DNA from: Opitutia bacterium
GTDB lineage: Bacteria > Verrucomicrobiota > Verrucomicrobiia > Opitutales > Opitutaceae
Length of the DNA: 64,000 bases
Assembly: GCA_016190985.1 (NCBI GenBank)
Contig: JACPPI010000027.1
Coordinates: 1-64,000 of the forward strand
Direction of reading: 5' to 3'
Positions 1 to 64,000 of the stretch are shown here, in pieces; the stretch's first letter is position 1, and every line of letters begins with the position of its first letter. The position numbers and the translations under genes were made by a program. The notes beneath the pieces were generated by a model, which worked only from the letters and a program-made list of their open reading frames with translations, searched no databases and was not told the origin of the DNA.

Positions 1-78
1 CATCTCGTCGAGAAAACGGTCGGCGCGCGTGCGTTTGGTCAGGCACCCTAAGGACAGAAACGTGGTTTGTTGGCTCAT
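1..78 (-). CDS. IS5-like transposase, N-terminal fragment (cut by window edge)
   Basis: Too short for the ORF track. Reading the minus strand from ATG at 78, the first 26 codons encode MSQQTTFLSLG followed by KRTRADRFLDEM. The pattern (K)RTRxxRFLxEM near the N-terminus resembles that of IS5-family transposases, which continue with a VVPW-like motif that would lie outside this window. The rest of the gene is off the left edge. It would catalyse DDE-type transposition of the element whose end lies at about 120-141. Family assignment rests on only 26 residues and is moderate; start and reading direction are clear. Confidence 0.5.
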   Translation of the reverse strand, partial: MSQQTTFLSLGCLTKRTRADRFLDEM

Positions 79-141
79 GGGGATATTACCCGCTGCTGCA
101 AAATACGTTCCAACGCATCAGGGAGTTTTTCAGAGGCTCCT
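1..141. mobile_element. Partial IS element, probable IS5 family, right-hand end
   Basis: The 63 bases between the putative transposase start and the OppA stop codon contain no gene. Reading the minus strand they begin with GGAGCCTCTGAAAAACTCCC, which resembles the terminal inverted repeat of IS5-type elements. The presumed element end lies directly against the stop codon of the oligopeptide-binding protein gene at 142-144. The other end and any target duplication are outside the window, so the boundary is an inference. Confidence 0.45.
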
Positions 142-1761
142 CTACGGAGAAAGGTGGATTTTTTTGTATTGGTAGAGGCCGATCAGGGCGGGCTCCCAGC
201 CTTTGACCGAGGGGTCGATCAGGTAGTTCCGCGCGCCGAAGATCAGGGGGATGATGGGGGACTGTTCCAGCAGGATCGCCTCGGCCTGCTGGAAGCACTC
301 GTGGCGTGCCGCAGGATCGGCGGTTTGCGCCGCCTGGGCGATGAGCCGGTCGTAGGCGGCGTCGCCCCAGCCGGTCCAGTTGGCCGTGCCGCCGGTGACG
401 AAAAGTTCGAGGAAGGTGGCCGGGTCGGGGTAGTCGGCGACCCAGCCGTTCGAGCCGACCGTGAAATCCAGCACGCGCTGGTTCTGGATCGAGGTCTTCT
501 GCTCGAGCAGGGCGATGGCGGCGTGGACGCCCAGCTCGCGCTCCCACATGGCTTGGACGGCCTCGACGATCTTGGGCTGGAGTTCGTCGTTGCGGACCTG
601 GATTTCAAAGGGCGGCAGGCCCCGGCCGCCGGGGTAGCCGGCGTCGGCGAGCAACTGGCGGGCGGCGGCGAAGCCATCTGTCAACGTGGTGCGGGAGGAG
701 TAGCCCGCCAGCCCGGGCGGGGTGAGGCGGCGGGCGGGCGCGCGCGAGCCATGCAGCAGGTTGCGCGTGATCGAGTCGCGGTCGATGGCGAGGGAAAGGG
801 CCCGGCGCAGCCTGGGGTTGTCGAAGGGCGGCCGCGTCGTGTTGAACCGGATGAAGATGGTCTGGGCAAAGGGGTCGATGCGGAGTTTGTGGGGGGCGCT
901 CGCGCGATAGGCGGGGATTTTGGAAAGCGGGAGGTTGTGGATCACGTGGAGCTGGCCGGCGCGGAAGTTGCGCTCCTCCACGTCGGGATTCTCGATCGGA
1001 TAGAAAACGATGCCGTTGAGGCGCACGGTGGCGGCGTCCCAATACTGCGGGTTCTTCGCCGTCACGATGCGGCCGTTGGGCGTCCACTCCGTCAGCACGA
1101 ACGGGCCGTTGCCGACGAAGTCCTTGGGCGTGAGCCAGGGGGTTTCGCGGCGGTTGAGCCCGCCGAGCCGGGTGAGCACGCGGGGATTGACGGGATACCA
1201 CGAGCTGCTGGCCACGAGCAGCGGCAGATACGGCGTGGGGTGGGCGAGCGTGACGGTGACGGTGCGCGCGTCGGGCGCGGCGAAACCGACGGCCGCGGGG
1301 TCGGCGATCTGCCGGGTGTTGAACGCCTCGGCGTTTTTCACCGGATAAAAAAAGTAGGCGTAGGGCGAGGCCAGCTCGGGCGAGAGGCAGCGGCGCCAGG
1401 ATTGGACGAAGTCGTCGGCGGTGAGCGGCTCGCCGTTCGACCAGCGGAGCCCGGCACGGAGGCGGAAGGTCCAGGTCAGTCCGTCGGCCGAGGTTTCCCA
1501 GCGCTCGGCGGCGGCCGGCGCCGCCGTGGAAGTCCGCTCGTCGATGACCGTCAGGCCCTCGAACAGGGCGGCGACCAGGCGCGACTCGGTGTAGGCATCG
1601 ACCAGGTGGGGGTCGAGGGTGGCGGGCTCGGCGCCGTTGCCCATGTGCAGGATGCCCGTGCGCGTGCCGGCCTCGACGAGGGTTTCCCGCCGGGAGCAGG
1701 AACTCAGAAGACAGAGAGCAGAGGACAGAAGACAGAGGGCCGCTGAAGGACGCCAAGGCAT
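142..1761 (-). CDS. oppA: Oligopeptide ABC transporter substrate-binding lipoprotein (OppA/SBP family 5)
   Basis: 539-residue lipoprotein that would capture peptides at the outer face of the inner membrane for an Opp-type importer. Start taken at ATG 1761 (MPWRPS), which gives a short signal peptide ending in lipobox LSSC with Cys22; the longer track ORF adds a polar 21-residue extension. Family 5 hallmarks include ALFEGLTVID near residue 70, the block GLTWTFRLRAGLRWSNGEPL near 110, and VAARD-type C-terminal repeats. Length fits OppA. It is a paralogue of the three binding proteins at 48-55 kb, but here stands alone, with no permease or ATPase beside it. Its signal peptide is encoded by a purine-rich AGAGGACAG repeat. 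An IS end abuts the stop codon, so the natural C-terminus might have been changed. Confidence 0.9.
   Translation of the reverse strand: MPWRPSAALCLLSSALCLLSSCSRRETLVEAGTRTGILHMGNGAEPATLDPHLVDAYTESRLVAALFEGLTVIDERTSTAAPAAAERWETSADGLTWTFRLRAGLRWSNGEPLTADDFVQSWRRCLSPELASPYAYFFYPVKNAEAFNTRQIADPAAVGFAAPDARTVTVTLAHPTPYLPLLVASSSWYPVNPRVLTRLGGLNRRETPWLTPKDFVGNGPFVLTEWTPNGRIVTAKNPQYWDAATVRLNGIVFYPIENPDVEERNFRAGQLHVIHNLPLSKIPAYRASAPHKLRIDPFAQTIFIRFNTTRPPFDNPRLRRALSLAIDRDSITRNLLHGSRAPARRLTPPGLAGYSSRTTLTDGFAAARQLLADAGYPGGRGLPPFEIQVRNDELQPKIVEAVQAMWERELGVHAAIALLEQKTSIQNQRVLDFTVGSNGWVADYPDPATFLELFVTGGTANWTGWGDAAYDRLIAQAAQTADPAARHECFQQAEAILLEQSPIIPLIFGARNYLIDPSVKGWEPALIGLYQYKKIHLSP
1700..1742. repeat. AGAGGACAG-type purine-rich tract (inside oppA signal peptide)
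   Basis: Degenerate tandem of CAGAAGACAGAGAGCAGAGG. On the minus strand it reads CTCTGT/CTTCTG and encodes the hydrophobic run LCLLSSALCLLSS of the lipoprotein signal peptide. The same family recurs at 10708, 12945-13080, 32327, 45884, 48009, 54687 and 56938. Confidence 0.7.
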
Positions 1762-1868
1762 GGGGGGATTAATGGGACTATTTGTGGGGCAGGCAAGGCG
1801 CGCGCGCGAAAATTCTGTGTCCAAGTCCTAATAAACCCGTCCATGCTGCGTCGTAGGAGCAAGGTCTC

Positions 1869-2408
1869 GTGAATATCGAACCGGAAACAAACCATGACAG
1901 TTCCGATGCCAGCTCCCTTGTGGGGGCGGCGGTGGCCCGCCATCAGGCCCCGCTGCTCCGCTACGCCACCCGCCTTTTCGGCGGGGATGCCGACCGCGCC
2001 CGCGATGTCGTGCAGGACACCTTCGTCAGGCTCCTCGCCCAGCCGCCCGCCGCGGTGGACGGCCACGTGGCCGAGTGGCTGTTCACCGTCTGCCGCCACC
2101 GCACGCTCGACGTCCTGCGGAAGGAGGGGCGCATGAAACGCTTTGAGGAAGGCCAGGCCGAGCGCCTGACCGCGCCCGAACCCCGGCCCGGCCGCACGCT
2201 GGAGCGCGCCGAGCAACACGCCGCCGTGCTCCAGCTCATCGGCCGTCTGCCCCACAACCAGCAGGAAGTCGTCCGGCTGAAATTCCAAAACGGCTTCAGC
2301 TACCAGGAGATCAGCCGCATCACGTCGCTGTCGGTCGGCAACGTCGGCTTCATCCTGCACACCGCGCTCAAGGCGCTGCGGGCCGAGATGTCCGCGCAGC
2401 CCGAGTAA
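1869..2408 (+). CDS. ECF-type RNA polymerase sigma factor
   Basis: 179-residue sigma-70 family protein of the extracytoplasmic-function type, directing RNA polymerase to a stress or envelope regulon. Region 2 is visible around residues 25-85 (RDVVQDTFVRLL, then AEWLFTVCRHRTLDVLRKEG). Region 4 is at about 128-174 (LPHNQQEVVRLKFQNGFSYQEI followed by a helix-turn-helix). GTG start at 1869 is preceded by a good Shine-Dalgarno (AGGAGCAAGG). It is transcribed divergently from oppA and followed after 22 bp by a protein whose N-terminus looks like an anti-sigma domain, so the pair probably forms a sigma/anti-sigma module. The target regulon is unknown. Confidence 0.93.
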   Translation: MNIEPETNHDSSDASSLVGAAVARHQAPLLRYATRLFGGDADRARDVVQDTFVRLLAQPPAAVDGHVAEWLFTVCRHRTLDVLRKEGRMKRFEEGQAERLTAPEPRPGRTLERAEQHAAVLQLIGRLPHNQQEVVRLKFQNGFSYQEISRITSLSVGNVGFILHTALKALRAEMSAQPE

Positions 2409-2430
2409 CCACCATAACACAGGACAGAAA

Positions 2431-4512
2431 ATGAACCAGAATCACATTTCCCCCGACGATCCGCGCCTGACCCTTTTCGCCCTCGGCGAGATGGAGCCGG
2501 CCGAACGGGCCCAGTTTGCCCGGCTCCTCGAACAGGACACTGCCGCCCGGCAGGCCGTGGAAGAAATCCGCGCCACCGCCGCGACCGTCACCGCCGCGCT
2601 GGAACTGGAACCCATGGTTGGCCACGTTCCGCCGGCGAAGCCCAAGGGCAAGCTGCTGCGCTTCCCCCAGATGTATTTTGTCATCAGCGGGCTCGCCGCC
2701 GCCTGCTTCGCGGTGTTCTTCGTGGTCTGGCAGAATCAACCACAAGAGTGGGTAACCAAGCAGACGCACGTGATCGAGATGCCGCTTGCCGCCGCCAAGG
2801 AGGCAAAGGACGATAAAAGCATGAACGTGGGCCTGCCGGTCGCACCGTCTCCTTCACCGATGGTTGCGATGGATGTGATGAGCCCCGGAGAAGCTCGGGC
2901 CGCGCAGGCCTCTGGCTCGGCGGCGGTTTATCCGATGGTTCAAACGGAACTGATGGCGCGGCAGTCATATTTTGGGAATATGAAGATGAAGGCCGCGCCT
3001 GCGCCGGGCCTGAGCTTTGGCGGCGGAGCCGCACCGGTGGAGCGCGATCACAACACCGAGGCCTACGGCCATCACAAGGACAACGATTTCCTCCGCGTCG
3101 TGGACAACCCGCTGTCCACCTTCTCCGTCGATGTGGACACCGCGTCGTATGCCAACGTCCGGCGCTTCCTCGCGCAGAAACAACTGCCGCCGGCCGACGC
3201 CGTGCGCATCGAGGAGCTCGTGAATTATTTTCCCTACGCCTACCGGCCGCCGACGGGCAGCGTGCCCTTCGCCGCGAGCCTCGAGGTGGCCAGCGCGCCC
3301 TGGGCGCCCGGGCACCGCCTCGTGCGCATCGGCCTCAAGGGCCGCGAGGTCAGCGACGCCGCGCGCCCGGCCGCCAACCTGGTCTTCCTGCTCGATGTGT
3401 CGGGCTCGATGGACGAGCCGAACAAGCTCCCGCTGGTGAAGCAGTCCCTGCGGCTCCTCGTCAACAAGCTGCGGCCCGACGACCGCGTGGCCATCGCGGT
3501 CTACGCCGGGGCCTCGGGCCTCGCGCTGCCCTCGACCAGCGCCCGGGAGCAGGCGAAGATCCTAGAGGCCATCGAGGAGCTGACCCCCGGCGGCTCGACC
3601 AACGGCGCCCTGGGCATCCAGCTCGCCTACGACATCGCCAAGGCCCACTTCATCCCCGGCGGCGTGAACCGCGTGATCCTCGCCACCGACGGCGACTTCA
3701 ACGTCGGCACCACCAGCGAAGGCGAGCTGGTGCGGTTGATCGAGGAGAAGGCCAAGAGCGGCGTGTTCCTCAGCGTGCTCGGCTTTGGCATGGGCAACTA
3801 CAAGGACAGCACGCTCGAGTTGCTCGCCGACAAGGGCAAAGGCAACTACGCCTACATCGACTCGCTCGCCGAGGCGAAGAAGACGCTCGTCGAGCAGGCC
3901 GGGGGCACGCTCGTGACCATCGCCAAGGACGTGAAGATCCAGGTGGAATTCAATCCCGCTCAGGTGCAGGCCTACCGGCTCATCGGCTACGAGAACCGGC
4001 TGCTGGCCAAGGAGGATTTCAACAACGACAAGGTGGACGCCGGCGACATCGGCGCCGGGCACACCGTCACCGCCCTCTACGAGGTCGTGCCGGTCGGCGT
4101 CGGGATGGAAACCGCCCCCGGCGTCGATCCGCTGAAATACCAGCGGCCGGCGGGCCAGCAAGAGTCCCGTTCCAGCCTGCTGGCTGGCCGGGATTTGTCC
4201 GGGCCGACCGCCCGGCAAACCGAGATGTTGACCGTAAAGATCCGCTACAAGGAGCCGGCCGGCGACGTGAGCAGCAAGCTGGAGTTCCCGCTGACCGACA
4301 CCGGCGCGCGCTTCGAGGATGCCAGCCCGGACTTCAAGTTCGCCGCGGCGGTCGCGGGCTTCGGCCTGGCGCTGCGCGACTCGCCGCACAAGGGCGCGTT
4401 GACGCTCGCGCAGGTGGCGGAGTGGGGCCGGGCCGGCCTCGGCGGCGACGTCGGCGGCTACCGGACGGAATTTATGACCCTGGTCGGCGAGGCCGCGTCG
4501 CTCCTGCGTTGA
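2431..4512 (+). CDS. vWA-domain protein with N-terminal anti-sigma-like region (YfbK/DUF3520 family)
   Basis: 693 residues. Residues 1-60 (DPRLTLFALGEMEPAERAQF) look like the cytoplasmic sigma-binding part of an anti-sigma factor. One membrane helix follows at about 81-100 (MYFVISGLAAACFAVFFVVW). The periplasmic part carries the von Willebrand-associated N-domain (about 200-310), a vWA domain with intact MIDAS DVSGS (about 325-490) and a C-terminal DUF3520 region ending in the typical EFMTLVGEA. Such fusions next to an ECF sigma factor are common in Verrucomicrobiota. Likely role: membrane sensor holding the sigma factor of the preceding gene. Start at ATG 2431 after AGGACAG. The link to the sigma factor is inferred from context. 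Confidence 0.87.
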   Translation: MNQNHISPDDPRLTLFALGEMEPAERAQFARLLEQDTAARQAVEEIRATAATVTAALELEPMVGHVPPAKPKGKLLRFPQMYFVISGLAAACFAVFFVVWQNQPQEWVTKQTHVIEMPLAAAKEAKDDKSMNVGLPVAPSPSPMVAMDVMSPGEARAAQASGSAAVYPMVQTELMARQSYFGNMKMKAAPAPGLSFGGGAAPVERDHNTEAYGHHKDNDFLRVVDNPLSTFSVDVDTASYANVRRFLAQKQLPPADAVRIEELVNYFPYAYRPPTGSVPFAASLEVASAPWAPGHRLVRIGLKGREVSDAARPAANLVFLLDVSGSMDEPNKLPLVKQSLRLLVNKLRPDDRVAIAVYAGASGLALPSTSAREQAKILEAIEELTPGGSTNGALGIQLAYDIAKAHFIPGGVNRVILATDGDFNVGTTSEGELVRLIEEKAKSGVFLSVLGFGMGNYKDSTLELLADKGKGNYAYIDSLAEAKKTLVEQAGGTLVTIAKDVKIQVEFNPAQVQAYRLIGYENRLLAKEDFNNDKVDAGDIGAGHTVTALYEVVPVGVGMETAPGVDPLKYQRPAGQQESRSSLLAGRDLSGPTARQTEMLTVKIRYKEPAGDVSSKLEFPLTDTGARFEDASPDFKFAAAVAGFGLALRDSPHKGALTLAQVAEWGRAGLGGDVGGYRTEFMTLVGEAASLLR

Positions 4513-4566
4513 AGTTCCAGCCTCAATAGGTCTTGCCGGCATCGCGCGCCGGGCAATCCTGCCCGC

Positions 4567-5055
4567 ATGGCGATTTTCGGCTCCCTCCGCACCGTGCGCG
4601 CCCAGCTGGCGCATGACCGGCGTTTCACGGCCACCCTGGCCTACCTGGCTGAAATGCTGGACGCCAAGTCTGCCGCGCGCGCTCGGCTGAACGTTGTGGC
4701 CGTCGGTGCCACCGAGAAAATTTCTCTGGCTGATGGGGCCTTCGCCCTCGAGCAGGCTTATCTCTCCAAGCCGCGCGCTGCGGCCTTTCTGGAATCGCAT
4801 CGCAACTATATTGACGTGCAGGCCGTGGTGGCGGGCGAGGAAATCCAAGAGGTGGCAGACATCGGTCGGATGACGGTGGAGGCGCCCTACCACGCCGAGC
4901 GCGACCTGATCAAATACCACGATTTTCGCGACACGTCGCTGCTCAGTGCCCGGGAGGGCCTGGTGGCGGTGTTCTTTCCGGTGGACGGTCATATTTCCCG
5001 GGCCAGCGGCGAGCCGGTGCTCGTAAGAAAAACCGTGATTAAGGTGCCAGTCTGA
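4567..5055 (+). CDS. YhcH/YjgK/YiaL family protein
   Basis: 162 residues, the usual length for the family (about 150-160). The conserved segment ESHRNYIDVQAVVAGEE and the later YHDFRDTS and FPVDGHISR motifs carry the His and Glu positions that coordinate a metal in this cupin-like fold. Members are linked to sugar-acid or sialic acid catabolism or to DUF386 beta-galactosidase subunits; the exact substrate cannot be told here because neighbours are unrelated. The gene stands 54 bp behind the vWA gene and is followed 2 nt after its stop codon by a perfect hairpin repeat. Confidence 0.85.
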   Translation: MAIFGSLRTVRAQLAHDRRFTATLAYLAEMLDAKSAARARLNVVAVGATEKISLADGAFALEQAYLSKPRAAAFLESHRNYIDVQAVVAGEEIQEVADIGRMTVEAPYHAERDLIKYHDFRDTSLLSAREGLVAVFFPVDGHISRASGEPVLVRKTVIKVPV

Positions 5056-5086
5056 CTGTAGCGGCGCTCTATGAGCGCCGCTACAG
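5056..5086. repeat. REP-like palindrome with GTAG at both ends
   Basis: Perfect 14-bp inverted repeat CTGTAGCGGCGCTC, 3-nt loop TAT, starting directly behind the TGA of the YhcH-like gene. Both arms carry the GTAG/CTAC tetranucleotide. There is no U-tract, so an intrinsic terminator is less likely than a REP-like element. Confidence 0.75.
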
Positions 5087-5105
5087 CGCCAAGCGCCCAA
5101 CGAGG

Positions 5106-5975
5106 ATGAACTACCGGCACCACTACCACGCGGGCAACTACGCCGATGTCCTCAAGCACGCGTTGCTGCTGCGGCTGATCCGCGCGATGCAGCGCAAGGC
5201 GAAGGGCTTTCTCTACCTCGACACCCACGCCGGCCGGGGCGGCTACGATCTCTCGGTGCCCTCGGTGCTGCCCGACGGCAAATCCCGCGCACCCGAGCAC
5301 CCCGCCGGCATCGGCCGCCTGTGGGGCGCGACCGGACTGCCGCCGGCGCTCGACGATTACCTGGCCCTGGTGCGGCGGTTCAACGACCGGAACGGCTCGG
5401 TCGGCGAGGAGCTGAAATTCTATCCCGGCTCGCCCTGGCTCGCGAAGCTGCTGTTGCGGCCGCAGGACCGCATGGCGCTGTGCGAGCTGCGGCCGGACGA
5501 CGCCGAGGCGCTGGACTTCGAGTTCGCCAGGGAGTCACGCGTGACCGTGCAGGCCATGGATGGTTACACCGGATTGAAAGCCCTGCTGCCGCCGCCGGAG
5601 AAGCGCGCGCTGGTGCTGATCGACCCGCCGTTCGAGACGAAAAGGGAATTTGCCGACATCGTCCGTGGATTGCGCGACGCCTTGAAACGCCTGCCCGGCG
5701 CGGTGATCGCGGTGTGGTATCCGATCACGGAGCGGGCGCGGACGGACGAGTTTCACCACGCCCTGCTCGAGCTGGCGACGCCGGCACTGTATGCCGAGCT
5801 GAACATCGCCGGCGAGAACTCCACGCTGCGGATGAAAGGCTGCGGTCTGCTCATCCTGAATCCGCCGTGGCAGATCGACCGGGAGATCCGGGCCTTGCTG
5901 CCGGTGTTGCGCGAGAAACTGGGGGTGGACGCCGGGGCCGGCACGGCCTGCGACTGGCTGGTGCCGGACAAGTGA
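5106..5975 (+). CDS. rlmJ: 23S rRNA (adenine(2030)-N(6))-methyltransferase RlmJ
   Basis: 289 residues, the usual RlmJ length. It methylates N6 of A2030 in 23S rRNA using S-adenosylmethionine. The N-terminal signature NYRHHYHAGNYADVLKHALL is highly typical, followed by FLYLDTHAGRGGYDL (SAM-binding motif I) and the catalytic motif IV DPPF at residues 173-176 (DPPY in E. coli). The C-terminal LNPPW motif is also present. ATG at 5106 is supported by the conserved N-terminus. It stands as a single gene flanked by hairpin repeats on both sides. Confidence 0.94.
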   Translation: MNYRHHYHAGNYADVLKHALLLRLIRAMQRKAKGFLYLDTHAGRGGYDLSVPSVLPDGKSRAPEHPAGIGRLWGATGLPPALDDYLALVRRFNDRNGSVGEELKFYPGSPWLAKLLLRPQDRMALCELRPDDAEALDFEFARESRVTVQAMDGYTGLKALLPPPEKRALVLIDPPFETKREFADIVRGLRDALKRLPGAVIAVWYPITERARTDEFHHALLELATPALYAELNIAGENSTLRMKGCGLLILNPPWQIDREIRALLPVLREKLGVDAGAGTACDWLVPDK

Positions 5976-5983
5976 GGTTGGTG

Positions 5984-6031
5984 GTCGCCGATTTCCATAT
6001 CGGCGACTGGCGTCGGTGTGGAAACCGACGC
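5984..6031. repeat. Two tandem perfect hairpins behind rlmJ
   Basis: Stem 1: GTCGCCGAT / ATCGGCGAC with 6-nt loop (5984-6007). Stem 2: GCGTCGGT / ACCGACGC with 6-nt loop (6010-6031). They begin 8 bp after the rlmJ stop and are framed by GGTGG...CCACC. No T-run follows. This may be a dispersed repeat pair or an attenuator-like 3' end. Confidence 0.65.
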
Positions 6032-6046
6032 CCACCCTGTGATGTC

Positions 6047-6250
6047 TCAGCCTTGGGGCGGGCGCCGCGTGAGGCGCGCGGCCGTGAACGGCAAAGGATC
6101 GAATGCGACGCGCGGGTTGGGCAGCACGGGCGCCTTGAAGACGGGCTGGCCCCACAGGATGTCGCGATTGAGGTTCTGCCGCCCGGCCGCAACCGCCTTG
6201 GCGGCCGGGTGGGCCGCGCACGAGGGGGATTGGTGCGGGAAGTAGGTCAT
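6047..6250 (-). CDS. Hypothetical small protein (67 aa)
   Basis: Small minus-strand ORF downstream of hsp20. Sequence starts MTYFPHQSPSCAAHPAAKAV and contains DILWGQPVFKAPVLPNP, which has the look of a real protein rather than a GC-rich shadow. No family is recognised and no Shine-Dalgarno is visible. It could equally be chance. Confidence 0.3.
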   Translation of the reverse strand: MTYFPHQSPSCAAHPAAKAVAAGRQNLNRDILWGQPVFKAPVLPNPRVAFDPLPFTAARLTRRPPQG

Positions 6251-6314
6251 GGTGTTTTGGGTGCGGCTGGGTCGGAGCCGTCACCATGAGAACCCCGCAG
6301 CCGCCGGAATGTTC

Positions 6315-6348
6315 CAGAAAAATGAACCCCCCGGGCGCGCCTCCGGGG
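6315..6348 (-). terminator. Probable intrinsic terminator of hsp20
   Basis: Reading the minus strand behind the hsp20 stop: CCCCGG stem, GC-rich loop, CCGGGG, then GGTTCATTTTT. GC-rich hairpin followed by a T-rich tract in the correct orientation, about 40 nt after the stop codon. Confidence 0.5.
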
Positions 6349-6384
6349 AATTCCGCAGGCCCACCCGGGTTGTTGATCCGGAGT

Positions 6385-6780
6385 TCAGGCCACCTGGCGC
6401 TGCCGGCCCGGCGGGGCGGCGGTGGCCGGCCGGGTCTTCGGCAACACGATGGTGAGCACGCCCCCGGTGATCGAGGCCTGCAAGGACTCATAGTCGAAAC
6501 CGAGCCCCAGCCGCAGGCTGAGCCGGTAGTCGCGCTGCACGTTTTCCAGGTGCAGGGTCTGCCAGTTGGCGCGGAGGTGGTGCGCCTTGCGGGCGGTCAC
6601 CACGAGGTCGGGGCCGCGCGTGGTGATGTCCACGCCGCTCGCGTCCACGCCCGGGACGTAGAGCGTGAGCCGGAGGGCCTGCGGCAGGTCCGTGCAGTCA
6701 TAGGGCGGCGTGCGGTGCTCCGGCCGGGCTTCCGCGCGGGGAAAACGGCTGTCATGGGGGCGTTGGATGAGGGCATGCAT
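6385..6780 (-). CDS. Hsp20/alpha-crystallin family small heat-shock protein
   Basis: 131 residues. ATP-independent holdase chaperone binding unfolding cytoplasmic proteins. The alpha-crystallin domain spans about residues 33-120: LRLTLYVPGVDASGVDITTR at its start, DLVVTARK, LSLRLGLGFDYESLQASITG, then the conserved GVLTIVLPK. The C-terminal I-x-I-type tail is poorly recognisable (RPATAAPPGRQ). ATG at 6780 has a good Shine-Dalgarno (AAAGGAACC). It is a single-gene unit with a probable terminator behind it. Confidence 0.88.
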   Translation of the reverse strand: MHALIQRPHDSRFPRAEARPEHRTPPYDCTDLPQALRLTLYVPGVDASGVDITTRGPDLVVTARKAHHLRANWQTLHLENVQRDYRLSLRLGLGFDYESLQASITGGVLTIVLPKTRPATAAPPGRQRQVA

Positions 6781-7113
6781 GGTGGTTCCTTTCTCGTCGG
6801 GTGATACCGCCGGGACTCCTGGGAGCTGAAAGAAAAACCGGGTTACGGTTTGATCAGCGGAGGCAGTCCTGGCCGGTGGGTCGCTTCAGCCAATTGGCGG
6901 CGCAACGGCACATCGGGGCGCCACCCATTGGCAGACCGGCCTTCGTAAGCGAAGTGTCGGCCTGCAAGCGGCGCTGATGTTGGATGACGTGCGTCATGGG
7001 CTGAAGAGGAGGACCAGAAAACACGTTCTAATCCGTCCGCCAAGCTAAAACCCCAACTATGACGCGGCCGCCGGGTGCTTGCGCGGGCGGCGCCGGGCCG
7101 GTAACCTTGGACC
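6781..7113. other. Intergenic region without recognised gene
   Basis: 333 bp between the divergent hsp20 and MazG-like genes. It should hold both promoters, but I cannot point to convincing -35/-10 pairs. The 170-aa minus ORF reaching in from 7355 is an antisense shadow. Small dyads such as TTCGTAAGCGAA and ATGACGTGCGTCAT are present; no function is evident. Confidence 0.4.
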
Positions 7114-7488
7114 ATGAAACCAATGACCGATGCGAAGACGACGGTTGCGGAGCTGCGGGAGCGCGTGCTGGCCTTTGTGCGCGAGCGCGACTGGGAGCAG
7201 TTCCACTCCCCGAAAAACCTGAGCATGGCGCTGGCCGCCGAGTCGGGCGAGCTGATGGAGCACTTCCTCTGGGCCGAATCGAAGGCCTCGCGGGAGGTCG
7301 CGCGCGACCCGAAGAAACGCCCGGCCATCGAGGCCGAGATCGCCGACGTGGTCATCTACGCCCTCGAGTTCGCCAACATGTGCGGCATCGACCTCGCCGC
7401 CGCCATCGAGGCCAAGATGAAGGCCAACGCCAAAAAATATCCGGTCGAGAAATCGCGCGGCCGCTCGGAGAAATACACGGAACTCTGA
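7114..7488 (+). CDS. MazG-like nucleotide pyrophosphohydrolase (dCTPP1/RS21-C6 type)
   Basis: 124-residue all-alpha NTP pyrophosphatase that would hydrolyse non-canonical or excess (d)NTPs to monophosphate and pyrophosphate (house-cleaning). Typical motif order: RDWEQFHSPKNLSMALAAE, then the metal-binding ESGELMEHFLW (ExxE) and EIADVVIYALEFANMCGID (ExxD), ending in NAKKYPVEKSRG. Length matches the short single-domain family rather than full MazG. ATG 7114 is followed after two codons by a second ATG that could also serve. A REP-like element begins 4 nt behind the stop. Confidence 0.9.
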   Translation: MKPMTDAKTTVAELRERVLAFVRERDWEQFHSPKNLSMALAAESGELMEHFLWAESKASREVARDPKKRPAIEAEIADVVIYALEFANMCGIDLAAAIEAKMKANAKKYPVEKSRGRSEKYTEL

Positions 7489-7491
7489 CGA

Positions 7492-7622
7492 TGCAGGGCG
7501 GGGTCGCTGCCCCCGCCGATGGGAGCAACGGGAGTCTCCAGATAATTTGTAATCTACTATATTACAAATTATCGGGAGGATCACGCCAACGCGCGAAGCG
7601 GGATCAGCGATCCCGCCCTGCA
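7492..7622. repeat. Composite REP pair with nested TTTGTAAT palindrome
   Basis: 18-bp imperfect terminal inverted repeats (TGCAGGGCGGGGTCGCTG at 7492-7509; inverse at 7605-7622, one mismatch) bracket a 13-bp perfect palindrome GATAATTTGTAAT...ATTACAAATTATC at 7541-7573. The left unit head (GCAG) lies 4 nt behind the MazG-like stop and the right unit head 2 nt behind the FmdB-like stop. The inner AT-rich palindrome recurs at 15144. Confidence 0.75.
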
Positions 7623-7623
7623 A

Positions 7624-7875
7624 TCAGGCCGCCGGGATGCGCGGGCCGCTGTGGCAGGCGCAGCCGGGGGAGCAGGGGGCGGCGGGAACGGCCGCGGGGG
7701 ACTTCGCGCCGGCCTTCTCGATCAGGCCGTAGCCCCCGGTGATGACGCGCCGCACCGGCTCGCCGGTGTCGGGGTGCCGTTCCAGCGGGGCGTCCTTCAT
7801 GCTCTGCATCACCTCGAAACGCCGCGGCACCTCGCCCGGCTGTCGGGGGATGGTTTCATAGACGTAGGTGGCCAT
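7624..7875 (-). CDS. FmdB-like protein lacking the zinc-ribbon cysteines
   Basis: 83 residues from ATG at 7875 (MATYVYETIPRQPGEVP); the longer track start is not needed. The opening TYVYE and the segment RRFEVMQSMKDAPLERHPDTGEPVRRVITGGYGL align with FmdB-family regulators, in which an N-terminal zinc ribbon is formed by two CxxC pairs. Here those cysteines are absent, and the only cysteines are in the C-terminal tail CSPGCACHSGP. Function unknown; it may be a metal-binding or degenerate relative. It lies 47 bp downstream of gluQ on the same strand, so co-transcription is likely. Confidence 0.75.
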   Translation of the reverse strand: MATYVYETIPRQPGEVPRRFEVMQSMKDAPLERHPDTGEPVRRVITGGYGLIEKAGAKSPAAVPAAPCSPGCACHSGPRIPAA

Positions 7876-7922
7876 GAGGGGTAGGGAGAGAAAGGGAAAA
7901 GGCTCGAAAATCAAGCCGCCCG

Positions 7923-8762
7923 CTACCATTCAGCCCGCAGTTGCGCCGGCGTGCGGCCCTGCTCGCGCAGGGTGCGTAGGGCGAGGGCGTCGTGGCGCTT
8001 GGCGAGGCGCACGCCCTTGTCGTCGGTGACGAGCGGACAGTGGTAGAACGCCGGCGGAGTCAGGCCAAGGGCGTGGTAGAGCAGCAACTGGCGGAACGTG
8101 GACAGCAGCAGGTCGGCGCCGCGCACGACCTCGGTGATGCCCAGCCCGGCGTCGTCCACCACGCAGGCGAGCTGGTAGCTGGGCCCGCCGTCCTTGCGCC
8201 ACACGAGGAAATCGCCGATCTCCCGGCCCGCGATGGCGCGTTGGGGGCCGAAGCGTCCGTCGCGAAACTCCACCGGCGCGCCATCGGGCACACGAAAGCG
8301 CCACGAATGCTCCTCCCGCCGGCCGGCGGCGCGGCGGGCGCGCTCCGTTTCGGCCAGGTTTTCCGGACGGCAGGTTCCGGGGTAGAGCGGTTCGTCGGCG
8401 GCCTCGTGCGGGGCCCCGGCCGCCGCAAACACGTCCTTGCGGGAGCAGGAGCAGGGGTAGATCGCCCCCGTCTCGCGCAGCCGTTCAAAGGCCGCGCCAT
8501 AAAGCGCGCTCCGCCCGCTCTGCGCCACCATCGGCTCCTCCCAGTGCAGGCCGAACCAGCGCAGGTCCGCGATCATCGCGGCCTCGAATTCCGGGCGGCA
8601 GCGGGCGGCGTCGAGGTCGTCATTGCGTAGGAGCAATGTGCCGCCGGCCGCGCGGGCGCGTTCCTGCGCGGTCCAGAAGGTCCGGGCGTGCCCGAGGTGG
8701 AGCAGGCCGGTGGGCGACGGCGCGAGCCGGCCGCGATAGACTGGAGGGGGATTAACCACCAA
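7923..8762 (-). CDS. gluQ: Glutamyl-Q tRNA(Asp) synthetase (GluQRS)
   Basis: 279 residues, about the length of GluQRS and far shorter than GluRS because the anticodon-binding domain is missing. It attaches glutamate to queuosine-34 of tRNA(Asp). The class I signature PTGLLHLGHA (residues 17-26) is the HIGH motif, and VRLAKRHDA near 256 replaces KMSKS. Zinc-site candidates are CSCS near 104 and YPGTC near 128. Specific pocket motifs LRNDDLD and DFLVWRKDGGPSYQLACVVD are intact. The first codon (M at 8762) may not be exact, as MVVNPPPVYRGRLAPS suggests a start a few residues later. It is upstream of the FmdB-like gene. Confidence 0.92.
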   Translation of the reverse strand: MVVNPPPVYRGRLAPSPTGLLHLGHARTFWTAQERARAAGGTLLLRNDDLDAARCRPEFEAAMIADLRWFGLHWEEPMVAQSGRSALYGAAFERLRETGAIYPCSCSRKDVFAAAGAPHEAADEPLYPGTCRPENLAETERARRAAGRREEHSWRFRVPDGAPVEFRDGRFGPQRAIAGREIGDFLVWRKDGGPSYQLACVVDDAGLGITEVVRGADLLLSTFRQLLLYHALGLTPPAFYHCPLVTDDKGVRLAKRHDALALRTLREQGRTPAQLRAEW

Positions 8763-8857
8763 TGGACACGAATAGACACGAATGAGGACGGAACCATCCG
8801 AAAGTTCACCGGAGGCCGGGATTGAATTCGTGCGCCTTCGTGTTCATTCGTGGTTCC
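8755..8857. repeat. Dispersed AACCACGAATGGACACGAAT-type element
   Basis: Left arm ACCACCAATGGACACGAATA and right arm TTCGTGTTCATTCGTGGTT form an imperfect long inverted repeat occupying the whole gap between gluQ and the LOG-like gene. This AT-richer repeat type is foreign to the local base composition. Confidence 0.6.
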
Positions 8858-8861
8858 AGAC

Positions 8862-9443
8862 ATGAAGCTCCTCTGCGTCTACTGTTCCTCCAGCGACCGG
8901 CTGGATCCGCACTACGGGATTGCGGCCGAGGAGCTGGGCGCGGAACTGGTCGCGCGCGGCTGGGGACTGGTCTACGGCGGCGGCAAGACCGGCCTGATGG
9001 GCGCGGTGGCGCGGGCCGTGAAGGCGCGGGGCGGCCGCGTGGTCGGCGTGATCCCCGAGTTCATGAAGGCCCGCGAGCTGGCCTACGACGAGGCCGACGA
9101 ACTGGTGACGGTGGTGACGATGCGCGAGCGCAAGCTGCTCATGGAGGCGCGGGCCGACGCCTTCGTGGCGCTGCCCGGCGGCTTCGGCACGCTGGAGGAG
9201 ATCATGGAGATCCTCACGCTGCGGCAGCTCGACGTGGTGAAAAAGCCCTGCGTGTTTTTCAACCAGGACGGGTTCTACGACGACCTGCTGCGACTCTTTG
9301 ACCGGATGCTGGCGGAGAAATTCTGCAAGCCGTCGAACCTGGAGCTTTTCCGCGTGGCGACGACCGTGCCCGACATCTTTGCCCAGATCGACGCGGCCGG
9401 CAGTGCGCCGACAACGGAATCGAAGTGGTTCCAGACGCGGTGA
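8862..9443 (+). CDS. LOG-family protein (TIGR00730; cytokinin-riboside-monophosphate phosphoribohydrolase-like)
   Basis: 193 residues with a Rossmann-like fold. Family members cleave nucleoside 5'-monophosphates to base and ribose-5-phosphate. Seen: LCVYCSSSDR at the N-terminus, LVYGGGKTGLMGAVA, and the diagnostic PGGFGTLEEIMEILT catalytic motif near residue 108, preceded by MRERKLLMEARADAFV. ATG at 8862 chosen from the conserved N-terminus; the longer track start would add only four residues. The natural substrate in this organism is unknown. A dispersed repeat fills the upstream region. Confidence 0.9.
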   Translation: MKLLCVYCSSSDRLDPHYGIAAEELGAELVARGWGLVYGGGKTGLMGAVARAVKARGGRVVGVIPEFMKARELAYDEADELVTVVTMRERKLLMEARADAFVALPGGFGTLEEIMEILTLRQLDVVKKPCVFFNQDGFYDDLLRLFDRMLAEKFCKPSNLELFRVATTVPDIFAQIDAAGSAPTTESKWFQTR

Positions 9444-9491
9444 GCGCGGTTGGGTTTGTCATCTAATGGATGACAAACCTACCGGGCGGAC

Positions 9492-12248
9492 TCAGCGGTA
9501 GAGCCGGATCAGATCCTCGCTGCGCACCCAGCCGGACTGGCCGCCGGCGAAGGCGAGCTTGGTCCAGCCAAGGAAGGTCTTCTCGGCGACGGCGATGGAG
9601 CCGGCGGACAACGGGGACATCTTCTGGGTCGTGTCGGCCTCGGTCGGGATGCTGCGCAGGGTGGACGCCTTCCACACGAACACCGCCTCCGGATGGGCGA
9701 GCGATCCGTAAGTGCGCAGGCTGAGCGTGGCGGCGGCGGCCAGCAGGATGGCGAGCAGGATGGTGGTGAGCGCCGCCGGCCGGGCCCAGCCGCCAATGCG
9801 GCCGTAGCCTCGCAACAGCAGGACGACGAGCGCGGCGGCGATGAGGAGGGCGGCGCCAACGAGCGCGATCTGCCATTCGCCCGGTGCCGCCCAGCGCGCC
9901 AAGGCATGACGGCCTTCGCCGCGGGAAAATTCCACCAGTTCGGGCGGCGCCAGGCCGGAGCGTTGCAGGCCGAGGGCGAGGTCCCAGCGGGTCGCGGCGG
10001 CGCGGGCGTTGAGCAGGAAGCCGCCGGTCCAGTGCGCGGTGGCCTCGGCCCAGCGGTCCTGCTGCGCGAGGGCGAGGCCGAGGTTGTGGCGGGCGGTCCA
10101 GTCGTTTGGCGCTGATCTGATTTCTGTCCGCCAGGTTTGCTCCGCTGCCGGAAAATCGCCGCGTTTGTAAGCCTCGCCTGCCGGTTCCGCACCAAAGGCG
10201 GAAGGCTGAAGGGCTGAAAAGCTGAAAAGAACAAGCAGCCAGGCTGCGACCCGGATGGTCTGGTTCAGCCCTTCAGTCTTCAGTTCTTCAGCCCTTTCCA
10301 GGAAGGGGAACAGGTTGCGCCCGGCGAAGAGCGAGAACGGCGGCCAGCCGGGCACGCGCACGGCCTGCAGCGCGCCCTCGGCGCGGTTCATCCAGTCGGC
10401 GGGCAGCTGGGCTTCGCGGCTGTGCAGGGCGCGGTCGGCCTCGGACCAGAGCCGGGCCCAGGCGGAGGCGGCGTCCTGAGTGCGGCGGCCCACGCAGGCA
10501 TGGACCAGCGGTGTGCCTGGCGCGGCGTGGGGGATCTGCCAAAGTCTGGCCGTCTCCGACTGCCAGACTTTGAGTTGAGGGTTGAGAGTTGAGGGTTGAG
10601 AGCCGGAAACGCGGAGTTCGGCGAGAGCTTTGGCCAGGCGGGCGCGGGCCTCGCGGCGCAGGCGTTGCGGGTCGCGTTCGCGCGAACGGAGCGCGGCGAG
10701 GGTCAGCCAGAGGAGCAGAGGACAGAGGACGGAGGACAGGAGGCAGGCCCAGACGAGGGCAGGTGTCTTGAGCGGCACGAAGCCCTGGGCGGATTCCGCG
10801 ATGGGATCGCGCGGCAGGTTCTCGGGCGGCACGGGCGCGACGGCGGTGGGCAGGACTGGCGCGTTTGGTGTCGAGCTGGCCGGGGTGCCGATGGAGAACT
10901 GCACGGGCGCGCCGGAACCGGCCGGAGCCTGCACGGGCGCCGAGGTGCCGGTGATGGTCACAGTGACGGGCTCGCTGGCGACGGTCTTGTAGCTGCCGCT
11001 CTTCGGGTCGAAGTAGGTGAAGCGCACCGGGGCGAGCCGGTAGGTGCCGGGCTTGGTGGGCACAAGCACGACGTCTTCGGTGAGCGTGCCCTCGAAGAGC
11101 GCGTTGTCCTTCATCGTGCGCCTGGATTTCGGCTGCACGACCTGGAAATCGTTGGACACCTCGCGCTCGGGCAGGCCGGCGATGTCGGGCCAGTTGCCGG
11201 TGCCGGCCAGCTCGATCGTCCAGGTGACGGGTTCGCCGACGGCGGCGGTGACGGGCACGACCTTGGAGGTGAAGCTGAACTCGCCGACCGCGCCGCTAAA
11301 CACCGGCGGGGCGGGCGGCAGCGGCTTGATCGTCAATCCGAGCGGGCTGGATTCGATCGCGCGCTGCTCGACCGTGGGCTGGGAGAAAAGCCCGAAGCCG
11401 GAGGTGCCGACCATGAGGTTCACCATCTGCGTGGCGGGCTTGACCGTGTAGTTGCCGGGCGCCTTGACGTAGGCGCGGGTGGACTGCTGGAGGGAGACAA
11501 AGCGTTCGCCGCGCTGGAGGGTCTCGTTCAGCTCGGGCTTGCTCCAGTCCTCGGTGACGAGCGGCGCGGCGGGCCACTCGACGTTGGTGGCGATGGAATG
11601 GTAATAGCGCCGGACGATGTTGAGATTGTAGCCGACCGGGAAAACCTCGCCGGCCCAGAACGCGGCGCGGGGCGCGGTGAGTTTCGCCGCGGCGACATCG
11701 TTCACGGCGAGGCCGGAGCTGCCGACGGTGGCGTCGCCCACGGTGAACGTGGCGGCCTTGACCGTCAGCGGGCCCTTGTCGGTTTTGATCGCAAAGGCGG
11801 GGATTGTGATCTTATTCCGCGTCCCGGGGCGGACGCGGAAAGTGAGGGTGTAAGTCTTGGTTAGGCCATTTGAGGTGCCGGGGCCGAACTCAACATTGGT
11901 GCTGGCCGACGATGAGGGTGGGCCAAGGAATGACAGTCCTGGGACCGTCGGCAGCTTTTCGTTTTCGTCGGGCTCGCAGTTCTCAAAGACCAGCGATAAT
12001 TCGGAGACCTGGTTGAAGCCCAACTGGCCGCCGGGCGGATCCCAGCGCACGGCCTGGGCGCGACTCAGGGTGGGCACCAGCAGGGCGAGGAGCAGCAGGG
12101 CCCAGGCAGGGGCTTGCCGGCAGGCGGGCCTGTGGGAGCGAGCTTGCTCGCGACTGGTTCGTGTCGCGAGCAAGCTCGCTCCCACAAAACGGATCATCGC
12201 CTGCAAGCAGGCTCCTACAAAAGAAAAGACGTTGCGGGACATGGTCAT
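9492..12248 (-). CDS. batD: BatD-like protein with TPR and SH3-like C-terminus
   Basis: 918 residues, last gene of the MoxR-DUF58-BatA-BatB-BatD operon (aerotolerance/envelope stress type). ATG at 12248 overlaps the batB stop (TGATG). Mature part starts near AQAVRWDPPGGQ with BatD-type immunoglobulin-like repeats (VRPGTRNKITIPAFAI), a central membrane segment near LLSSVLCPLLLWLTLAAL, TPR-like YKRGDFPAAEQTW...NLGLALAQQ, two further membrane helices, and a C-terminal SH3-like GWTKLAFAGGQSGWV. Oddities: three REP units inserted between the start codon and the hydrophobic core of the signal sequence, plus repeat-derived stretches inside (LLSSVLC, SQPSTLNPQL, AEELKTEGLN, FSFSALQPSAFG). Periplasmic/inner-membrane location inferred. 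Confidence 0.85.
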   Translation of the reverse strand: MTMSRNVFSFVGACLQAMIRFVGASLLATRTSREQARSHRPACRQAPAWALLLLALLVPTLSRAQAVRWDPPGGQLGFNQVSELSLVFENCEPDENEKLPTVPGLSFLGPPSSSASTNVEFGPGTSNGLTKTYTLTFRVRPGTRNKITIPAFAIKTDKGPLTVKAATFTVGDATVGSSGLAVNDVAAAKLTAPRAAFWAGEVFPVGYNLNIVRRYYHSIATNVEWPAAPLVTEDWSKPELNETLQRGERFVSLQQSTRAYVKAPGNYTVKPATQMVNLMVGTSGFGLFSQPTVEQRAIESSPLGLTIKPLPPAPPVFSGAVGEFSFTSKVVPVTAAVGEPVTWTIELAGTGNWPDIAGLPEREVSNDFQVVQPKSRRTMKDNALFEGTLTEDVVLVPTKPGTYRLAPVRFTYFDPKSGSYKTVASEPVTVTITGTSAPVQAPAGSGAPVQFSIGTPASSTPNAPVLPTAVAPVPPENLPRDPIAESAQGFVPLKTPALVWACLLSSVLCPLLLWLTLAALRSRERDPQRLRREARARLAKALAELRVSGSQPSTLNPQLKVWQSETARLWQIPHAAPGTPLVHACVGRRTQDAASAWARLWSEADRALHSREAQLPADWMNRAEGALQAVRVPGWPPFSLFAGRNLFPFLERAEELKTEGLNQTIRVAAWLLVLFSFSALQPSAFGAEPAGEAYKRGDFPAAEQTWRTEIRSAPNDWTARHNLGLALAQQDRWAEATAHWTGGFLLNARAAATRWDLALGLQRSGLAPPELVEFSRGEGRHALARWAAPGEWQIALVGAALLIAAALVVLLLRGYGRIGGWARPAALTTILLAILLAAAATLSLRTYGSLAHPEAVFVWKASTLRSIPTEADTTQKMSPLSAGSIAVAEKTFLGWTKLAFAGGQSGWVRSEDLIRLYR
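10197..10300. repeat. GGCTGAAGGGCTGAAAAGC-type inverted repeat pair inside batD
   Basis: Left copy GGCTGAAGGGCTGAAAAGC near 10207-10226 and an inverted copy CAGCCCTTCAGTCTTCAG near 10266-10283. They encode parts of BatD (FSFSALQPSAFG and AEELKTEGLN). The same family occurs at 55933 and 56025. Confidence 0.55.
10570..10604. repeat. Degenerate GAGTTGAGGGTTGA tandem inside batD
   Basis: About 34 bp of alternating GAGTTGAGG/GTTGAGA units, read on the minus strand as SQPSTLNPQL in BatD. A low-complexity insertion in an otherwise GC-rich gene. Confidence 0.55.
12132..12218. repeat. Array of three REP units in the 5' end of batD
   Basis: Unit 1 (+, 12132-12153) and unit 2 (-, 12164-12185) are identical 22-mers beginning GTGGGAGCGAGCTTGCTC. 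Unit 3 (-, 12196-12218) begins GTAGGAGCCTGCTTGCAGGC. Each is a GTGG/GTAG head followed by a hairpin with a TT or TTG loop. They closely resemble REP sequences known from Pseudomonas. They are translated as VGASLLATRTSREQARSH in BatD. Confidence 0.85.
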
Positions 12249-14095
12249 CACCAATTCTTGCCCGGGGTTTTTTGCTTGGGCGGCTGGCCCTGCATGAGTT
12301 GCTGGAGCTTGGCGGGCGAATCCTGGTGGCGGACCTGGTCCAGCTTCTGGAGCGGCATGGCGAGCTCGGCGTCCACCGGCTCGGCGGGCTTTTTCTCCTG
12401 CTGGCCGCCGACCTTCTGGGTGCCGGGCTGGGGCTGCGGCTTGGGCTCGGGCTTTTTCTGCTCCGGTTTTTCCTTCATGTCGCCGAAGGCGTCCTTGTTT
12501 TGCTGTTGTTGCTGCTGGTCCTGTTGCTCCTTCTGTTCCTGCTCCTGCTGTTGCTGCTCGGATTTCTGCTGGTCGGACTGATCCTGTTTCTGCTGGTTTT
12601 CCTGCTGCTGCTTGTCCTGCTTCTGCTGGTCCTTCTTGTCCTGATCTTTCTTATCCTGCTTGGGCGGCTCTTCCTTCTTGAGCAGCTCCTTGAGTTCGGC
12701 ACGGAGCTTGGGCCAGTCGGCGGCCTTGGCGTCGAGTTTCTCGCCGGCGTCCACGGCCGAGAGGCCGTCGCGGATCACGTTCTCGGGCGGCTGTTGCTGG
12801 GCGGACTTCACGCGCTGGCCGTAGGTGACGGTGGTCGAGGCCAGCTCGGAAAGCTCCTTGGCGCTCACGGCATCCTTGGCGGCCAACCGGGCCACGGTGG
12901 TGGAGAGCGGCTTGGCGAGCGTGTCCTCTGCGGCCGGCACGGCCGCAGAGACCGAGGACGGAGGACCAGCCGTCGCTCCAAGAGCTATGGCCGGCAGGCA
13001 GAGGACTGAGAACAGAACCAAGGCAGCGGCAACGGCGGCGGCTTTCTGTCCTCCGTTCTCTGCCCTCTTTCCTCTGGTCTTGCCGAGCGGCAGCGCCCGT
13101 TCCCGCGGGCGGACGGGGAACTCGGCCCAGAAGCTGATGAGCAGGAGCAGCAGGCCGGGAGCGAGAAACCACTGGAAGCGCTCGATGAGGCGCGCGGTGT
13201 TTTTCTCCGAAAACTCGCCCTTGCGGCCGGCTTCGACGGTTTTCCTGAGCAAGGCCGGCAGGTCCACCCAGGCGCTGGCGTCGGTGTAGGCGCCGCCGGT
13301 CACCTGCGCCAGCTCCTGCAGGGTCGAGCCGTTGAGCCGCGACATGACGACGGCGCCGCGCTCGTCCTTCACGAGTCCGCCGCCGGCCTCGGGGATGAAC
13401 GAGCCCTGCGCCGTGCCGACCCCGAGGCCGATGACGCGGATGCCCTTGGTCTTGAGTGACTCGGTCAGGCTCTTCCAGGTCTCCTCCGTGCTTTCGCCGT
13501 CGCTGAGGATGATGAGATAGCGGTCGGCGGTGGAGGTGCCGAAGGCTGACATCGAGGTCTCGAGCATGGCCTTGTAATTCGAGCCGCCCTCGGGGAGGTA
13601 TTCGGGGTTGAGCGCGGGCAGGAACTCGCGCAGCACCTCGTAGTCGGCGCTGAGCGGGCTTTGGAGGAACGCGGTGCCGGCGAACAGCACGAGGCCGACG
13701 CGCTCGCCCTTCAGGCCGTCGAGCAGCGAGGTGATGAGCAGCTTGCTGCGGTCGAGGCGTGAGGGCTTCACGTCCTGCGCGAGCATGGAGCGCGAGAGGT
13801 CGACGGCGATAAGCACCTCGCGGGACTGGTCGAAGACCTGTTCCTCGATGACGCCCCACTGCGGGCGGGCCAGGGCGACGAGGCACAGCGCCAGGCCGAA
13901 CCAGAGCCAGAGGCGCGGCCGCGTCTCGGCCGTGGTGTGCTTCGTGCCCAACGAGACCTCAAAGGCGCCGGCCCAGGCGCGGGCGATCTTCGGCCAGTTC
14001 GCCACGGCGCGCGCGGTGTGGCGGGCCAGCTCCCAGGAGAAGAGCAGCACGAGCGGCGCGAGCAGCCAGAGCAGATGCGGCGAATGGAAGCTCAT
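12248..14095 (-). CDS. batB: BatB-like vWA membrane protein with Gln/Lys-rich tail
   Basis: 615 residues. Two N-terminal membrane helices (about 8-21 and 62-78), a vWA domain from about 90 with complete MIDAS DLSRS and DGEST, then a helix FQWFLAPGLLLLLISFWAEF near 310 and a second near 345-370. The C-terminal third is a strongly biased Q/K/E tail (KKDQDKKDQQKQDKQQQ) that resembles the BatC-type extension. The start overlaps the batA stop by 4 nt (ATGA), and its stop overlaps the batD start. The helix AALVLFSVLCLPAIAL is partly encoded by an AGAGGACAG-type repeat (12945-13080). Role: part of a membrane vWA complex served by the MoxR ATPase, by analogy. Confidence 0.87.
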   Translation of the reverse strand: MSFHSPHLLWLLAPLVLLFSWELARHTARAVANWPKIARAWAGAFEVSLGTKHTTAETRPRLWLWFGLALCLVALARPQWGVIEEQVFDQSREVLIAVDLSRSMLAQDVKPSRLDRSKLLITSLLDGLKGERVGLVLFAGTAFLQSPLSADYEVLREFLPALNPEYLPEGGSNYKAMLETSMSAFGTSTADRYLIILSDGESTEETWKSLTESLKTKGIRVIGLGVGTAQGSFIPEAGGGLVKDERGAVVMSRLNGSTLQELAQVTGGAYTDASAWVDLPALLRKTVEAGRKGEFSEKNTARLIERFQWFLAPGLLLLLISFWAEFPVRPRERALPLGKTRGKRAENGGQKAAAVAAALVLFSVLCLPAIALGATAGPPSSVSAAVPAAEDTLAKPLSTTVARLAAKDAVSAKELSELASTTVTYGQRVKSAQQQPPENVIRDGLSAVDAGEKLDAKAADWPKLRAELKELLKKEEPPKQDKKDQDKKDQQKQDKQQQENQQKQDQSDQQKSEQQQQEQEQKEQQDQQQQQQNKDAFGDMKEKPEQKKPEPKPQPQPGTQKVGGQQEKKPAEPVDAELAMPLQKLDQVRHQDSPAKLQQLMQGQPPKQKTPGKNW

Positions 14096-15129
14096 GCGGC
14101 GGTCGGCGCGGGTTTGCGCCGGAAAGGCAGCTGCGGCGGCAGTGCAAACAGCGCGCCGAGGAACAGCAGCGCCGCGCCGGGCACGGCGAACCAGTGGAAC
14201 AGCTCGGTGGTGAGCAGGTAGGACTTGGCGGTGAACTCGATCTTTTGCGCCTGATCGATGGCGGCGAAAGCCTTCTCGGCCGTGTCGAGGTCGAAGGCGC
14301 GGAAGAATTTTCCGCCGGTGGCGTCGGAGATGGCGCGGAGCTGGCCTTCGTCGAGGTCGGAGATCACGCGGCGGGTGCCGAGCCGCCGGCCGGCGTCGTC
14401 AAAGACGGGCATGGGCACCAGGCCGTCGCGGCCGGCCCCGATGGTGTAGACCGGCAGGCCGCGCGATTTGGCGATCCCGGTCGCCTGCTCGGGGGTGAGC
14501 ACGCCGCGGTTGTTGGCGCCGTCGGTCATGAGCACCACGAACGCGCCCTTGCGCTTGTTGTTCTCCTCGCGGCCGGCCTGCTCCAGGCGGGTGAGCGCCA
14601 CGCCGAGGCCGTCGCCGATGGCGGTGCCGTCCTCGATCAGGCCGATCTTCAGCCGCTCGATCTGGCGGGCGAGCCAGTCGTGGTCGAAGGTGAGCGGGGC
14701 GAGCGTGTAGGCGCGGCCCGAGAAGACCACGAGGCCGATGCGGTCGCTGGTGCGCTGGCTGATGAAGGCCTGGATGATGAGCTTGATGGCCTGGAGGCGG
14801 TTGATGCGCTCGCCGCCGCGCTCGTAATCCTCCGCCAGCATCGAGCCGGAGAGGTCGATCGCGAGCATGAGGTCGTAGCCCTGCTGCTTCACCTCGCGCT
14901 TGTCCTCGACGATCTGCGGCCGGGCCAGGGCGATGATGAGCAGGACGAGGCCGGTCATGGCCAGGGCGGCGGGCCAGCGGGAGGCGGGGATGAGCGAGGG
15001 CCGGTGCCAGGCGGCGGCGAAGGGCACCACGAGCACGGGGGCGCCGCGGCGGCCGCGCACCCACACGAGCAGCGGCAGGAGGAGCAGCAGCGACAGCCAG
15101 AGCGGATCGTGAAGCGCGTGGTCCTTCAT
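14092..15129 (-). CDS. batA: BatA-like vWA membrane protein
   Basis: 345 residues, typical of BatA. N-terminal helices at about 8-24 and 54-70 (ALARPQIVEDKREVKQQGYD is characteristic), a vWA domain with MIDAS DLSGSM near 92, TDGANN near 188 and a conserved loop DGTAIGDGLG. A C-terminal membrane helix (WFAVPGAALLFLGALFAL) ends the protein. ATG at 15129. The stop overlaps the batB start (ATGA), showing translational coupling. A short gap with an AT-rich palindrome and a GTGG-type REP separates it from the DUF58 gene upstream. Confidence 0.9.
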   Translation of the reverse strand: MKDHALHDPLWLSLLLLLPLLVWVRGRRGAPVLVVPFAAAWHRPSLIPASRWPAALAMTGLVLLIIALARPQIVEDKREVKQQGYDLMLAIDLSGSMLAEDYERGGERINRLQAIKLIIQAFISQRTSDRIGLVVFSGRAYTLAPLTFDHDWLARQIERLKIGLIEDGTAIGDGLGVALTRLEQAGREENNKRKGAFVVLMTDGANNRGVLTPEQATGIAKSRGLPVYTIGAGRDGLVPMPVFDDAGRRLGTRRVISDLDEGQLRAISDATGGKFFRAFDLDTAEKAFAAIDQAQKIEFTAKSYLLTTELFHWFAVPGAALLFLGALFALPPQLPFRRKPAPTAA

Positions 15130-15143
15130 GAGCGGGTGGGGCT

Positions 15144-15172
15144 AAATTTGTAATCTATTATATTACAAATTT
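15144..15172. repeat. AT-rich palindrome AAATTTGTAAT
   Basis: 11-bp perfect arms around loop CTATTAT, 15 bp upstream of the batA start. Same core (TTTGTAATCTAnTATATTAC) as the palindrome at 7541-7573. Could be a protein-binding dyad or a dispersed element; the second copy lies between two converging genes, which argues for a repeat. Confidence 0.6.
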
Positions 15173-15230
15173 CGGGGGACAGGTGGGGCGGCTTGGCCTC
15201 AAGACGCTTTTGTTCGACGACGACATACAA

Positions 15231-15255
15231 GCGCGCTGGGGTCAGCGCGCTCCAC
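15231..15255. repeat. REP-like unit (GTGG head, minus orientation)
   Basis: Minus strand reads GTGGAGCGCGCTGACCCCAG followed by CGCGC: head GTGG, stem GCGCGCTG/CAGCGCGC, loop ACCC. The head faces the DUF58 stop codon 29 nt away. Related copies at 29919 and 40421. Confidence 0.65.
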
Positions 15256-15284
15256 CTCGGAGTTTGCAGCGGGAGATTCATGGC

Positions 15285-16205
15285 TCAGCGGCGGCGGCCC
15301 GCGTGCATGCGGGCGTGAAAGAAGCGGACCAGGGCGTCGAGGCGGTTCTCGTCGGTGCGGACGGTGAGGCGACTCAGGACGTTGGGGAAGATGGCGCGGT
15401 AGGCGGCTTCGCGCGACTGCACCCACGCGGCGTGGGCCTCGCGCTGGGCGGAGGAGGCGCCGTTGAGGTTCACCAGCCGGCCGGCGACGGGGTCGTAGGT
15501 GGTGAGGATGCGGTCGAAGGGCAGCGCGCGCTCCCAGGGGTCGTCGACGCGGAAGCCCATCGTCTGGTAGCGGCGCGAGAGCACGCTCCAGCCTTCTGGT
15601 TCAACCCGTGGTGGAAAATCCCCGAGCCAGATCAAGATGCTGTGGCGCGGCGCGGCCTTGGCCAGCAGGCGCCACGGGACGAAGGAATTTTGGATTTTCG
15701 ATTCACGATTTTCGATTGATGGAACCGGCTGCCCCAGAAGCTGGGCGGCAGCGTGGAGGATCTGGCCGCGACCACGGACCGGCTCCTTGAGCGTGTAGCC
15801 CTCCTCGGACGCGTGGAGGAAGCCGACGCGGTCGCGGTTGACGGCGCCGAGCATCATGACCAGGCCGGCCAGCTCGAGCAGCGCCTCGCGCTTGGACTGC
15901 GCGCCGGAGCCGAACTGCAGGCTGACGCTGTCCTCGAACAGGAGGAGCAGCGAGACCTCGCGCTCCTCGATGAACTTCTTGCGATAGGGCTCGCCGAGCC
16001 GGGCGGTGACGTTCCAGTCGATGTCGCGGATGTCGTCGCCGAAGGTGTATTTGACGACCTGGTCGAACTCCATGCCGCGGCCGCGGAAGGCGGAACGGTA
16101 TTCGCCGCTGAGCACGTTCTCCACCGCGTGGCGCACGCGCCACTCGAGCTGGCGCAGCAGCGCGAGCTGGGAGGTGACGAGGGAGGCGGTGGCGGGACTG
16201 GGCAT
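15285..16205 (-). CDS. DUF58 domain protein of the Bat operon
   Basis: 306 residues from ATG 16205 (MPSPATASLVTSQLALLRQL); the track ORF extends upstream through repeat DNA into moxR sequence in another frame. DUF58 hallmarks: SGEYRSAFRGRGMEFDQV and YTFGDDIRDIDWNVTARLGEP (near 60-80), then EREVSLLLLFEDSVSLQFGS. It normally works with a MoxR ATPase and vWA proteins. Oddity: near residue 170 the stretch IENRESKIQNS is encoded by an AT-rich repeat (TTTTGGATTTTCGATTCACG) embedded in frame in GC-rich DNA, probably a surface-loop insertion. Located between moxR and batA, same strand. Confidence 0.88.
   Translation of the reverse strand: MPSPATASLVTSQLALLRQLEWRVRHAVENVLSGEYRSAFRGRGMEFDQVVKYTFGDDIRDIDWNVTARLGEPYRKKFIEEREVSLLLLFEDSVSLQFGSGAQSKREALLELAGLVMMLGAVNRDRVGFLHASEEGYTLKEPVRGRGQILHAAAQLLGQPVPSIENRESKIQNSFVPWRLLAKAAPRHSILIWLGDFPPRVEPEGWSVLSRRYQTMGFRVDDPWERALPFDRILTTYDPVAGRLVNLNGASSAQREAHAAWVQSREAAYRAIFPNVLSRLTVRTDENRLDALVRFFHARMHAGRRR
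15686..15722. repeat. AT-rich GATTTTCGATT repeat inserted in the DUF58 gene
   Basis: Degenerate tandem of GATTTTCGATT(C/G) units, translated as SIENRESKIQNS on the minus strand. Base composition contrasts with the flanking coding DNA and the frame is kept. Confidence 0.6.
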
Positions 16206-16302
16206 TAAGATCTTTCTCGTTCTCTTAATCTTTCTCTTTCTCCTTCGATTCGTTCGCCCTGATAAAGGAAGAGAACGAGAACGATTAAGAGAAAGAGGCG
16301 AA
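16206..16302. repeat. TCTTTCTCGTTCTCTTAATC-type inverted repeat
   Basis: Pyrimidine-rich left half (CTTTCTCGTTCTCTTAATC, with a second partial copy) and purine-rich right half (GAGAACGAGAACGATTAAGA) fill the gap between moxR and the DUF58 gene. They could form a long imperfect stem in the operon mRNA. Confidence 0.6.
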
Positions 16303-17274
<972 letters not shown>

Positions 17275-17419
17275 AGGGGAAGGAAGAATGAAAGTGACCC
17301 GCCTACGCCTTTGGAAGCTTCGGCGAGGCAAGGATTGAAAGTGAAGGGATAGGCCCGGTCAGTGACAAGTGAAGAGCTGGGAGCGGATGAGACTGCCGAA
17401 GTGACATAGAGTTCAGAAG

Positions 17420-17520
17420 TTAGCCACGAAAAGTCGCCAAAAAACACAAAAACCAAGGCAAGCCGGTTGGGTTCGTGGACCGGTGCTTTTTCGTGTCTTT
17501 TTGTGAGTCTTTGTGGCTAA
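17420..17520. repeat. TTAGCCACGAAAAGTCGC-type element, inverted arms
   Basis: Left arm TTAGCCACGAAAAGTCGCC and right arm TTTTGTGAGTCTTTGTGGCTAA form an imperfect inverted repeat ending 8 bp before the ATG of the RF-like gene. AT-rich relative to surroundings. A related dispersed family is present at 8755. Confidence 0.65.
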
Positions 17521-17528
17521 ACAACAAC

Positions 17529-17936
17529 ATGGCTGATTTCCCAGACCTCGTGGAAGCGTCGCTGCGGGCGCGATTTGTCTCCCTCGGCGTGAAGCCGGCT
17601 GAGGTGGAGGAGCAGTTCATCCGCGGGGCCGGCGCCGGCGGGCAGAAGATCAACAAAACCTCGTCCACCGTCTGGCTGCAACACCGGCCGACCGGGGTGG
17701 AGGTGCGCTGCCAGCGCGAACGCAGCCAGGCGGTCAATCGTCTGCTCGCCTGGTCGGAACTGGCCGACAAGCTGGAGTGGCGCCGGGCCGGGGCGGCCAA
17801 CGCCGCCCAAGCCGCGCGCGAACTGGCCCGCCGGCAGAAGCGCCAGAAATCCCGCGGCCAGAAGGCGCGGATGATCGAGGCCAAGAAGCACCGCGCGAAG
17901 ATCAAAGCCAAGCGAACCTGCGGCTTTGAGGATTAA
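17529..17936 (+). CDS. Peptide chain release factor-like protein (GGQ domain; ArfB-like rescue factor)
   Basis: 135 residues. Contains the universally conserved GGQ loop (GAGAGGQKINKTSSTV, GGQ at about 37-39) that triggers peptidyl-tRNA hydrolysis, but no codon-recognition domain. The C-terminal half is very basic (ARRQKRQKSRGQKARMIEAK), as in ArfB-type factors whose tail enters the mRNA channel of stalled ribosomes. Likely role: rescue of stalled ribosomes. ATG at 17529 (MADFPDLVEASL) fits homologues; the longer track start reads through the upstream repeat. Single gene, converging with the RAYT gene. Confidence 0.88.
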   Translation: MADFPDLVEASLRARFVSLGVKPAEVEEQFIRGAGAGGQKINKTSSTVWLQHRPTGVEVRCQRERSQAVNRLLAWSELADKLEWRRAGAANAAQAARELARRQKRQKSRGQKARMIEAKKHRAKIKAKRTCGFED

Positions 17937-17941
17937 CCGGG

Positions 17942-17961
17942 GACGCGCCGCCCCCGGCGCG
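17942..17961. repeat. Hairpin behind the RAYT gene
   Basis: GACGCGCCG followed by CCCCC and GGCGCG: a GC hairpin in the 30-bp gap between the converging RF-like and RAYT genes. GACGCGCCG recurs at 18437 on the other side of the RAYT gene, also in a hairpin. Possible cognate REP pair lacking a GTAG-type head. Confidence 0.4.
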
Positions 17962-17966
17962 TTGGT

Positions 17967-18431
17967 TCAGACATGCAACTCGTGCAGCCGGCCTTTCCAT
18001 GGCCAGTCGAGCGGCGTGGGACAAAGGCCCTGGCGCACGGGATTCAGGGTGACGTAATCCCGTTTTTCCCGGTAGTTATCCGCGGAACGCAGGAAGCGGT
18101 CGAAATAGTCCCGTTGCCAGAGGGGAGGATTGAGCCCAAGGATGGGCGCGAGAGTGCGGCTGCCGATCGATTTCCATGTGCCCACCCACCTCGCCAGCGT
18201 TTTGGCTTCGGCTGAAGGTTGGGCAAAAAGATGAAGATGATCAGGCATCAAAAAGAAATCTCCCACGAACCAACCGTCGCAGCCCGGTGAGCGTTGCCAG
18301 ATCTTGGTCAAGGCATCCAGTGCCACTCGGCCGGCAAGCCAGGGGCGACGTTCATTCGTCACCACGGTCAGGAAAATCACCGGTTGACGGGAATATGACC
18401 GCAGGTGTGGCAGGTGGCGGTGGTCGGGCAT
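17967..18431 (-). CDS. REP-associated tyrosine transposase (RAYT, Y1_Tnp/IS200-like)
   Basis: 154 residues from ATG 18431 (MPDHRHLPHLRSYSRQPVIF). The HUH metal-binding motif is seen as MPDHLHLF near residues 62-69, and the catalytic Tyr region as NYREKRDYVTLNPVRQGL near 119-136. FLTVVTNERRPWLAG at the N-terminus is typical of this group. RAYTs are single-copy, domesticated relatives of IS200 transposases that nick and join single-stranded REP hairpins at a conserved tetranucleotide. No partner TnpB and no IS ends are seen. Short GC hairpins flank the gene. Many REP-like units lie elsewhere in the window and may be its substrates. Confidence 0.9.
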   Translation of the reverse strand: MPDHRHLPHLRSYSRQPVIFLTVVTNERRPWLAGRVALDALTKIWQRSPGCDGWFVGDFFLMPDHLHLFAQPSAEAKTLARWVGTWKSIGSRTLAPILGLNPPLWQRDYFDRFLRSADNYREKRDYVTLNPVRQGLCPTPLDWPWKGRLHELHV

Positions 18432-18475
18432 GACACGACGCGCCGAGGGCGCCGCATCCCCAGAAACTGCAATCG

Positions 18476-18991
18476 TCAGCCCGCGACCGGTGGCGGCGCG
18501 ATGACGGGCGGAGGCGTGGCGGCGGCCTTGAGCGCGGCGCGGAGCGCATTCGCGCCGCGGATCATGTAGAACAGCGCGAGGCCGTGGAAGGCGACCGACA
18601 TCCAATCCTGACCGAGGACATAAATTCCGGCGTCGAGGGTGTAGAGCGCGATGCCGGTCACAAAGGCCCAGAGGTGGCCCTTGCGGGAGAGGAAGCCGAA
18701 GCCGAAAAAGATGGCGAGGGCGAGGGCGTCGATGATGAAGGCGACAAGCTTCATCTCCTTGAAGATGGCATCGGCGACGAGGGTGAAGCCAAGGCCGATG
18801 ACGAAACTCCGATCCGCCCCCGAGTGCATCATGATGGTGTTGACGACGGAGAGACCCGCGATCCACCAAAACCAGCCCGCGCCGCTGAGGATGAGAGGAT
18901 CGGATTGCGCGACCAGCGCCCGGTTGATGGCGGGTGCGGCGGACTCAGAGGACCGGGCGGGGTCGGTTTTGGTGAACGGATTTTCGGCCAT
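18476..18991 (-). CDS. Hypothetical integral membrane protein
   Basis: 171 residues from ATG 18991 (MAENPFTKTDPARSS); the track start is a TTG further upstream. About four hydrophobic helices: FWWIAGLSVVNTIMM, SFVIGLGFTLVADAI, LVAFIIDALALAIFFGFGFL and LWAFVTGIALYTLDAG/VAFHGLALFYMI. Short proline-rich ends. No family is recognised with certainty. The RAYT gene follows 44 bp downstream on the same strand, but a functional link is unlikely. Confidence 0.75.
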   Translation of the reverse strand: MAENPFTKTDPARSSESAAPAINRALVAQSDPLILSGAGWFWWIAGLSVVNTIMMHSGADRSFVIGLGFTLVADAIFKEMKLVAFIIDALALAIFFGFGFLSRKGHLWAFVTGIALYTLDAGIYVLGQDWMSVAFHGLALFYMIRGANALRAALKAAATPPPVIAPPPVAG

Positions 18992-19078
18992 GGGAGGTGG
19001 GGGTGTGTCGTCAGTCAAGCCGGTCGGCGCCGCGCTGGCGAGCCGGGAGTGTGTCGCGAAGAAGACTTAACCACTAAT

Positions 19079-19100
19079 GGATTCATCAAGGGATGAATCC
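19079..19100. repeat. Perfect small hairpin GGATTCATC/GATGAATCC
   Basis: 9-bp perfect stem with loop AAGG upstream of the membrane-protein gene, next to the word TTAACCACTAATGG typical of the AACCACGAATGG repeat family. Confidence 0.5.
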
Positions 19101-19111
19101 TTCCATTTGAG

Positions 19112-19224
19112 CTCCGGCTAATCGTCTCCGCCCCTGGGTTTCTGGGGCCGGCCAATCGCCGGCTGATTTCCCCGGTCTGCGATGGGCAGACCCCTAGGCC
19201 TAGCCCGGAGACGATAAGCCGGAG
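19112..19224. repeat. 113-bp inverted-repeat element with internal hairpins
   Basis: Arms CTCCGGCTAATCGTCTCCG (19112-19130) and its inverse with one mismatch (19206-19224). Between them lie GCCGGCCAATCGCCGGC-like and GGTCTGC/GGCAGACC hairpins. The region 18992-19266 holds no gene; the element could be a MITE-like insertion or a structured RNA. Confidence 0.65.
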
Positions 19225-19266
19225 GGGTGATCCAAAGTTTCGACTTTGGCGAAACTCATTGGTGGT

Positions 19267-19542
19267 TCACCTCAACTCCCGGGCGAAGCCGGCCACCGTG
19301 ATCACCACGCCGGCGACGAGGATGATATTGGCGAGCAGGCCGAGATTGCGCTCGAACCAGCCGGGCGGGCGCGCCAGCTCCTCGGTGAGAATGGCGTCGG
19401 CGGATTTGCGGGCGTCGATCCGGTGCTCCTTGCGGCGGGCGAGGTCGCGGCGGGCCTGGGAGGCGAAACCGCGCAGGATGACGCCGGCCATGACGAGGGT
19501 GACGCCGAGGGCCAGCAGGGTTTCGTGATCGGGGAGTTTCAC
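19267..19542 (-). CDS. Small membrane protein (two helices)
   Basis: 91 residues if translated from GTG 19542 (VKLPDHETLLALG); the ORF-track ATG lies in a dispersed repeat and is unlikely. Helix 1 ETLLALGVTLVMAGVILRGF, charged cytoplasmic loop with RRDLARRKEHRIDARKSADA, helix 2 GLLANIILVAGVVITVAGF. No family recognised. It is surrounded by repeat elements on both sides, and nothing in context suggests a role. Confidence 0.6.
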   Translation of the reverse strand: MKLPDHETLLALGVTLVMAGVILRGFASQARRDLARRKEHRIDARKSADAILTEELARPPGWFERNLGLLANIILVAGVVITVAGFARELR

Positions 19543-19565
19543 AGGTGTAGATGGAGATATTTTTT

Positions 19566-19692
19566 TGCCACGGATTGCACGGATTAACACTGATTGATCA
19601 CAAACAAGTCATCCTGAGCGATGCGAAGGATCCAGTATGATATCCTCGGGTGGTCGTATCGCTGGATTCTTCACTGCGTTCAGAATGACAAG
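19566..19692. repeat. CCACGGATT element joined to a TCATCCTGAGCG element
   Basis: 19567-19596: CCACGGATTGCACGGATTAA. 19606-19692: arms GTCATCCTGAGCGATGCGAA and TTCACTGCGTTCAGAATGAC, an imperfect long inverted repeat. The second type recurs at 28056 and 46924, and a related TCATTGCGAG form at 37859. Confidence 0.75.
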
Positions 19693-19713
19693 GCAGGGGG
19701 ATTGCGCTCGTGG

Positions 19714-20529
19714 TCAAATGGCCTGCACCGCATCGCCCACATGCACGGTGCCGCGCTTGGTCTCGTGGATCAGGTTGACGCCGAAGTTGACGTCGGTGGG
19801 ATTGTCGGGGTCGCGGCGGTAGGTGGCGAGGGTCTTGAGCGGCTCCTTGCCGCGCTCGGCCGTTTCCTGGTCGGTGGCCGTGATCGGGCAGCGGGCGCAA
19901 GGGCCGGCGTTGCGGAAGACAATTTCGCCGATGCGGATCTTCGTCCACGCATCCTCGGCGAAGGCGGCGCAGCCGGCGACGACGAGGTTGGGGCGGAACC
20001 GGTTCATCGGCAGCGGCTGCTTCAGGCGGGAGTTCAGGTCGGCGAGCGAGGCCTCGCTGACGACGAGGAAAGGGTAGCCGTCGGCAAAGCTGACAACGTC
20101 GCCCGGCTGCGCCGTGGGTTTGACTATCGGCCGCTGGAAGGTGCCGCCCATGCGCACCAGGCGTAGCGATCCACCGAGGAAGCCGCTGAGCCATTCCGCG
20201 GCCTCGTCGCCGCAGTCGTCGGCGGCCGTGGTGCTTTTCCAGACGGTAATGCGGCGCTGGATCGAGGCGTGAGGCGTGGGGCTTGAGGCGCGAGGCACAG
20301 AAATCGAACCATGTTTGGGAGCGGAGAGGATGAGCGTGTCCGGCGTCAGTGAGGTTTCGATCAGCGCCATGCGCGGGTGGCTGCGCTGGGTGAGAAAGAG
20401 CCCGTCGGCTTCGTTCACGACCATGAAGCGCCGGTCGCCGATCAAGCCGTAATCATCCAACCCCGCCGAAGGCACGGCCAGGCCACGGCAAGATTTGACC
20501 GGATGGATGAACAGACCGGAGAGATGCAC
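19714..20529 (-). CDS. MOSC-domain protein (YcbX-like)
   Basis: 271 residues from the GTG at 20529 (HLSGLFIHPVKSCRGLAV), which matches the conserved N-terminal MOSC_N beta-barrel start; upstream residues of the track ORF look non-coding. The MOSC part follows with NRFRPNLVVAGCAAFAEDAW, the conserved molybdenum-binding cysteine region GPCARCPITATDQETAERGKEPL and NFGVNLIHETKRGTVHVGD. YcbX-type proteins are molybdenum cofactor enzymes reducing N-hydroxylated compounds. Oddity: near residue 82 the stretch RASSPTPHASIQRR is encoded by a degenerate GAGGCGTGAGGCGTGGGGC tandem inserted in frame. Confidence 0.85.
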   Translation of the reverse strand: MHLSGLFIHPVKSCRGLAVPSAGLDDYGLIGDRRFMVVNEADGLFLTQRSHPRMALIETSLTPDTLILSAPKHGSISVPRASSPTPHASIQRRITVWKSTTAADDCGDEAAEWLSGFLGGSLRLVRMGGTFQRPIVKPTAQPGDVVSFADGYPFLVVSEASLADLNSRLKQPLPMNRFRPNLVVAGCAAFAEDAWTKIRIGEIVFRNAGPCARCPITATDQETAERGKEPLKTLATYRRDPDNPTDVNFGVNLIHETKRGTVHVGDAVQAI

Positions 20530-20651
20530 CGCCGGCAGAGAACCGCGCCGGATGCGCGGGCGCAAGCCGTGTTTGCCGGGCCGGGAGAGCGGTTGATGAT
20601 TTTGTAGCAAAAGCAGTGAAACCGCGGACCATGCGGACCGTCATACCACCC

Positions 20652-20984
20652 ATGAAAACAATAACCCTCCTGATCTCCCTGCTGGTCGCGGCGCCCGCGC
20701 TGCTGCTGGCGGCCGAACCCAAACACCCCATCCGCAACCGCGAAGAGCGCCAGCAAAACCGCATCGCCGACGGTGTGAAGTCCGGCGAGCTGACCCCGAA
20801 GGAGACCGCCCGGCTGGAGAAGCGCGAAGCGGAGCTGAGGAAGCAGATCAAGGACGAGCGCGCCGCCAACGGCGGCAAGCTGACGCCGAAGGAGCGCGCC
20901 GAGGTCGAGAAGGAACTCAACGGAATCAGCCGCCAGATCCACCGGCAGAAGCACGACGACCAGAAGGCACCGCCGGCGAAATAG
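20652..20984 (+). CDS. Hypothetical secreted protein, charged and helical
   Basis: 110 residues from ATG 20652 with a clear signal peptide (TITLLISLLVAAPALLLAAEP, cleavage after ALLLAA). The mature part is rich in Lys, Glu and Arg and almost entirely helical, with a duplicated phrase (GELTPKETARLEKREAELRK and GKLTPKERAEVEKEL). Periplasmic location is inferred. Function not recognised; such short repeats recur in secreted proteins of several Gram-negative phyla. Confidence 0.7.
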   Translation: MKTITLLISLLVAAPALLLAAEPKHPIRNREERQQNRIADGVKSGELTPKETARLEKREAELRKQIKDERAANGGKLTPKERAEVEKELNGISRQIHRQKHDDQKAPPAK

Positions 20985-21009
20985 GCGGGGTATTTATCTG
21001 TTCGATTTC

Positions 21010-21061
21010 TGGAGGGCTGGCCTCCCGGCCGGCCGTGGTCGGTCAAGAGACCGACCCTCCA
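21010..21061. repeat. REP pair with GGAG heads
   Basis: Left unit GGAGGGCTGGCCTCCCGGCC (+) and right unit on the minus strand GGAGGGTCGGTCTCTTGACC, whose stem GGTCGGTC/GACCGACC is perfect. The right head is 1 nt behind the stop codon of the TIGR03067 gene. Confidence 0.7.
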
Positions 21062-21409
21062 TTATTTCCGCTGGTAATTGGCGAGGTAAAGCTGCTCGCC
21101 GCCGCGGGTGTCGAATTTCTTCGGGCGGACGCCACCGAGGCCGTAACAGATGGAGAGCGTGTCGCCGGCGAACTTGTAGATGCCGGGGATGGACTTGCCG
21201 GCGTTGGGTCCGATCATGCCGGCGAGCGTCAGGTGACCGTCGGCCTCGACGGTGTAGGTGCCCTGGTCGGCGGTGACGCCGCCGAAGCGGACGGCGTATT
21301 CGCCGCCGACAAGTTCGATCTCCATCTTATCGAGCATCATCTTCGGCGCCTCCTCACCGTCCATCTCGGCATAGACAGGCTGCCAGCGGCCATCGAGAGA
21401 GGGGCTCAT
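21062..21409 (-). CDS. TIGR03067-domain protein
   Basis: 115 residues, a single lipocalin-like TIGR03067 domain as found mainly in Planctomycetes and Verrucomicrobia. Typical features: SLDGRWQPVYAEMDGEEAP at the start, KMEIELVGGEYAVRFGG in the middle, and GIYKFAGDTLSICYGLGGVRPKKF near the end. No signal peptide is visible, so cytoplasmic location is likely. Molecular function of the family is unknown. It starts 3 nt behind rmuC, so the two are probably co-transcribed. Confidence 0.8.
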   Translation of the reverse strand: MSPSLDGRWQPVYAEMDGEEAPKMMLDKMEIELVGGEYAVRFGGVTADQGTYTVEADGHLTLAGMIGPNAGKSIPGIYKFAGDTLSICYGLGGVRPKKFDTRGGEQLYLANYQRK

Positions 21410-21412
21410 GAC

Positions 21413-22729
21413 TCAGTTCACTTCGGAATCTGATGCCGGCAACGACTTCTTGGCCTTGGCCCCGAGTGTCTTCAAGTCCTCAACCTGTGACAAGAGATTG
21501 CCTGGACCGGTTTTTAATTTTCCGAGCGCTCCGTCGTAACTTTCGTGGAGACGCATGAGGTGTTTGCCGATTTCTTCCAGGTCGGCGAAAAGGCCGGCGA
21601 ATTTATCGTAGAGGAGTCCACCACGGGTGGCGATAGCTTGGACGTTTTTCGTCTGGCGATCTTGTGTCCAAAGGCTTTTCACAATTTTGAGTGTCACTAA
21701 GAGTGTAGGCGCGTTACAAAGAATGATACGACGAACGAACGCCCACTCGTAAAGTTCTGGGTCTTTTTCCAATGCGAGAATGAAAGCCGGCTCCAGTGGC
21801 ACGAACATGAAAACGTAGTCCGGGGTGATGAGCCTGCCGGTATCCTCGTATCGTTTAGCGCTCAGTTGCTCGATGTGTGTGCGGACGGCGCCGAGGTGCT
21901 CTTTCGTAGCGGCGAGCCGGGCAGAGTCGTCAGTGGCGTTCACGGCGCGTTCATAGGCGACTAGTGAAACTTTTGAGTCGATAATGAGGTGGCGTTGATC
22001 AGGCAGGCGTAGAATGACATCTGGACGGAGACGCCGTCCGTCATCAGTAGTGAGCGATTCTTGGACGAGGTAGTTCTCTCCTTTGACGAGGCCGGCGGAT
22101 TCCAAGAGACGATCTAGGATGAGTTCTCCCCATGTGCCGCGTGCCTGCGCCTGGCCTTTCAAGGCGGTCGTCAGATTACGGGCTTCATCAGTGATGCGAG
22201 TATTGAGCAAGCGGAGCTGCTCGATCTGGGCCTTGAGCGCGGAACGATCATCACTCTCGGTTTTGTAAACGGTGTCAACGCGTTCGCGGAAATCCGCGAG
22301 TTGCTGGCGTAGCGGGTGGAGCAGAGCTTCGACTTGGGCTTTATTGTGATCGGTAAATTTGGCGGATTTTTCATCTAGGAGTTTCGCAGCTATGGCTTGG
22401 AACTCGGTTTGGAGGGTAGTTTTTAGTTTCTCGGCATCGGCTAGATAGCGGGCAGCGAGCGCTTCACGTTCGGCGAGGCGTTCGTCGGCATTGGCAAGAC
22501 GGGTCGCCGAGGTAGCACGTTCGGTCGCGAGTTCAGCGGTTAGCCGGGAATTGATAGATGAGAGTTGAGAGAACTCTGAACGGGCAGCTGTGAGCTCGGC
22601 TGTGAGGCGTGCTTGGTCGGCACGGGTGGTGTTGAGTTCAGTGACAAAAGCCGAAGTGCCCGCGCGAAACCATAACCAGGCCAAGACGGCGCCGGTGGCG
22701 AGGCCGATGAGGATGAACACGATCTCCAT
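21413..22729 (-). CDS. rmuC: DNA recombination protein RmuC
   Basis: 438 residues. N-terminal membrane anchor (EIVFILIGLATGAVLAWLWF), a long coiled coil (about 30-170), then the nuclease-fold core with ARGTWGELILDRLLESAGL, PDVILRLPDQRHLIIDSKVSL and YVFMFVPLEPAFILAL, all family signatures. RmuC limits recombination between inverted repeats, which is of interest in this repeat-rich genome. The gene is visibly less GC-rich and uses more A/T-ending codons than its neighbours, which hints at later acquisition. It forms a two-gene unit with the TIGR03067 gene. Confidence 0.93.
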   Translation of the reverse strand: MEIVFILIGLATGAVLAWLWFRAGTSAFVTELNTTRADQARLTAELTAARSEFSQLSSINSRLTAELATERATSATRLANADERLAEREALAARYLADAEKLKTTLQTEFQAIAAKLLDEKSAKFTDHNKAQVEALLHPLRQQLADFRERVDTVYKTESDDRSALKAQIEQLRLLNTRITDEARNLTTALKGQAQARGTWGELILDRLLESAGLVKGENYLVQESLTTDDGRRLRPDVILRLPDQRHLIIDSKVSLVAYERAVNATDDSARLAATKEHLGAVRTHIEQLSAKRYEDTGRLITPDYVFMFVPLEPAFILALEKDPELYEWAFVRRIILCNAPTLLVTLKIVKSLWTQDRQTKNVQAIATRGGLLYDKFAGLFADLEEIGKHLMRLHESYDGALGKLKTGPGNLLSQVEDLKTLGAKAKKSLPASDSEVN

Positions 22730-22755
22730 GGCGCCAACCTATGCCGCGAAAGTCG

Positions 22756-22777
22756 TCGCGAGCAAGCCCGCTCCCAC
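22756..22777 (-). repeat. Single REP unit, Pseudomonas-like (GTGGGAGCGGGCTTGC)
   Basis: Minus strand begins GTGGGAGCGGGCTTGCTCGC: GTGG head plus a CGAGC-type stem. It lies 3 nt behind the stop codon of the pseudokinase gene with the head facing that stop. One substitution away from the units in batD. Confidence 0.85.
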
Positions 22778-22780
22778 AAC

Positions 22781-24676
22781 TCAGGCGCTGGTGCGCAGCG
22801 GGCCGAAGGCGATCTGGATGTCGGTGCCCTTCATGCCGGGGCCGGCCTGGAGGATGCCGCCGTGGAGGCGGATAATTTCGCGGGCCAGGAAGACGGAGAG
22901 GCGGCCCTCGTTGGGGGTCGAGCCCGGGGAGGGCAGGGGCAGGGTGCCGTCGAGCTCGAGGCGCTTGCCCTCGATGGTGATGGCGGCGGTGCGCTGGTCG
23001 CCGGCGCCGGCGCTGCGCAGATTGAGGATGAGGCCCGCGGTGCCCTCGTCGGGCCGGTTGGCGGCGATGGCGTCAAAGATGGCGCCGAAGGCAAAGCGCA
23101 GGAGGTGGGGGTCGACCCGGAAAACCACGGATTCCTCGGCGAACCGGGTGGTGACGCCCCGCTCGGTGGCGACCTCGCTGAGGATGGCCTGGACGTCGGC
23201 CTCCTCGGGGGCGGGCTGGGCGATCTCGCCCAGCAGCATCGAGTGCGCGGCGAGGCGTTCGAGCTTCTCGACCTCGGCGGCGAGCGCGACGCCCGAGGCG
23301 AGAGTGGCGGCGCCGGGCGCCGGGGTGGCCGGCAGGGTCGCGGCCAAGGGCAAGGGATGCACCGTTCCGGCCTGCTGGCCGGCCGGTGTTAGTCCGGGCC
23401 GGTCGCCCGGCAAACGGGCGAGCAGCTGGGCGAAGGTGACGAGCGAGACGAGCGGGTTGGACAGCTCGTGGCTGAGGGTGAGGCCGAGGTTGCGGAACAG
23501 GACGCGGCGGTGCTGCTCGGCTTCGGCGCGGATGCGCTCGATCTCGGGGGCGGCCTCCTCCCAGCGCACCCAGACGCCGTCGATCTCGGGCACGGGGCCG
23601 GCGGCCACGCGGTAACGGTGGGGCGGGCGGGCATGCTGCTCGACCACGCGCTGCTCGTGCAGGGCCTCGTTGGCGATGGCGCGGACCTCGACGGGCAGGT
23701 CGGCGGCGGCGATCTCGGCGCGCGCCAGCACGCGGGAGCCGGGCAGGTATTTGGCGCGGAGCGCCGCGCGGGCCTCGATGCGCGCCAACTCCTCGAGCTG
23801 GGCGGAGCGTTCCAGACAGCGTTCGAGGAGGCGGCCATGGAGCACGGCGCGGAACTTGTCGCTGTCGCGATAGGCGGCGCCGTCGGCGCGCGGACCGAGG
23901 GCCATCCAGCCGAGCAGCTGGCCGGAGGCGTGCAGCGGGATCAGGAGCCGGGCGCCCCAGCTGTGCAGCTGCTGGCGGATGGGGGCGTCGAGCGCGGGGT
24001 CGTCGGGGCCGGCCCATTGCGAGGTGTCGAGCGCGGCGGGGTGGTCCTCCAGCCAGAGGGCGAGCGGGTGGCCGGCATCGCAGCGGTGGACCTCGTCGTC
24101 GGAGACAAACGCGTCGAGCTGGCGGAAGAAAAAGAGGACCCGCCCGGACTTCAGGATGTAGCGGCCGGCGCGGCGGAACTCGTCGAGCAGGCGGGTGCGG
24201 TCGCCGAGGTGGGTCAGGGCGCTCTCCAGGAAATCCCAGGACTCGACCGGCTCGGGGGCGGGGGTGGCGGGCGATTCGCGGGGGAACGGCGGTTCGCTGC
24301 GGCGGGTGCGCTCGCGCGTGGTGTGCAGCTGGGAATTCTTGTCGGCGATCTCCTCCATCAGGCCCACGGTCTCGGCGAGGCGGGCGCGGCTGTCGTCGTA
24401 GCTGAGGAAAAGCCGGGCGGCGCGGTTCTGCCGGGCTTGTTCAAAAGGGATGCTGTGGGGCTGGCCGACGAGGATGACGAGGGTGCCGGCGCCGCAGGCG
24501 AGGCGGGCGCGCGGGTCGTTGATGTCGGCGACCCAGACGCGCGCGCCGGGGCGCAGGAGATCGCGGGCCAGGTCGGCGGGCCGGGCGAAGACGGCGGGCT
24601 CGCGCGGGTGGAGCTGGCTCTTCCACGCGGCTTCGAGACCGGGATCGTTGGTGGTCAGGATGAGGGTGGCGGGCAT
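22781..24676 (-). CDS. Histidine-kinase-like protein with degenerate ATP-binding domain (pseudokinase)
   Basis: 631 residues, soluble. N-terminal receiver-like domain (about 1-115, VWVADIND at the strand that would carry the phospho-acceptor), a short linker, a GAF-like domain (about 150-300), then a dimerisation helix with an intact H-box (LSHELSNPLVSLVTF, about 415). The following catalytic domain lacks recognisable N, G1 and G2 boxes: the N-box position reads FGAIFDAIAANR and the G2 position EGRLSVFLAREIIRLHGG. It may therefore receive phosphate on its His rather than bind ATP. The start overlaps the upstream kinase gene by 22 nt, showing tight coupling. Family call is good; the pseudokinase status is my reading. 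Confidence 0.75.
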   Translation of the reverse strand: MPATLILTTNDPGLEAAWKSQLHPREPAVFARPADLARDLLRPGARVWVADINDPRARLACGAGTLVILVGQPHSIPFEQARQNRAARLFLSYDDSRARLAETVGLMEEIADKNSQLHTTRERTRRSEPPFPRESPATPAPEPVESWDFLESALTHLGDRTRLLDEFRRAGRYILKSGRVLFFFRQLDAFVSDDEVHRCDAGHPLALWLEDHPAALDTSQWAGPDDPALDAPIRQQLHSWGARLLIPLHASGQLLGWMALGPRADGAAYRDSDKFRAVLHGRLLERCLERSAQLEELARIEARAALRAKYLPGSRVLARAEIAAADLPVEVRAIANEALHEQRVVEQHARPPHRYRVAAGPVPEIDGVWVRWEEAAPEIERIRAEAEQHRRVLFRNLGLTLSHELSNPLVSLVTFAQLLARLPGDRPGLTPAGQQAGTVHPLPLAATLPATPAPGAATLASGVALAAEVEKLERLAAHSMLLGEIAQPAPEEADVQAILSEVATERGVTTRFAEESVVFRVDPHLLRFAFGAIFDAIAANRPDEGTAGLILNLRSAGAGDQRTAAITIEGKRLELDGTLPLPSPGSTPNEGRLSVFLAREIIRLHGGILQAGPGMKGTDIQIAFGPLRTSA

Positions 24677-26703
24677 GGAAAGGTGATGCGGAAGGTAGCG
24701 CCGGGGCGGCCGCTGTCAGGCACAATGATGGTGGCCTTGTGTTCGTGCAAGATATCCGCGCACACGGCCAGGCCGAGGCCCATGCCCTTGGTCTTGGTGG
24801 ACTCGAAGGGGTGGAACAGCCGGCCGCGCTGGTCGGCGGGGATGCCGGGGCCGTTGTCGCTGATCTCCAGGATGACGCTGCCGTTGGGGGAATTCCGGGT
24901 GCGGAGCTCCACGCGGCGGCCGGACTCGTGCGGTTCAACGGTCCCCTTCGGCTCGAACGCCTGAAAGGCGTTGATGAGGAGATTGATGATCACCTGGCGG
25001 AGGGCGCTGGCGTCGGCCCAGATGGTGTCCGCCGTGGCGTCAAGATTGCTGACGATCGCCACCCGTGCCTCGGTGGCGCGCGTGAGCATCAGGTCGACGG
25101 TCTCGCGCGCCACGGCGTGCAGGGAGACGCGCTCCATCTGGTGCCGGCGGGGGTTGGAGAGGTCGAGGAGCTGCTGGGTGAGGCTGTCGATGCGGTCCAC
25201 CTCGGCGGGGATGAGGACCTTGAAACGGCGGCGGAACTCCGGGTCCTCAAACCGCGTGGGCAGGAGATGGGCGAAGGTCTTGATCGAGACCAGCGGGTTG
25301 CGGATCTCGTGGGCGAGGCTGGCGCCCAGCAGGCCGATGGTGGCGAGCTGCTCGGACTGGCGGGCCTGCCGCGTGAGGCGGGAGCGCGCGAGGATGTTGT
25401 CCATGAACTCGGCGATTTCCCGGACCTGCTGCACCTCGGGGTAGGTGAAGGGCCGGTGGTTCACCTTGGCGCCGAGGACGAGCAGCAGCGACGGCGCCTT
25501 GCTGTCGCGCGGGGCGGTGACGGCCAGGCCGAGGCCAAACTCGGTGAGAAAATGGCGGAGGTCGACGAGGCCGGGCTCGGCGCGCTGGCGCATGAGGCTC
25601 TCGGGCGTGCTCCAGCCGGACCGGCAGAGGGCGGCGTGCGCCGGCCGGTCCTTGGCGAACTCGATGTCACTCGCCAGATACTGTTCGCCGCTGTCGAACA
25701 ACAGCCGGACGAAACGGGCCTGCGCCCAGGCGCACAGCAGGCGCTCGAACACGGTCACCAGCTTGTCCGGGCTGGGCTCGCTGCGCGCGGCCTCGAGCAG
25801 GGCGCCGCGCAGCTCGGCGATGTGCTGCCTGGCCGTGAGGCGGAACCACTCGCGCGTCTTGCGCTCCAGCAGGAAGGCGAAGGAGCTGCCCACGGCGACA
25901 CTGAGCAGGAGGCTGGCGGCGGGCGGCAGGAGGTTTTGCAGAAGATAGTCCAGCCCGACGATCCCCAGCCCCAGCACGAGCACGAGCACGAGCCGCTGGG
26001 CCAGGGACAGGAAAATCTGCCGGGCGTCGAAGACGCGGTGGACCGTGACCGCCCAGGCCGTGAGACCATAGAAAATCAGAATGATCAGCGGGGTCAGCCG
26101 GGGCAGGAAACGCAGGTCGAAATAGTTGCCCACAGCGGAAACGATGATGACGACAAAACAGGCAATACCGGCGTTCAAAATTAAAAACTGAAGCTCAAGT
26201 CGGCGAAGGCCCGTTTGGGTCCGCCACTGCCGGTAGGTCTGAAAGACCAAATGCAGATATAGCGCTAGACTGACAACGGTGTAAACTTGATAGCCAGAGC
26301 CGCGGAGTTCGGCTCCGGGCCTTGACTCCGGGGGGATGAAATATTTCGTGAAACAAAGACCGGCCAGGACACAGCCGATCCCAAACCAGGCGGCCGCTTG
26401 GGTTCTGAGCCCAACCTTGCGCCCCTCAGAGATCAGGATCGATTCCTTCATGCTCCAGATAAGCAGTGGGAAGAAAGCCCCCACCGCCGAGGCCGCTCTT
26501 ATCCAAGGAACAGGATTGCCCGTTGCACCAACCTGGAGCTGCTGGCCGGCGCGCATGGCCATGAAAACACAATAGAGCCATATGCCCGCATTCACTGATG
26601 CGAGCGAGAAAGCTTGGTTGATCGTCCGTCGGGGATTGTTCCACCAGATGACCGCGCCAAAGGCCAAAGTCAGCAAGGAGGCGGAGAGAATTAATACAGG
26701 CAT
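24655..26703 (-). CDS. Membrane sensor histidine kinase (7TM N-terminus, GAF-like linker)
   Basis: 682 residues. Seven to eight hydrophobic helices in the first 285 residues (PVLILSASLLTLAFGAVIWW to SLLLSVAVGSSFAFLL), then a GAF-like segment (about 300-430) and a complete kinase core: H-box LAHEIRNPLVSIKTF, N-box INLLINAFQAF, G1 DNGPGIPADQRG, G2 KGMGLGLAV. The architecture resembles PrsK-like kinases. The start codon overlaps the stop codon of the ketosynthase-like gene (TAATG), and its end overlaps the pseudokinase gene, so three proteins are made from one coupled mRNA. A cognate regulator may be the REC-kinase hybrid at 30-31 kb. Confidence 0.88.
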   Translation of the reverse strand: MPVLILSASLLTLAFGAVIWWNNPRRTINQAFSLASVNAGIWLYCVFMAMRAGQQLQVGATGNPVPWIRAASAVGAFFPLLIWSMKESILISEGRKVGLRTQAAAWFGIGCVLAGLCFTKYFIPPESRPGAELRGSGYQVYTVVSLALYLHLVFQTYRQWRTQTGLRRLELQFLILNAGIACFVVIIVSAVGNYFDLRFLPRLTPLIILIFYGLTAWAVTVHRVFDARQIFLSLAQRLVLVLVLGLGIVGLDYLLQNLLPPAASLLLSVAVGSSFAFLLERKTREWFRLTARQHIAELRGALLEAARSEPSPDKLVTVFERLLCAWAQARFVRLLFDSGEQYLASDIEFAKDRPAHAALCRSGWSTPESLMRQRAEPGLVDLRHFLTEFGLGLAVTAPRDSKAPSLLLVLGAKVNHRPFTYPEVQQVREIAEFMDNILARSRLTRQARQSEQLATIGLLGASLAHEIRNPLVSIKTFAHLLPTRFEDPEFRRRFKVLIPAEVDRIDSLTQQLLDLSNPRRHQMERVSLHAVARETVDLMLTRATEARVAIVSNLDATADTIWADASALRQVIINLLINAFQAFEPKGTVEPHESGRRVELRTRNSPNGSVILEISDNGPGIPADQRGRLFHPFESTKTKGMGLGLAVCADILHEHKATIIVPDSGRPGATFRITFPCPPPSS

Positions 26704-27905
26704 TATTGTTCGATCACCAAGGCGGAGTTGCTGCCAGCCAGGCCATGGGTGTTGACCAACGCCACTTTCACCGACACGCGGCGTTTCTGGTTGGAGAGAT
26801 GCAAAGGGCAGGTCGGGTCTGGATTTTCCCAGTTAATCGTGGGTGGCAGCAAACTATGCATGATGCTCAGGACAGTGCTGGCGAGCTGAACGGGACCCGA
26901 GGCACCCAAGGCCGTCCCAACGGCGCCTTTGATCGAGGTAACGGGAATTTCCGCCAACCGGCGGCCAAAAACCTGCCCGAGGGCGTAGGACTCGCCCCGA
27001 TCAATGACGCGGTGGCCGGGCCCCCACGCATTGATGTAACCGACTTCTTCTGGCCTGCGACATGCATTGGCGAGGGCGGCTTGAATGGCCTCAGTTAAAC
27101 CAGCGCCGGTTAACCCGTCGTTATCATTGGCGAAACCGTGACCTGCAATCCACGCCAGAGGTTCTCTGGGGCTGTTGTCCGGCTCCAAGACAAAAATGCA
27201 AGCCCCCTCGCCTAGCACGCCTGTTGTCCGCCAAAGATCAAACGGCCGACAGGCTTTTTCCGGCAGCTCATCCGACATCGGACTAAGCTCAGAAGCATTA
27301 AATCCCAACATGGGATAATAAGCCAACGGGCATTCGCTGCCACCGGCCAGGGCCAGATTGGCCTGACCGGTGGCGATCAGTTCGGCAGCTTGACCAATCG
27401 CATCCATGCCCGAACAGCAGGAGGTTTGCACCGTGACCATGCGAGCGGAAACCTGTAATCGTTTTGCGATCTTGGCAGCTATGTTTACCGTCGAGGTCTC
27501 GTAGATGATGTTGGCGGCTTGCGAATAACGGGTGCCCCTTTTGATCACGGTCTCAATCCCCCGGCCGATTTTATCCATATCCATGATGGAAGTGCCCGTT
27601 ACTACCACGGGGTTAAGTCCGTTCAGATCAAATGGGGTGATTCCCGCGTCTTGCAGGGCCAGGATTGCGGCCGCCAGGCCGAATTGGGTGTGGCGCGACA
27701 GCCGCTTTGGGTTCTCCTCCGGGGCATAATGCTTCAGGTCGAAATCCAGCACCTCGGCGCCGATGAAAGCGCCGGCGGCGGGGTCGAACCGCGTGATGGC
27801 GCGCACGCGGCTGACCGGCTCGTTGATGCCGCGGAAGAAGGCCTCGCGGCCGATGCCCGCCGGCGTGACCGGCCCGATGCCGGTGATCTTAACGCGGCGA
27901 CGCAT
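26703..27905 (-). CDS. Beta-ketoacyl-synthase-fold protein lacking both catalytic histidines
   Basis: 400 residues from ATG 27905 (MRRRVKITGIGPVTPAGIG). Full KAS II (FabF-like) fold: nucleophilic cysteine in VQTSCCSGMDAIGQA near 162, FDLWRTTGVLGEGACIFVLE, and the conserved lysine SIKGAVGTALGASGP near 318. However, the first active-site His motif (NAHGT) reads NAWGPGH, and the second (GHxxGA) reads VGTALGA, so both His of the Cys-His-His triad are replaced (by Trp and Thr). Condensation activity is therefore doubtful; an acyl-binding, acyltransferase-like or scaffold role is possible. It heads an operon with two kinase-like proteins. Confidence 0.82.
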   Translation of the reverse strand: MRRRVKITGIGPVTPAGIGREAFFRGINEPVSRVRAITRFDPAAGAFIGAEVLDFDLKHYAPEENPKRLSRHTQFGLAAAILALQDAGITPFDLNGLNPVVVTGTSIMDMDKIGRGIETVIKRGTRYSQAANIIYETSTVNIAAKIAKRLQVSARMVTVQTSCCSGMDAIGQAAELIATGQANLALAGGSECPLAYYPMLGFNASELSPMSDELPEKACRPFDLWRTTGVLGEGACIFVLEPDNSPREPLAWIAGHGFANDNDGLTGAGLTEAIQAALANACRRPEEVGYINAWGPGHRVIDRGESYALGQVFGRRLAEIPVTSIKGAVGTALGASGPVQLASTVLSIMHSLLPPTINWENPDPTCPLHLSNQKRRVSVKVALVNTHGLAGSNSALVIEQ

Positions 27906-28254
27906 GGGGGAGGGGCGGGAGTTGGTCAGAGAGGCGTGATTCAAGGCGGTGAAGAAAAGAGGAGGTGGAGCGACGGACGGCGCCCGGGGAGACTTTGCCG
28001 GCCGGCAGGGCAGAATTCAAGGTGTGCTTGCAAAATCAACCGGCCTCCGGTTTCTGCCATTCTGAACGAAGTGAAGAATCCATGCTCTCGCTCGCGACAT
28101 GATGTTCGATGCCGTGGATCCTTCGCTCCGCTCAGGATGACAAACCTGTTTTGCAAACACGCTCTAGTTGGGGGACAATGATGGCGACGGCAAGCCTCGG
28201 CATTGCAAAAGAGATTTGCGCCGTAGTCGGTGCGGACCCACAAAGGCGAACCGT
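27906..28254. other. Intergenic region with repeat, divergent promoters expected
   Basis: 349 bp between the ketosynthase-like gene (-) and the nucleotidyltransferase gene (+). The centre is occupied by a TCATCCTGAGCG-type element (28056-28145). Outside it I see no ORF and no clear promoter hexamers, although both genes must start here. Confidence 0.4.
28056..28145. repeat. TCATCCTGAGCG-type inverted repeat element
   Basis: Arms GCCATTCTGAACGAAGTGAA (left) and CTTCGCTCCGCTCAGGATGA (right) pair imperfectly. Homologous to the elements at 19606 and 46924; related to the TCATTGCGAG element at 37859. Confidence 0.75.
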
Positions 28255-29136
28255 ATGACTGCCGTCGAATTCGAAGCCCGGGTTGTCGCATGGGCGCGCA
28301 CACTTCCCGACCTTGAGGCGCTCGTGCAGATCGGCTCACGCGTGCAACCGGGTGCAGAGGTTGATGCCTGGTCCGATTGGGACTACCAGCTCATCGTCCG
28401 CCAACCCTCCCGTTACCACAACCGCGACTGGCCGGCGCAGATCGCCCCTTGTTGGTCGGCGCACTTCGAGCGGACTGAGCGGGCGGTGACCAAGCTCAGC
28501 GCTGTATTCGCCTGGGGATGGGAAGCCGATTTCGTGCTGTTATCCGCTTGGCAGATGAAACTGGTCTGCTTTGCCATGCGACACCCGGCGGGGCAGAACT
28601 GGTTTCCCCAGATATTGCGCCGGGGGATCCACAATTTGCGGTTGGTCGCCGGCCTCGGCTACCGCGTGGTGCTCGGCGGCCCGGCGTGGGAACGACGCTA
28701 CGCCGCGCTGGCCGTGCCCTGGTCTGTGCCCGATTTTGTCGCGGAAGATTTCCAGCACCACACGGCGGCTTTTTGGCGGCATGCTGTTTGGGTCGCCAAA
28801 AAAATCCTCCGGGGCGAATTGCGCGCGGCCCTGCGCTGGTCGCAGGTCGAATTGCGCGAACACAGCTACGCCCTGCTCGCGGAGGAGGCGCGGCTGGAGG
28901 GCCGCACGCCCCGCCCGGAGGCGCGCAAAGCGGAGCAATGGCTCGATGCCCGGCGCTTGCAGCAGACTGCGATCGTGACTTCCATCGAGCAGGCGCAGCT
29001 GGCGCGCGCGTTGCTGGCCGAGCTGGATCTTTTCGTCGGAGTGAGCGCGAGCGTGGCGGCGCGCCGGGGGTGGGCCGTGCCGGATTACCGCGCGGTGGAG
29101 GCGTGGCTGCGCGCCGAGCTGGCGAAAGTGGCCTGA
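28255..29136 (+). CDS. Aminoglycoside 6-adenylyltransferase-like nucleotidyltransferase
   Basis: 293 residues from ATG 28255 (MTAVEFEARVVAWARTLPD). The nucleotidyltransferase core is visible as IGSRVQPGAEVDAWSDWDYQLIV (GS motif followed by the DxD metal-binding pair), and the overall length and C-terminal helical region match the ANT(6)/streptomycin adenylyltransferase group. If active it would transfer AMP from ATP to an aminoglycoside or another small molecule. No Shine-Dalgarno is clear. Whether it confers resistance cannot be told from sequence; many chromosomal relatives have unknown substrates. Repeats flank it on both sides. Confidence 0.7.
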   Translation: MTAVEFEARVVAWARTLPDLEALVQIGSRVQPGAEVDAWSDWDYQLIVRQPSRYHNRDWPAQIAPCWSAHFERTERAVTKLSAVFAWGWEADFVLLSAWQMKLVCFAMRHPAGQNWFPQILRRGIHNLRLVAGLGYRVVLGGPAWERRYAALAVPWSVPDFVAEDFQHHTAAFWRHAVWVAKKILRGELRAALRWSQVELREHSYALLAEEARLEGRTPRPEARKAEQWLDARRLQQTAIVTSIEQAQLARALLAELDLFVGVSASVAARRGWAVPDYRAVEAWLRAELAKVA

Positions 29137-29141
29137 TCCTA

Positions 29142-29263
29142 GAGGCTATCCGGAAACTGGACTCTGTGGTGGGGCAGCGTGCTGGCACGCGCTCGTTGCC
29201 CTCTGGGGCGCGACCAAGGTCGCTGGCCCACGAACACCAACGAGAGGATTTTCGGATAGCCTC
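29142..29263. repeat. 122-bp element with GAGGCTATCCG ends
   Basis: Inverted ends GAGGCTATCCGGAAA and TTTTCGGATAGCCTC (one bulge) begin 6 bp after the nucleotidyltransferase stop codon. Internal sequence contains a GGCGCGACC/GGTCGC dyad. MITE-like. Confidence 0.6.
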
Positions 29264-29675
29264 AAATTTCAGCAGTTCAATTTAACCGCAGATTTCACCG
29301 ATGGAAAACGAACCAATCATTTTACAGGAGGGCGCGGAGGAAGCAGAGATTCCGATCTCCCTTGTCAGCCATAGTCTTGGCGGCGGCTGATGCCTTTTCT
29401 CTGCGAGCTCCTGTGAAAACCTGCCTTGGCCTTTATCCGTGTTCATCCGCGAAATCCGTGGTTTCAACAGCTTTTTCCAGGCTGATGCGGACCGAAGGGT
29501 GGAGCGGGTTGACCACAACACGCCGGGATCGCCTGCCCGCAAACCAGCGCACCGGGCCGTATCCATGCCGTAGAAAACCGCGGATTACGCGGATCAACCC
29601 GGATATATCAGAGCCAAGGCCAACCCGGCACCAACCGATCTAATGAGTATTACTTAAAGATGAGACGCGGTCACA

Positions 29676-29772
29676 GGTAGGGCGAATCCTTCCGCCGCCG
29701 CCAAGACTATGGCGGACAGGCCGGATGAGCCGTGGTTCGGAGCGGCTCGTCGGGGACGACTCGCCCTACCTG
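29676..29772. repeat. REP-like pair with GTAG heads
   Basis: Outer arms AGGTAGGGCGA (left) and TCGCCCTACCT (right) are a perfect 11-bp inverted repeat 70 bp apart; inner hairpins are imperfect. Same GTAGGGCG head as at 45942, 45998 and 51619. Confidence 0.6.
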
Positions 29773-29918
29773 CCTGTCCGGCTGTTGTAACTTCAAAGGG
29801 TAATTCTCAATAATGATGCACCGGACGGCGTGGATTGAATCGGCTTGAGTTTTATCTCTAACGCCTTGATCCGTGCCTATCCGCGTCATTCGCGGGAAAT
29901 TCCGACTGAATCGTTACG

Positions 29919-29940
29919 GCTGGGGTCAGTGCGCTCCACC
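29919..29940 (-). repeat. Decayed GTGG-head REP unit
   Basis: Minus strand reads GTGGAGCGCACTGACCCCAG; one arm of the stem has mutated compared with the copy at 15231. Confidence 0.5.
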
Positions 29941-30091
29941 TCCGCGATCGCCTCATGCCAATTACTGACCGGAATCGGACTCTTCACACAAAGCTCGCGA
30001 GGGACACAAAGGCGACAGCCAGTTCAAAGTTAACCAACTCCGCGTTCTTTGCGACCTTGGTGTAAAATCTCATCTCAAATCGCAATTGGTC

Positions 30092-31234
30092 TCAGCCGGC
30101 CGCGAGCGGGAATTCGAACGAGAAGACCGTGCCGCCGCCGGGGTTGGGCTCGACCTTCATCTCGGCGTGGTGGGCGGCGGCGATGTGCCGGCAGATGGTC
30201 AGCCCCAGGCCCGTGCCGTGCGGCTTGGTGGACTCGATCGGTTTCCGCAGAATGATCTCCATGGCCTCGGGGGGCAGGCCGCCGCCGTTGTCCGCGACCG
30301 ACAGGAGGGCCCGGCCCGCCGCCTGGCGGACGGAGATGACGATCCGCTTGGCGCCGGCCTCCAGCGAGTTTTTCAGCAGATTCTGCAGGGCGCGGACGAT
30401 CTCATAGCGCACGCCGGTGATGGCGACATCCTTCTCCCCCTCGACCTCGATGCGGGCCGAGTCGAAAAACAGCACGGCGCGCGTCTCCTCGGCGACGGTG
30501 TGCAGGTTGACGGAGGCGACCTGGGACTGATGGCGGGTGCTCTGGCGCCAGGACTCGGCGAGGTGGAGGCAGAACAAGGAGCAGTGCTCCAGCCGCTCGG
30601 TGTAGTGGATGATGCGCTGGGCCGACGGCGAGTCGGCGGGCTGCCGGCGCACCTCGTCGAGCAGCATGTTGGTGTAGCCGATGGTCACGACGAGGGGGTT
30701 GCAGATGTCGTGCACCATCTCGGCGGCGGCCTGGCCGTAGCCGACCTGCATCTGGTGCTTTTTCTGCTCGGCCATGACCGACTCATACCTGCTCTCCAGG
30801 TTTTTCAGGAGGGTGGTGCGCTTCTTGCGCTCCAACGCCTGGGAGGCATGCCGCCGCACGGCGGCCTGCAGCACATCCACGTCGAAGGGCTTCTTCAGGT
30901 ATTCGTTCGCGCCGAGGCTGATCGCGGCCTGGGCGGAGGCGAGGGCGCCGTAGCCCGTCATCATGATCACGGCGGCGTCGGCGTCGATTTTGCGGAACTC
31001 CTCCAGCCCCTGGATGCCGTTCTTCTGCGGCATGCGGATGTCCATGATCACCACGGCGAATGACTCGGCCTTGGCGAGGGCGAGGCCGCGGTCCACGCGG
31101 TCGGCGGTGAACACCTCGAATTCGTCCTGCAGCAGGTAGCTCATGCTTTCGCGCGGGCCGAGCTCGTCGTCAATGACGAGAACCTTGGGGCGGCCTGAAG
31201 TCTGGGCGAGGGAGGTCGAGGTTGCGGCGAGCAT
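30092..31234 (-). CDS. Receiver-histidine kinase hybrid (REC-HisKA-HATPase)
   Basis: 380 residues from ATG 31234 (MLAATSTSLAQTSGRPKVLV); the track ORF upstream is not coding. Receiver domain about 17-135: VLVIDDE, phospho-acceptor Asp in VVIMDIRMPQKNG, MMTGYG and the KKPFD lysine. Then a coiled coil, the H-box EMVHDICNPLVVTIGY near 190, N-box LQNLLKNSLEAGA, G1 DNGGGLP and G2 GTGLGLTI, all intact. There is no membrane segment, so it is a cytoplasmic second-tier kinase, plausibly fed by the membrane kinase at 24.7-26.7 kb. That link is inferred from proximity only. Confidence 0.88.
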   Translation of the reverse strand: MLAATSTSLAQTSGRPKVLVIDDELGPRESMSYLLQDEFEVFTADRVDRGLALAKAESFAVVIMDIRMPQKNGIQGLEEFRKIDADAAVIMMTGYGALASAQAAISLGANEYLKKPFDVDVLQAAVRRHASQALERKKRTTLLKNLESRYESVMAEQKKHQMQVGYGQAAAEMVHDICNPLVVTIGYTNMLLDEVRRQPADSPSAQRIIHYTERLEHCSLFCLHLAESWRQSTRHQSQVASVNLHTVAEETRAVLFFDSARIEVEGEKDVAITGVRYEIVRALQNLLKNSLEAGAKRIVISVRQAAGRALLSVADNGGGLPPEAMEIILRKPIESTKPHGTGLGLTICRHIAAAHHAEMKVEPNPGGGTVFSFEFPLAAG

Positions 31235-31334
31235 GACGGGCAAATTTTCGTTAAACTGAAGGTTCCGCCCGTTTTGGCAATAGGAAGCTTGGCCGGGAAG
31301 CCCCCTGGCCGGTCGGCGGCTTGTTAAATAAACG

Positions 31335-32318
31335 TTATTTTCCCGCCACGCCGCGGGAGAACAGCTCCGTGATGACGTCCTCGAGGGGCACGTCCTGGAT
31401 CGTGATGTCGTCCACGGCGCCGAGGGCGAGGATCTGCTGGCACACGGCGGTGACGTGCTCGCTGGGCACATGGAGGAGGATCTCGCCGTCGTCGCAGACC
31501 TTGCATTCGCCGTGGAGCGGCTGCCAGCCGGCGGGGAAGGCGCCGTCGCGCGGCTTGAATTTGATGATGCGCTGGCGCGCTCCGGCCCCGGTGATGCGGT
31601 CGAGCGCGCCGTCGTAGATCTTCCGGCCGTGGTCGATGACGATGACACGCTCGCAGAGCGAAGAGATGTCGGCCATGTAGTGGCTCGTGAGCAGGATGGT
31701 CGTCCTGTTCTTGCGGTTGTAGTCCCGCAGAAACTGGCGGACGGCCTTCTGTGAGACGACGTCGAGGCCGATGGTGGGTTCGTCGAGGAAGAGGACGCGC
31801 GGGCGGTGGAGCAGGGCGGCGATGAGCTCCATCTTCATGCGTTCGCCGAGGGAGAGTTCGCGGACCATGACATTGAGTTTCTGCCCCACGGCGAGCAGCG
31901 TCACCAGCTCGTCGAGCGTGGCCTTGAACTGGCCCGGGGGCAGGCCGTAGATGGCGCGGAGCAGGTAGAAGGACTCGATGGCCGGCAGGTCCCACCACAG
32001 CTGGTTTTTCTGGCCGAGGACGAGCGCGAAGAGCCGGCGGTAGGCGTTCTCGCGCCGGGTCGGGTCGAAGCCCGCGACGCGCGCCGTGCCGCCGGTCGGG
32101 TAGATGAGGCCGGAGAGCATCTTGAGCGTCGTGGTCTTGCCGGCGCCGTTGGGCCCGAGGAAACCCACCAGCTCGCCCTCCGCGATGGTGAAGCTGATGT
32201 TGTCGGCCGCGCGGGTCTCCTCGAATTCGCGGTGAAACAGGCCCTTCACGCCGCCCCAGAAGCCGGGCTGCTTCTTGTAGGTGCGGAAGACGCGCGTGAG
32301 GTTCTCGACTTCGATCAT
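31335..32318 (-). CDS. ABC-2 type transporter ATP-binding protein
   Basis: 327 residues. Walker A GPNGAGKTTTLKML near 54, Q-loop LGQKNQLWW, signature LSLGERMKMELIAALLH, Walker B VLFLDEPTIGLD, switch His TSHYMADI. The N-terminal extension RVFRTYKKQPGFWGGVKGLF is typical of ATPases paired with two ABC-2 permeases of unknown cargo. No permease gene is adjacent here: the next genes are a divergent nucleosidase and the hybrid kinase, so its membrane partners must lie elsewhere. ATG 32318 fits homologues. Confidence 0.9.
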   Translation of the reverse strand: MIEVENLTRVFRTYKKQPGFWGGVKGLFHREFEETRAADNISFTIAEGELVGFLGPNGAGKTTTLKMLSGLIYPTGGTARVAGFDPTRRENAYRRLFALVLGQKNQLWWDLPAIESFYLLRAIYGLPPGQFKATLDELVTLLAVGQKLNVMVRELSLGERMKMELIAALLHRPRVLFLDEPTIGLDVVSQKAVRQFLRDYNRKNRTTILLTSHYMADISSLCERVIVIDHGRKIYDGALDRITGAGARQRIIKFKPRDGAFPAGWQPLHGECKVCDDGEILLHVPSEHVTAVCQQILALGAVDDITIQDVPLEDVITELFSRGVAGK

Positions 32319-32326
32319 GGCGGACA

Positions 32327-32360
32327 GGATTCAGGAGTCGGGAGACAGGAGCCAGAAGAA
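32327..32360. repeat. AGAGGACAG-like tract
   Basis: GGACAGGATTCAGGAGTCGG followed by GAGACAGGAGCCAG in the spacer between the divergent ABC and nucleosidase genes; degenerate member of the purine-rich family. Confidence 0.45.
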
Positions 32361-32427
32361 ATTGCCCGGAGCCACGCCCCGCAAGATTCGCCGTGTCAAT
32401 GCCGGCGAATTCCGCTACCGATGCCTG

Positions 32428-33210
32428 ATGCCCAAGCCTGCTCGCGCGCTCACGTTGATCCTGAGCGCCATGCCGTCGGAGATCCGCCTGATCCAGGCGC
32501 ATCTCCGGCGACCGAAACCGGGCCGGCACGCAGGGTTGCCCTATGTCACCGGGGTGTTGCGCGGCCGGCGGGTGGTCACGGCCGTGACCGGCGTCGGAGT
32601 CACCAACGGCGCGATGGTCACGGCGCTGTTCGTGGAAAAATTCCGCCCAACCGAGGTGCTCGTCTCGGGCACGGGCTCACGCTTTAATCTGCGGCTCCGC
32701 ACCGGCGACACGGTCATTTCGACCAAAACGATCCACCACGCCGCCGGCAACCTGACGGACCAAGGCATGATCTACCGCAAGGTGCGCGGGCCGCTCGCCG
32801 GGCAGATGACCTCGTGGTATTACCGGCCCGATCCGCGGCTGCTGCGGCTCGCCCGCGCCGCCATCGTCGGCTACGCCGCCGCGCCCGTCAGGGTGGCTGG
32901 CCGGACCTATGTGCCGCGCGTGCTGACCGGTGTGGTCGCCGCCAGCGACCTCTTCGGCGTGTCCGACGCCAAGATCGCGGACATGAGAAAGAAACTGAAC
33001 CCGGACATCATGGAGATGGAAAGCGCCGCCATCGCGCAGGTCTGCACGCAGCTCGGCGCGCCGCATCTCGTTTTCCGCGCCGGGAGCAACCGCACGCAGT
33101 CCAATCCCGGCGGCGACTACCGCCAGCTCGGCCAGACCGCCGCCGCCGCCGCCGCGCGCTGGACGGTGTATTTCACCGGCTGCCTGGCGGCAGCCACAAA
33201 GGCTCGATGA
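32428..33210 (+). CDS. 5'-methylthioadenosine/S-adenosylhomocysteine nucleosidase family protein
   Basis: 260 residues from ATG 32428 (MPKPARALTLILSAMPSEI). Nucleoside phosphorylase fold: VTGVGVTNGAMVTALFVEKF, and the family signature DIMEMESAAIAQVCTQLGAPHLVFRAGSN, where MEMES contacts the ribose. It would cleave adenine from MTA/SAH or a related nucleoside. The motif around the usual catalytic Asp (FRAGSNRTQ) differs from FRxISDxA, so substrate preference or activity may differ. It is followed by a purine permease and adenosine deaminase, fitting a purine-salvage group. Upstream residues in the track come from repeat DNA. Confidence 0.8.
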   Translation: MPKPARALTLILSAMPSEIRLIQAHLRRPKPGRHAGLPYVTGVLRGRRVVTAVTGVGVTNGAMVTALFVEKFRPTEVLVSGTGSRFNLRLRTGDTVISTKTIHHAAGNLTDQGMIYRKVRGPLAGQMTSWYYRPDPRLLRLARAAIVGYAAAPVRVAGRTYVPRVLTGVVAASDLFGVSDAKIADMRKKLNPDIMEMESAAIAQVCTQLGAPHLVFRAGSNRTQSNPGGDYRQLGQTAAAAAARWTVYFTGCLAAATKAR

Positions 33211-33236
33211 GCAATCCACGCCAAACCCGCGACAAA

Positions 33237-33322
33237 CCAATGTTCGTAATACGAACATCTGCCTTTGCGCCCAGTCGTATTTCGGGTGTCTTTTGGGCGA
33301 ATGTTCGTAATACGAACATTGG
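33237..33322. promoter_or_regulatory. Paired ATGTTCGTAATACGAACAT palindromes upstream of purine permease
   Basis: Two copies (33240-33258 and 33301-33319) of the dyad ATGTTCGT-AAT-ACGAACAT, each flanked outward by CCA/TGG, making one 86-bp inverted repeat 40 bp upstream of the permease ATG. ACGAACAT resembles half of the PurR box known from Bacillus (CCGAACAT). It could be an operator for purine control or another dispersed element; only comparison with other loci can tell. Confidence 0.5.
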
Positions 33323-33361
33323 CGGCGGGGGCACACCGCCGGGGGCCACGGGGAGCAGGCC

Positions 33362-34993
33362 ATGAAATACTTCATGCGCGGCGACGGCGAGGGCTTCGTG
33401 GTGGCCTTCATCAACAACCTGGTGCAGCTGCTCATCCTGGCGCCGCTGTGCACCGGCGTGCTCGGGTTTTCGCCGCAGCTGATCTACGGGCGGATCCTGC
33501 CGGGGGTCGCGATCTCGTTTCTCGTCGGCAACATCTTCTACGCGTGGCAGGCGGTGCGGCTGGCCAAGCGCGAGGGGCGCACCGACGTCACCGCGCTACC
33601 CTACGGGATCAGCACTCCGGGGCTGTTCGCCCATGTGTTTCTGGTGATGCTGCCGGCCAAGCAGCTCGCGATCGCACAAGGCATGGCCGACCCGGAGCGC
33701 TATGCGTGGCACGCGGGACTGGTGGCGTGCTTCATCGGCGGGCTGATCGAGTTTGGGTGCGCGTTCTTCGCGGAGAAAATCCGCCGGCACACGCCGCCGG
33801 CCGCCATGCTGGCGACGCTCGCCGGCGTAGGGCTGGGTTTTCTCGGACTGGCCTTCCTGTTTCAAGCCTTTGCGGCGCCCGTCATCGGCTTCGTGATGCT
33901 GGTGCTGGTCTTCATCGTGTTTTTCGGCCGGGTGCGGTTCCGCGGGCGCCTGCCCGCGACGGTCGTGCTGCTGGCGGTGGGCACGGCGCTGGCTTGGGCG
34001 ACAGGACTGGCCCCGGTCGGCGGGCCGGGCGCGCAACCGCTGGCGCATTTCAAACTGTATTTCCCTCTGCCCGTGCTCGGTGAGCTGTGGGCGGCGCTGT
34101 TTGGCGGGCATATCGTGGCCTATCTCTCCGTGGTCATTCCCATCGGTCTGCTCGGCGTGCTGGCCTCGCTGCAAAACATCGAATCGGCGGCCGCCGCGGG
34201 CGACAACTACCCGGTGCGGCCGAGCCTCGTGATCAACGGTCTCGGCACCATCGCGGCGGCGTGCTTCGGGTCGCCGTTCCCCTCGTCGATCTACATCGGA
34301 CATCCGGCCTGGAAGAAACTCGGCGCGCGCGCCGGCTACTCGGTGCTCAACGGCCTGGGGATCACACTGGTCTGTCTGACCGGCGCGATGGCGGCGTTGA
34401 CGTGGCTGATCCCCGCCGAAGCGGGTATTGCGATCATCCTCTGGATCGGCACGATCATCGCCGCGCAGGCCTTTGAGGTGACGGAAAAGAAATACTACCC
34501 CGCGGTCATCATCGGGCTGTTCCCCGCCCTGGCCGCCTGGACCATGCTGATCGTGAAGACCTCGCTCGGCGCGGGCGGCGCGACCCTCGATGCCGGCCTC
34601 GTCAAGGCCGCTCACGCGGCCGGCGCCTACCTCGGTGGCGGCTTCGCGCTCGAGCAGGGTTTTCTGTATTCCGCCATGATCTGGTCGGCGGTCGTGGTGT
34701 GCATCGTCGACCGGAAGTGGCACCGCGCGGCGGGGTGGTGCGGCGTGGGCATGGTGCTGACGCTGTCGGGGCTGATGCATTCCTACGCGCTGACGGGACG
34801 CGACACGGTCATCGACCTGCCGCTGCTGGCGTGGGTGAGCGGCACATGGGCCCATTCGACAGGCGCAGGGCAGGCTCCCTGGCGCGCGCTCTTCCCCGCC
34901 GGGGCGGCGGCGACGGGCTATGGGCTGGCCGCGCTGGTTTTCCTGCTGGCCAAATACGTCACCGTCCCCCGGGCTGAGGACGAAGTCGCCTGA
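33362..34993 (+). CDS. NCS2-family (xanthine/uracil-type) purine permease
   Basis: 543 residues with about 12-14 hydrophobic helices. Signature-like segments: FINNLVQLLILAPLCTGVLGF, TALPYGISTPGLFAHVFLVM, the central loop VVIPIGLLGVLASLQNIESA and AACFGSPFPSSIYIGHPAWKK. These fit proton-coupled nucleobase transporters related to the AzgA/NCS2 group, in the inner membrane. ATG 33362 follows GGGGAGCAGG. It overlaps nothing but is 1 nt from the adenosine deaminase ATG, so the two are co-translated: uptake of a purine followed by deamination. Exact substrate not determinable. Confidence 0.85.
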   Translation: MKYFMRGDGEGFVVAFINNLVQLLILAPLCTGVLGFSPQLIYGRILPGVAISFLVGNIFYAWQAVRLAKREGRTDVTALPYGISTPGLFAHVFLVMLPAKQLAIAQGMADPERYAWHAGLVACFIGGLIEFGCAFFAEKIRRHTPPAAMLATLAGVGLGFLGLAFLFQAFAAPVIGFVMLVLVFIVFFGRVRFRGRLPATVVLLAVGTALAWATGLAPVGGPGAQPLAHFKLYFPLPVLGELWAALFGGHIVAYLSVVIPIGLLGVLASLQNIESAAAAGDNYPVRPSLVINGLGTIAAACFGSPFPSSIYIGHPAWKKLGARAGYSVLNGLGITLVCLTGAMAALTWLIPAEAGIAIILWIGTIIAAQAFEVTEKKYYPAVIIGLFPALAAWTMLIVKTSLGAGGATLDAGLVKAAHAAGAYLGGGFALEQGFLYSAMIWSAVVVCIVDRKWHRAAGWCGVGMVLTLSGLMHSYALTGRDTVIDLPLLAWVSGTWAHSTGAGQAPWRALFPAGAAATGYGLAALVFLLAKYVTVPRAEDEVA

Positions 34994-34994
34994 C

Positions 34995-35987
34995 ATGGAC
35001 CCGAAGCTCCCCTTCATCGACCTGCACCGCCACCTCGACGGCAACGTCCGGCTGCAAACCATCCTCGACCTCGGCCGGAAGCATAACATCAGGCTGCCGG
35101 GCGACACCCTTGAGACGCTGCGGCCGCACGTGCAGGTGGACGGCGTCATGCCGGATCTGATCACCTGGCTCAACAAGCTGCACTGGATGATCGCCGTGCT
35201 CGGCGATTACGAGGCCTGCCGGCGCATCGCGCGGGAAAATGTCGAGGACGCCAAGGCCGAGGGCCTCGACTATGTCGAGCTGCGCTTCAGCCCGTATTTC
35301 ATGGCCGGGCCCAACAAACTGAACCCGGGCAAAGTCGTGGAGGCGGTGGTCGCCGGCATCGCGGAGGGCCGGGCCAAGACGGGGCTCAAGGTCAACCTCA
35401 TCGGCATCATCAGCCGCACGTTTGGCGCCGGGGCGGGCCTGATCGAGCTGGAAGCCCTGCTCGCGCAGCGGGCGCACCTCGTGGCGCTCGACCTCGCGGG
35501 CGACGAGAAGAATTTTCCGGCGGAGCTGTTCGTCGAGCACTTCAAGCGCGGGCGCGACGCCGGCTGGGCGATCACCGTGCATGCCGGCGAGGCCGGCGGG
35601 GCGGCCAGCGTGTGGGCGGCGCTGCAAAGACTCGGCGCGACGCGCATCGGGCACGGCATCCGGGCGATCGACGACCCGCGCCTGCTCGATTACCTGCGGG
35701 AGCACCGGATCGGCCTCGAGATCAACCTCACGAGCAACGTGCAGACGAACACGGTGCCCGGCTTCGCGGCGCACCCGATGAAACGGTTCCTCGCCCACGG
35801 CCTGCTCGCGACCATCAACACCGACGATCCGGTGATCAGCGGCATCGACCTGCGCCATGAATTCATGGTGGCCGCGCCCGCCGCCGGCCTGACCGCGGCG
35901 GAGATCGCCCAGGCGCAGCGCAACGCGCTCACGCTCGCTTATCTGTCCGCGGAGGATAAATCCGCCCTGCTCGCCGCCAAGGCCTGA
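34995..35987 (+). CDS. add: Adenosine deaminase
   Basis: 330 residues from ATG 34995 (MDPKLPFIDLHRHLDGNVR). It hydrolyses adenosine (or adenine/6-aminodeoxyfutalosine in relatives) to inosine and ammonia. Zinc ligands and catalytic residues are present: HRHLDG near 11, VHAGEAGG near 197 with the catalytic Glu, RIGHGIR near 222, and NTDDP near 279 with the metal-binding Asp. Length is typical. It begins 1 nt behind the purine permease stop codon. Subfamily (adenosine versus adenine) is not certain, but the nucleosidase and permease context fits purine salvage. Confidence 0.92.
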   Translation: MDPKLPFIDLHRHLDGNVRLQTILDLGRKHNIRLPGDTLETLRPHVQVDGVMPDLITWLNKLHWMIAVLGDYEACRRIARENVEDAKAEGLDYVELRFSPYFMAGPNKLNPGKVVEAVVAGIAEGRAKTGLKVNLIGIISRTFGAGAGLIELEALLAQRAHLVALDLAGDEKNFPAELFVEHFKRGRDAGWAITVHAGEAGGAASVWAALQRLGATRIGHGIRAIDDPRLLDYLREHRIGLEINLTSNVQTNTVPGFAAHPMKRFLAHGLLATINTDDPVISGIDLRHEFMVAAPAAGLTAAEIAQAQRNALTLAYLSAEDKSALLAAKA

Positions 35988-36066
35988 TTCTTGGCCGCCG
36001 TGCGATTGATCGGTGGGGAAGCACGCGGGATTTGACGCCGCCGCGCCGGCGGTTATCACTGCGGGC

Positions 36067-36537
36067 ATGGCACCCTCCGTTTTCCGGTTCAGCCTCGGCC
36101 TGCTGGCGGTCCTGCTCGCTGCCGGCTGCGCCTCTTCTTCGCCGATGTCCCGGATCGACGCGAACCGGGCGCTCTATGAGTCGTGGCCGTTTGAGATCCA
36201 AGAGGCGGTGCTCAATGGCCGCGTGGTGGCCGGCATGACGCCGGAGATGGTGGAGATGGTGCTGGGCAAGCCCAAGGAAATCATGAGCCGCCAAGGCAAG
36301 AAGGGCGAGGAGGAGGTCTGGACCTACAAGAAGCGGCAGCCGATGGGCAATATCCTGAGCGGCACCCACATTTCCATGGGCGGCAACATCGGCGGAGTCG
36401 GGATCGGCGGCCCCATCCTCGGCAGCGGCAGCAGCATCCCCGCGCCCGGGCCCGAACCGGTGGAGGACGCGATGGATGTCGTCTTCCAGAACGGCCTGGT
36501 GGTGCGGGCCGACCCTGAATTGTCCAAGGGCAAGTAA
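36067..36537 (+). CDS. Hypothetical lipoprotein with BamE/SmpA-like motif
   Basis: 156 residues from ATG 36067 (MAPSVFRFSLGLLAVLLAAGC). Lipobox LAAGC gives lipidated Cys21. The middle segment VVAGMTPEMVEMVLGKPKEIM followed by EEVWTYKK is the pattern seen in BamE/SmpA-fold outer-membrane lipoproteins (short alpha-beta-beta domain). The C-terminal part is glycine-rich (GGNIGGVGIGGPILGSGS), then VVFQNGLVVRAD, a final strand. Role unknown; perhaps envelope maintenance. It is encoded just upstream of phospholipase A with 72 bp between them. Confidence 0.75.
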   Translation: MAPSVFRFSLGLLAVLLAAGCASSSPMSRIDANRALYESWPFEIQEAVLNGRVVAGMTPEMVEMVLGKPKEIMSRQGKKGEEEVWTYKKRQPMGNILSGTHISMGGNIGGVGIGGPILGSGSSIPAPGPEPVEDAMDVVFQNGLVVRADPELSKGK

Positions 36538-36609
36538 ACGCCGCCCCCGCCTGCGGCTGCCGCGCCGCGCCGGGTTGCCATTCGGGCGGCGGTGGATTGA
36601 TTGGGCGCC

Positions 36610-37806
36610 ATGAAGCCTCTCCTCGTGGTTTTTCTCCTGGGTCCGCTGGCCGGGCTCGTCAGCGCGCAAAACGTGGTGGTCAACCTGCTGGCGCCCGCCG
36701 AGGCTGCCGCGCCGGGCGGCGAGGTGCGCGTGGACCTTGTCATCCTCAACCCGACGCCGACCGAGATCATCTACGAAACGCCGCTGGCGCTGCGCGGCAC
36801 GCTCAGCAGCGAACGCCGCAGCTGGCCGGTCGAGCTGCGCGGGCAGGCCGGGGGCGGGGCGCAGATCGCGGCCCGGAGTTTTTCCTACCGCTCGTTCATC
36901 TTCACCGTGCCGGCGGAGGCCCGCGGGCGGCTGGTGCTCGACCTGGAGCGGCCGCAGCCCGCGCGCGCGCTCATCGAGGTCAAGGCCGCGGCCGATCCCG
37001 GACAGGCACCGCGCGCCGTGTCGGCGCCGTTGAGCAACATCCTGCCCGGCCAGCCGGCGGAGTCGGCCATCCAACGGACCTTCGCCGGGCGGTTCAGCGC
37101 CCATGAACCGGTTTACTTCATCTACGGGCCCGACGCCCCCGGGGCCAAGTTCCAGTTCAGCTTCAAATACCGCGTGCTGGGCGAAAACGCGCGGCTGGGC
37201 GCCACGCTGCCGGCGTTGCGCGGACTCTACGCGGGTTTCACCCAGCGCTCGCTGTGGGACATCGACGCCGACTCGAGCCCGTTCTTTGACACGAGCTACA
37301 TGCCGGAGCTGATGTTCGAGTCGCAGGCGCTGGTGGATCGCGGGGACGCGGGCGGGTTCAAGCTGCTCGGCTGGCAGGCCGGGGTCCGGCACGAGTCCAA
37401 CGGCCGGGACGGCGCCGATTCCCGCAGCCTGAACATCGCGTATGTCCGCCCGGCGTTCGCCTTCGGCCGGCTCGACGGCTGGAACCTGATCGTGGTGCCG
37501 CGCCTCTTCGCCTACCTCTCCGATCTGGCCAACAATCCCGACATCGGGGACTACCGGGGGAATGTCGAGCTGACGGCCATCTTCGGCCGCAATGACCGCG
37601 GCGCGCTGGCGCTCACCGGCCGCCTCGGGCGCGGGGCGCACAAGGGCAGCCTGCAGGCCGACCTGACCGTGCCGGTGAAATTCGACCGCATGTTCAACTT
37701 CGCGACCTACGTGCTCATCCAATACTGGGACGGCTACGGCGAAAGCCTGCGCAGCTACGACCAGCGGAGCGAGACGATCCGGGCGGGGTTTTCCCTGGTG
37801 AGGTGA
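36610..37806 (+). CDS. pldA: Outer-membrane phospholipase A (OMPLA)
   Basis: 398 residues from ATG 36610 with signal peptide ending at VSAQ. The first 140 residues form an extra beta-rich domain (NVVVNLLAPAEAAAPGGEVR); the C-terminal 260 are the phospholipase A1 barrel. The catalytic signature is clear: GWQAGVRHESNGRDGADSRS (His and Ser in HxSNG), then SLNIAYVRPAF with the supporting Asn. FKYRVL, SPFFDTSYMPEL and the last strand with terminal FSLVR fit an outer-membrane barrel. It degrades phospholipids in the outer leaflet when the membrane is perturbed. Presence of OMPLA supports a true outer membrane. Confidence 0.88.
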   Translation: MKPLLVVFLLGPLAGLVSAQNVVVNLLAPAEAAAPGGEVRVDLVILNPTPTEIIYETPLALRGTLSSERRSWPVELRGQAGGGAQIAARSFSYRSFIFTVPAEARGRLVLDLERPQPARALIEVKAAADPGQAPRAVSAPLSNILPGQPAESAIQRTFAGRFSAHEPVYFIYGPDAPGAKFQFSFKYRVLGENARLGATLPALRGLYAGFTQRSLWDIDADSSPFFDTSYMPELMFESQALVDRGDAGGFKLLGWQAGVRHESNGRDGADSRSLNIAYVRPAFAFGRLDGWNLIVVPRLFAYLSDLANNPDIGDYRGNVELTAIFGRNDRGALALTGRLGRGAHKGSLQADLTVPVKFDRMFNFATYVLIQYWDGYGESLRSYDQRSETIRAGFSLVR

Positions 37807-37858
37807 CCTGCGGAAAAGAGCCACGGAGTGTTCCGTAGTCAGGGCACATTGCAAATCC

Positions 37859-37946
37859 TGTCATTGCGAGGAGGCCCGGATCGGGCCGTCGAAGCAATCC
37901 AGCAAGATGGATCGCCACGCCCGGCCTTGCCGGGCTCGCGATGACA
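37859..37946. repeat. TGTCATTGCGAG-type inverted repeat element
   Basis: Ends TGTCATTGCGAG and CTCGCGATGACA pair with one mismatch; interior holds CGTCGAAGCAATCCAGC. Related by overall design to the TCATCCTGAGCG elements. It fills the space behind pldA. Confidence 0.75.
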
Positions 37947-38005
37947 AGACGTGGGTGAAATAAATTCTTGGCGCGCTAACGTCCCGTTGTGTGCAAGCAC
38001 GCAAC

Positions 38006-38719
38006 CTACAGTCTGACTGGCGCCGCGCGGGGCGGCCCGGCCGCCTCGACGGCGGCGAGGAAGGCGCCGAAATCCAAATAGTGCGACACCAGGTGCGTGA
38101 CACCCAGGCCCGGCATCCGGCGGGCAAACTCGCCCGCGCCGACCCCGACGAAGGGCCAGCCGAGCTCGCGGCAGGCGCGCACATCCCAGGCCGCGTCGCC
38201 GACGTAGGTGATGCGCTCAAAGTCGGGGACCCCGTGGTGCGCCGCCGCCCGGGCCCGCGCCGCCTGCATGATCCCGGTCCGCGGCACCGCCGCCTCGCAA
38301 AACGCCGCCGGCAGATCCTCATAAGGTATGCCGGCCGTGGCGAACTTGTGGCGGGCGATCGCCTCCCAGTCGCCCGAGGCGATGGCGACGGCGTAGCCGC
38401 GGCGTCGCAGCTCTCGCACGGCTTCGGCGGCACCGGGAATTTCCCGTGTGCGGCGGCCGGTGCGGCGGGTGACCTCGCTCATGATCCCGATCATCCGTTG
38501 TTGCACGGCGCGGGACTCGGCCGGCGTCGGCGGCGTGCCGCGGGCCCGGCGCACGATTTCCTGGAGGCAATAGGAGGAGGTGGTGTGCGGATAGGTTTCC
38601 CACTCGGTCTTCACGCCCGGCAGGCCGAGCGCCTGCTCGATGGCGAGCACGTAGCAGTTCTCCGCGATGGCGAAATCGTCCGTCAGCGTCCCGTCCATGT
38701 CGAACATCACGAGCTTCAT
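38006..38719 (-). CDS. HAD-superfamily phosphatase
   Basis: 237 residues. Motif I FDMDGTLTDD (nucleophile and acid/base Asp) at residues 6-15, motif II VAIASGDWE with Ser near 114, motif III Lys in HKFATAGIPYEDL, motif IV ITYVGDAAWDVRACREL near 172. An alpha-helical C1 cap lies between motifs I and II. Similar to phosphoglycolate-phosphatase-like HADs; the substrate is not identifiable. It starts 16 bp after the surE stop on the same strand, so the two phosphatases are probably one operon. Confidence 0.85.
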   Translation of the reverse strand: MKLVMFDMDGTLTDDFAIAENCYVLAIEQALGLPGVKTEWETYPHTTSSYCLQEIVRRARGTPPTPAESRAVQQRMIGIMSEVTRRTGRRTREIPGAAEAVRELRRRGYAVAIASGDWEAIARHKFATAGIPYEDLPAAFCEAAVPRTGIMQAARARAAAHHGVPDFERITYVGDAAWDVRACRELGWPFVGVGAGEFARRMPGLGVTHLVSHYLDFGAFLAAVEAAGPPRAAPVRL

Positions 38720-38735
38720 GGCCGGGGCCGGGCGG

Positions 38736-39509
38736 TCAGTGGCCGAGGCGGCGGTAGTCGAGGACCGTGTGGCTGATGCAGCCCTGGGCGAGGCATTGCA
38801 CGTCGGTGAGCGGCTCGGGCGGCGACACGTCGAGGATCTGGCCCCAGAGCAGGCGGTGCGAGCCGTCGTCGGCCGCGGGGCTGAAGAGTTTCGGCACGTG
38901 GACCTGCGCGGGCACGGTGCGCAGCACGCGGGTGTCGGGCGCGCAGGGCAGCGGAAAATTAAGGCTGTGCACCGTGAAACTGTTCTTTGGCGTCACGGGG
39001 AAAATTTCGCCCACGAGCCGGGCGGCGTGCCCGGCGCTGACCTTGAGCGTCGCGAGGAGCTCGCCGTCGGGCGAGCCGCCGAGTTCCTTCAGGTGCTTGT
39101 AAGTTTCGCCGGAGACATCCTGCGAGGCGGCAAGCGCCGGCAGGCCGTGCAGGGCGCCTTCCCACGCGCCGGCGACGGTGCCGCTGGCGAGGATGAAGCC
39201 GAGCGAGCAGTTGAAGCCCAGGTTGATGCCGCTGACGACGCCGTCGATGCGGTCCGTGAGAAGGTGGGCGAGGGCGATGTTGACGCAGTCGGAGGGCGTG
39301 CCGTCGAGAATCCAGGTGGGGCAGCCGAACCCGCGGTCGACGGCGGCGGACTTGACGGGGCGCGAGCGGGTCTTGGAGGCGCCGGTCCAGCTCTGCTCGG
39401 CGGCGGGCGCGGCGACGTAGAGTTCGTGCCCGGCGGCCCGGAGCGCCGCGATCAGTTGGTGGAGGAAAACCGAGCCGATGCCGTCGTCGTTCGTGACCAG
39501 AAGTTTCAT
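38736..39509 (-). CDS. surE: 5'/3'-nucleotidase SurE
   Basis: 257 residues from ATG 39509 (MKLLVTNDDGIGSVFLHQLI); the extra 44 residues in the track are repeat-like and off-frame junk. Metal-binding DD in TNDDG (residues 8-9), SWTGAS, DGTPSDCVNIAL and VSGINLGFN are diagnostic. It dephosphorylates nucleoside monophosphates and is linked to survival in stationary phase. Note GIGSVFLHQL instead of the common GIxAPGI, a small difference. Followed by the HAD gene. Confidence 0.92.
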   Translation of the reverse strand: MKLLVTNDDGIGSVFLHQLIAALRAAGHELYVAAPAAEQSWTGASKTRSRPVKSAAVDRGFGCPTWILDGTPSDCVNIALAHLLTDRIDGVVSGINLGFNCSLGFILASGTVAGAWEGALHGLPALAASQDVSGETYKHLKELGGSPDGELLATLKVSAGHAARLVGEIFPVTPKNSFTVHSLNFPLPCAPDTRVLRTVPAQVHVPKLFSPAADDGSHRLLWGQILDVSPPEPLTDVQCLAQGCISHTVLDYRRLGH

Positions 39510-39564
39510 GCAGCGGGGGGCGAGGCGGAATGCAGGCGGCGGGGGCGGGGGAAGGGTGAAAACA

Positions 39565-40056
39565 TCAGCCCATCGGCCCAGCGGCGGCGGCTTTGCGGCG
39601 GCGGAGCGACTCGGTGAGCAGCCACACCATGTAGCCGACAACGACCAGGTTCATCACCAGCGCCCCGATGATGAGCGCGGCCGGCTGGCGGAAAAACTCG
39701 TAGAGTTCGAAGGGGATGTAGATGGCGCCGCTCAAGGCGGCGAGCCACTCGGCCCAGCGGCGTGCCCGCCAGAGCCCATAGGCCTCGACGAAGCGGATGG
39801 CGGCGTAGAGCGCCGCGAGGCCGGCCAGAGCCCAAAGATGCGCGTCCTCCAGCTGCGCCATGGCCGTGATGAAAATCTGCGGATAGCGGTTGGCCGGGTT
39901 GAGGTGCAGGCGCTGGACCAGGTGCCCGGCAAACGCCTCGGCGTCCCGCCCCAGGAAGCTCAAAAGGCCGAAGCCGGCGAGCAGCACGACCGCGCCTTTG
40001 AAAGCCTCGAGGACGGCGACGGAACGGAGGCCTTTGTGGTGCGGGGGCGCGGACAT
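39565..40056 (-). CDS. DUF2127 family membrane protein
   Basis: 163 residues from ATG 40056 (MSAPPHHKGLRSVAVLEAFK). Four hydrophobic segments: FKGAVVLLAGFGLLSFLG, LWALAGLAALYAAIRFVEAYGLW, WLAALSGAIYIPFELYEFF and LIIGALVMNLVVVGYMVWLL. The opening GLRxVAxxEAxKG and the RFVEAYGLWRxRRWAEW motif are typical of DUF2127. Function unknown. It precedes surE by 55 bp on the same strand, possibly as the first gene of the unit. Confidence 0.85.
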   Translation of the reverse strand: MSAPPHHKGLRSVAVLEAFKGAVVLLAGFGLLSFLGRDAEAFAGHLVQRLHLNPANRYPQIFITAMAQLEDAHLWALAGLAALYAAIRFVEAYGLWRARRWAEWLAALSGAIYIPFELYEFFRQPAALIIGALVMNLVVVGYMVWLLTESLRRRKAAAAGPMG

Positions 40057-40373
40057 AGCCGGAGAAGGTAGATGGGTTTGCCGCGGCGGAAAGAAAAAAG
40101 CCGCCCGCCTTCGCCCCCTTCGGCAAGCTCGGGGCTGTGGTGAGGCTGGCGACCTGGGCACCGTTGCCCCGCTTCCTGTTCTGGCCAGCCGGCCAGCCGG
40201 GATCAGTCGCGCAGCCTTCGCTGCGGCTGAGCTGCGGGCCCGGTGCGCCCTGTTGCCGCCTGCTGGCGGCCCAGGGCTCGTCCTCCGGCCTTCCGCCTTC
40301 GCGGGGGCTGCGGCGAGACGAGGCGCCGGGGCGTATGTCCCGGGAACTCCGCGCTTCCACCGGATTCCCGGGC

Positions 40374-40405
40374 AAAAAAAAGCCGCGACGGGGGTCGCGG
40401 CTTTT
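40374..40405 (-). terminator. Intrinsic terminator of pnp (possibly bidirectional)
   Basis: Stem GCCGCGAC/GTCGCGGC, 4-nt loop, with eight A on the left (giving U8 on the minus transcript) and TTTT on the right. Located 43-74 nt behind the pnp stop codon. Confidence 0.9.
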
Positions 40406-40420
40406 GCAAGAAGCGGGGAA

Positions 40421-40446
40421 AGCGCGTTGAGGTCAACGCGCTCCAC
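40421..40446 (-). repeat. REP unit 1 nt behind the pnp stop codon
   Basis: Minus strand: GTGGAGCGCGTTGACCTCAA followed by CGCGCT. GTGG head, stem AGCGCGTTGA/TCAACGCGCT, 2-nt loop. The head starts one base after the pnp TAA. Confidence 0.8.
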
Positions 40447-40447
40447 C

Positions 40448-42640
40448 TTATTGCGCCGCCGTCGCGGCCTCGGCCGGGGCGGGGGCGCCGCCGGCCTGCT
40501 TCTGGGCCTCGATCTCCTGCATCGCGGCCTTGCGGCTGAGACGGACCTTGCCGGAGCGTTCGTCGATGCCGACGACCTTGACGGTGATGGACTCGCCCAT
40601 CTTGACGACATCCTCGGTGCGGCGCACACGGAAGTCGGCCAGCTCGGAGATGTGGCAGAGGCCCTCTTTGCCGGGCAGGCACTCCACGAAGCAGCCGAAC
40701 TCCTTGATGCCGGTGACGCGGCCGGTGTAGGTCTTGCCCATCTCGAGCTGGGAACCGCCGCCGCAGAGGGCGTCGATTTCCTGCATGGCGCGGTTCATCG
40801 CGTCGGCGTTGTTCGAGTAGATGAAGACCTTGCCCGAGTCGTCGTCGGCGATGTCGATCTGCGCGCCGGTCGTCTCGGTGATGCGGCGGATCGTCTTGCC
40901 GCCGGGCCCGATGAGCAGGCCGATCTTCTCGGGATCGATCTGGATCGTCTGGATGCGCGGGGCGTATTGGCTGAGGTCCTTGCGGGGCGCCGGGAGGGAG
41001 GCGAGCATGACCTTGAGGATCTCGATGCGGGCCTCGCGGCACTGCAGGATGGCGGTCTTGGCGATCTCGAAGGGCAGGCCGTTGATCTTGAGGTCGAGCT
41101 GGAAGCCGGTGATGCCCTTGGTGGTGCCGGCGACCTTGAAGTCCATGTCGCCGAAATGATCCTCCTCGCCGAGGATGTCGGTGATGGTCGTCCACTTCGT
41201 GATGGCGCCGTGGGCGTCCATCTCGGTCATGAGGCCGCAGGAGATGCCGGCGACGGGGGCGATGATCGGCACGCCGGCGTCCATGAGGGCGAGGCAGCCG
41301 CCGCAGATCGAGGCCATCGAGGTCGAGCCGTTGGAGGCCATGATCTCGGAGACGACGCGGATGGAGTAGGGGAAGGCGTCCTCGGGCGGGAGCACTGGCA
41401 CGAGCGAGCGCTCGGCGAGGGCGCCGTGGCCGATTTCGCGGCGGCCGGGGCCGATGAAACGGCCGGCCTCGCCGACGGAGAACGGCGGGAAGTTGTAGTG
41501 GAGGATGAAGCTCTTCGACGTGGCGCCGCCGGTGAGGCCGTCCATGTCCTGGGCTTCCTTCGTCGGCCCGAGGGTGACGATGGCGATGTTCTGGGTGTCG
41601 CCGCGCTGGAACATGGCGGAGCCGTGCACGCGGGGCAGCACGCCGACCTGGGCGCTGAGCGGACGGAGCGACTTGGCGTCGCGGTGGTCGGAGCGGACGC
41701 CCTTGGCGAGGACGGTGGCGCGGTAGGCCTTGTATTGCAGGTCCTCGAACACGACGTTCAGGTCGACATCGGTGAACTTGTCGGCGCCGAGCTCGGCGGT
41801 GAGGGCGGCCTTGGCCTCCTCCTTGAGCGCCTTCACGTTGGCGGAGCGGACGTTCTTCTCGAAGCCGAAGATGGCGGCGGAGACGCGCTCGGCCGGGACG
41901 ACGCGCTCGATGATGGCGCGGGCCTCGGGCGTGGCGCCGACGAGCTTGAAGGTCTGCTTCGGTTTGCCGGCGAGCTTCTGGAGCTCCTTGATCGCGGCGA
42001 TGATGGGCTGGATGGAGGTGTGGCCGAAGGCGAGCGCCTCGATGAACTTCTCCTCGGGGATCTGGTCGGCGGAGCCCTCGATCATCAGCATGTCCTTCTC
42101 GTTGCCGACGTAGATGAGGTCGAGCGACGAGCTGAACATCTGCTCGATGGTCGGGTTGGCGACGAACTGGTCGTCGATGAGGGCGACGCGCACGCAGCCG
42201 ATCGGGCCGTTCCACGGGATGTCGGAGATGGCGAGGGCGGCGCTGGCGCCGTTGACCATCGCGATGTCGGAATCATGGATGAGGTCGGCCGACATGAGCT
42301 GGCCGATGATCTGCACCTCGTTGAGGAAACCCTCGGGGAAGAGCGGGCGGCAGGGACGGTCGCAGAGGCGGGAGATGAGGATCTCGCGCTCGGAGGGGCG
42401 GCCTTCGCGCTTGAAGTAGCCGCCGGGGAAACGGCCGGCCGCGGCGTATTTGTCGCGGTAGTCGCAGGTGAGCGGGAAGAAGTCCTGGCCGGGGCGCATG
42501 GTCTGGGCGACGCAGGCGGTGACGAAGACGTTGGTCTCGCCGACGTTGACGTTGACGGCGCCGCCCGCGAGCTGGGCGATGGAACCGGTCGAGAACGTGA
42601 GGTTCAGGCCGGGAACGGTGACATTGTGCTTCTGATTCAT
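40448..42640 (-). CDS. pnp: Polyribonucleotide nucleotidyltransferase (PNPase)
   Basis: 730 residues, usual length. Phosphorolytic 3'-5' exoribonuclease of the degradosome. Two RNase PH domains (about 1-230 and 310-545, second with [20 protein letters not shown] and the catalytic Asp region [11 protein letters not shown]), KH domain near 555-615 ([15 protein letters not shown]) and S1 domain near 625-695 ([20 protein letters not shown]). The acidic Ala/Glu-rich tail is short. Downstream of rpsO as in many bacteria, but with separate terminators between them, so at least partly independent transcripts. The 945-aa ORF on the opposite strand is an artefact. Confidence 0.97.
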
Positions 42641-42817
42641 TTTCTTTTCGGATGGTGCGCGGCGCCGGCCGGATTGCCGGAACGTCGGGCTGGGGTTCGG
42701 ATTTTCCGTTTTCTTGGACCCCCTTGAATCAGCTCCTGGGAAATTTCGGATTACGGTCCCGGCGGCGGCCGGGGCGGTAAGCGGAAACTCCCTGGGGTCT
42801 GGTTCGTGGGGGCTTGA
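42641..42817. other. pnp leader region
   Basis: About 180 bp between the rpsO terminator and the pnp ATG. It should contain a pnp promoter and 5' leader, often the site of PNPase autoregulation in other bacteria. GCGCCGGCCGGATTGCCGG forms a dyad close to the start codon. No clear -35/-10 pair was identified. Confidence 0.35.
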
Positions 42818-42848
42818 ACAAAAGGCGGCCCGTCGGTGGGCCGCCCTT
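42818..42848 (-). terminator. Intrinsic terminator of rpsO
   Basis: Stem GGCGGCCC/GGGCCGCC, 6-nt loop, with ACAAAA on the left giving a U-rich 3' end on the minus transcript. It begins 13 nt behind the rpsO stop codon. Confidence 0.85.
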
Positions 42849-42860
42849 CGTGAAAGCGGG

Positions 42861-43124
42861 TTACTTGCGGAGACTCAGCTTCTGGAGCAGGTCGTTGTAT
42901 TTGGCGAGGTCCTCGCTCTTGACGTAATCAAGAAGCTTGCGACGGCGGCTGGCCATCTGGAGGAGGCCGCGGCGGCTGTGGAAGTCCTTGCGATGCGTGC
43001 GCAAGTGCTCGGTCAGGTGATTGATCCGGGCGGTGAGCAGCGCGATCTGGACGTCGCTTGAGCCGGTGTCCTTCTCGTGGGTTTTATACTGGGCGATTAC
43101 TTCTGACTTAACGGGTTGTGACAT
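42861..43124 (-). CDS. rpsO: 30S ribosomal protein S15
   Basis: 87 residues from ATG 43124 ([20 protein letters not shown]). Binds the three-way junction of 16S rRNA early in 30S assembly. Family signature: [21 protein letters not shown] and [24 protein letters not shown]. Complete and typical in length. Upstream is a roughly 140-nt leader with hairpins that may mediate autoregulation by S15. Confidence 0.97.
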
Positions 43125-43265
43125 GATTTGGGTGGTTGATGACGCGGTCTTTGGCGGGGCTTTCACCCCGTGCCGCCCGCTGATGGAGGGCCGGCGGCAC
43201 CGTTAGTGTCCGGTTGCCCGGACTGACCGTGGTGGGAGCCTGCGACCAGCAGACTCTCACTAACG
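43125..43265 (-). promoter_or_regulatory. Long structured rpsO 5' leader, possible S15 autoregulatory element
   Basis: Between the putative promoter and rpsO the minus strand holds GTCCGG-GCAA-CCGGAC (GNRA-type tetraloop), GTGCCGCC...GGCGGCAC closing a larger loop, and GGGG-TGAAAG-CCCC near the ATG. S15 leaders in many phyla fold into junctions bound by S15. Whether this one mimics the rRNA site needs covariation analysis. Confidence 0.4.
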
Positions 43266-43273
43266 AAGGGGCC

Positions 43274-43302
43274 ATTAACTAAACCGTCGGGCCACCGTGC
43301 AA
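43274..43302 (-). promoter_or_regulatory. Candidate sigma-70-type promoter of rpsO
   Basis: Minus strand TTGCAC (rc 43297-43302), 17-nt spacer, GTTAAT (rc 43274-43279). Agreement with consensus is moderate (3/6 and 4/6), spacing is ideal, and location 150 nt upstream of rpsO fits. Confidence 0.35.
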
Positions 43303-43349
43303 GCGTTATTTTGCCGGGATCGAAGTGTGACAGGCTGGCGCGAAATCAG

Positions 43350-43667
43350 TTAGATGCCTTTCAATTTCCATTCTATGAAAACGCTAGTCCACATCTTTGT
43401 CCGCACATTAGTGATTCCGCCCTTAAGTTGAAGTTCACCGAGTTCGATCATCGCCTTTTCAACCACCCTCTTTGCCTCGCGACCTCCTATGCCTGCTTGG
43501 TCGGCAATTGACCCAGCACCACCCCATAGTTCATTTGAGACAAGGAAGGCAGTAAGGGTGGTATCTTCCTCATTGCTCTTATCACGAACGATGGTCGCAA
43601 AGCTGGTTTCGCCCACTTGCTCCAAGGCATCGGCTAGTTTTTGCAGAGCTGATCGATAGACATCCAT
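43350..43667 (-). CDS. Hypothetical protein (105 aa)
   Basis: 105 residues from ATG 43667 (MDVYRSALQKLADALEQVGE). Helical N-terminal half, then LVSNELWGGAGSIADQAGIGGREAKRVVEKAMIELGELQL. Similar in flavour to small immunity-type or DUF6966-like proteins, but I cannot assign it firmly. GC content is lower than that of neighbours. It starts 4 nt after the DciA stop codon on the same strand, so it is probably the last gene of that unit. Confidence 0.7.
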   Translation of the reverse strand: MDVYRSALQKLADALEQVGETSFATIVRDKSNEEDTTLTAFLVSNELWGGAGSIADQAGIGGREAKRVVEKAMIELGELQLKGGITNVRTKMWTSVFIEWKLKGI

Positions 43668-43671
43668 GTTA

Positions 43672-44055
43672 TCACCCCGACCGCAACGCCAGACCCTTGA
43701 TCTCGGCGCAGCCGGGGAGTTTCCGGAGCTTGGCGAGGATGGATTCGCGGTGCTGGAAAAGCTCGTTGCGGACGACGGCATGGGAGACGAGCACCACGAG
43801 CAGTTTCTTCTCCACCGTGAGCGGATGCGAGTAGGAGGCATTGGCGACGCCGACCAGCTCGGTCCATTTCTCGCGGATGCTGTGCTCCACCGAGTCGTGG
43901 CTGATGCGGTATTTGACCAGCAGCTCGTCGATGACGGTGGTCAGCTCCGTCGCCCGGCGTTTCTTCGAGCGGCTCTTGTCCTCCGGCAGCTCGCGCAGGC
44001 CGGCGATGAGGTTCTCCACCGCGCGGGAAAATTCCTTGGGCTCGGACTGGGACAT
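43672..44055 (-). CDS. DUF721 protein (DciA-type helicase loader)
   Basis: 127 residues. DUF721 core: YRISHDSVEHSIREKWTELVGVANASYSHPLTVEKKLLVVLVSHAVVRNELFQHRESIL, with the conserved W-x-x-x-V-G and the pattern L-x-V-x-V-x-S/D-s-x-x-x-x-E-L. In many bacteria lacking DnaC/DnaI this domain (DciA) assists loading of the replicative helicase DnaB. The N-terminal 50 residues are a charged extension. Encoded 71 bp behind the MsbA-like transporter and 4 nt before a small hypothetical gene. Confidence 0.82.
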   Translation of the reverse strand: MSQSEPKEFSRAVENLIAGLRELPEDKSRSKKRRATELTTVIDELLVKYRISHDSVEHSIREKWTELVGVANASYSHPLTVEKKLLVVLVSHAVVRNELFQHRESILAKLRKLPGCAEIKGLALRSG

Positions 44056-44126
44056 CGGGGATAAAATGTGGAACTCAGGAAAGTCTGGAACAGAAAATCC
44101 CTGATTTCCTGAGTTCCATATTGGAT

Positions 44127-45872
44127 TCAGGTCGTTCCGGTTTGCCGGTCGTAGAGCGACTTGTAGAGTGCATTGCCGGCGTAGAGCGCGGCGTGGTCGC
44201 CTTGGGCGACGATCTCGCCGCGATCGAACACGAGGATCATCGAGGCGTCGCGGATGGTGCTGAAGCGGTGGGCGATGATCAGCACGGTCTTGCCTTGGAC
44301 GAGTTGGCGCAGGGCGTCCTGCACCGCCGCCTCGCTGTCGGAGTCGAGCGCGCTGGTGGCCTCGTCGAGGATGAGGATGGGCGCGTGGCGCAGGAAGGCG
44401 CGGGCGATGGCGATGCGCTGTTTCTGGCCGCCGGAGAGCAGGGCCCCGCGTTCGCCGACGATGGTGTCATAGCCCTGCGGCAGTTTCTCGATGAATTCGT
44501 GCGCGTGGGCGCTCCGGGCCGCGGCGATGATCTCGTCGCGCGTGGCCCCGGTCTTGCCGAGGGCGAGGTTGTTATAGATGGTGTCGTTGAAGAGCACGGG
44601 CTCCTGCGAGACGAGCGCGATGTTGCGGCGCAGGTCGGCGAGCCGCATCGCACGCACATCGGTGCCGTCGATGGTGACGGCGCCCGCCCCGGCCTCGAAG
44701 AAGCGCGGCACGAGGTTGGCGAAGGTGCTCTTGCCCGCGCCGCTCGGGCCGACCAGCGCGCAGACGGTGCCGGCGGGGATGCTGGCCGTGATATTCTTGA
44801 GCGCCGGCGAGTCGCCGTAGGAGAAGGTGACGCCCTGGAACGCGATGTCGCCGCGGAGCTTCGTGACGGGGACCGGGTTGGCGGGATCAGTGATGGTGAC
44901 CGGCTCGTCGAGGACGTATTCGAGGCGCTCGAGCGAAGCGGCGCCGCGGTTCAGCTCACTGTTGAGGTAACCGAGTTTCTTGATCGGCTCGTAGCAGAGA
45001 TACAACGCGGTGATGATCGCGAGGAATGTCTCGAGCTTCACCTCGGCATAATAAGCAAAGATCAGGGTCGCGGCGATGCCGACCGAGGAGAGCAGCTCGA
45101 TGGACGGGGTGAGGGCCTGGGCATATTTCACGACCTTCATCTGCGCGGTGATAAGGCGGTTGGTGGCCTGACCAAAGCGTTCGGTCTCGCGCTGTTCGAG
45201 GCCGAAGGCACGGACTTCGCGGGCGGCGGCGAGGTTCTCGCTCAGCTGCGCGGAGACGTCGCCCAACTGATCCTGCACTTGGCGCGCCCGGTGCACGACT
45301 TTTTTGCCTACGTAGTGCACGGGCAGCACGGTCAGCGGCACGATGGCCAGGCAGACCAGCACGGTGGCCGCGCCGTCTGTCGTGAACGCCTGCCAGGCGA
45401 GGAAGCCGATCGCGCCGATCAGGGCCATGGGCTGCTTGACGCCGTCGTTGGCGATCAGCGTCAGGGTCGATTGCAACTGGGCGCTGTCGGCGATGCCGCG
45501 GGACAGCAGGTCGCCGCTCGATTCGCGCTGCAGGAAGGACAGCGGCAGCAGCTGCAGCTTGCGGAAGTAATCCAGCCGCACGGCCTCCAGAATGCGCACG
45601 CCGGTCAGCTGGACATAATAGCTGTTCAGGAAGCTGGTGACCGCCCGCAGGAGGAAGAGCATCGGCACTGCGGCGGTGGTGAGGATCACTTCATTCCTGG
45701 ACAGGGCATGCGGGTCCGTCGTGTTGAAAATCAGCGGGAAGACATACTGGATCAGCACGGGCAGGCCCAGGCCGTTGGTGGCGCCGAAGAGCAGGCCGTA
45801 GAAGACCGCCGCGAAGAGCGTGCCCCGGTTGGACTTCAGGTAGCGGAAATAGGGGCGGAAGCGGCGGAGCAT
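44127..45872 (-). CDS. MsbA-like ABC exporter (permease-ATPase fusion)
   Basis: 581 residues from ATG 45872 (MLRRFRPYFRYLKSNRGTL). Six-helix exporter domain (about 1-310), then the ATPase domain: Walker A GPSGAGKSTF near 366, Q-loop VSQEPVLFNDTI, signature LSGGQKQRIAIARAFL, Walker B LILDEATSALD, switch His IAHRFSTI. Architecture of lipid A/lipid or drug exporters, active as a homodimer in the inner membrane. It lies downstream of oppC on the same strand, separated by a REP pair and a purine-rich repeat, so a functional link to peptide uptake is not implied. Cargo unknown. Confidence 0.9.
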   Translation of the reverse strand: MLRRFRPYFRYLKSNRGTLFAAVFYGLLFGATNGLGLPVLIQYVFPLIFNTTDPHALSRNEVILTTAAVPMLFLLRAVTSFLNSYYVQLTGVRILEAVRLDYFRKLQLLPLSFLQRESSGDLLSRGIADSAQLQSTLTLIANDGVKQPMALIGAIGFLAWQAFTTDGAATVLVCLAIVPLTVLPVHYVGKKVVHRARQVQDQLGDVSAQLSENLAAAREVRAFGLEQRETERFGQATNRLITAQMKVVKYAQALTPSIELLSSVGIAATLIFAYYAEVKLETFLAIITALYLCYEPIKKLGYLNSELNRGAASLERLEYVLDEPVTITDPANPVPVTKLRGDIAFQGVTFSYGDSPALKNITASIPAGTVCALVGPSGAGKSTFANLVPRFFEAGAGAVTIDGTDVRAMRLADLRRNIALVSQEPVLFNDTIYNNLALGKTGATRDEIIAAARSAHAHEFIEKLPQGYDTIVGERGALLSGGQKQRIAIARAFLRHAPILILDEATSALDSDSEAAVQDALRQLVQGKTVLIIAHRFSTIRDASMILVFDRGEIVAQGDHAALYAGNALYKSLYDRQTGTT

Positions 45873-45883
45873 GGGGGCGGAAG

Positions 45884-45930
45884 GCAAAAGACAGATGACA
45901 GAGGACCGAGGCCAGTGGCCAGACGGAAAA
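45884..45930. repeat. AGAGGACAG-type tract plus AGACGGAAAA word
   Basis: AAAGACAGATGACAGAGGAC then GGCCAGTGGCCAGACGGAAAA. The combination of purine tract and CCAGACGGAAAA recurs at 48009-48065, so the two loci share a larger degenerate unit. Confidence 0.55.
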
Positions 45931-45941
45931 GTTACTGTGGT

Positions 45942-45998
45942 GTAGGGCGGGGTCGCTGACCCGCCAAGGTTGAGGCGGGATCAGCGATCCCGCCCTAC
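45942..45998. repeat. REP pair (two GTAG-head units, convergent)
   Basis: Left unit GTAGGGCGGGGTCGCTGACC (+, from 45942) and right unit in inverse orientation, GTAGGGCGGGATCGCTGATC on the minus strand (head 45998-45995). Each has a hairpin of 8-9 bp. The right head is 3 nt behind the oppC stop codon. Confidence 0.85.
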
Positions 45999-46001
45999 AG
46001 T

Positions 46002-46886
46002 TCAGTCTTTCGCGGCGCGGACATCCAGCGCGTCGCGCAGACCGTCGCCGAGGAAGTTGAGCGAGAAGAGCGTCAGCGAGAAGATGCCGCCGGGGAACAC
46101 GAGCAGCCACCAGAACTCCTCCATCTTCTCGGCCCCGTCCTTGATCAGCGTGCCCCACGAACTCATGGGCGGCTGGACGCCGAGGCCGAGGAAGCTGAGG
46201 AAGGCCTCCAGCAGCATCACGCCGGGGATGGTCAGCGTGGTGTAGACGATGATCGGGCCGAGGGCGTTGGGCAGCAGGTGGCGGAAGATGATCCGGCCGT
46301 GGCCGTAGCCCAGCGCGCGGGCCGCCTCGATGAACTCCATTTTCTTCAACGCCATGATCTGGCCGCGGACGATGCGCGCCATAGTCAGCCACTCCACGGC
46401 GCCGATGGCGACGAAGAGCAGGATGATGTTCCGTCCGAAGAAAACCATGAGCAGGATGACAAAGATCGTGAACGGCAGGGCGTAGATGATGTCGACGAGG
46501 CGCATCATGACGGCGTCGGCCTTGCCGCCCACGTAGCCGGCGACGGCGCCGTAGACGACGCCGATGGTCAGGGCGACAAACGTGGCGCACAGCCCGACAC
46601 CGAGCGAGATGCGGCCGCCGTAGAGCAGGCGCACGAGCAGGTCGCGGCCGAGCGTGTCGGTGCCGAGCCAGTGGGCGGCCGAGGGCGGCGTGGCCCCGAG
46701 GTCGAGGTTCTGCTCCTGGTAGGTGGCGCGCAGCACCCACGGGCCGGCGACGCACAGCATGGCGAGCACCAGCAGCGTGACACCGCCGGCCACGGCCAGG
46801 CGGTTTTGTCCGAGCCGGTGCAGGGCGTCGCGGCCGGGCGAGGTGCCGTGCTCGATTGCAGCGGGAGCGGAAGATTCTTTAGCCAC
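46002..46886 (-). CDS. oppC: Oligopeptide ABC transporter permease OppC
   Basis: 294 residues. Six membrane helices with an N-terminal OppC_N helix (VAGGVTLLVLAMLCVAGPWV), the periplasmic segment HWLGTDTLGRDLLVRLLYGGRISL and the ATPase-contacting EAA loop EAARALGYGHGRIIFRHLLPN. It forms the inner-membrane channel with OppB. The only apparent start is GTG 46886, which lies inside a CCACGGAT-type repeat arm (TTAGCCACGGAT), so the N-terminal MAKESS is repeat-derived. OppB is encoded 200 bp upstream, with repeats between them. No oppD/oppF ATPase genes are in the window. Confidence 0.92.
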   Translation of the reverse strand: MAKESSAPAAIEHGTSPGRDALHRLGQNRLAVAGGVTLLVLAMLCVAGPWVLRATYQEQNLDLGATPPSAAHWLGTDTLGRDLLVRLLYGGRISLGVGLCATFVALTIGVVYGAVAGYVGGKADAVMMRLVDIIYALPFTIFVILLMVFFGRNIILLFVAIGAVEWLTMARIVRGQIMALKKMEFIEAARALGYGHGRIIFRHLLPNALGPIIVYTTLTIPGVMLLEAFLSFLGLGVQPPMSSWGTLIKDGAEKMEEFWWLLVFPGGIFSLTLFSLNFLGDGLRDALDVRAAKD

Positions 46887-47082
46887 GGATAGCGCGGATT
46901 GGCACAGATGGATCTATGATGTCTGTCATCCTGAGCGAAGCGAAGGATCCAGTGGCACGGGCGCAGGCGGACATCATGCTGGATGAGGATGTCGCTCTGC
47001 TCGGCACTTCGCTGCGCTCAGAATGACAGAAAGACGAGTTGGTCTGGCCATCGGTGCTCATCCGTGAAATCCGTGGTGAAAA
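46879..47082. repeat. Nested repeats: TCATCCTGAGCG element inside CCACGGAT arms
   Basis: Outer arms TTAGCCACGGATAGCGCGG (46880-46912) and CATCCGTGAAATCCGTGG (about 47060-47077) enclose a TCATCCTGAGCGAAGCGAAG element (46924-47029). The outer left arm provides the oppC start codon. One family appears to have inserted into another. Confidence 0.75.
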
Positions 47083-47087
47083 GATCC

Positions 47088-48005
47088 TCATTCGAACTTC
47101 AGCTTGGGGTTGAGCCACACCTGCACGACATCGGCCGCGAGGTTGCACAGCACGAGCAGCGCGGCGTAGAGCATGACCGTGCCGAGCACGAGGGTGTAGT
47201 CGCGGTTGAAGGCGCTGTTGACGAATTCACGGCCGAGGCCGGGGATCTGGAAGATGGTCTCGATGACAAACGAGCCCGTGAGGATGCCCGCGATGGCCGG
47301 GCCCAGGAACGACACCACAGGCAGCAGGCCGCCGCGCAGGGCGTGCCGCAGCACGACGCGCGCTTCCGACGCGCCCTTGGCGCGGGCCGTGCGGATGTAG
47401 TCCTGGTTGAGCACCTCGAGCATGCCGCCGCGCGTCAGGCGCATGATGTAGGCGGCGTAGACAAACCCCAGCGTCAGCGCCGGCAGCACGCGGTCGGTCC
47501 AGTCATACCAGCCCGAGGCGTTGACCCAGCCGAGGTGGATGGCGAAGAACAGGACCAGCAGCGGCCCGAGCACGAAGGTGGGCACGCAGATGCCGATCAT
47601 GCCCGTGGTGCTGCAAAGGTAATCGACCCAGGAATTGCGCCGGACGGCGGCGAGCACGCCGAGCGGGAGGCCGAGCGCGAGCGCGACGGCGAGCGCGAGG
47701 CCGCCCAGCTCGAGCGACACGGGCAGCTTGTCGCCGATGATCTCGTTGACGCTGCGGTTGGCATACTTGAAAGAGGGCCCGAGGTCGCCGTGTGCGATGC
47801 GGCCGAGGTAGTTCAGGTATTGGCGCCAGAGCGGCTGATCGAGGCCGTAGTGGGCCTCGATGTTTTTCAGGATCTCGGGCGGGAGCGCCTTTTCCGAGGT
47901 GAAGGGCCCGCCCGGCACGAAGCGCACCATGAAGAACGTCGCCGTGACGATGACGAAGAGCACCGGGACGATCTGCAACAGGCGGCGGGCGATGAAGCGG
48001 AACAT
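47088..48005 (-). CDS. oppB: Oligopeptide ABC transporter permease OppB
   Basis: 305 residues with the typical start MFRFIARRLLQIVPVLFVIV, a large periplasmic loop (FVPGGPFTSEKALPPEILKNI, GDLGPSFKYANRSVNEII), six helices and the EAA loop YIRTARAKGASEARVVLRHALRG. Forms a heterodimeric channel with OppC. ATG 48005. It follows the oligopeptide-binding protein at 48.1-49.7 kb on the same strand, with an 87-bp gap holding a purine-rich repeat. Confidence 0.94.
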   Translation of the reverse strand: MFRFIARRLLQIVPVLFVIVTATFFMVRFVPGGPFTSEKALPPEILKNIEAHYGLDQPLWRQYLNYLGRIAHGDLGPSFKYANRSVNEIIGDKLPVSLELGGLALAVALALGLPLGVLAAVRRNSWVDYLCSTTGMIGICVPTFVLGPLLVLFFAIHLGWVNASGWYDWTDRVLPALTLGFVYAAYIMRLTRGGMLEVLNQDYIRTARAKGASEARVVLRHALRGGLLPVVSFLGPAIAGILTGSFVIETIFQIPGLGREFVNSAFNRDYTLVLGTVMLYAALLVLCNLAADVVQVWLNPKLKFE

Positions 48006-48008
48006 GGG

Positions 48009-48065
48009 AAAATCAGAGGGCAGAGGTCAGAGAGCAGAGGACAGAAGAGCTAGCCAGACGGAAAA
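48009..48065. repeat. AGAGGACAG-type tract with AGACGGAAAA word
   Basis: CAGAGGGCAGAGGTCAGAGA, GCAGAGGACAGAAGAG, then AGCCAGACGGAAAA, in the gap between the binding protein and oppB. Same two-part structure as at 45884. Confidence 0.6.
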
Positions 48066-48092
48066 TCAGCGGCCCGGTCTCCCTGAGCCCGA

Positions 48093-49721
48093 TTATTTTG
48101 TTTCCAGCCACATGCCCTGATAAGGATGGATATTAAACAGGTTGGGGAATCGGCCCTGCACCGCCGGGTGCACGAGGTGCCGGCTGGTTTCATGAAACAG
48201 GGGAACGACCGGGGCGTCGCGCAGCAACACGGCCTCGGCTTCGCGATAGCGGCTGAGGCGGGCCGCTTCATCCAGGGTTTGTCCGGCAGACAAAGCGAGG
48301 CGGTCGTATTCCGGCCGGGCGTAGCCGGTGGTGTTCTGGCCGTTGTCGCCGAGATACAGGGTGAGGAAGGCGAAGGGGTCGGGATAATCGCCGAACCAGC
48401 TGGAGCGGCTGAGCTGATACTGCTTCCGGATCCGTTCCTGGTAGAAGACCTTGCCTTCCTTGAGGCTGATGGCGACGGGCACGCCGAGGTTTTTCCGCCA
48501 AAGCTGCTGCACGACTTCCGCGATCTCGCGGTGAAGCTGGCTGGTGTTGGTGGCCAGCTCGACCGCCGGGAAACCCCGGCCCTCGGGGTAACCGGCGGCG
48601 GCCAGCAACCGGCGGGCCTCGGCGGGATCGAATCGCAGCGCGGCCTCATCGGGGCCGGCGTAGCCGCCGACCGGCGGCACAAACGACCGCGCCGGCCGGA
48701 TGCCGCTGCCCACCTGGCTGGCCACGATGCTTTCCCGGTCGAGCGCGAGCGAAAAGGCCCGGCGCACGCGCACGTCGTCAAACGGCGGGCGGGTGACGTT
48801 GAAGACGTAGGCGTAGGTGGCGAAGATCGGGGCGACAACGAGCGGACCGCGCTGCTGCGCCGCGTATTCGCGCAGTTTGCTGCCCGGGACATTTTCCGTG
48901 ATATGCAGCTGGCCGGAGCGGAAGGCGCGCTCCTCGGTGTCGGCGTTCTCGATCGGGTGAAAATGGATTTCGTTCAGCCGGACCCGGGCCGCGTCCCAGT
49001 AGCGCGGGTTCTTTTTCACGACGATGACCTGGCCGGGTTTCCACTCCGCGAGGGTGTAGGGCCCGTTGCCGACCAGCCGGCCGGGCCTGGACCAGTCGGC
49101 GTAGGGCCGGTCGACCCCGCCGTATTTTTCCAGGGTGCCGCGATGCAGCGGATACCAGGCCCAGTTGCCCAGCAGGAAAAGGAAGCTGGGAGCGGGATGG
49201 GTCAGCTCAATGCGCAGCGTGTGGTCGTCCAAGGCCCGGATCCCCACCGTCGAGATGTCCGGCACGGCGGCCGCCGTGAACTCCTTGGCTCCGCGCACGT
49301 CGTCGAAGTAATAGCGGAATGGCGAGCCCAGCCCGGGCGAGAGGATGCGCCGGGCGCTGAAGACGAAATCATGGGCGGTGACCGCGTCGCCGTTGGACCA
49401 CTTCGCGTTGGCGCGCAGGTGAAAAGTGTAGGCCAGCCCGTCGGGCGAGACTTCCCAGCGCTCGGCCACGCCGGGGACGGGATGCAGATCCGACGGGTCG
49501 TAGCCAACCAAGCCCTCGCTCAGCGCCATGAAGACGTTGAAGTGGGACTGAAATTGCAACAGGTGCGGATCGAGGTCCTGCGGCTCCGTCGCGATCCCCT
49601 GATGGAGGATCTGCGCGCGGTTGCCCACCTCGACCATCGTCTCGCGCTTGCCGCAGCCCGTGAAAACCAGCGAACAGATGATGAAGAACGGAAGACAAAG
49701 CTTCGGGCGCGGGGCGGACAC
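48093..49721 (-). CDS. oppA: Oligopeptide-binding lipoprotein (OppA paralogue)
   Basis: 542 residues from GTG 49721; signal peptide LCLPFFIICSLVFTGC with lipobox FTGC. Family 5 signatures: IATEPQDLDPHLLQ, ALSEGLVGYDP, GLAYTFHLRANAKWSNGDAV, NGPYTLAEWKPGQVIVVKKN, ERAFRSGQLHITENVPG, DYPDPFAFLTLYL. It would present peptides to OppBC encoded directly downstream; this is the copy most likely to be the primary partner. The paralogue in front of it is separated by the M28 peptidase gene. REP units flank the upstream gap. Confidence 0.92.
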   Translation of the reverse strand: MSAPRPKLCLPFFIICSLVFTGCGKRETMVEVGNRAQILHQGIATEPQDLDPHLLQFQSHFNVFMALSEGLVGYDPSDLHPVPGVAERWEVSPDGLAYTFHLRANAKWSNGDAVTAHDFVFSARRILSPGLGSPFRYYFDDVRGAKEFTAAAVPDISTVGIRALDDHTLRIELTHPAPSFLFLLGNWAWYPLHRGTLEKYGGVDRPYADWSRPGRLVGNGPYTLAEWKPGQVIVVKKNPRYWDAARVRLNEIHFHPIENADTEERAFRSGQLHITENVPGSKLREYAAQQRGPLVVAPIFATYAYVFNVTRPPFDDVRVRRAFSLALDRESIVASQVGSGIRPARSFVPPVGGYAGPDEAALRFDPAEARRLLAAAGYPEGRGFPAVELATNTSQLHREIAEVVQQLWRKNLGVPVAISLKEGKVFYQERIRKQYQLSRSSWFGDYPDPFAFLTLYLGDNGQNTTGYARPEYDRLALSAGQTLDEAARLSRYREAEAVLLRDAPVVPLFHETSRHLVHPAVQGRFPNLFNIHPYQGMWLETK

Positions 49722-49778
49722 AGGAATACGAAAGCTCCCGGTGAGCCGCGTGGCAAAAGAAAACCCGGGCGTGGGGTG

Positions 49779-49855
49779 GTGGAGGCGGGACCATCAGTCC
49801 CGCGGGTTGTCAGATTCGTGGCCATGCCTCGCGGGGCTGATGGCCCCGCCTCCAC
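49779..49855. repeat. REP pair with GTGG heads
   Basis: Left unit GTGGAGGCGGGACCATCAGT (+, 49779-49804) and right unit on the minus strand GTGGAGGCGGGGCCATCAGC (49830-49855): stems GCGGGA/TCCCGC and GCGGGG/CCCCGC show compensating changes. The right head is 8 nt behind the M28 peptidase stop codon. Confidence 0.8.
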
Positions 49856-49863
49856 CCAGAGGA

Positions 49864-51510
49864 TCACTTCTTCATCATCGCGTCGCGCCTGGGCTTGAAC
49901 TCGTTGCCGGGTTTCCACTCGGGCCAGGTGTCCCCGTTGGCGATGCGCCAGCCGACCTGGAGGAGGAACACGGCGTCCTGCGCCGCGCCCTCGAAGGTCC
50001 AGTCGGGCTGCACCTCGTCGGTGACCTTGTGGTAGCGGTTGGCGATGTAGTCGTTGACGTTCTTGTCGGCGAAATCCGCGGGTTGGCCGATGAAGGCGCG
50101 GCCGTTCTTCGGGTAGTAGGAGGGCACGCCGACCTTCGCGAACTCGAAGTGGTCGCTGCGGTAGTAGGAGCCGCGCTCGGGGTTGGCCTCGGGCTTCATG
50201 TCGCGGCCCTGCGCGGCGGCGACGGCGATGCCGATGTCGTCGATCGTCGAGGCGCCGTAGCCGACGGTGGCCATGTCGCTCGTCGGGCCGAACTGGTTGG
50301 CGCCGTCCATGTTGATGTTCGCAAGCGTCTTGGTCAGCGGGTAGAGCGGGTCCTGCGCGTAGTAGTGCGAGCCCAGCAGGCCCTTCTCCTCGGCGGTGAC
50401 GGAGAGGAAGAGGATGCTGCGCTTCGGGCGCTGGGCGGCGGGCAGCGAGGTGTAGGCGCGGGCCAGTTCGAGGAGCACGCCGCAACCGGCGGCGTTGTCA
50501 GCCGCGCCGTTGAAGATCTGGTCGCCCGGCAGGCGGTTGTCCCGGCCAAGGTGATCCCAGTGCGCGGTGTAGATGACGTATTCGTCCTTCAGCTTCGGAT
50601 CGGTGCCGGGGAGGAGCGCGGCGACGTTCTTCGAGGCGACGTTGCGCAGGACGCTGTCGACCGTGAACGACGCCTTGGCGCCGAGCGCGATCGGGGCGAA
50701 GTCGCGGCGCCCCGCGGCGGCCTTGGCGCGGTCGTAGTCCTGACCGGCGGCGGTGAAGAGCCGGCGCGTGGCGTCGAGCGTGAGCCAGCCCTCCATCGCG
50801 ACGTGACCCGCGTTCCTGTCGGGCACGCTGATCTCGAAATTCTCGCGGCTGCGGCTGCCGACGATGACGCCGAACGGATAGGCGGCGGGTCCGGTCTCGT
50901 GGACGATGAGGCAGGCGGCGGCGCCCTTGGCGGCGGCAATCTCGTATTTGTAGGTCCAGCGGCCGTAGTAGGTCATGGCCTTGCCGCCAAAAATTTTTGG
51001 GTCGAGCTGGCCGTCCGCCCCGACGACCGGTGGGTCGTTGATGAGCATCACGACCGTCTTGCCGCGGACATCGACGCTCTTGTAGTCGTCCCAGCCGAAT
51101 TCCGGCGCGACGATGCCGTAGCCGACAAAGACCACGTCGGTGTCCTTGGCCTCGACGTGCGGCGTGACCCGGCTGGTCGGGCCGACGAATTCGTTGATGT
51201 TTTCCATCGCGAGCACCTTGCCGTCGAGCGTGAAGGAAAGCGTGGGCGTAGAGGTGATGCCGACGAGGGGCACGTTCTGGATGTAGGTGCCGTCGGGGTT
51301 GCCCGGCTGCAGGCCGAGCTTCTTGAACTCCGCAATCAGGTAGGCGACGGTCTTGTCCTCGCCGGGCGTGCCGGGGGAGCGGCCCTCGAACTCGTCGGAG
51401 GCGAGCACCTTGACGTGCGCGAGGATGTTCGCGGAAGAGATTTCCGGTTTCGGGTCGGCGGCGGCCAGGACCGTCGCGCCGAGCAAGCAAACGAACAGGG
51501 GTGTTTTCAT
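49864..51510 (-). CDS. M28-family zinc aminopeptidase with PA domain
   Basis: 548 residues from ATG 51510 with a signal peptide (KTPLFVCLLGATVLAAADPK). PA-like insert about 120-290 (FVGYGIVAPEFGWDDYKSVD, GAAACLIVHETGP), then the M28 core: first zinc His in TAHWDHLG, bridging Asp in NGAADNAAGCG, catalytic Glu pair in TAEEKGLLGS, further ligands Asp in NINMDG and His in SDHFEF. It releases N-terminal amino acids from peptides in the periplasm or outside. Encoded among oligopeptide-binding proteins, it fits extracellular peptide use. Stop followed by a REP unit. Confidence 0.9.
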   Translation of the reverse strand: MKTPLFVCLLGATVLAAADPKPEISSANILAHVKVLASDEFEGRSPGTPGEDKTVAYLIAEFKKLGLQPGNPDGTYIQNVPLVGITSTPTLSFTLDGKVLAMENINEFVGPTSRVTPHVEAKDTDVVFVGYGIVAPEFGWDDYKSVDVRGKTVVMLINDPPVVGADGQLDPKIFGGKAMTYYGRWTYKYEIAAAKGAAACLIVHETGPAAYPFGVIVGSRSRENFEISVPDRNAGHVAMEGWLTLDATRRLFTAAGQDYDRAKAAAGRRDFAPIALGAKASFTVDSVLRNVASKNVAALLPGTDPKLKDEYVIYTAHWDHLGRDNRLPGDQIFNGAADNAAGCGVLLELARAYTSLPAAQRPKRSILFLSVTAEEKGLLGSHYYAQDPLYPLTKTLANINMDGANQFGPTSDMATVGYGASTIDDIGIAVAAAQGRDMKPEANPERGSYYRSDHFEFAKVGVPSYYPKNGRAFIGQPADFADKNVNDYIANRYHKVTDEVQPDWTFEGAAQDAVFLLQVGWRIANGDTWPEWKPGNEFKPRRDAMMKK

Positions 51511-51568
51511 AGGGGGAGGGGCGAGATGCTGCGAAACGCGCGGGCCGTGGCGAGCGCGGAGTTGCCAG

Positions 51569-51619
51569 GCAGGGCGCACCAGCCGGTGCGCCGCGGCGGA
51601 GCGGGCCGCTCCGCCCTAC
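51569..51619. repeat. REP pair; right unit supplies a stop codon
   Basis: Left unit GCAGGGCGCACCAGCCGGTG (+, 51569-51592; stem GGCGCACC/GGTGCGCC). Right unit minus, GTAGGGCGGAGCGGGCCGCT-type (51595-51619; stem GGCGGAGCG/CGCTCCGCC). The TAG stop codon of the adjacent binding-protein gene (51618-51616) is part of this unit's GTAG head. Confidence 0.85.
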
Positions 51620-53142
51620 CGATCAACCGTGACGTCGCGGTAGAAGCGCGTCCACAGCCGGTCGGCGCGCCAGTTCTTCACGCGCGGCGCCACGAGGAAG
51701 TTCTGCGAGTTGAAATAGAGCGGGATCAGGGGCATGTCGCCGAGCAGGATCTTTTCGGCCGGCGCCCACTGCGCGGCGGCGGCGAGCCGGTCGTATTCCG
51801 GATTGGACCAGTGTGGGTAATTGGCCGCGTGGCCGGTGGTCAGTTGGGTGAAAAGGTCCGACGCGCCGTCGCAGTCGGGGATGGCGGTCATGAACGCGAC
51901 TGCGTAGTCGCCGGCCGCGAGCGAGGCGAGGTGCGTGCGGGCCTCGCGCTGCGCGAGCGCGACCTCGATGCCGAGTTCGCGCCGCCACATCTGCTGGATG
52001 GCCTCGAGCTGGCCGCCGCTCACCGGCCAGGCGGTCAGCTCCAGCCGGGGGAAGCCCTTGCCGCCGGGAAAACCGGCCGCGGCCAGCAACTCCCGCGCCT
52101 GGGCGGCGTTCTCGGTGAGGCGCAGCCCCGGCGCGTAGTCGCCGAGCCCGGCGGGCACGAAGTGGAAGGCCGGCTGCTGGCCGCCTTGCAGCACTTTCTC
52201 CACGAGAGATGTGCGGTCGAGGGCCAGCGCGAGAGCCTGGCGCACCCGCGGATCGTTGAGCGGCGGGCGCTGCGTGTTGAGCGCGAGGTAGCGGGTCTCG
52301 GCCAGAGGCACGCTGCGCAGGACGGACGGCTGCGCGGCGCGGTAGCCGGGGATTTTTGTCACTGGCACCGCCATGGTCACGTCGAGCTGGCCGGCGCGGA
52401 AAGCGCGCTCCTCGCTGTCGCCGTTGTCCATCGCGACAAACCGGATGCCGTCGAGCTTCACGCGGGCGGCGTCCCAGTAGAGCGAATTCTTCCTCACGGC
52501 GATATGTTGGCTGGGTTTCCATTCGCTCAGCACGAACGGGCCGTTGCCGATACCGGGCTTCTCGTGAGCCGGAATCCAGGGCCCGCTGGCCACGATGGCG
52601 GGGAAGTCGGCTGTTCGCTGCTTGAGTGAGATCACCAGGGTGCGGGGATCCGGTGCTTTCATTTCGCGCACTGCGGCGAAGAGGTGCGCCTTCGGTGCGA
52701 TGCTGCCGGGTGCGGTCGCTCGCCGGATCATGGCGGCGAAACTATCGGCGGTGACCGGATCGCCGTTGGACCATTTCGCGTCGGCGCGGAGGTGAAAGGC
52801 ATAGGTCAGGCCGTCGGGCGAGACTTCCCATTTCTCGGCCACGCCCGCCAGGGGCGCGCCGCCGACGGGGTTGGGCGTGAGCAGGCCTTCGCCGAGGGCG
52901 CGGATGATGAAGAACTCGTCGGGCAGGGTGGCGAGCTGCGGGTCGAGCGTGGCGGGCTCGTTGCGCTGGCTGACGCGGAGGATTTTCTCGGGGGCGGCGG
53001 GTGTCGCTGGCGCGGAGGTTTCGCGCTTGGAGCAGCCGGAAACAGTGGCCACGAAAAGGCATCCGCCTACGCACAAGGCTACGGCGGACTTACGCAACGC
53101 GCACCTGATGCGAAGACTACTTCGTGTCCTCCAGCCAGACAT
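51616..53142 (-). CDS. Oligopeptide-binding lipoprotein (OppA paralogue)
   Basis: 508 residues if read from ATG 53142, which lies 26 nt inside the upstream paralogue; a TTG further in (near RKSAVALCVGG) is an alternative. Signal peptide with lipobox VSGC. Family 5 features: RNEPATLDPQLAT, ALGEGLLTPNP, GLTYAFHLRADAKWSNGDPV, ERAFRAGQLDVTMAVPV, AIPDCDGASDLFTQL. Shorter than its neighbours by about 30 residues, mainly in the central lobe. Translational coupling with the upstream copy is likely. The TAG stop codon belongs to a REP unit, so the original C-terminus may have differed. Confidence 0.9.
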   Translation of the reverse strand: MSGWRTRSSLRIRCALRKSAVALCVGGCLFVATVSGCSKRETSAPATPAAPEKILRVSQRNEPATLDPQLATLPDEFFIIRALGEGLLTPNPVGGAPLAGVAEKWEVSPDGLTYAFHLRADAKWSNGDPVTADSFAAMIRRATAPGSIAPKAHLFAAVREMKAPDPRTLVISLKQRTADFPAIVASGPWIPAHEKPGIGNGPFVLSEWKPSQHIAVRKNSLYWDAARVKLDGIRFVAMDNGDSEERAFRAGQLDVTMAVPVTKIPGYRAAQPSVLRSVPLAETRYLALNTQRPPLNDPRVRQALALALDRTSLVEKVLQGGQQPAFHFVPAGLGDYAPGLRLTENAAQARELLAAAGFPGGKGFPRLELTAWPVSGGQLEAIQQMWRRELGIEVALAQREARTHLASLAAGDYAVAFMTAIPDCDGASDLFTQLTTGHAANYPHWSNPEYDRLAAAAQWAPAEKILLGDMPLIPLYFNSQNFLVAPRVKNWRADRLWTRFYRDVTVDR

Positions 53143-54748
53143 AGCGGTAGTCGGTGTGGTCCCCGGGCGTGGGCTGCCAGCCTTTCACGGCGGGGTGCAG
53201 CAGATAGACGTGGGTGTTGAAATAGATCGGCACGATGGGCGCGGCGTTGAGGACGAGGGCCTCGGCCTGCGCGAGCACGGCGGCGCGGGCCACCGGGTCG
53301 GCGATGGTGTTGGCCCGGTCGGACAGGGCGTCGTAGGCGGGGTCGGACCAGCCGGTGTGATTGTTGCCGGAGTCGCTGCGCCACATGTCGAGGAAGGTCG
53401 TGGCGTCGAGGTAGTCGGCCGTCCAGGTGCCGAGCAGCACCTGGTAGTCCCCGCTGCGGCGGCTGGCGAAGACGACCTTGTATTCCTGGTTCACGAGGCG
53501 CACGTCGAGGCCGAGGTCGCGCTTCCACATCTGTTGGATGGCCTCGGCGACGAGGCGGAGGATCTCGGAGTTGTTGTAGAGGATATCGATGGGCGGCAGG
53601 CCGGCACCGCCGGGGTGGCCGGCCTCGGCGAGAAATTTTCTCGCGGCCTCCAGGTCGTAGGCCGTGCGGGCCGGGGGCGTGTAGCCCTTGAGGAACCCCG
53701 GGGTGAAGGTCGGCGCGGGCAGGCGGCCGCCGGGGAGGATCTTGCCGGCGATGGTGTCGCGGTCGACCGCGAGCGAGAGCGCGCGGCGCACGCGGGCGTC
53801 GCCGAAGGGCGCCTTGCGGACGTTGAGGCGGAAGAAGTAGGTCTCAAGATTGTAGTCGATGCGGAGCGCGGGGTTTTTCTCGCGCTGGAGCGGGAGGATC
53901 TTGGCGAGCGGGAGCGCCCAGGTGGCGTGAAGCTGGCCGGAACGGTAGGCGCGTTCCTCGGCATCGATACTGTCGGTCGGGTAGAAGTGCACGGCGTTCA
54001 GCCGCACGCGCGCCCGGTCGTAGTAGGTGGGGGATTTCTCGACGACCACGCGCTGGTGGGGGCTCCACTCCTTGAGGACGAACGGGCCGCTCGAGACGAG
54101 GTTGCCCGGCCGCGTCCAAGGCGAGCCGCGCCGGTAGGCGTCGCCCACGACGGCGATGGAGCGGACGTTGACCGGGCGCCACGGGGAGTTGAGCAGGATC
54201 TGGAGAAAATAAGGCGCGGGGTGCGTGAGGGTGACGACGAGCGTGCGGGCGTCGCGCGCCACCGCGCCGACGGTGGCGAAGTCCGTGGTCTGGCCCTTGT
54301 GGTAGGCCTCGGCTCCGCGGAGGAGGTAGAGGAAATACGCGTAGTCGGCGGCGAGCGAGGGCGTGAGGATACGGCGCCAGGAGTCCACGCAGTCCTGCGC
54401 GGTGACGGGCTCCCCGTTGCTCCACTTGGCGTCGGCGCGGAGGTGAAACGTGTAGGTGAGGCCGTCGGGGGAGATGTCCCACCGCTCGGCGAGCGCGGGT
54501 TTCGGTTCCAGCGTGCCGGGCTCGTAGGTCACGAGCGGCTCGAAGAGGGAGTGGCAGATCTTGGCGTCGGCGAGACCGGTGACAGTCTGGGGATCGAGGT
54601 CGGCCGGCTCGGAGCCGACGCTGAGGTGGAGCACGCCCTCGCGGTTGCCGCGCGCGACGGCGGACTCGCGCCGGGCGCAGGCGGCGGTAAAACAGAGGAC
54701 AGAGGTCAGCAGCCAGAGAACAGGAGGGATGAGACGGGCGGATTTCAT
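53117..54748 (-). CDS. Oligopeptide-binding lipoprotein (OppA paralogue)
   Basis: 543 residues from ATG 54748, which overlaps the ispF stop codon (ATGA). Signal peptide MKSARLIPPVLWLLTSVLCF followed by lipobox TAAC. Family 5 features: VGSEPADLDPQTVTG, SLFEPLVTYEPGTLEPKPAL, GLTYTFHLRADAKWSNGEPV, ERAYRSGQLHATWALP, DYLDATTFLDMW. The signal peptide is partly encoded by an AGAGGACAG-type repeat (54687-54725). Being coupled to ispF, it would be expressed with an isoprenoid enzyme, which is unusual for a nutrient-binding protein. Confidence 0.92.
   Translation of the reverse strand: MKSARLIPPVLWLLTSVLCFTAACARRESAVARGNREGVLHLSVGSEPADLDPQTVTGLADAKICHSLFEPLVTYEPGTLEPKPALAERWDISPDGLTYTFHLRADAKWSNGEPVTAQDCVDSWRRILTPSLAADYAYFLYLLRGAEAYHKGQTTDFATVGAVARDARTLVVTLTHPAPYFLQILLNSPWRPVNVRSIAVVGDAYRRGSPWTRPGNLVSSGPFVLKEWSPHQRVVVEKSPTYYDRARVRLNAVHFYPTDSIDAEERAYRSGQLHATWALPLAKILPLQREKNPALRIDYNLETYFFRLNVRKAPFGDARVRRALSLAVDRDTIAGKILPGGRLPAPTFTPGFLKGYTPPARTAYDLEAARKFLAEAGHPGGAGLPPIDILYNNSEILRLVAEAIQQMWKRDLGLDVRLVNQEYKVVFASRRSGDYQVLLGTWTADYLDATTFLDMWRSDSGNNHTGWSDPAYDALSDRANTIADPVARAAVLAQAEALVLNAAPIVPIYFNTHVYLLHPAVKGWQPTPGDHTDYRYVWLEDTK
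54687..54725. repeat. AGAGGACAG-type tract (inside binding-protein signal peptide)
   Basis: AACAGAGGACAGAGGTCAGC followed by AGCCAGAGAACAGG; on the minus strand it encodes LWLLTSVLCFTA of the lipoprotein signal peptide. Confidence 0.65.
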
Positions 54749-55224
54749 CGGCGGGACAGCAACGCGACGGCATGGGCGGCGATGGCGAGGCCGCGGCCGA
54801 TGTCGTCCACGCCCTCGTTGGTCGTGGCCTTCAGCCCGATCTCGTCGGGGAGGAGGCCGGCAGATTTTGCGAGGGCGGCTTTCATCGCGGCCAGGCGCGG
54901 GGCGAGCTTGGGTTTTTCCGCTATGACTGTGGCGTCGAGATTGGAGATGTTGTAACCGAGCTTGGTGATCTCCGCGACGACGCGCCGCAGGAGGACCTGC
55001 GAGTCGGCGTTCTTGTAGGCGGGGTCGGTGTCCGGGAAAAAGTGGCCGATGTCGGGCAGACCGGCGGCACCGAGCAGGGCGTCGCAGATGGCGTGGGTCA
55101 GGCAATCGGCGTCGCTGTGGCCGTCGAGTCCGTAGTCGGTGTCGAACTTCACGCCGCCGAGCACGAGCGGCCGGTCCGGGACAAGGCGGTGGATGTCGTA
55201 GCCGTGGCCGATGCGGTAGTTCAT
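54745..55224 (-). CDS. ispF: 2-C-methyl-D-erythritol 2,4-cyclodiphosphate synthase
   Basis: 159 residues from ATG 55224 (MNYRIGHGYDIHRLVPDRPL). MEP-pathway enzyme making 2-C-methylerythritol 2,4-cyclodiphosphate with release of CMP. Zinc ligands in GYDIHR (Asp8xHis10 pattern) and His near 42; signature DGHSDADCLTHAICDALLGA and TTNEGVDDIGRGL intact. Overlaps ispD by 4 nt (ATGA) upstream and the oligopeptide-binding gene by 4 nt downstream. Confidence 0.96.
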   Translation of the reverse strand: MNYRIGHGYDIHRLVPDRPLVLGGVKFDTDYGLDGHSDADCLTHAICDALLGAAGLPDIGHFFPDTDPAYKNADSQVLLRRVVAEITKLGYNISNLDATVIAEKPKLAPRLAAMKAALAKSAGLLPDEIGLKATTNEGVDDIGRGLAIAAHAVALLSRR

Positions 55225-55925
55225 GGGGAGAACGGAGCGCGGGAGCCGGCGGGAGGCGCGGCGAGCAGGAATTCGGCGTAGGCGAGGTCGGCGGGCGTGG
55301 TCAGCTTCGGGTTGGGGTGCGGATTTTCCAGCAGGGCGATGGGGTGGTGGAGCAATTCCACGGCGGCGGCATCGTCGGTGATGGTCAGCTTGCGTTTGGC
55401 GACGGTGGCGTAGGCCCGGCAGATGAGTTTGCGGGAGAAAACCTGCGGGGTCTCCATCGCCCAGAGATGCTGCCGGTCGAGCGTGCGCAGGCGGCCCTCG
55501 CCACGGTGGTCCTTGATCGTGTCGGTGACGCGGTGCGCGAGCACGACGGCGTCCTCCCGGCGGACGATCTTGTGCAGCGCGACCAGCTGCTCGGCGCGGA
55601 CGAGCGGACGGGCGCAATCGTGGATAAAGACGTAACCGACGTCGTCGGGCAGCTCGGCGAGCGCGGCGGCGACGGAATCCTGCCGCTCGGCGCCGCCCGG
55701 CACGAAGAGCGTGGGCGTCGGCGCGTAGGCGGAAAGCTCGATCATCTGCGCCTGATCACGGTAGGTGACGATGAAGGTGTCGATGACTCCGCTGCGGTAG
55801 AACGTGGCGGCGGTATGCGCGAAGACGGGCTTGCCGGCGAGGGGCGCGAGCACCTTGTCGGGCACGGCGCCGTCCATGCGGCGGCTGCGGCCGGCGGCGA
55901 GGAGGATGGCGGCGGTGCGGCTCAT
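55221..55925 (-). CDS. ispD: 2-C-methyl-D-erythritol 4-phosphate cytidylyltransferase
   Basis: 234 residues. Nucleotidyltransferase start ILLAAGRSRRMDGAVPDKVL (G-rich loop with Arg and Lys), VPGGAERQDSVAAAL, VFIHDCARPLV, RVTDTIK and WAMETPQVF are diagnostic. It makes CDP-methylerythritol from MEP and CTP. Translationally coupled to ispF. Upstream spacer to pyrF is filled with a GGCTGAAGG-type repeat. Confidence 0.95.
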   Translation of the reverse strand: MSRTAAILLAAGRSRRMDGAVPDKVLAPLAGKPVFAHTAATFYRSGVIDTFIVTYRDQAQMIELSAYAPTPTLFVPGGAERQDSVAAALAELPDDVGYVFIHDCARPLVRAEQLVALHKIVRREDAVVLAHRVTDTIKDHRGEGRLRTLDRQHLWAMETPQVFSRKLICRAYATVAKRKLTITDDAAAVELLHHPIALLENPHPNPKLTTPADLAYAEFLLAAPPAGSRAPFSP

Positions 55926-55929
55926 GCGG

Positions 55930-56047
55930 AGAAAAGGCTGAAGGACTGAAGGGCTGAAAGGCTGAGGAAGGAACAGAATGGGATGTGGTCGGTTGGCATG
56001 GGGCTTTGGTGTGACGGCAGTTTTTCAGTCCTTCAGTTTTTCAGACT
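55930..56047. repeat. GGCTGAAGGACTGAAGGGC inverted pair between pyrF and ispD
   Basis: Left arm AAAAGGCTGAAGGACTGAAG and right arm CAGTCCTTCAGTTTTTCAGA; the right arm includes the last codons of pyrF (SLKN). Same family as in batD at 10197-10300. Confidence 0.6.
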
Positions 56048-56743
56048 TTCTGATCCGAGCTCCGCGAGGATGGTGCGGGCGGCGGCGGCGGGATCGGCGG
56101 CCTGGAGGATCGGCCGGCCGACCACGATGTAGGTGGAGCCGGCGCGGGCCGCGTCAGCGGGAGTCATGACGCGCTTCTGGTCGTCGCCGCCGGCCTCGCC
56201 GGCGGGCCGGATGCCGGGCGTGACCAGCTGCAGGTCGGCGGGAAGGGTTTTGCGCAGGAAGTCCACTTCGAGCGGGGAGCAAACCAGACCGCGCAGGCCG
56301 GAGTCGGCGGCGAGCCGGCCGAGGCGCGCGACTTGGTCGGCGGACGCGGAAGCTACGCCGATTTCGTTGAGCCCGGCGGTGTCCATCGAGGTCAGCACCG
56401 TGACGCCGAGCAGGAGCAGCTTGGGGCTATGCTTCTGCTGCGCCGCGAGGGCGGCACGCATCATCTCGCCCCCGCCGGCGGTGTGGAGCGTGAGCATCGA
56501 GATGGGCAGGGGCGCGAGCGACTCGACGGCCTTGGCGACGGTGTGGGGGATGTCGTGCAGCTTGAGGTCGAGGAAGACGTTGAAGCCCATGCCGGCGACC
56601 TCGCGCACGTAGTTGGGGCCGTAGGCGGTGAACATCTGCAGGCCGATCTTCACCCAGCGGAGCTGGCCGCGCAACTGGCGGAGAACAGGAGCGGCGGCTT
56701 CGCGCGTGGGGACGTCCAGGGCCAAAATTAGGTCGCAAGCCAT
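56033..56743 (-). CDS. pyrF: Orotidine 5'-phosphate decarboxylase
   Basis: 236 residues. Last step of UMP synthesis. Phosphate- and substrate-binding motifs: LALDVPTREAA, KIGLQMFTAYGP, the catalytic DLKLHDIPHTV (Lys-Asp-x-x-x-Asp tetrad shared between subunits), and the C-terminal VTPGIRP and YIVVGRPI. The final residues SLKN come from a dispersed repeat. It is upstream of ispD on the same strand and divergent from ispE, with about 60 bp between starts. Confidence 0.95.
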   Translation of the reverse strand: MACDLILALDVPTREAAAPVLRQLRGQLRWVKIGLQMFTAYGPNYVREVAGMGFNVFLDLKLHDIPHTVAKAVESLAPLPISMLTLHTAGGGEMMRAALAAQQKHSPKLLLLGVTVLTSMDTAGLNEIGVASASADQVARLGRLAADSGLRGLVCSPLEVDFLRKTLPADLQLVTPGIRPAGEAGGDDQKRVMTPADAARAGSTYIVVGRPILQAADPAAAARTILAELGSESLKN

Positions 56744-56802
56744 GTGAGGGGAGGGCTAACGTGAGGGGAAACCGTGACCTCCGCCATGCTTTTTTGCGCG
56801 CC

Positions 56803-57699
56803 GTGAACACAGTCAGCGAATTTTCCCCGGCCAAGATCAACCTCTTCCTCGCCATCACCGGGCGGCGGGCCGACGGCTATCACGATCTGGTGTCGGTGGC
56901 CGCGCCGCTGGACTTCGGGGACGAGTTGGTCGCCGAACTCAGAGAACAGAAGACAGAGGTCAGAGGTCAGTTCAGTCTTGAATGCGACGATCCCGCCGTG
57001 CCGACGGATGGGACCAACCTTGTGCTGAAGGCGGCGACCGCCTTCGCGGCGACGACGGATTGGAAGGGAGGCGCACACTTCAGGCTGACCAAGCGCATCC
57101 CGGTCGGCGCCGGCCTGGGCGGCGGCAGCAGCAACGCCGTGGCGGCGCTGCTGGCGCTCAACAAATTGTCGGGCGGCGCGCTGCCCGGGGCGAAGCTGGC
57201 GGAGGTCGCCGCGTCGCTCGGGGCGGACTGCGCGCTGTTCTTGAAAAACACGCCGGTCATCATGCGCGGCCGGGGCGAGCGCATCGAGCCGCTGCCACCC
57301 GCGGCGGCGGCGCGCGTGCGCGGCCGCCGCGTGCTGCTGTTCAAACCGGGCTTCGGCATCAGCACGGCGTGGGCTTATGCGCGGATGGCCGCGCGCGGTG
57401 CCGATTATGCGCCGGCGGCCGGAGCCGAGGCCCGGCTCGCGGCCTGGCTGGGCGGCGCCGCGCCGGCGGAGGATTTGCTCGCGAACAATCTGGAGGGCGT
57501 CGCGTTCGACAAATACCTCGCGCTGCCGGTGCTGCTGGCGAAATTGCGGCGCGAGCTCGGCGTCGCGGCGCGGATGAGCGGGAGCGGGAGCGCGTGCTTC
57601 GCGGTGCTCGGCGACGATTTCGTGTCGGCGCCGCTCGTGGCGCGGATCCGCGAGTGCTGGGGGCCGGCGGCGTTCGTGCAGGAAGCGCGGCTGGTCTAG
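56803..57699 (+). CDS. ispE: 4-diphosphocytidyl-2-C-methyl-D-erythritol kinase
   Basis: 298 residues taken from GTG 56803 (MNTVSEFSPAKINLFLAITG); a GTG at 56761 would add 14 residues. GHMP kinase: SPAKINLFL at the N-terminus, phosphate loop IPVGAGLGGGSSNAVAAL near 106, MSGSGSACFAV near 262. Third step shared by this locus (ispD, ispF, ispE are all here). Oddity: near residue 48 the stretch REQKTEVRGQ is encoded by an AGAGGACAG-type repeat lying in frame, in a loop after ELVAEL. Confidence 0.92.
   Translation: MNTVSEFSPAKINLFLAITGRRADGYHDLVSVAAPLDFGDELVAELREQKTEVRGQFSLECDDPAVPTDGTNLVLKAATAFAATTDWKGGAHFRLTKRIPVGAGLGGGSSNAVAALLALNKLSGGALPGAKLAEVAASLGADCALFLKNTPVIMRGRGERIEPLPPAAAARVRGRRVLLFKPGFGISTAWAYARMAARGADYAPAAGAEARLAAWLGGAAPAEDLLANNLEGVAFDKYLALPVLLAKLRRELGVAARMSGSGSACFAVLGDDFVSAPLVARIRECWGPAAFVQEARLV
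56938..56976. repeat. AGAGGACAG-type tract inserted in ispE
   Basis: CTCAGAGAACAGAAGACAGA followed by GGTCAGAGGTCAG, read in the plus frame as REQKTEVRGQ. Confidence 0.65.
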
Positions 57700-57753
57700 T
57701 TCCGCATTGACCGCGTGGCTCGCGCGCCGGTTAATCGGCCAGTCCTTCCGCCC

Positions 57754-59517
57754 ATGGAGCCCACCGCCAAAAGCGAAATCACCCTCCAGGGCATCGCCGC
57801 ATCCCGCGGCATCGCCTACGGCCAGGTGTTCCTCTACCTGCAGAGCGAGCTGGAGATCCCCCAATACTCGGTGGACCCCGACAAGCGGCCGGCGGAGATC
57901 GCGCGCTTTGAGCAGGCGCTGCTCGTCACCCGGCAGCAGATTTCCCAGGTCCAGGACCAGGTGGCCAAGGACCTCGGGCCGGAGGAGGCGCTCATCTTCG
58001 ACGCGCACCAGATGGTGCTGGAGGACCAGGCGCTCATCGGCGAGACCATCCGCGATTTCGAAAAATCCGGCCTGAACATCGAGATGTGCTTCAACGCCGT
58101 CGCGCAGCGCTACATCCAGGCCTTCTCCGAGATCGACGACGAATATCTGCGCGAGCGGGCCGCCGACATCAAGGACGTGGCGAAGCGCGTGCTCCATGTG
58201 CTGCTCGGCCAGTCGGCCCTGGGCCTGGGCGACCTGGTGGAAAAGCGCATCATCGCGACCCACGACATCTCGCCCTCCGAGGCGGCGAGCATCGACCGCA
58301 GCGCGGCGCTCGGCATCGTGACCGACGCCGGCAGCCGCACCAGCCACGCGGTCATCGTCGCGCGCTCGATGAAGATCCCGGCGGTCGTCGCCGCCGCCGA
58401 CCTGACCACCAAGGTCCAGAACGGCGACTGGGTGCTGGTCGACGGCTACGACGGCGTGGTCATCATCAACCCGAACGAGCAGACCCTGCTCCGTTACGGC
58501 CAGATCCGAAAGGCCAAGGAGTCGTTCGAGACGCGCCTGATGGCGGTCAACGAGCTGGCGGCCGAGACGCTCGACGGCGTAAAGGTGGCGCTCCGCGCCA
58601 ACATCGAGCAGGCGGACGAGATCGGCCTGGTGAAGCAATACCGCGCGCAGGGCGTCGGCCTCTACCGCACGGAATATCTGTTCCTCAGCACCGGCGCGAT
58701 GCCCGACGAGGAGCAGCAATACGCCGCCTACCGGGCGATCGTGGAGGGCCTGGCGCCGCTGCCGGTGACGCTCCGCACGCTCGACCTCGGCGGCGACAAG
58801 TTCCTGGCCGACGGCCCGCAATCCATCAGCCAGGAGGCGAATCCCTTCCTCGGCTACCGCGCCATCCGCTTCTGCCTCGACAACCCCGAGATCTTCAAGA
58901 CCCAGCTGCGCGCCGCCCTGCGCGCCAGCGCGCACGGCACGGCGGAGCTGATGTATCCCATGATTAGCGGCCCGGAGGAACTCGACCGCGCCAACGCCCT
59001 GCTCGACGAGGCGCGCGGCGAGCTGCGCGCGCGCGGCCAGGCCTTCGACGAGAACCTCCGCACCGGCACGATGATCGAGATTCCCAGCGCCGCGCTGGTG
59101 GCCGACCTGCTCGCCCGGAAATGCAGCTTCTTCAGCATCGGCACCAACGACCTCATCCAATACCTCATCGCCATCGACCGGGGCAACAGCCGCACCGCGC
59201 ACCTCTACGAGCCCACGCACCCGGCGGTGGTGCGCGTGCTCCGGCAGGTCATCACCACCGGCCACGAGCACGGGATCAAGGTCTCCGTCTGCGGCGAGAT
59301 GGCGGGCGACGCCCTCTACGCGCCGCTGCTGCTCGGCCTCGGCGTGGACGAGCTGAGCATGACGCCCACCCTGCTGCCCGCCGTGAAATACGTCGTCCGC
59401 GCCATGAAGATGAGCGACGCGCAGGCCCTCGCCGCCGAGGCGCTCCGGCAGACCGATCCGAAAAAGACCGCCGCCCTGGTCGAGGCGTTCTACCGGGAGC
59501 GGATGAAGCTGGAGTGA
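57754..59517 (+). CDS. ptsI: Phosphoenolpyruvate-protein phosphotransferase (PTS enzyme I)
   Basis: 587 residues from ATG 57754 (MEPTAKSEITLQGIAASRGI), complete EI. It takes phosphate from PEP and passes it to HPr. N-terminal HPr-binding helices, active-site His in DAGSRTSHAVIVARSM near 192, PEP-binding domain with GVGLYRTEYLF, LRTLDLGGDK, LMYPMISGPEEL, FFSIGTNDLIQY and the C-terminal active Cys in SVCGEMAGD near 507. No HPr or EII gene nearby, so it may serve a regulatory PTS or a distant sugar PTS. Confidence 0.95.
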   Translation: MEPTAKSEITLQGIAASRGIAYGQVFLYLQSELEIPQYSVDPDKRPAEIARFEQALLVTRQQISQVQDQVAKDLGPEEALIFDAHQMVLEDQALIGETIRDFEKSGLNIEMCFNAVAQRYIQAFSEIDDEYLRERAADIKDVAKRVLHVLLGQSALGLGDLVEKRIIATHDISPSEAASIDRSAALGIVTDAGSRTSHAVIVARSMKIPAVVAAADLTTKVQNGDWVLVDGYDGVVIINPNEQTLLRYGQIRKAKESFETRLMAVNELAAETLDGVKVALRANIEQADEIGLVKQYRAQGVGLYRTEYLFLSTGAMPDEEQQYAAYRAIVEGLAPLPVTLRTLDLGGDKFLADGPQSISQEANPFLGYRAIRFCLDNPEIFKTQLRAALRASAHGTAELMYPMISGPEELDRANALLDEARGELRARGQAFDENLRTGTMIEIPSAALVADLLARKCSFFSIGTNDLIQYLIAIDRGNSRTAHLYEPTHPAVVRVLRQVITTGHEHGIKVSVCGEMAGDALYAPLLLGLGVDELSMTPTLLPAVKYVVRAMKMSDAQALAAEALRQTDPKKTAALVEAFYRERMKLE

Positions 59518-59721
59518 GTGGCTCGATTTTTATACTCTATTGATACTCCCGGTCGGGAGCGCGCAGGCGGGATACGGAGCCTTTATTGACATTGTTTTCA
59601 TAGGCGCAGCGTCGGATTCGCCATTATTCGGGGTCGGCTGAGGTTATCCTACCCAGATGACGCCAGAAATCCCCCCCAGCACGGATCGGGTGACGTAATC
59701 AGGAGGATTGGGGATAGCGAG

Positions 59722-59736
59722 GGGCACGGGACACGC
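59722..59736 (+). promoter_or_regulatory. Candidate sigma-54 promoter of the pseudopilin operon
   Basis: GGGCACGGGACACGC keeps the invariant GG and GC of the -24/-12 elements at the required 10-bp distance, 50 bp before the first ATG. Three consensus T positions differ. The rest of the 269-bp gap behind ptsI shows no gene; a TTGACA at 59586 has no matching -10. Confidence 0.35.
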
Positions 59737-59786
59737 TATTAATTGCGGCGGAGCCGCAGGCGCATAGATTCTGTCTCAACCTACCG

Positions 59787-60569
59787 ATGCCCGCGACGAT
59801 TCAATATCCGATGTCTCCGCCGGCCAAACGCAAGCCGCCACCGGTCCGCCGCGAATACACCCTGGAGGAACTGACACGGCGGATCAAGGCGAGCCGTGAT
59901 CGGACGGCCAGACCGCAGCCGGCGCCAGCGCCGGTGCGTCGCGAACTGCCCCTGGAGGATTTGCTGCGGCGGCTGGCAGCAGGCGGCGAACGGGTGGCGG
60001 TGAAAACGATGGCGAACCGTTTCCGGCCGGTGCTGCGGGGGCGGCCGCTCACCCGCCGGGAGAAAGCGCTGATGCTGTTGATGACCGCGGGCCTCGGCCT
60101 CGCCATCTGGCTGCAAGCGCGGCCTGCGCCGGTCAGCGCCCACACCGCCTACTATCAGTCCATCGCCCTGTCGGCCCGCCTTGACGCCACCGCGCCGCAG
60201 ACCTTCACCGAGTCCGCCCTGCGGGCCGTCGGCGCCGATTGGCGGGCCGCGAGCCTGTTTGCGTGCGTGCATCCTTCTTTCTGGCGCAACGGCCCGGCGA
60301 TCCATCCCGACGGGCGGGCCGCCCGCGTCGAGCGGGGGTTGACGCGATTGGCGGCGCACGGTCCGGCGGTGAGCGTCCTGACCTTCTCGGCGCCGACGGC
60401 AGTTGAAACGCAGACGATCGGCGGAGTGGACAGGATGACCTCCCGGGTCGCCGGGCAGATGGAACTGGCCGACGGCACCGTTGTCCGTTTCGCGGCGAGC
60501 CTCGTGCAGGATGAGTCAACCAAACGCTGGGGGCTTGTGGACCTCATGATCCCCGGGTTTCTGCCATGA
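59787..60569 (+). CDS. Hypothetical membrane-anchored protein of the pseudopilin operon
   Basis: 260 residues. Charged N-terminal cytoplasmic region with two related segments (REYTLEELTRRIKASRDR and RRELPLEDLLRRLAAGGE), a single membrane helix (ALMLLMTAGLGLAIWL, about 93-108) and an extracytoplasmic domain of about 150 residues. No family recognised. Its stop overlaps the first pseudopilin start (ATGA), so it is co-translated. It may be an assembly or accessory factor for the pilin-like proteins. Confidence 0.7.
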   Translation: MPATIQYPMSPPAKRKPPPVRREYTLEELTRRIKASRDRTARPQPAPAPVRRELPLEDLLRRLAAGGERVAVKTMANRFRPVLRGRPLTRREKALMLLMTAGLGLAIWLQARPAPVSAHTAYYQSIALSARLDATAPQTFTESALRAVGADWRAASLFACVHPSFWRNGPAIHPDGRAARVERGLTRLAAHGPAVSVLTFSAPTAVETQTIGGVDRMTSRVAGQMELADGTVVRFAASLVQDESTKRWGLVDLMIPGFLP

Positions 60570-61024
60570 ACCTCCGCCCCACATCCGGTTCGTCCCTGCG
60601 CCGCACGCGCGGCGTCACGATCCTGGAGGTGGCCATGGCGTCGCTGGTGATGGCGCTGGTGCTGTCCACGGCGGTGACCACCCTGCAACGCGCTTTCATC
60701 AGCCTGCAGAACGCCCGGGACCTGAACATCGCCTCGCAGATGCTGCAAAGCGAAATGGAAAAGCTGCGGCTGGCCGATTGGACCACGGTCAGCAGTTTCC
60801 CGCCGAGCGCCACGACCGTGACGCTGGATCCGGCGTTCACCGCGAATCCCTTTGTCGGCAACCGCTTCACCCTGTCGCGCACCGTGGCCGATCCCAAGAC
60901 GGGCACGCGGATCATCACCCTGCAGGTGGTCTGGCAGGGCGCGGACAACCGGCCGCTGATCCGCCATCTGGCCATGCGCTATTCGCGCAACGGACTTTAT
61001 GACTACTTCTACAGCCAGACGTGA
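60566..61024 (+). CDS. Type IV pilin-like protein (PilV/GspI-like)
   Basis: 152 residues. Class III prepilin signal: short basic leader ending RRTRG, then VTILEVAMASLVMALVLSTAV with Glu at +5, the site cut and methylated by prepilin peptidase. Hydrophobic helix followed by a small globular domain (EMEKLRLADWTTVSSFPPSA; VADPKTGTRIITLQVVWQ). Minor pseudopilin of a type IV pilus or type II secretion-like machine. Overlaps both neighbours. Confidence 0.8.
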   Translation: MNLRPTSGSSLRRTRGVTILEVAMASLVMALVLSTAVTTLQRAFISLQNARDLNIASQMLQSEMEKLRLADWTTVSSFPPSATTVTLDPAFTANPFVGNRFTLSRTVADPKTGTRIITLQVVWQGADNRPLIRHLAMRYSRNGLYDYFYSQT

Positions 61025-61574
61025 TCGCCGCGTGGCCGGGCTGACCCTCGTCGAGTTGATGGTCGCGGGCGGCATCGGCTCCTTTGTCCTGACCGGGGTG
61101 TTGTCCGTCGTGCTCATGATGGGGCGCTCGGGGGTGTCGGCGGCCAACTACGCCGACATGGAGGCCCAGTCCCGCCGCGCGGTGGACGAGTTCGCGCAGG
61201 ACGTGCGCATGGCCTCGGACCTGACCTGGAACAGCAGCAGCTCGGTCACGCTCACCGTGCCGGACAATTACGCGGCCTATGGCAACAAGGTGACCTATGC
61301 CCTCGACAGCGCCGCCACCGGCCCGACGGCGGCCAGCTTTTACCGCCTGCCGGGGATCGCCGGCGCCCTGAACCCGCGCCTCGCCCTGGCGCGGAATGTC
61401 ACGTCGCTCACCTTCACGCGCTTCACGCGCACGAACACGGTCGCGGCGGATGATTTCTCGGCCAAGCGGCTGCAACTGACCATGAACCTGCGCACCACGG
61501 CGCAGACCACCGTCGACCAGAACACGCTGGTCGTCTCCGCCTCGTATGTCCTGCGCAACAAACCGTCCAACTGA
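60999..61574 (+). CDS. Type IV pilin-like protein (PilW-like)
   Basis: 191 residues. Prepilin leader RRDRRVAG then LTLVELMVAGGIGSFVLTGV (Glu at +5). The following region AQSRRAVDEFAQDVRMASDL is typical of PilW-type minor pilins. ATG 60999 lies inside the end of the preceding gene (26-nt overlap). Likely part of the initiating minor-pilin complex. Confidence 0.8.
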   Translation: MTTSTARRDRRVAGLTLVELMVAGGIGSFVLTGVLSVVLMMGRSGVSAANYADMEAQSRRAVDEFAQDVRMASDLTWNSSSSVTLTVPDNYAAYGNKVTYALDSAATGPTAASFYRLPGIAGALNPRLALARNVTSLTFTRFTRTNTVAADDFSAKRLQLTMNLRTTAQTTVDQNTLVVSASYVLRNKPSN

Positions 61575-62979
61575 GCGCGGCGGCGGCGCCCGCGGCTCCG
61601 TGCTCATCACCTGCCTCCTGTTCAGCGTGATCATCGGCATCGCGCTGACCAGCTATTTGCGGGTCGCGCGCAACTCCTATGCCATGGCCGACCGCGCGTT
61701 CCTGAACACGACGGCGCTGACCCTCGCCGAGCAGGGCCTGGAGGAGGGGCTGGAAAGCTACAACCAGCTGGACAACGCCGCGAGCCCGGCCGCGGCGTGG
61801 AGCGGCTGGACCCTCGCCGGCACCGTCGCCACCCGGAAGTATGTCAACCTGGCCTTCGACAACGGCGCGACCGGCACGCTCCAGGTCTACGCCACCGACT
61901 ACAATCCGGCGGCGGGCGCCGCGCCCAGGCTGGTGGCCAAGGCCACGCTGCTGCCGGCCTCGGGCCTCGGCCTGAGCCGGATGATCGAGATCACCCTGCG
62001 GCGCCGGACCGTCTTCGCCGCCGGGCTCGTCGCGCGGGGCACCATCACCTTCTCCAGCAACACGGTGGTTTCCAGCTGGGACTCCGATCCCGACAACAAC
62101 CCCGCCACCCCGGCCGTCGGCTACTCGGCGGCGGTCAAGACCGCCAACGCCTTCGTCGGCACCATCAGCACGGCCGACGGCGCCATCAACACCGGCGCCG
62201 GCGACATCTACGGCCGGATCGGCACCGGCGGCGGCACGGTCACGCACGATGCCGGCGCGGTCCTTTCCACCAGCCCGACCGGCACCGGCTGGAACAACGG
62301 CCTCGTGAACATCCCCTTCGTCAGCAACCTGGACACGCCGGTGGCTCCCGCGCTGCCGGCCACGGTCAACAGCATCACCTCGCCCATCAACACCGGAGTG
62401 ACGCTGCCCCGGGCTGGCGACAACGCGGCGGCCGACGGCAAATACTACTACAATTTCGCGGCGGGCGCCGGCATCTCCCTCACGGGCAACAACACGCTGA
62501 CGGTGGCGGACAATGTCGTGCTTTATCTGCAAAACCATGCCGCGACGACCGCGGTGTCGGTCGGGGGCAACGGCAAGATCCTGGTCGCCTCCGGCGGCAA
62601 CCTGACCGTCTACACCGACGGCAACATCGCGATCGGCGGCAACGGCATGGCCAACGCCAATGCGAACGCCGCCAGCAGCCTCATCTACGGCACCAACGCC
62701 GGCTCGGGCCAGACCATCACCATGACCGGCAACGCGACCACCGTCGCCGCGATCAACGCCCCCAACGCCGACTTCAGCATCACCGGCAACGGCGAGCTCT
62801 GGGGCTCCGTCGTCGCGCGCAACATCACGCTCAACGGCAACGCCGCCTTCCGCTACGACGAGGCCCTGCTCGACTTCAGCAACACCACCGGCACCGGCAA
62901 CCCGTGGGGCATCGCCAAGTGGCGCGAGCTGACCCTCAGCGCGGAGCGGGTGGCCTACGCCGCCAATTTCAACTTCTGA
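61546..62979 (+). CDS. PilX-like N-terminus with large beta-helical C-terminal domain (DUF7305-like)
   Basis: 477 residues. N-terminus GARGSVLITCLLFSVIIGIALT resembles PilX-type minor pilins but lacks a clear +5 Glu. After about 150 residues comes a long Gly/Asn/Thr-rich region with repeating strands (INTGAGDIYGRIGTGGGTV; GNITL-like turns; ISLTGNNTLTVADNVVLYL; ASGGNLTVYTDGNIAIGGNG), which looks like a right-handed beta-helix, probably exposed at the surface. Overlaps the PilW-like gene by 29 nt and ends the operon. Adhesin-like tip role is an inference. Confidence 0.75.
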   Translation: MSCATNRPTERGGGARGSVLITCLLFSVIIGIALTSYLRVARNSYAMADRAFLNTTALTLAEQGLEEGLESYNQLDNAASPAAAWSGWTLAGTVATRKYVNLAFDNGATGTLQVYATDYNPAAGAAPRLVAKATLLPASGLGLSRMIEITLRRRTVFAAGLVARGTITFSSNTVVSSWDSDPDNNPATPAVGYSAAVKTANAFVGTISTADGAINTGAGDIYGRIGTGGGTVTHDAGAVLSTSPTGTGWNNGLVNIPFVSNLDTPVAPALPATVNSITSPINTGVTLPRAGDNAAADGKYYYNFAAGAGISLTGNNTLTVADNVVLYLQNHAATTAVSVGGNGKILVASGGNLTVYTDGNIAIGGNGMANANANAASSLIYGTNAGSGQTITMTGNATTVAAINAPNADFSITGNGELWGSVVARNITLNGNAAFRYDEALLDFSNTTGTGNPWGIAKWRELTLSAERVAYAANFNF

Positions 62980-63114
62980 GGTTGGCGCCGGGACCGGCGG
63001 GCCGCGCTATTATCGGCCGAAGCCGCTGGCCGGCCAACCGCTTGGCCGCGCGGGGCGCCGCCGGGAGCGATAGGCGTCGTGTTTGGCGCGGGGCCTTTTT
63101 ATTCTGCTCCACCC

Positions 63115-63324
63115 ATGAGAGACGAATACCTGCACGCCGCCGCCAAGGTCATCGCCGATCCCTACATTCTGGTGAATGTGGTGTCGCGCCGCGTGAAGCA
63201 GCTCCGCCGCGGCAGCCGCCCGCTGGTGGAGTCGCTCGAGAAACTCGCGCCCGAGGATGTCGCCCTGCGCGAAATCATGGAAGGCCGCATCAGCTACGAG
63301 CTGGCCCCCGCCGGCACGAAGTAG
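63115..63324 (+). CDS. rpoZ: DNA-directed RNA polymerase subunit omega
   Basis: 69 residues from ATG 63115 (MRDEYLHAAAKVIADPYILV). Core motif: DPYILVNVVSRRVKQLRRGSRPLVE, with the conserved N/R-V-A-x-R-A-like helix and the Pro-Leu-V segment; EDVALREIMEGRISYEL matches the C-terminal helix. Supports assembly of the beta' subunit. Short GC hairpin (GGGCGG/CCGCCC) 15 bp behind the stop could assist termination. Confidence 0.8.
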   Translation: MRDEYLHAAAKVIADPYILVNVVSRRVKQLRRGSRPLVESLEKLAPEDVALREIMEGRISYELAPAGTK

Positions 63325-63752
63325 AAAGCGAACAGGGGGGCGGTCCGCCCGGATTGCGCGGCCTTCAGCCGCATGTTCCGATGGCAGTGTCTTTCGATAG
63401 TGGGGCGGCCAACTCGAACTCGACCTTGTAGCCGTTTTTTCCTTCTTCCAGCCGAAGCTCTGGCCGGCGAGGTTGGGAAGGGCATTTTTCAGCGCTTCCT
63501 CATCATTGGCGCCGAAACCCGCACCGTAGACCCGCAGCACCGGACCCTGCTGGGTCGGCACTTCCGACGAAACCACCGTCACCTTGAGCGGCTGGTCGAT
63601 GGGTGCCTCGGTGCTGACGTGCCGCAGCTCACGGTAGCCCCTAGGTCTATTTCCCACCCTTCACGCCGCTGGCGAGGAGGGTTTCGAAATAGGGTTCGTA
63701 GGTTTCGCGCGAGACAGTCGTGACCTTGGCTTGGTGAAGTCGGGATGCCTGC
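63325..63752. other. Region between rpoZ and the PIN gene, no intact gene
   Basis: 428 bp. Contains minus-strand gene remnants (see pseudogene entry) and no complete ORF with a plausible protein. The 116-aa plus ORF 63373-63723 is arginine-rich shadow. Confidence 0.5.
63365..63657 (-). pseudogene. Frameshifted gene remnant, function unknown
   Basis: Minus strand: YRELRHVSTEAPIDQPLKVT, VPTQQGPVLRVYGAGFGAND and LPNLAGQSFGWKKEK look like real protein. At an A6 run (GAAGGAAAAAACGGC) the natural continuation NGYKVEFELAAPLSKDTAIG then stop is in another frame. Upstream, another open piece (VTTVSRETYEPYFETLLASG) ends in TAG at 63656 in yet another frame. Either a decayed gene or two small overlapping fragments; not recognised. 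Confidence 0.5.
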
Positions 63753-64000
63753 TCACCAATACACCGGCACGCCGCCCCAGCGGGTGATTTCCTTGTCGTG
63801 CGTCACCAGGGTGAGCTTGTGCTCCAGCGCGGTGGCGCAGATCAGACGGTCGGCCGGATCCTTGTGCGCCCAGTCCAAGGCAGCAGACCGCCAGGCGATG
63901 GCCGGGGTGAGCGGGAGGATTTCAAAGCGATGGGCAAGATCCTCCATCCATGCGATCGGGTCGGGTTCCATGCCCACGGCGCCGGCTTTGCCGAGGCGGG
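63753..64000 (-). CDS. VapC-like PIN-domain ribonuclease, 5' end outside window
   Basis: The frame is open to the right edge, so the ATG at 63977 is probably internal. C-terminal PIN features: EILPLTPAIAWRSAALDW, then HKDPADRLICATALEHKLTLVTHDKEI with the conserved DPADR/LIxATA and the acidic TxDxxI metal-binding end. VapC toxins cleave tRNA or rRNA and are encoded behind a VapB antitoxin, which would be just beyond the edge. Complete C-terminus (VPVYW). Confidence 0.82.
   Translation of the reverse strand, partial: RLGKAGAVGMEPDPIAWMEDLAHRFEILPLTPAIAWRSAALDWAHKDPADRLICATALEHKLTLVTHDKEITRWGGVPVYW

What the first reader, a model, noticed from the sequence alone, without database searches (positions are those of the whole stretch)
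5056..51619. REP-like hairpins sit head-first immediately behind stop codons
Nine units with a GTAG, GTGG, GGAG or GCAG head plus hairpin start 0-8 nt after a stop codon, always with the head facing the stop. Distances: YhcH-like 2 nt, MazG-like 4, FmdB-like 2, pseudokinase 3, TIGR03067 1, pnp 1, oppC 3, M28 peptidase 8, and one binding-protein gene whose TAG is itself part of the GTAG head. Two more (DUF58, batB) lie 29 nt behind a stop. The stem sequences differ between units while the head and orientation are kept. RAYT enzymes are known to recognise a GTAG-type tetranucleotide at the hairpin base, so this suggests targeted insertion next to terminators of translation, or selection for a role at mRNA 3' ends.
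Basis: partly seen in the sequence, partly recalled or inferred. Interest (0 to 1): 0.82.

Follow-up and report, generated by a model that had tools for sequence, protein, structure and literature searches.

The report
Mobile DNA hairpins at gene ends
The short hairpins behind stop codons in this bacterium are ordinary mobile REP elements that usually travel as back-to-back pairs; they gather at the ends of genes, mostly because insertion does least harm there, and not because stop codons are generally targeted.

Summary
The units are real. In a 1.66 Mb sample (56%) of this 2.95 Mb Opitutaceae genome, intergenic hairpins carry a GTAG/GTGG/GCAG/GGAG head far more often than hairpins in genes (20% vs 3.4% of hairpin ends). 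They are REPs: half of the elements are head-out inverted pairs (REPINs), and the genome holds RAYT transposases, two of them flanked by their own REP family.

'Always head-first' mostly reflects this pair structure. Both ends of a pair are heads, and single units in tandem gaps face the stop about as often as not (21:19). Stop proximity exceeds a proper null only moderately: 46 of 97 stop-facing heads lie within 10 nt versus 28 expected. The excess lies mainly in tandem gaps, where insertions near the next start are depleted. The largest family, P1 (72 copies, intact RAYT), shows none (4/27 vs 3.4), so RAYT mobility as such does not aim at stops.

One detail stays unexplained. Where the GTAG head supplies the stop, its TAG falls on exactly the orthologues' stop codon in 8 of 9 gene families.

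GTAG repeats in Opitutus terrae, their 3'-end bias and TAG-as-stop were already published (PMC3733652). Verdict: a new member of a known kind.

The parts
5058..5084 (.). REP unit GTAG...CTAC, palindromic including both heads; 2 nt (CT) behind the YhcH TGA
   Evidence: empty in relative G011, present in G013
5981..6035 (.). REPIN (GTGG units 5981+ and 6035-) behind RlmJ TGA, 5 nt
7493..7517 (+). REP unit GCAG, 4 nt behind MazG-like TGA
7596..7621 (-). REP unit GCAG, 2 nt behind FmdB-like TGA
   Evidence: absent in G013 and G011
9454..9482 (-). REP unit GTAG, 9 nt behind BatD TGA
12131..12186 (.). P1-family REPIN TGTGGGAGCGAGCTTGCTCGCGA...; not close to a stop (head 62 nt behind the BatB stop)
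15230..15255 (-). REP unit family A GTGG, 29 nt behind DUF58 TGA
   Evidence: absent in G011, G013, G017
17967..18425 (-). RAYT gene (REP-associated tyrosine transposase), HUH motif MPDHLHLF and Y..LNPV
   Evidence: NF047646 80.7 bits, cut-off 80
21011..21060 (.). REPIN GGAG (21011+ / 21060-), head 1 nt behind the TAA of 21062-21409
22756..22778 (-). P1-family unit TGTGGGAGCGGGCTTGCTCGCGA, GTGG 3 nt behind the stop of 22781-24676
33240..33262 (-). GCAG-headed hairpin, tail towards the stop at 33210 (29 nt)
40421..40446 (-). REP unit family A GTGG, 1 nt behind pnp TAA, upstream of the pnp intrinsic terminator
45942..45998 (.). REPIN GTAG (45942+ / 45998-), 3 nt behind oppC TGA
49781..49853 (.). 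REPIN family D GGAG (49781+ / 49853-), 8-10 nt behind M28 TGA
51569..51619 (.). REPIN (GCAG 51569+ / GTAG 51619-); the GTAG supplies the TAG stop of the SBP gene 51616-53052

Best explanation
These are REP elements, mostly as REPINs (two REPs in inverted, head-out orientation), spread by RAYT (TnpA-REP) enzymes of which this genome has several. New copies land anywhere, and most that disrupt genes or the promoter/ribosome-binding region of a downstream gene are lost, so survivors collect in convergent gaps and at the stop-side edge of tandem gaps. Because both ends of a REPIN are heads, whichever end abuts a stop shows the head first; single units are mostly decayed pairs. When a GTAG head lands on the stop codon itself, its TAG can serve as the new stop without changing protein length. 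Shown here: the elements, pairing, RAYTs with cognate flanks, gap-type bias, depletion near starts, moderate stop proximity in families A, B and D and its absence in P1. Inferred: mobilisation by RAYT, decay of singles from pairs, and selective loss as the cause of the bias.
For: Head tetranucleotides emerge without being sought: GTAG, GTGG, GCAG and GGAG are among the commonest at intergenic hairpin ends, together 20.2% vs 3.4% in CDS. 48/100 elements are head-out pairs and head-in pairs are almost absent. RAYT C5:~0.2-0.7 kb is flanked head-out by family D, and RAYT C30:~79.4-79.9 kb by family P1; three RAYTs pass NF047646, and the C5 RAYT also matches E. coli TnpA-REP 4er8. Density per 10 kb of gap is 13.6 convergent, 5.6 tandem, 2.8 divergent. 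Ends facing starts are depleted within 10 nt (6/75 vs 12.8). The single-unit null overstates the effect: at element level 46/97 vs 27.6 overall, convergent 21/53 vs 18.3. P1, with 72 copies, patchy in the genus and not found outside it, shows no stop proximity. The same gene end holds different REP families or none in relatives (pnp; oppC, M28, SBP).
Against: In tandem gaps the excess survives removal of a 40-80 nt zone before the start (21/34 vs 11.3, P 8e-5; 14/24 vs 8.1, P 0.003; 10/18 vs 6.0, P 0.02), so loss near starts may not explain all of it. Single heads lie within 10 nt of a stop more often than single tails (19/44 vs 4/42, Fisher P 0.0005); partner decay can explain this but was not demonstrated. 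The same-codon TAG result (8/9 families) is not predicted by random landing unless insertion needs a GT-like site.
Confidence: 0.62

Rival explanations
1. Selection for a role at mRNA 3' ends: hairpins within about 15 nt of a stop affect ribosome release or protect the mRNA from 3' exonucleases, and are kept for that.
For: REPs within 15 nt of a stop reportedly stall ribosomes and lower expression in E. coli (cited in PMC12306157). Stop-proximal excess remains in tandem gaps after excluding 40-80 nt before the start. The pnp unit sits between the stop and a conserved terminator in several relatives.
Against: Stop-adjacent units have no longer stems than distant ones (8.2 vs 8.3 bp) and no T-run (1/43). 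Occupancy turns over between relatives. The largest family shows no stop preference.
Confidence: 0.18
2. Targeted insertion: some RAYTs insert at or just behind stop codons. In particular a GT-type site at nnG-Tnn stop junctions would be used so that the head's TAG replaces the stop in place.
For: TAG of the head lies on the orthologues' stop codon in 8 of 9 gene families, the ninth being one codon longer. Hairpins of these families starting directly after a stop are all GTAG, with none behind GTGA or GTAA although TGA is 68% of stops. Close unit-free orthologues often already have G before the stop (CGG-TGA, CGG-TAA, GGG-TAG). TnpA-REP heads can direct the choice of cleavage dinucleotide (PMC8266576).
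Against: P1 shows no stop proximity. Stop codons near units match genome usage (33 TGA, 8 TAG, 7 TAA). Convergent gaps show only weak excess. The conserved bases 5' of heads are family-specific (G, T, CT) and not stop triplets. Flanks of available relatives are too diverged to read exact junctions.
Confidence: 0.15
3. The hairpins are intrinsic transcription terminators and not mobile elements.
For: They are GC-rich hairpins right behind genes.
Against: Only 1 of 43 stop-adjacent units is followed by four or more T. They recur as sequence families with heads, occur in pairs and flank RAYTs, and pnp has a separate terminator downstream.
Confidence: 0.03

Closest known systems
GTAG-tagged REPs (Di Nocera et al. 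2013, PMC3733652), notably family GTAG-20 of Opitutus terrae
   Same: Same family of bacteria (Opitutaceae), GT[A/G]G-type head plus 6-9 bp stem, several REP families in one genome, dimers with the GTAG ends outside, location mainly in unidirectional and convergent gaps, TAG of the head reported as the stop of flanking ORFs.
   Different: Different genus with its own stem families. Element-level distance tests, comparison between families and same-codon comparison with orthologues are added here; I saw no such tests in the passages of that paper that I read.
REPINs and RAYTs (Bertels and Rainey 2011, PMC3116915; Nunvar et al. 2010, PMC2817692)
   Same: Inverted doublets as the unit, singlets as remnants, RAYT genes flanked by cognate REPs. 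P1 (TGTGGGAGCGAGCTTGCTCGCGA) closely resembles the Pseudomonas REPs listed in PMC2817692.
   Different: Bacterial host is a verrucomicrobium. PMC3116915 describes doublets as randomly distributed in extragenic space; that fits P1 here but not families A, B and D.
E. coli REPs within 15 nt of stop codons (earlier study cited in PMC12306157; from memory Liang, Rudd and Deutscher 2015)
   Same: Hairpins 1-20 nt behind stop codons of many genes.
   Different: No expression data here; proximity here is shown to depend on the family and the gap type.

Membership tests
REP / REPIN (GTAG type) | GT[A/G]G-type tetranucleotide at the foot of a short GC-rich palindrome | tested here: met
   20.2% of intergenic hairpin ends vs 3.4% in CDS; window units listed
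REP / REPIN (GTAG type) | Many copies, mostly extragenic, in sequence families | tested here: met
   135 intergenic of 216 detected units in 1.66 Mb; families A-F, X and P1
REP / REPIN (GTAG type) | Inverted, head-out doublets | tested here: met
   48 of 100 elements head-out pairs; P1: 12 of 31
REP / REPIN (GTAG type) | Cognate RAYT gene flanked by REPs of the same family | tested here: met
   Met for D (C5 RAYT) and P1 (C30 RAYT); not established for A, B, C, E
REP / REPIN (GTAG type) | Cleavage and strand transfer by the cognate RAYT | not testable with these tools
   Needs an in vitro assay as in PMC8266576
RAYT / TnpA-REP | Member of NF047646, HUH and catalytic Tyr motif | tested here: met
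   80.7, 95.9 and 85.5 bits against a cut-off of 80; IS200 model NF033573 below its cut-off
Stop-codon-targeted mobile element | Stop proximity in all families and gap types beyond random placement in the gap | tested here: not met
   P1 4/27 vs 3.4; convergent 21/53 vs 18.3, P 0.20
Intrinsic terminator | Hairpin followed by a T-run | tested here: not met
   1 of 43 stop-adjacent units
Translation-regulating REP as in E. coli | REP at most 15 nt from the stop and an effect on expression | tested here: inconclusive
   Distance met for many units; effect on expression not testable here

The most novel reading that the evidence does not exclude
Some RAYT-driven GTAG REP families insert site-specifically at the G-T junction between the last codon and the stop codon, so that the element's own GTAG head becomes the new stop codon and protein length does not change: a built-in way of landing harmlessly inside dense genomes.
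Probability: 0.2. Interest if true: 0.6.

Novelty: new member of a known kind. Interest (0 to 1): 0.33.

Why it matters
It shows that a striking 'head-first behind the stop' pattern can arise mostly from the pair architecture of REPINs and from where insertions are tolerated, and that the largest REP family in the same genome lacks it. That is a caution for reading REP position as regulation or targeting. The exact replacement of stop codons by the GTAG head is a concrete, testable detail of how REPs enter gene-dense genomes.

Tried and rejected
Single-unit null: rejected as misleading because pairs occupy most of a gap. Target motif containing a stop triplet: rejected, since conserved bases 5' of the head are family-specific (G in A, T in D, CT in E and X) and stop usage near units is average. 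Terminator role: rejected. Retained target as left flank (IS608-like): would leave GTGA or GTAA in front of hairpins at stops; none found. A first reading that SBP also kept the same codon was wrong; it is one codon longer. BatD and LOG in G011/G013 look like the same-codon case but their units are composite, so they were not counted. A first form of the start-exclusion null was biased and was replaced by a conditional one. My hairpin search needs a loop of 3 or more and so missed family P1, which was then tested by sequence. Gene models are from a home-made caller, so starts are uncertain and stops are reliable.
Full report
What was checked. The window is contig C26:1-64000 of a 2.95 Mb, 34-contig genome. 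Its near relatives are named Lacunisphaera sp., Opitutus sp. and Opitutaceae in public records. Genes were called with a home-made codon model; stops are reliable, starts less so.

The units are real. Without assuming a head, the tetranucleotides in front of intergenic hairpins are led by GTAG and GTGG, with GCAG and GGAG also among the commonest: together 20.2% of ends against 3.4% for hairpins in genes. batB is not: the nearest head is 62 nt behind its stop. Two further stop-near units (RlmJ, BatD) and several outward-pointing partners were overlooked.

What they are. They fall into several families: A GTGG-A[AG]CG..., B G[TC]AG-GGC..., C, D GGAG-GCGGG..., E GTAG-CGGCGG..., F, and P1 TGTGGGAGCGAGCTTGCTCGCGA. 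Half of the elements are head-out inverted pairs, 48 of 100; head-in pairs are almost absent. The genome has seven PF01797 hits. Three proteins pass NCBI's RAYT model: the window gene 17967-18425, one on C5 and one on C30. The C5 RAYT is flanked by family D and the C30 RAYT by P1, both in the inverted arrangement expected of a RAYT with its REPs. The elements are therefore REPs and REPINs.

Is stop proximity more than chance? Treating each unit alone, 36 of 108 heads lie within -4..10 nt of a stop against 10 expected, and only 3 tails do. This overstates the case, since a pair fills most of its gap. Placing whole elements at random in their own gap gives 46 of 97 head ends within 10 nt against 27.6 expected, and 58 of 129 against 34.7 when G013 is added. 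In tandem gaps it is 25 of 44 against 9.3; excluding 40, 60 or 80 nt before the next start leaves 21/34 vs 11.3, 14/24 vs 8.1 and 10/18 vs 6.0. In convergent gaps it is 21/53 against 17-18 (P 0.09-0.20). Ends facing starts are depleted, 6/75 against 12.8.

Orientation. A head-out pair always shows a head to its neighbour. Among single units in tandem gaps the head faces the stop in 21 and the tail in 19. Single heads are nevertheless closer to stops than single tails (19/44 vs 4/42 within 10 nt, P 0.0005). Singles are thought to be decayed pairs (PMC3116915), whose lost partner would keep the tail at a distance; this was not shown directly here.

An internal control. P1 is the largest family: 72 exact matches in the genome, patchy in the genus, none in the other genera searched, none for the reversed control pattern. 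It has an intact cognate RAYT. Its copies show no stop proximity: 4 of 27 head ends within 10 nt against 3.4 expected, while families A, B and D do. RAYT-driven REPs thus do not in general target stops. Either the other families have been filtered by selection over a longer time, or their RAYTs differ; P1 units are only somewhat more alike than family A units (0.85 vs 0.81 mean identity over 22 nt), so the age argument is suggestive only.

Comparison with relatives. At the pnp stop, relatives carry a GTGG unit, a GTAG unit of another family, degenerate remnants or nothing, upstream of a conserved terminator. At oppC, relatives carry different families or nothing. YhcH, FmdB and DUF58 have empty counterparts. 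Unit-free gaps can be very short; the YhcH-RlmJ gap in G011 is about 20 nt, so any insertion there must be close to the stop.

The unexplained detail. In nine gene families where a GTAG head supplies the stop, the TAG lies on exactly the codon where unit-free orthologues stop in eight, and one codon later in the ninth. In the 964-aa family the relatives already stop with TAG, so it does not show the direction of change. Hairpins of these families that start directly after a stop are always behind GTAG, never GTGA or GTAA. This fits insertion at a G-T junction that regenerates TAG, but the right-hand junctions cannot be read at this divergence, so it remains a lead.

Known work. GTAG repeats in O. 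[quoted passage not shown] stop codon (TAG)' are published (PMC3733652). E. coli REPs within 15 nt of stops are reported to act on translation (cited in PMC12306157). The biochemistry of head-guided cleavage is known (PMC8266576). The finding is a new set of members of a known kind with a useful internal control.

Noticed in passing
window 12131-12186 and 22756-22778; whole genome: P1 REP family TGTGGGAGCG[AG]GCTTGCTCGCGA closely resembles Pseudomonas REPs, has 72 exact pattern matches here, is patchy in the genus (0 to about 70 copies) and not found in the other genera searched, with an intact cognate RAYT at C30:~79.4-79.9 kb; possible horizontal transfer or convergence of a RAYT-REP system.
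   Followed up: partly
window 17967-18425: RAYT gene in the window just above the NCBIfam cut-off, flanked by GGGG-headed imperfect hairpins whose palindrome is nearly single-copy in the genome: an orphan RAYT without a REP population.
   Followed up: partly
window 7531-7582 and 15136-15180; other contigs: AT-rich long-stem hairpins around TTTGTAATCTA..TATTACAAA (17 hits in 1.66 Mb), apparently another repeat family of unknown nature.
   Followed up: no
C5:18195, C2:36215, C8:104954, C10:162226, C15:8109: Palindrome GATGTCAACTATTAGTTGACATC-type, 12 copies in 1.66 Mb, several 4-12 nt behind stops, not headed by GTRG.
   Followed up: no
C30:70331-70858 and orthologues L325-L327: One gene end where own/G010, G013 and G004 carry units of three different REP families at -4, -4 and 1 nt from the stop.
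   Followed up: partly
C10:9557, C10:50282, C17:4836: GTGG units overlap gene ends so that the gene's stop lies 14 nt after the head starts, apparently the TGA in the hairpin loop (GCGTTGACC).
   Followed up: no
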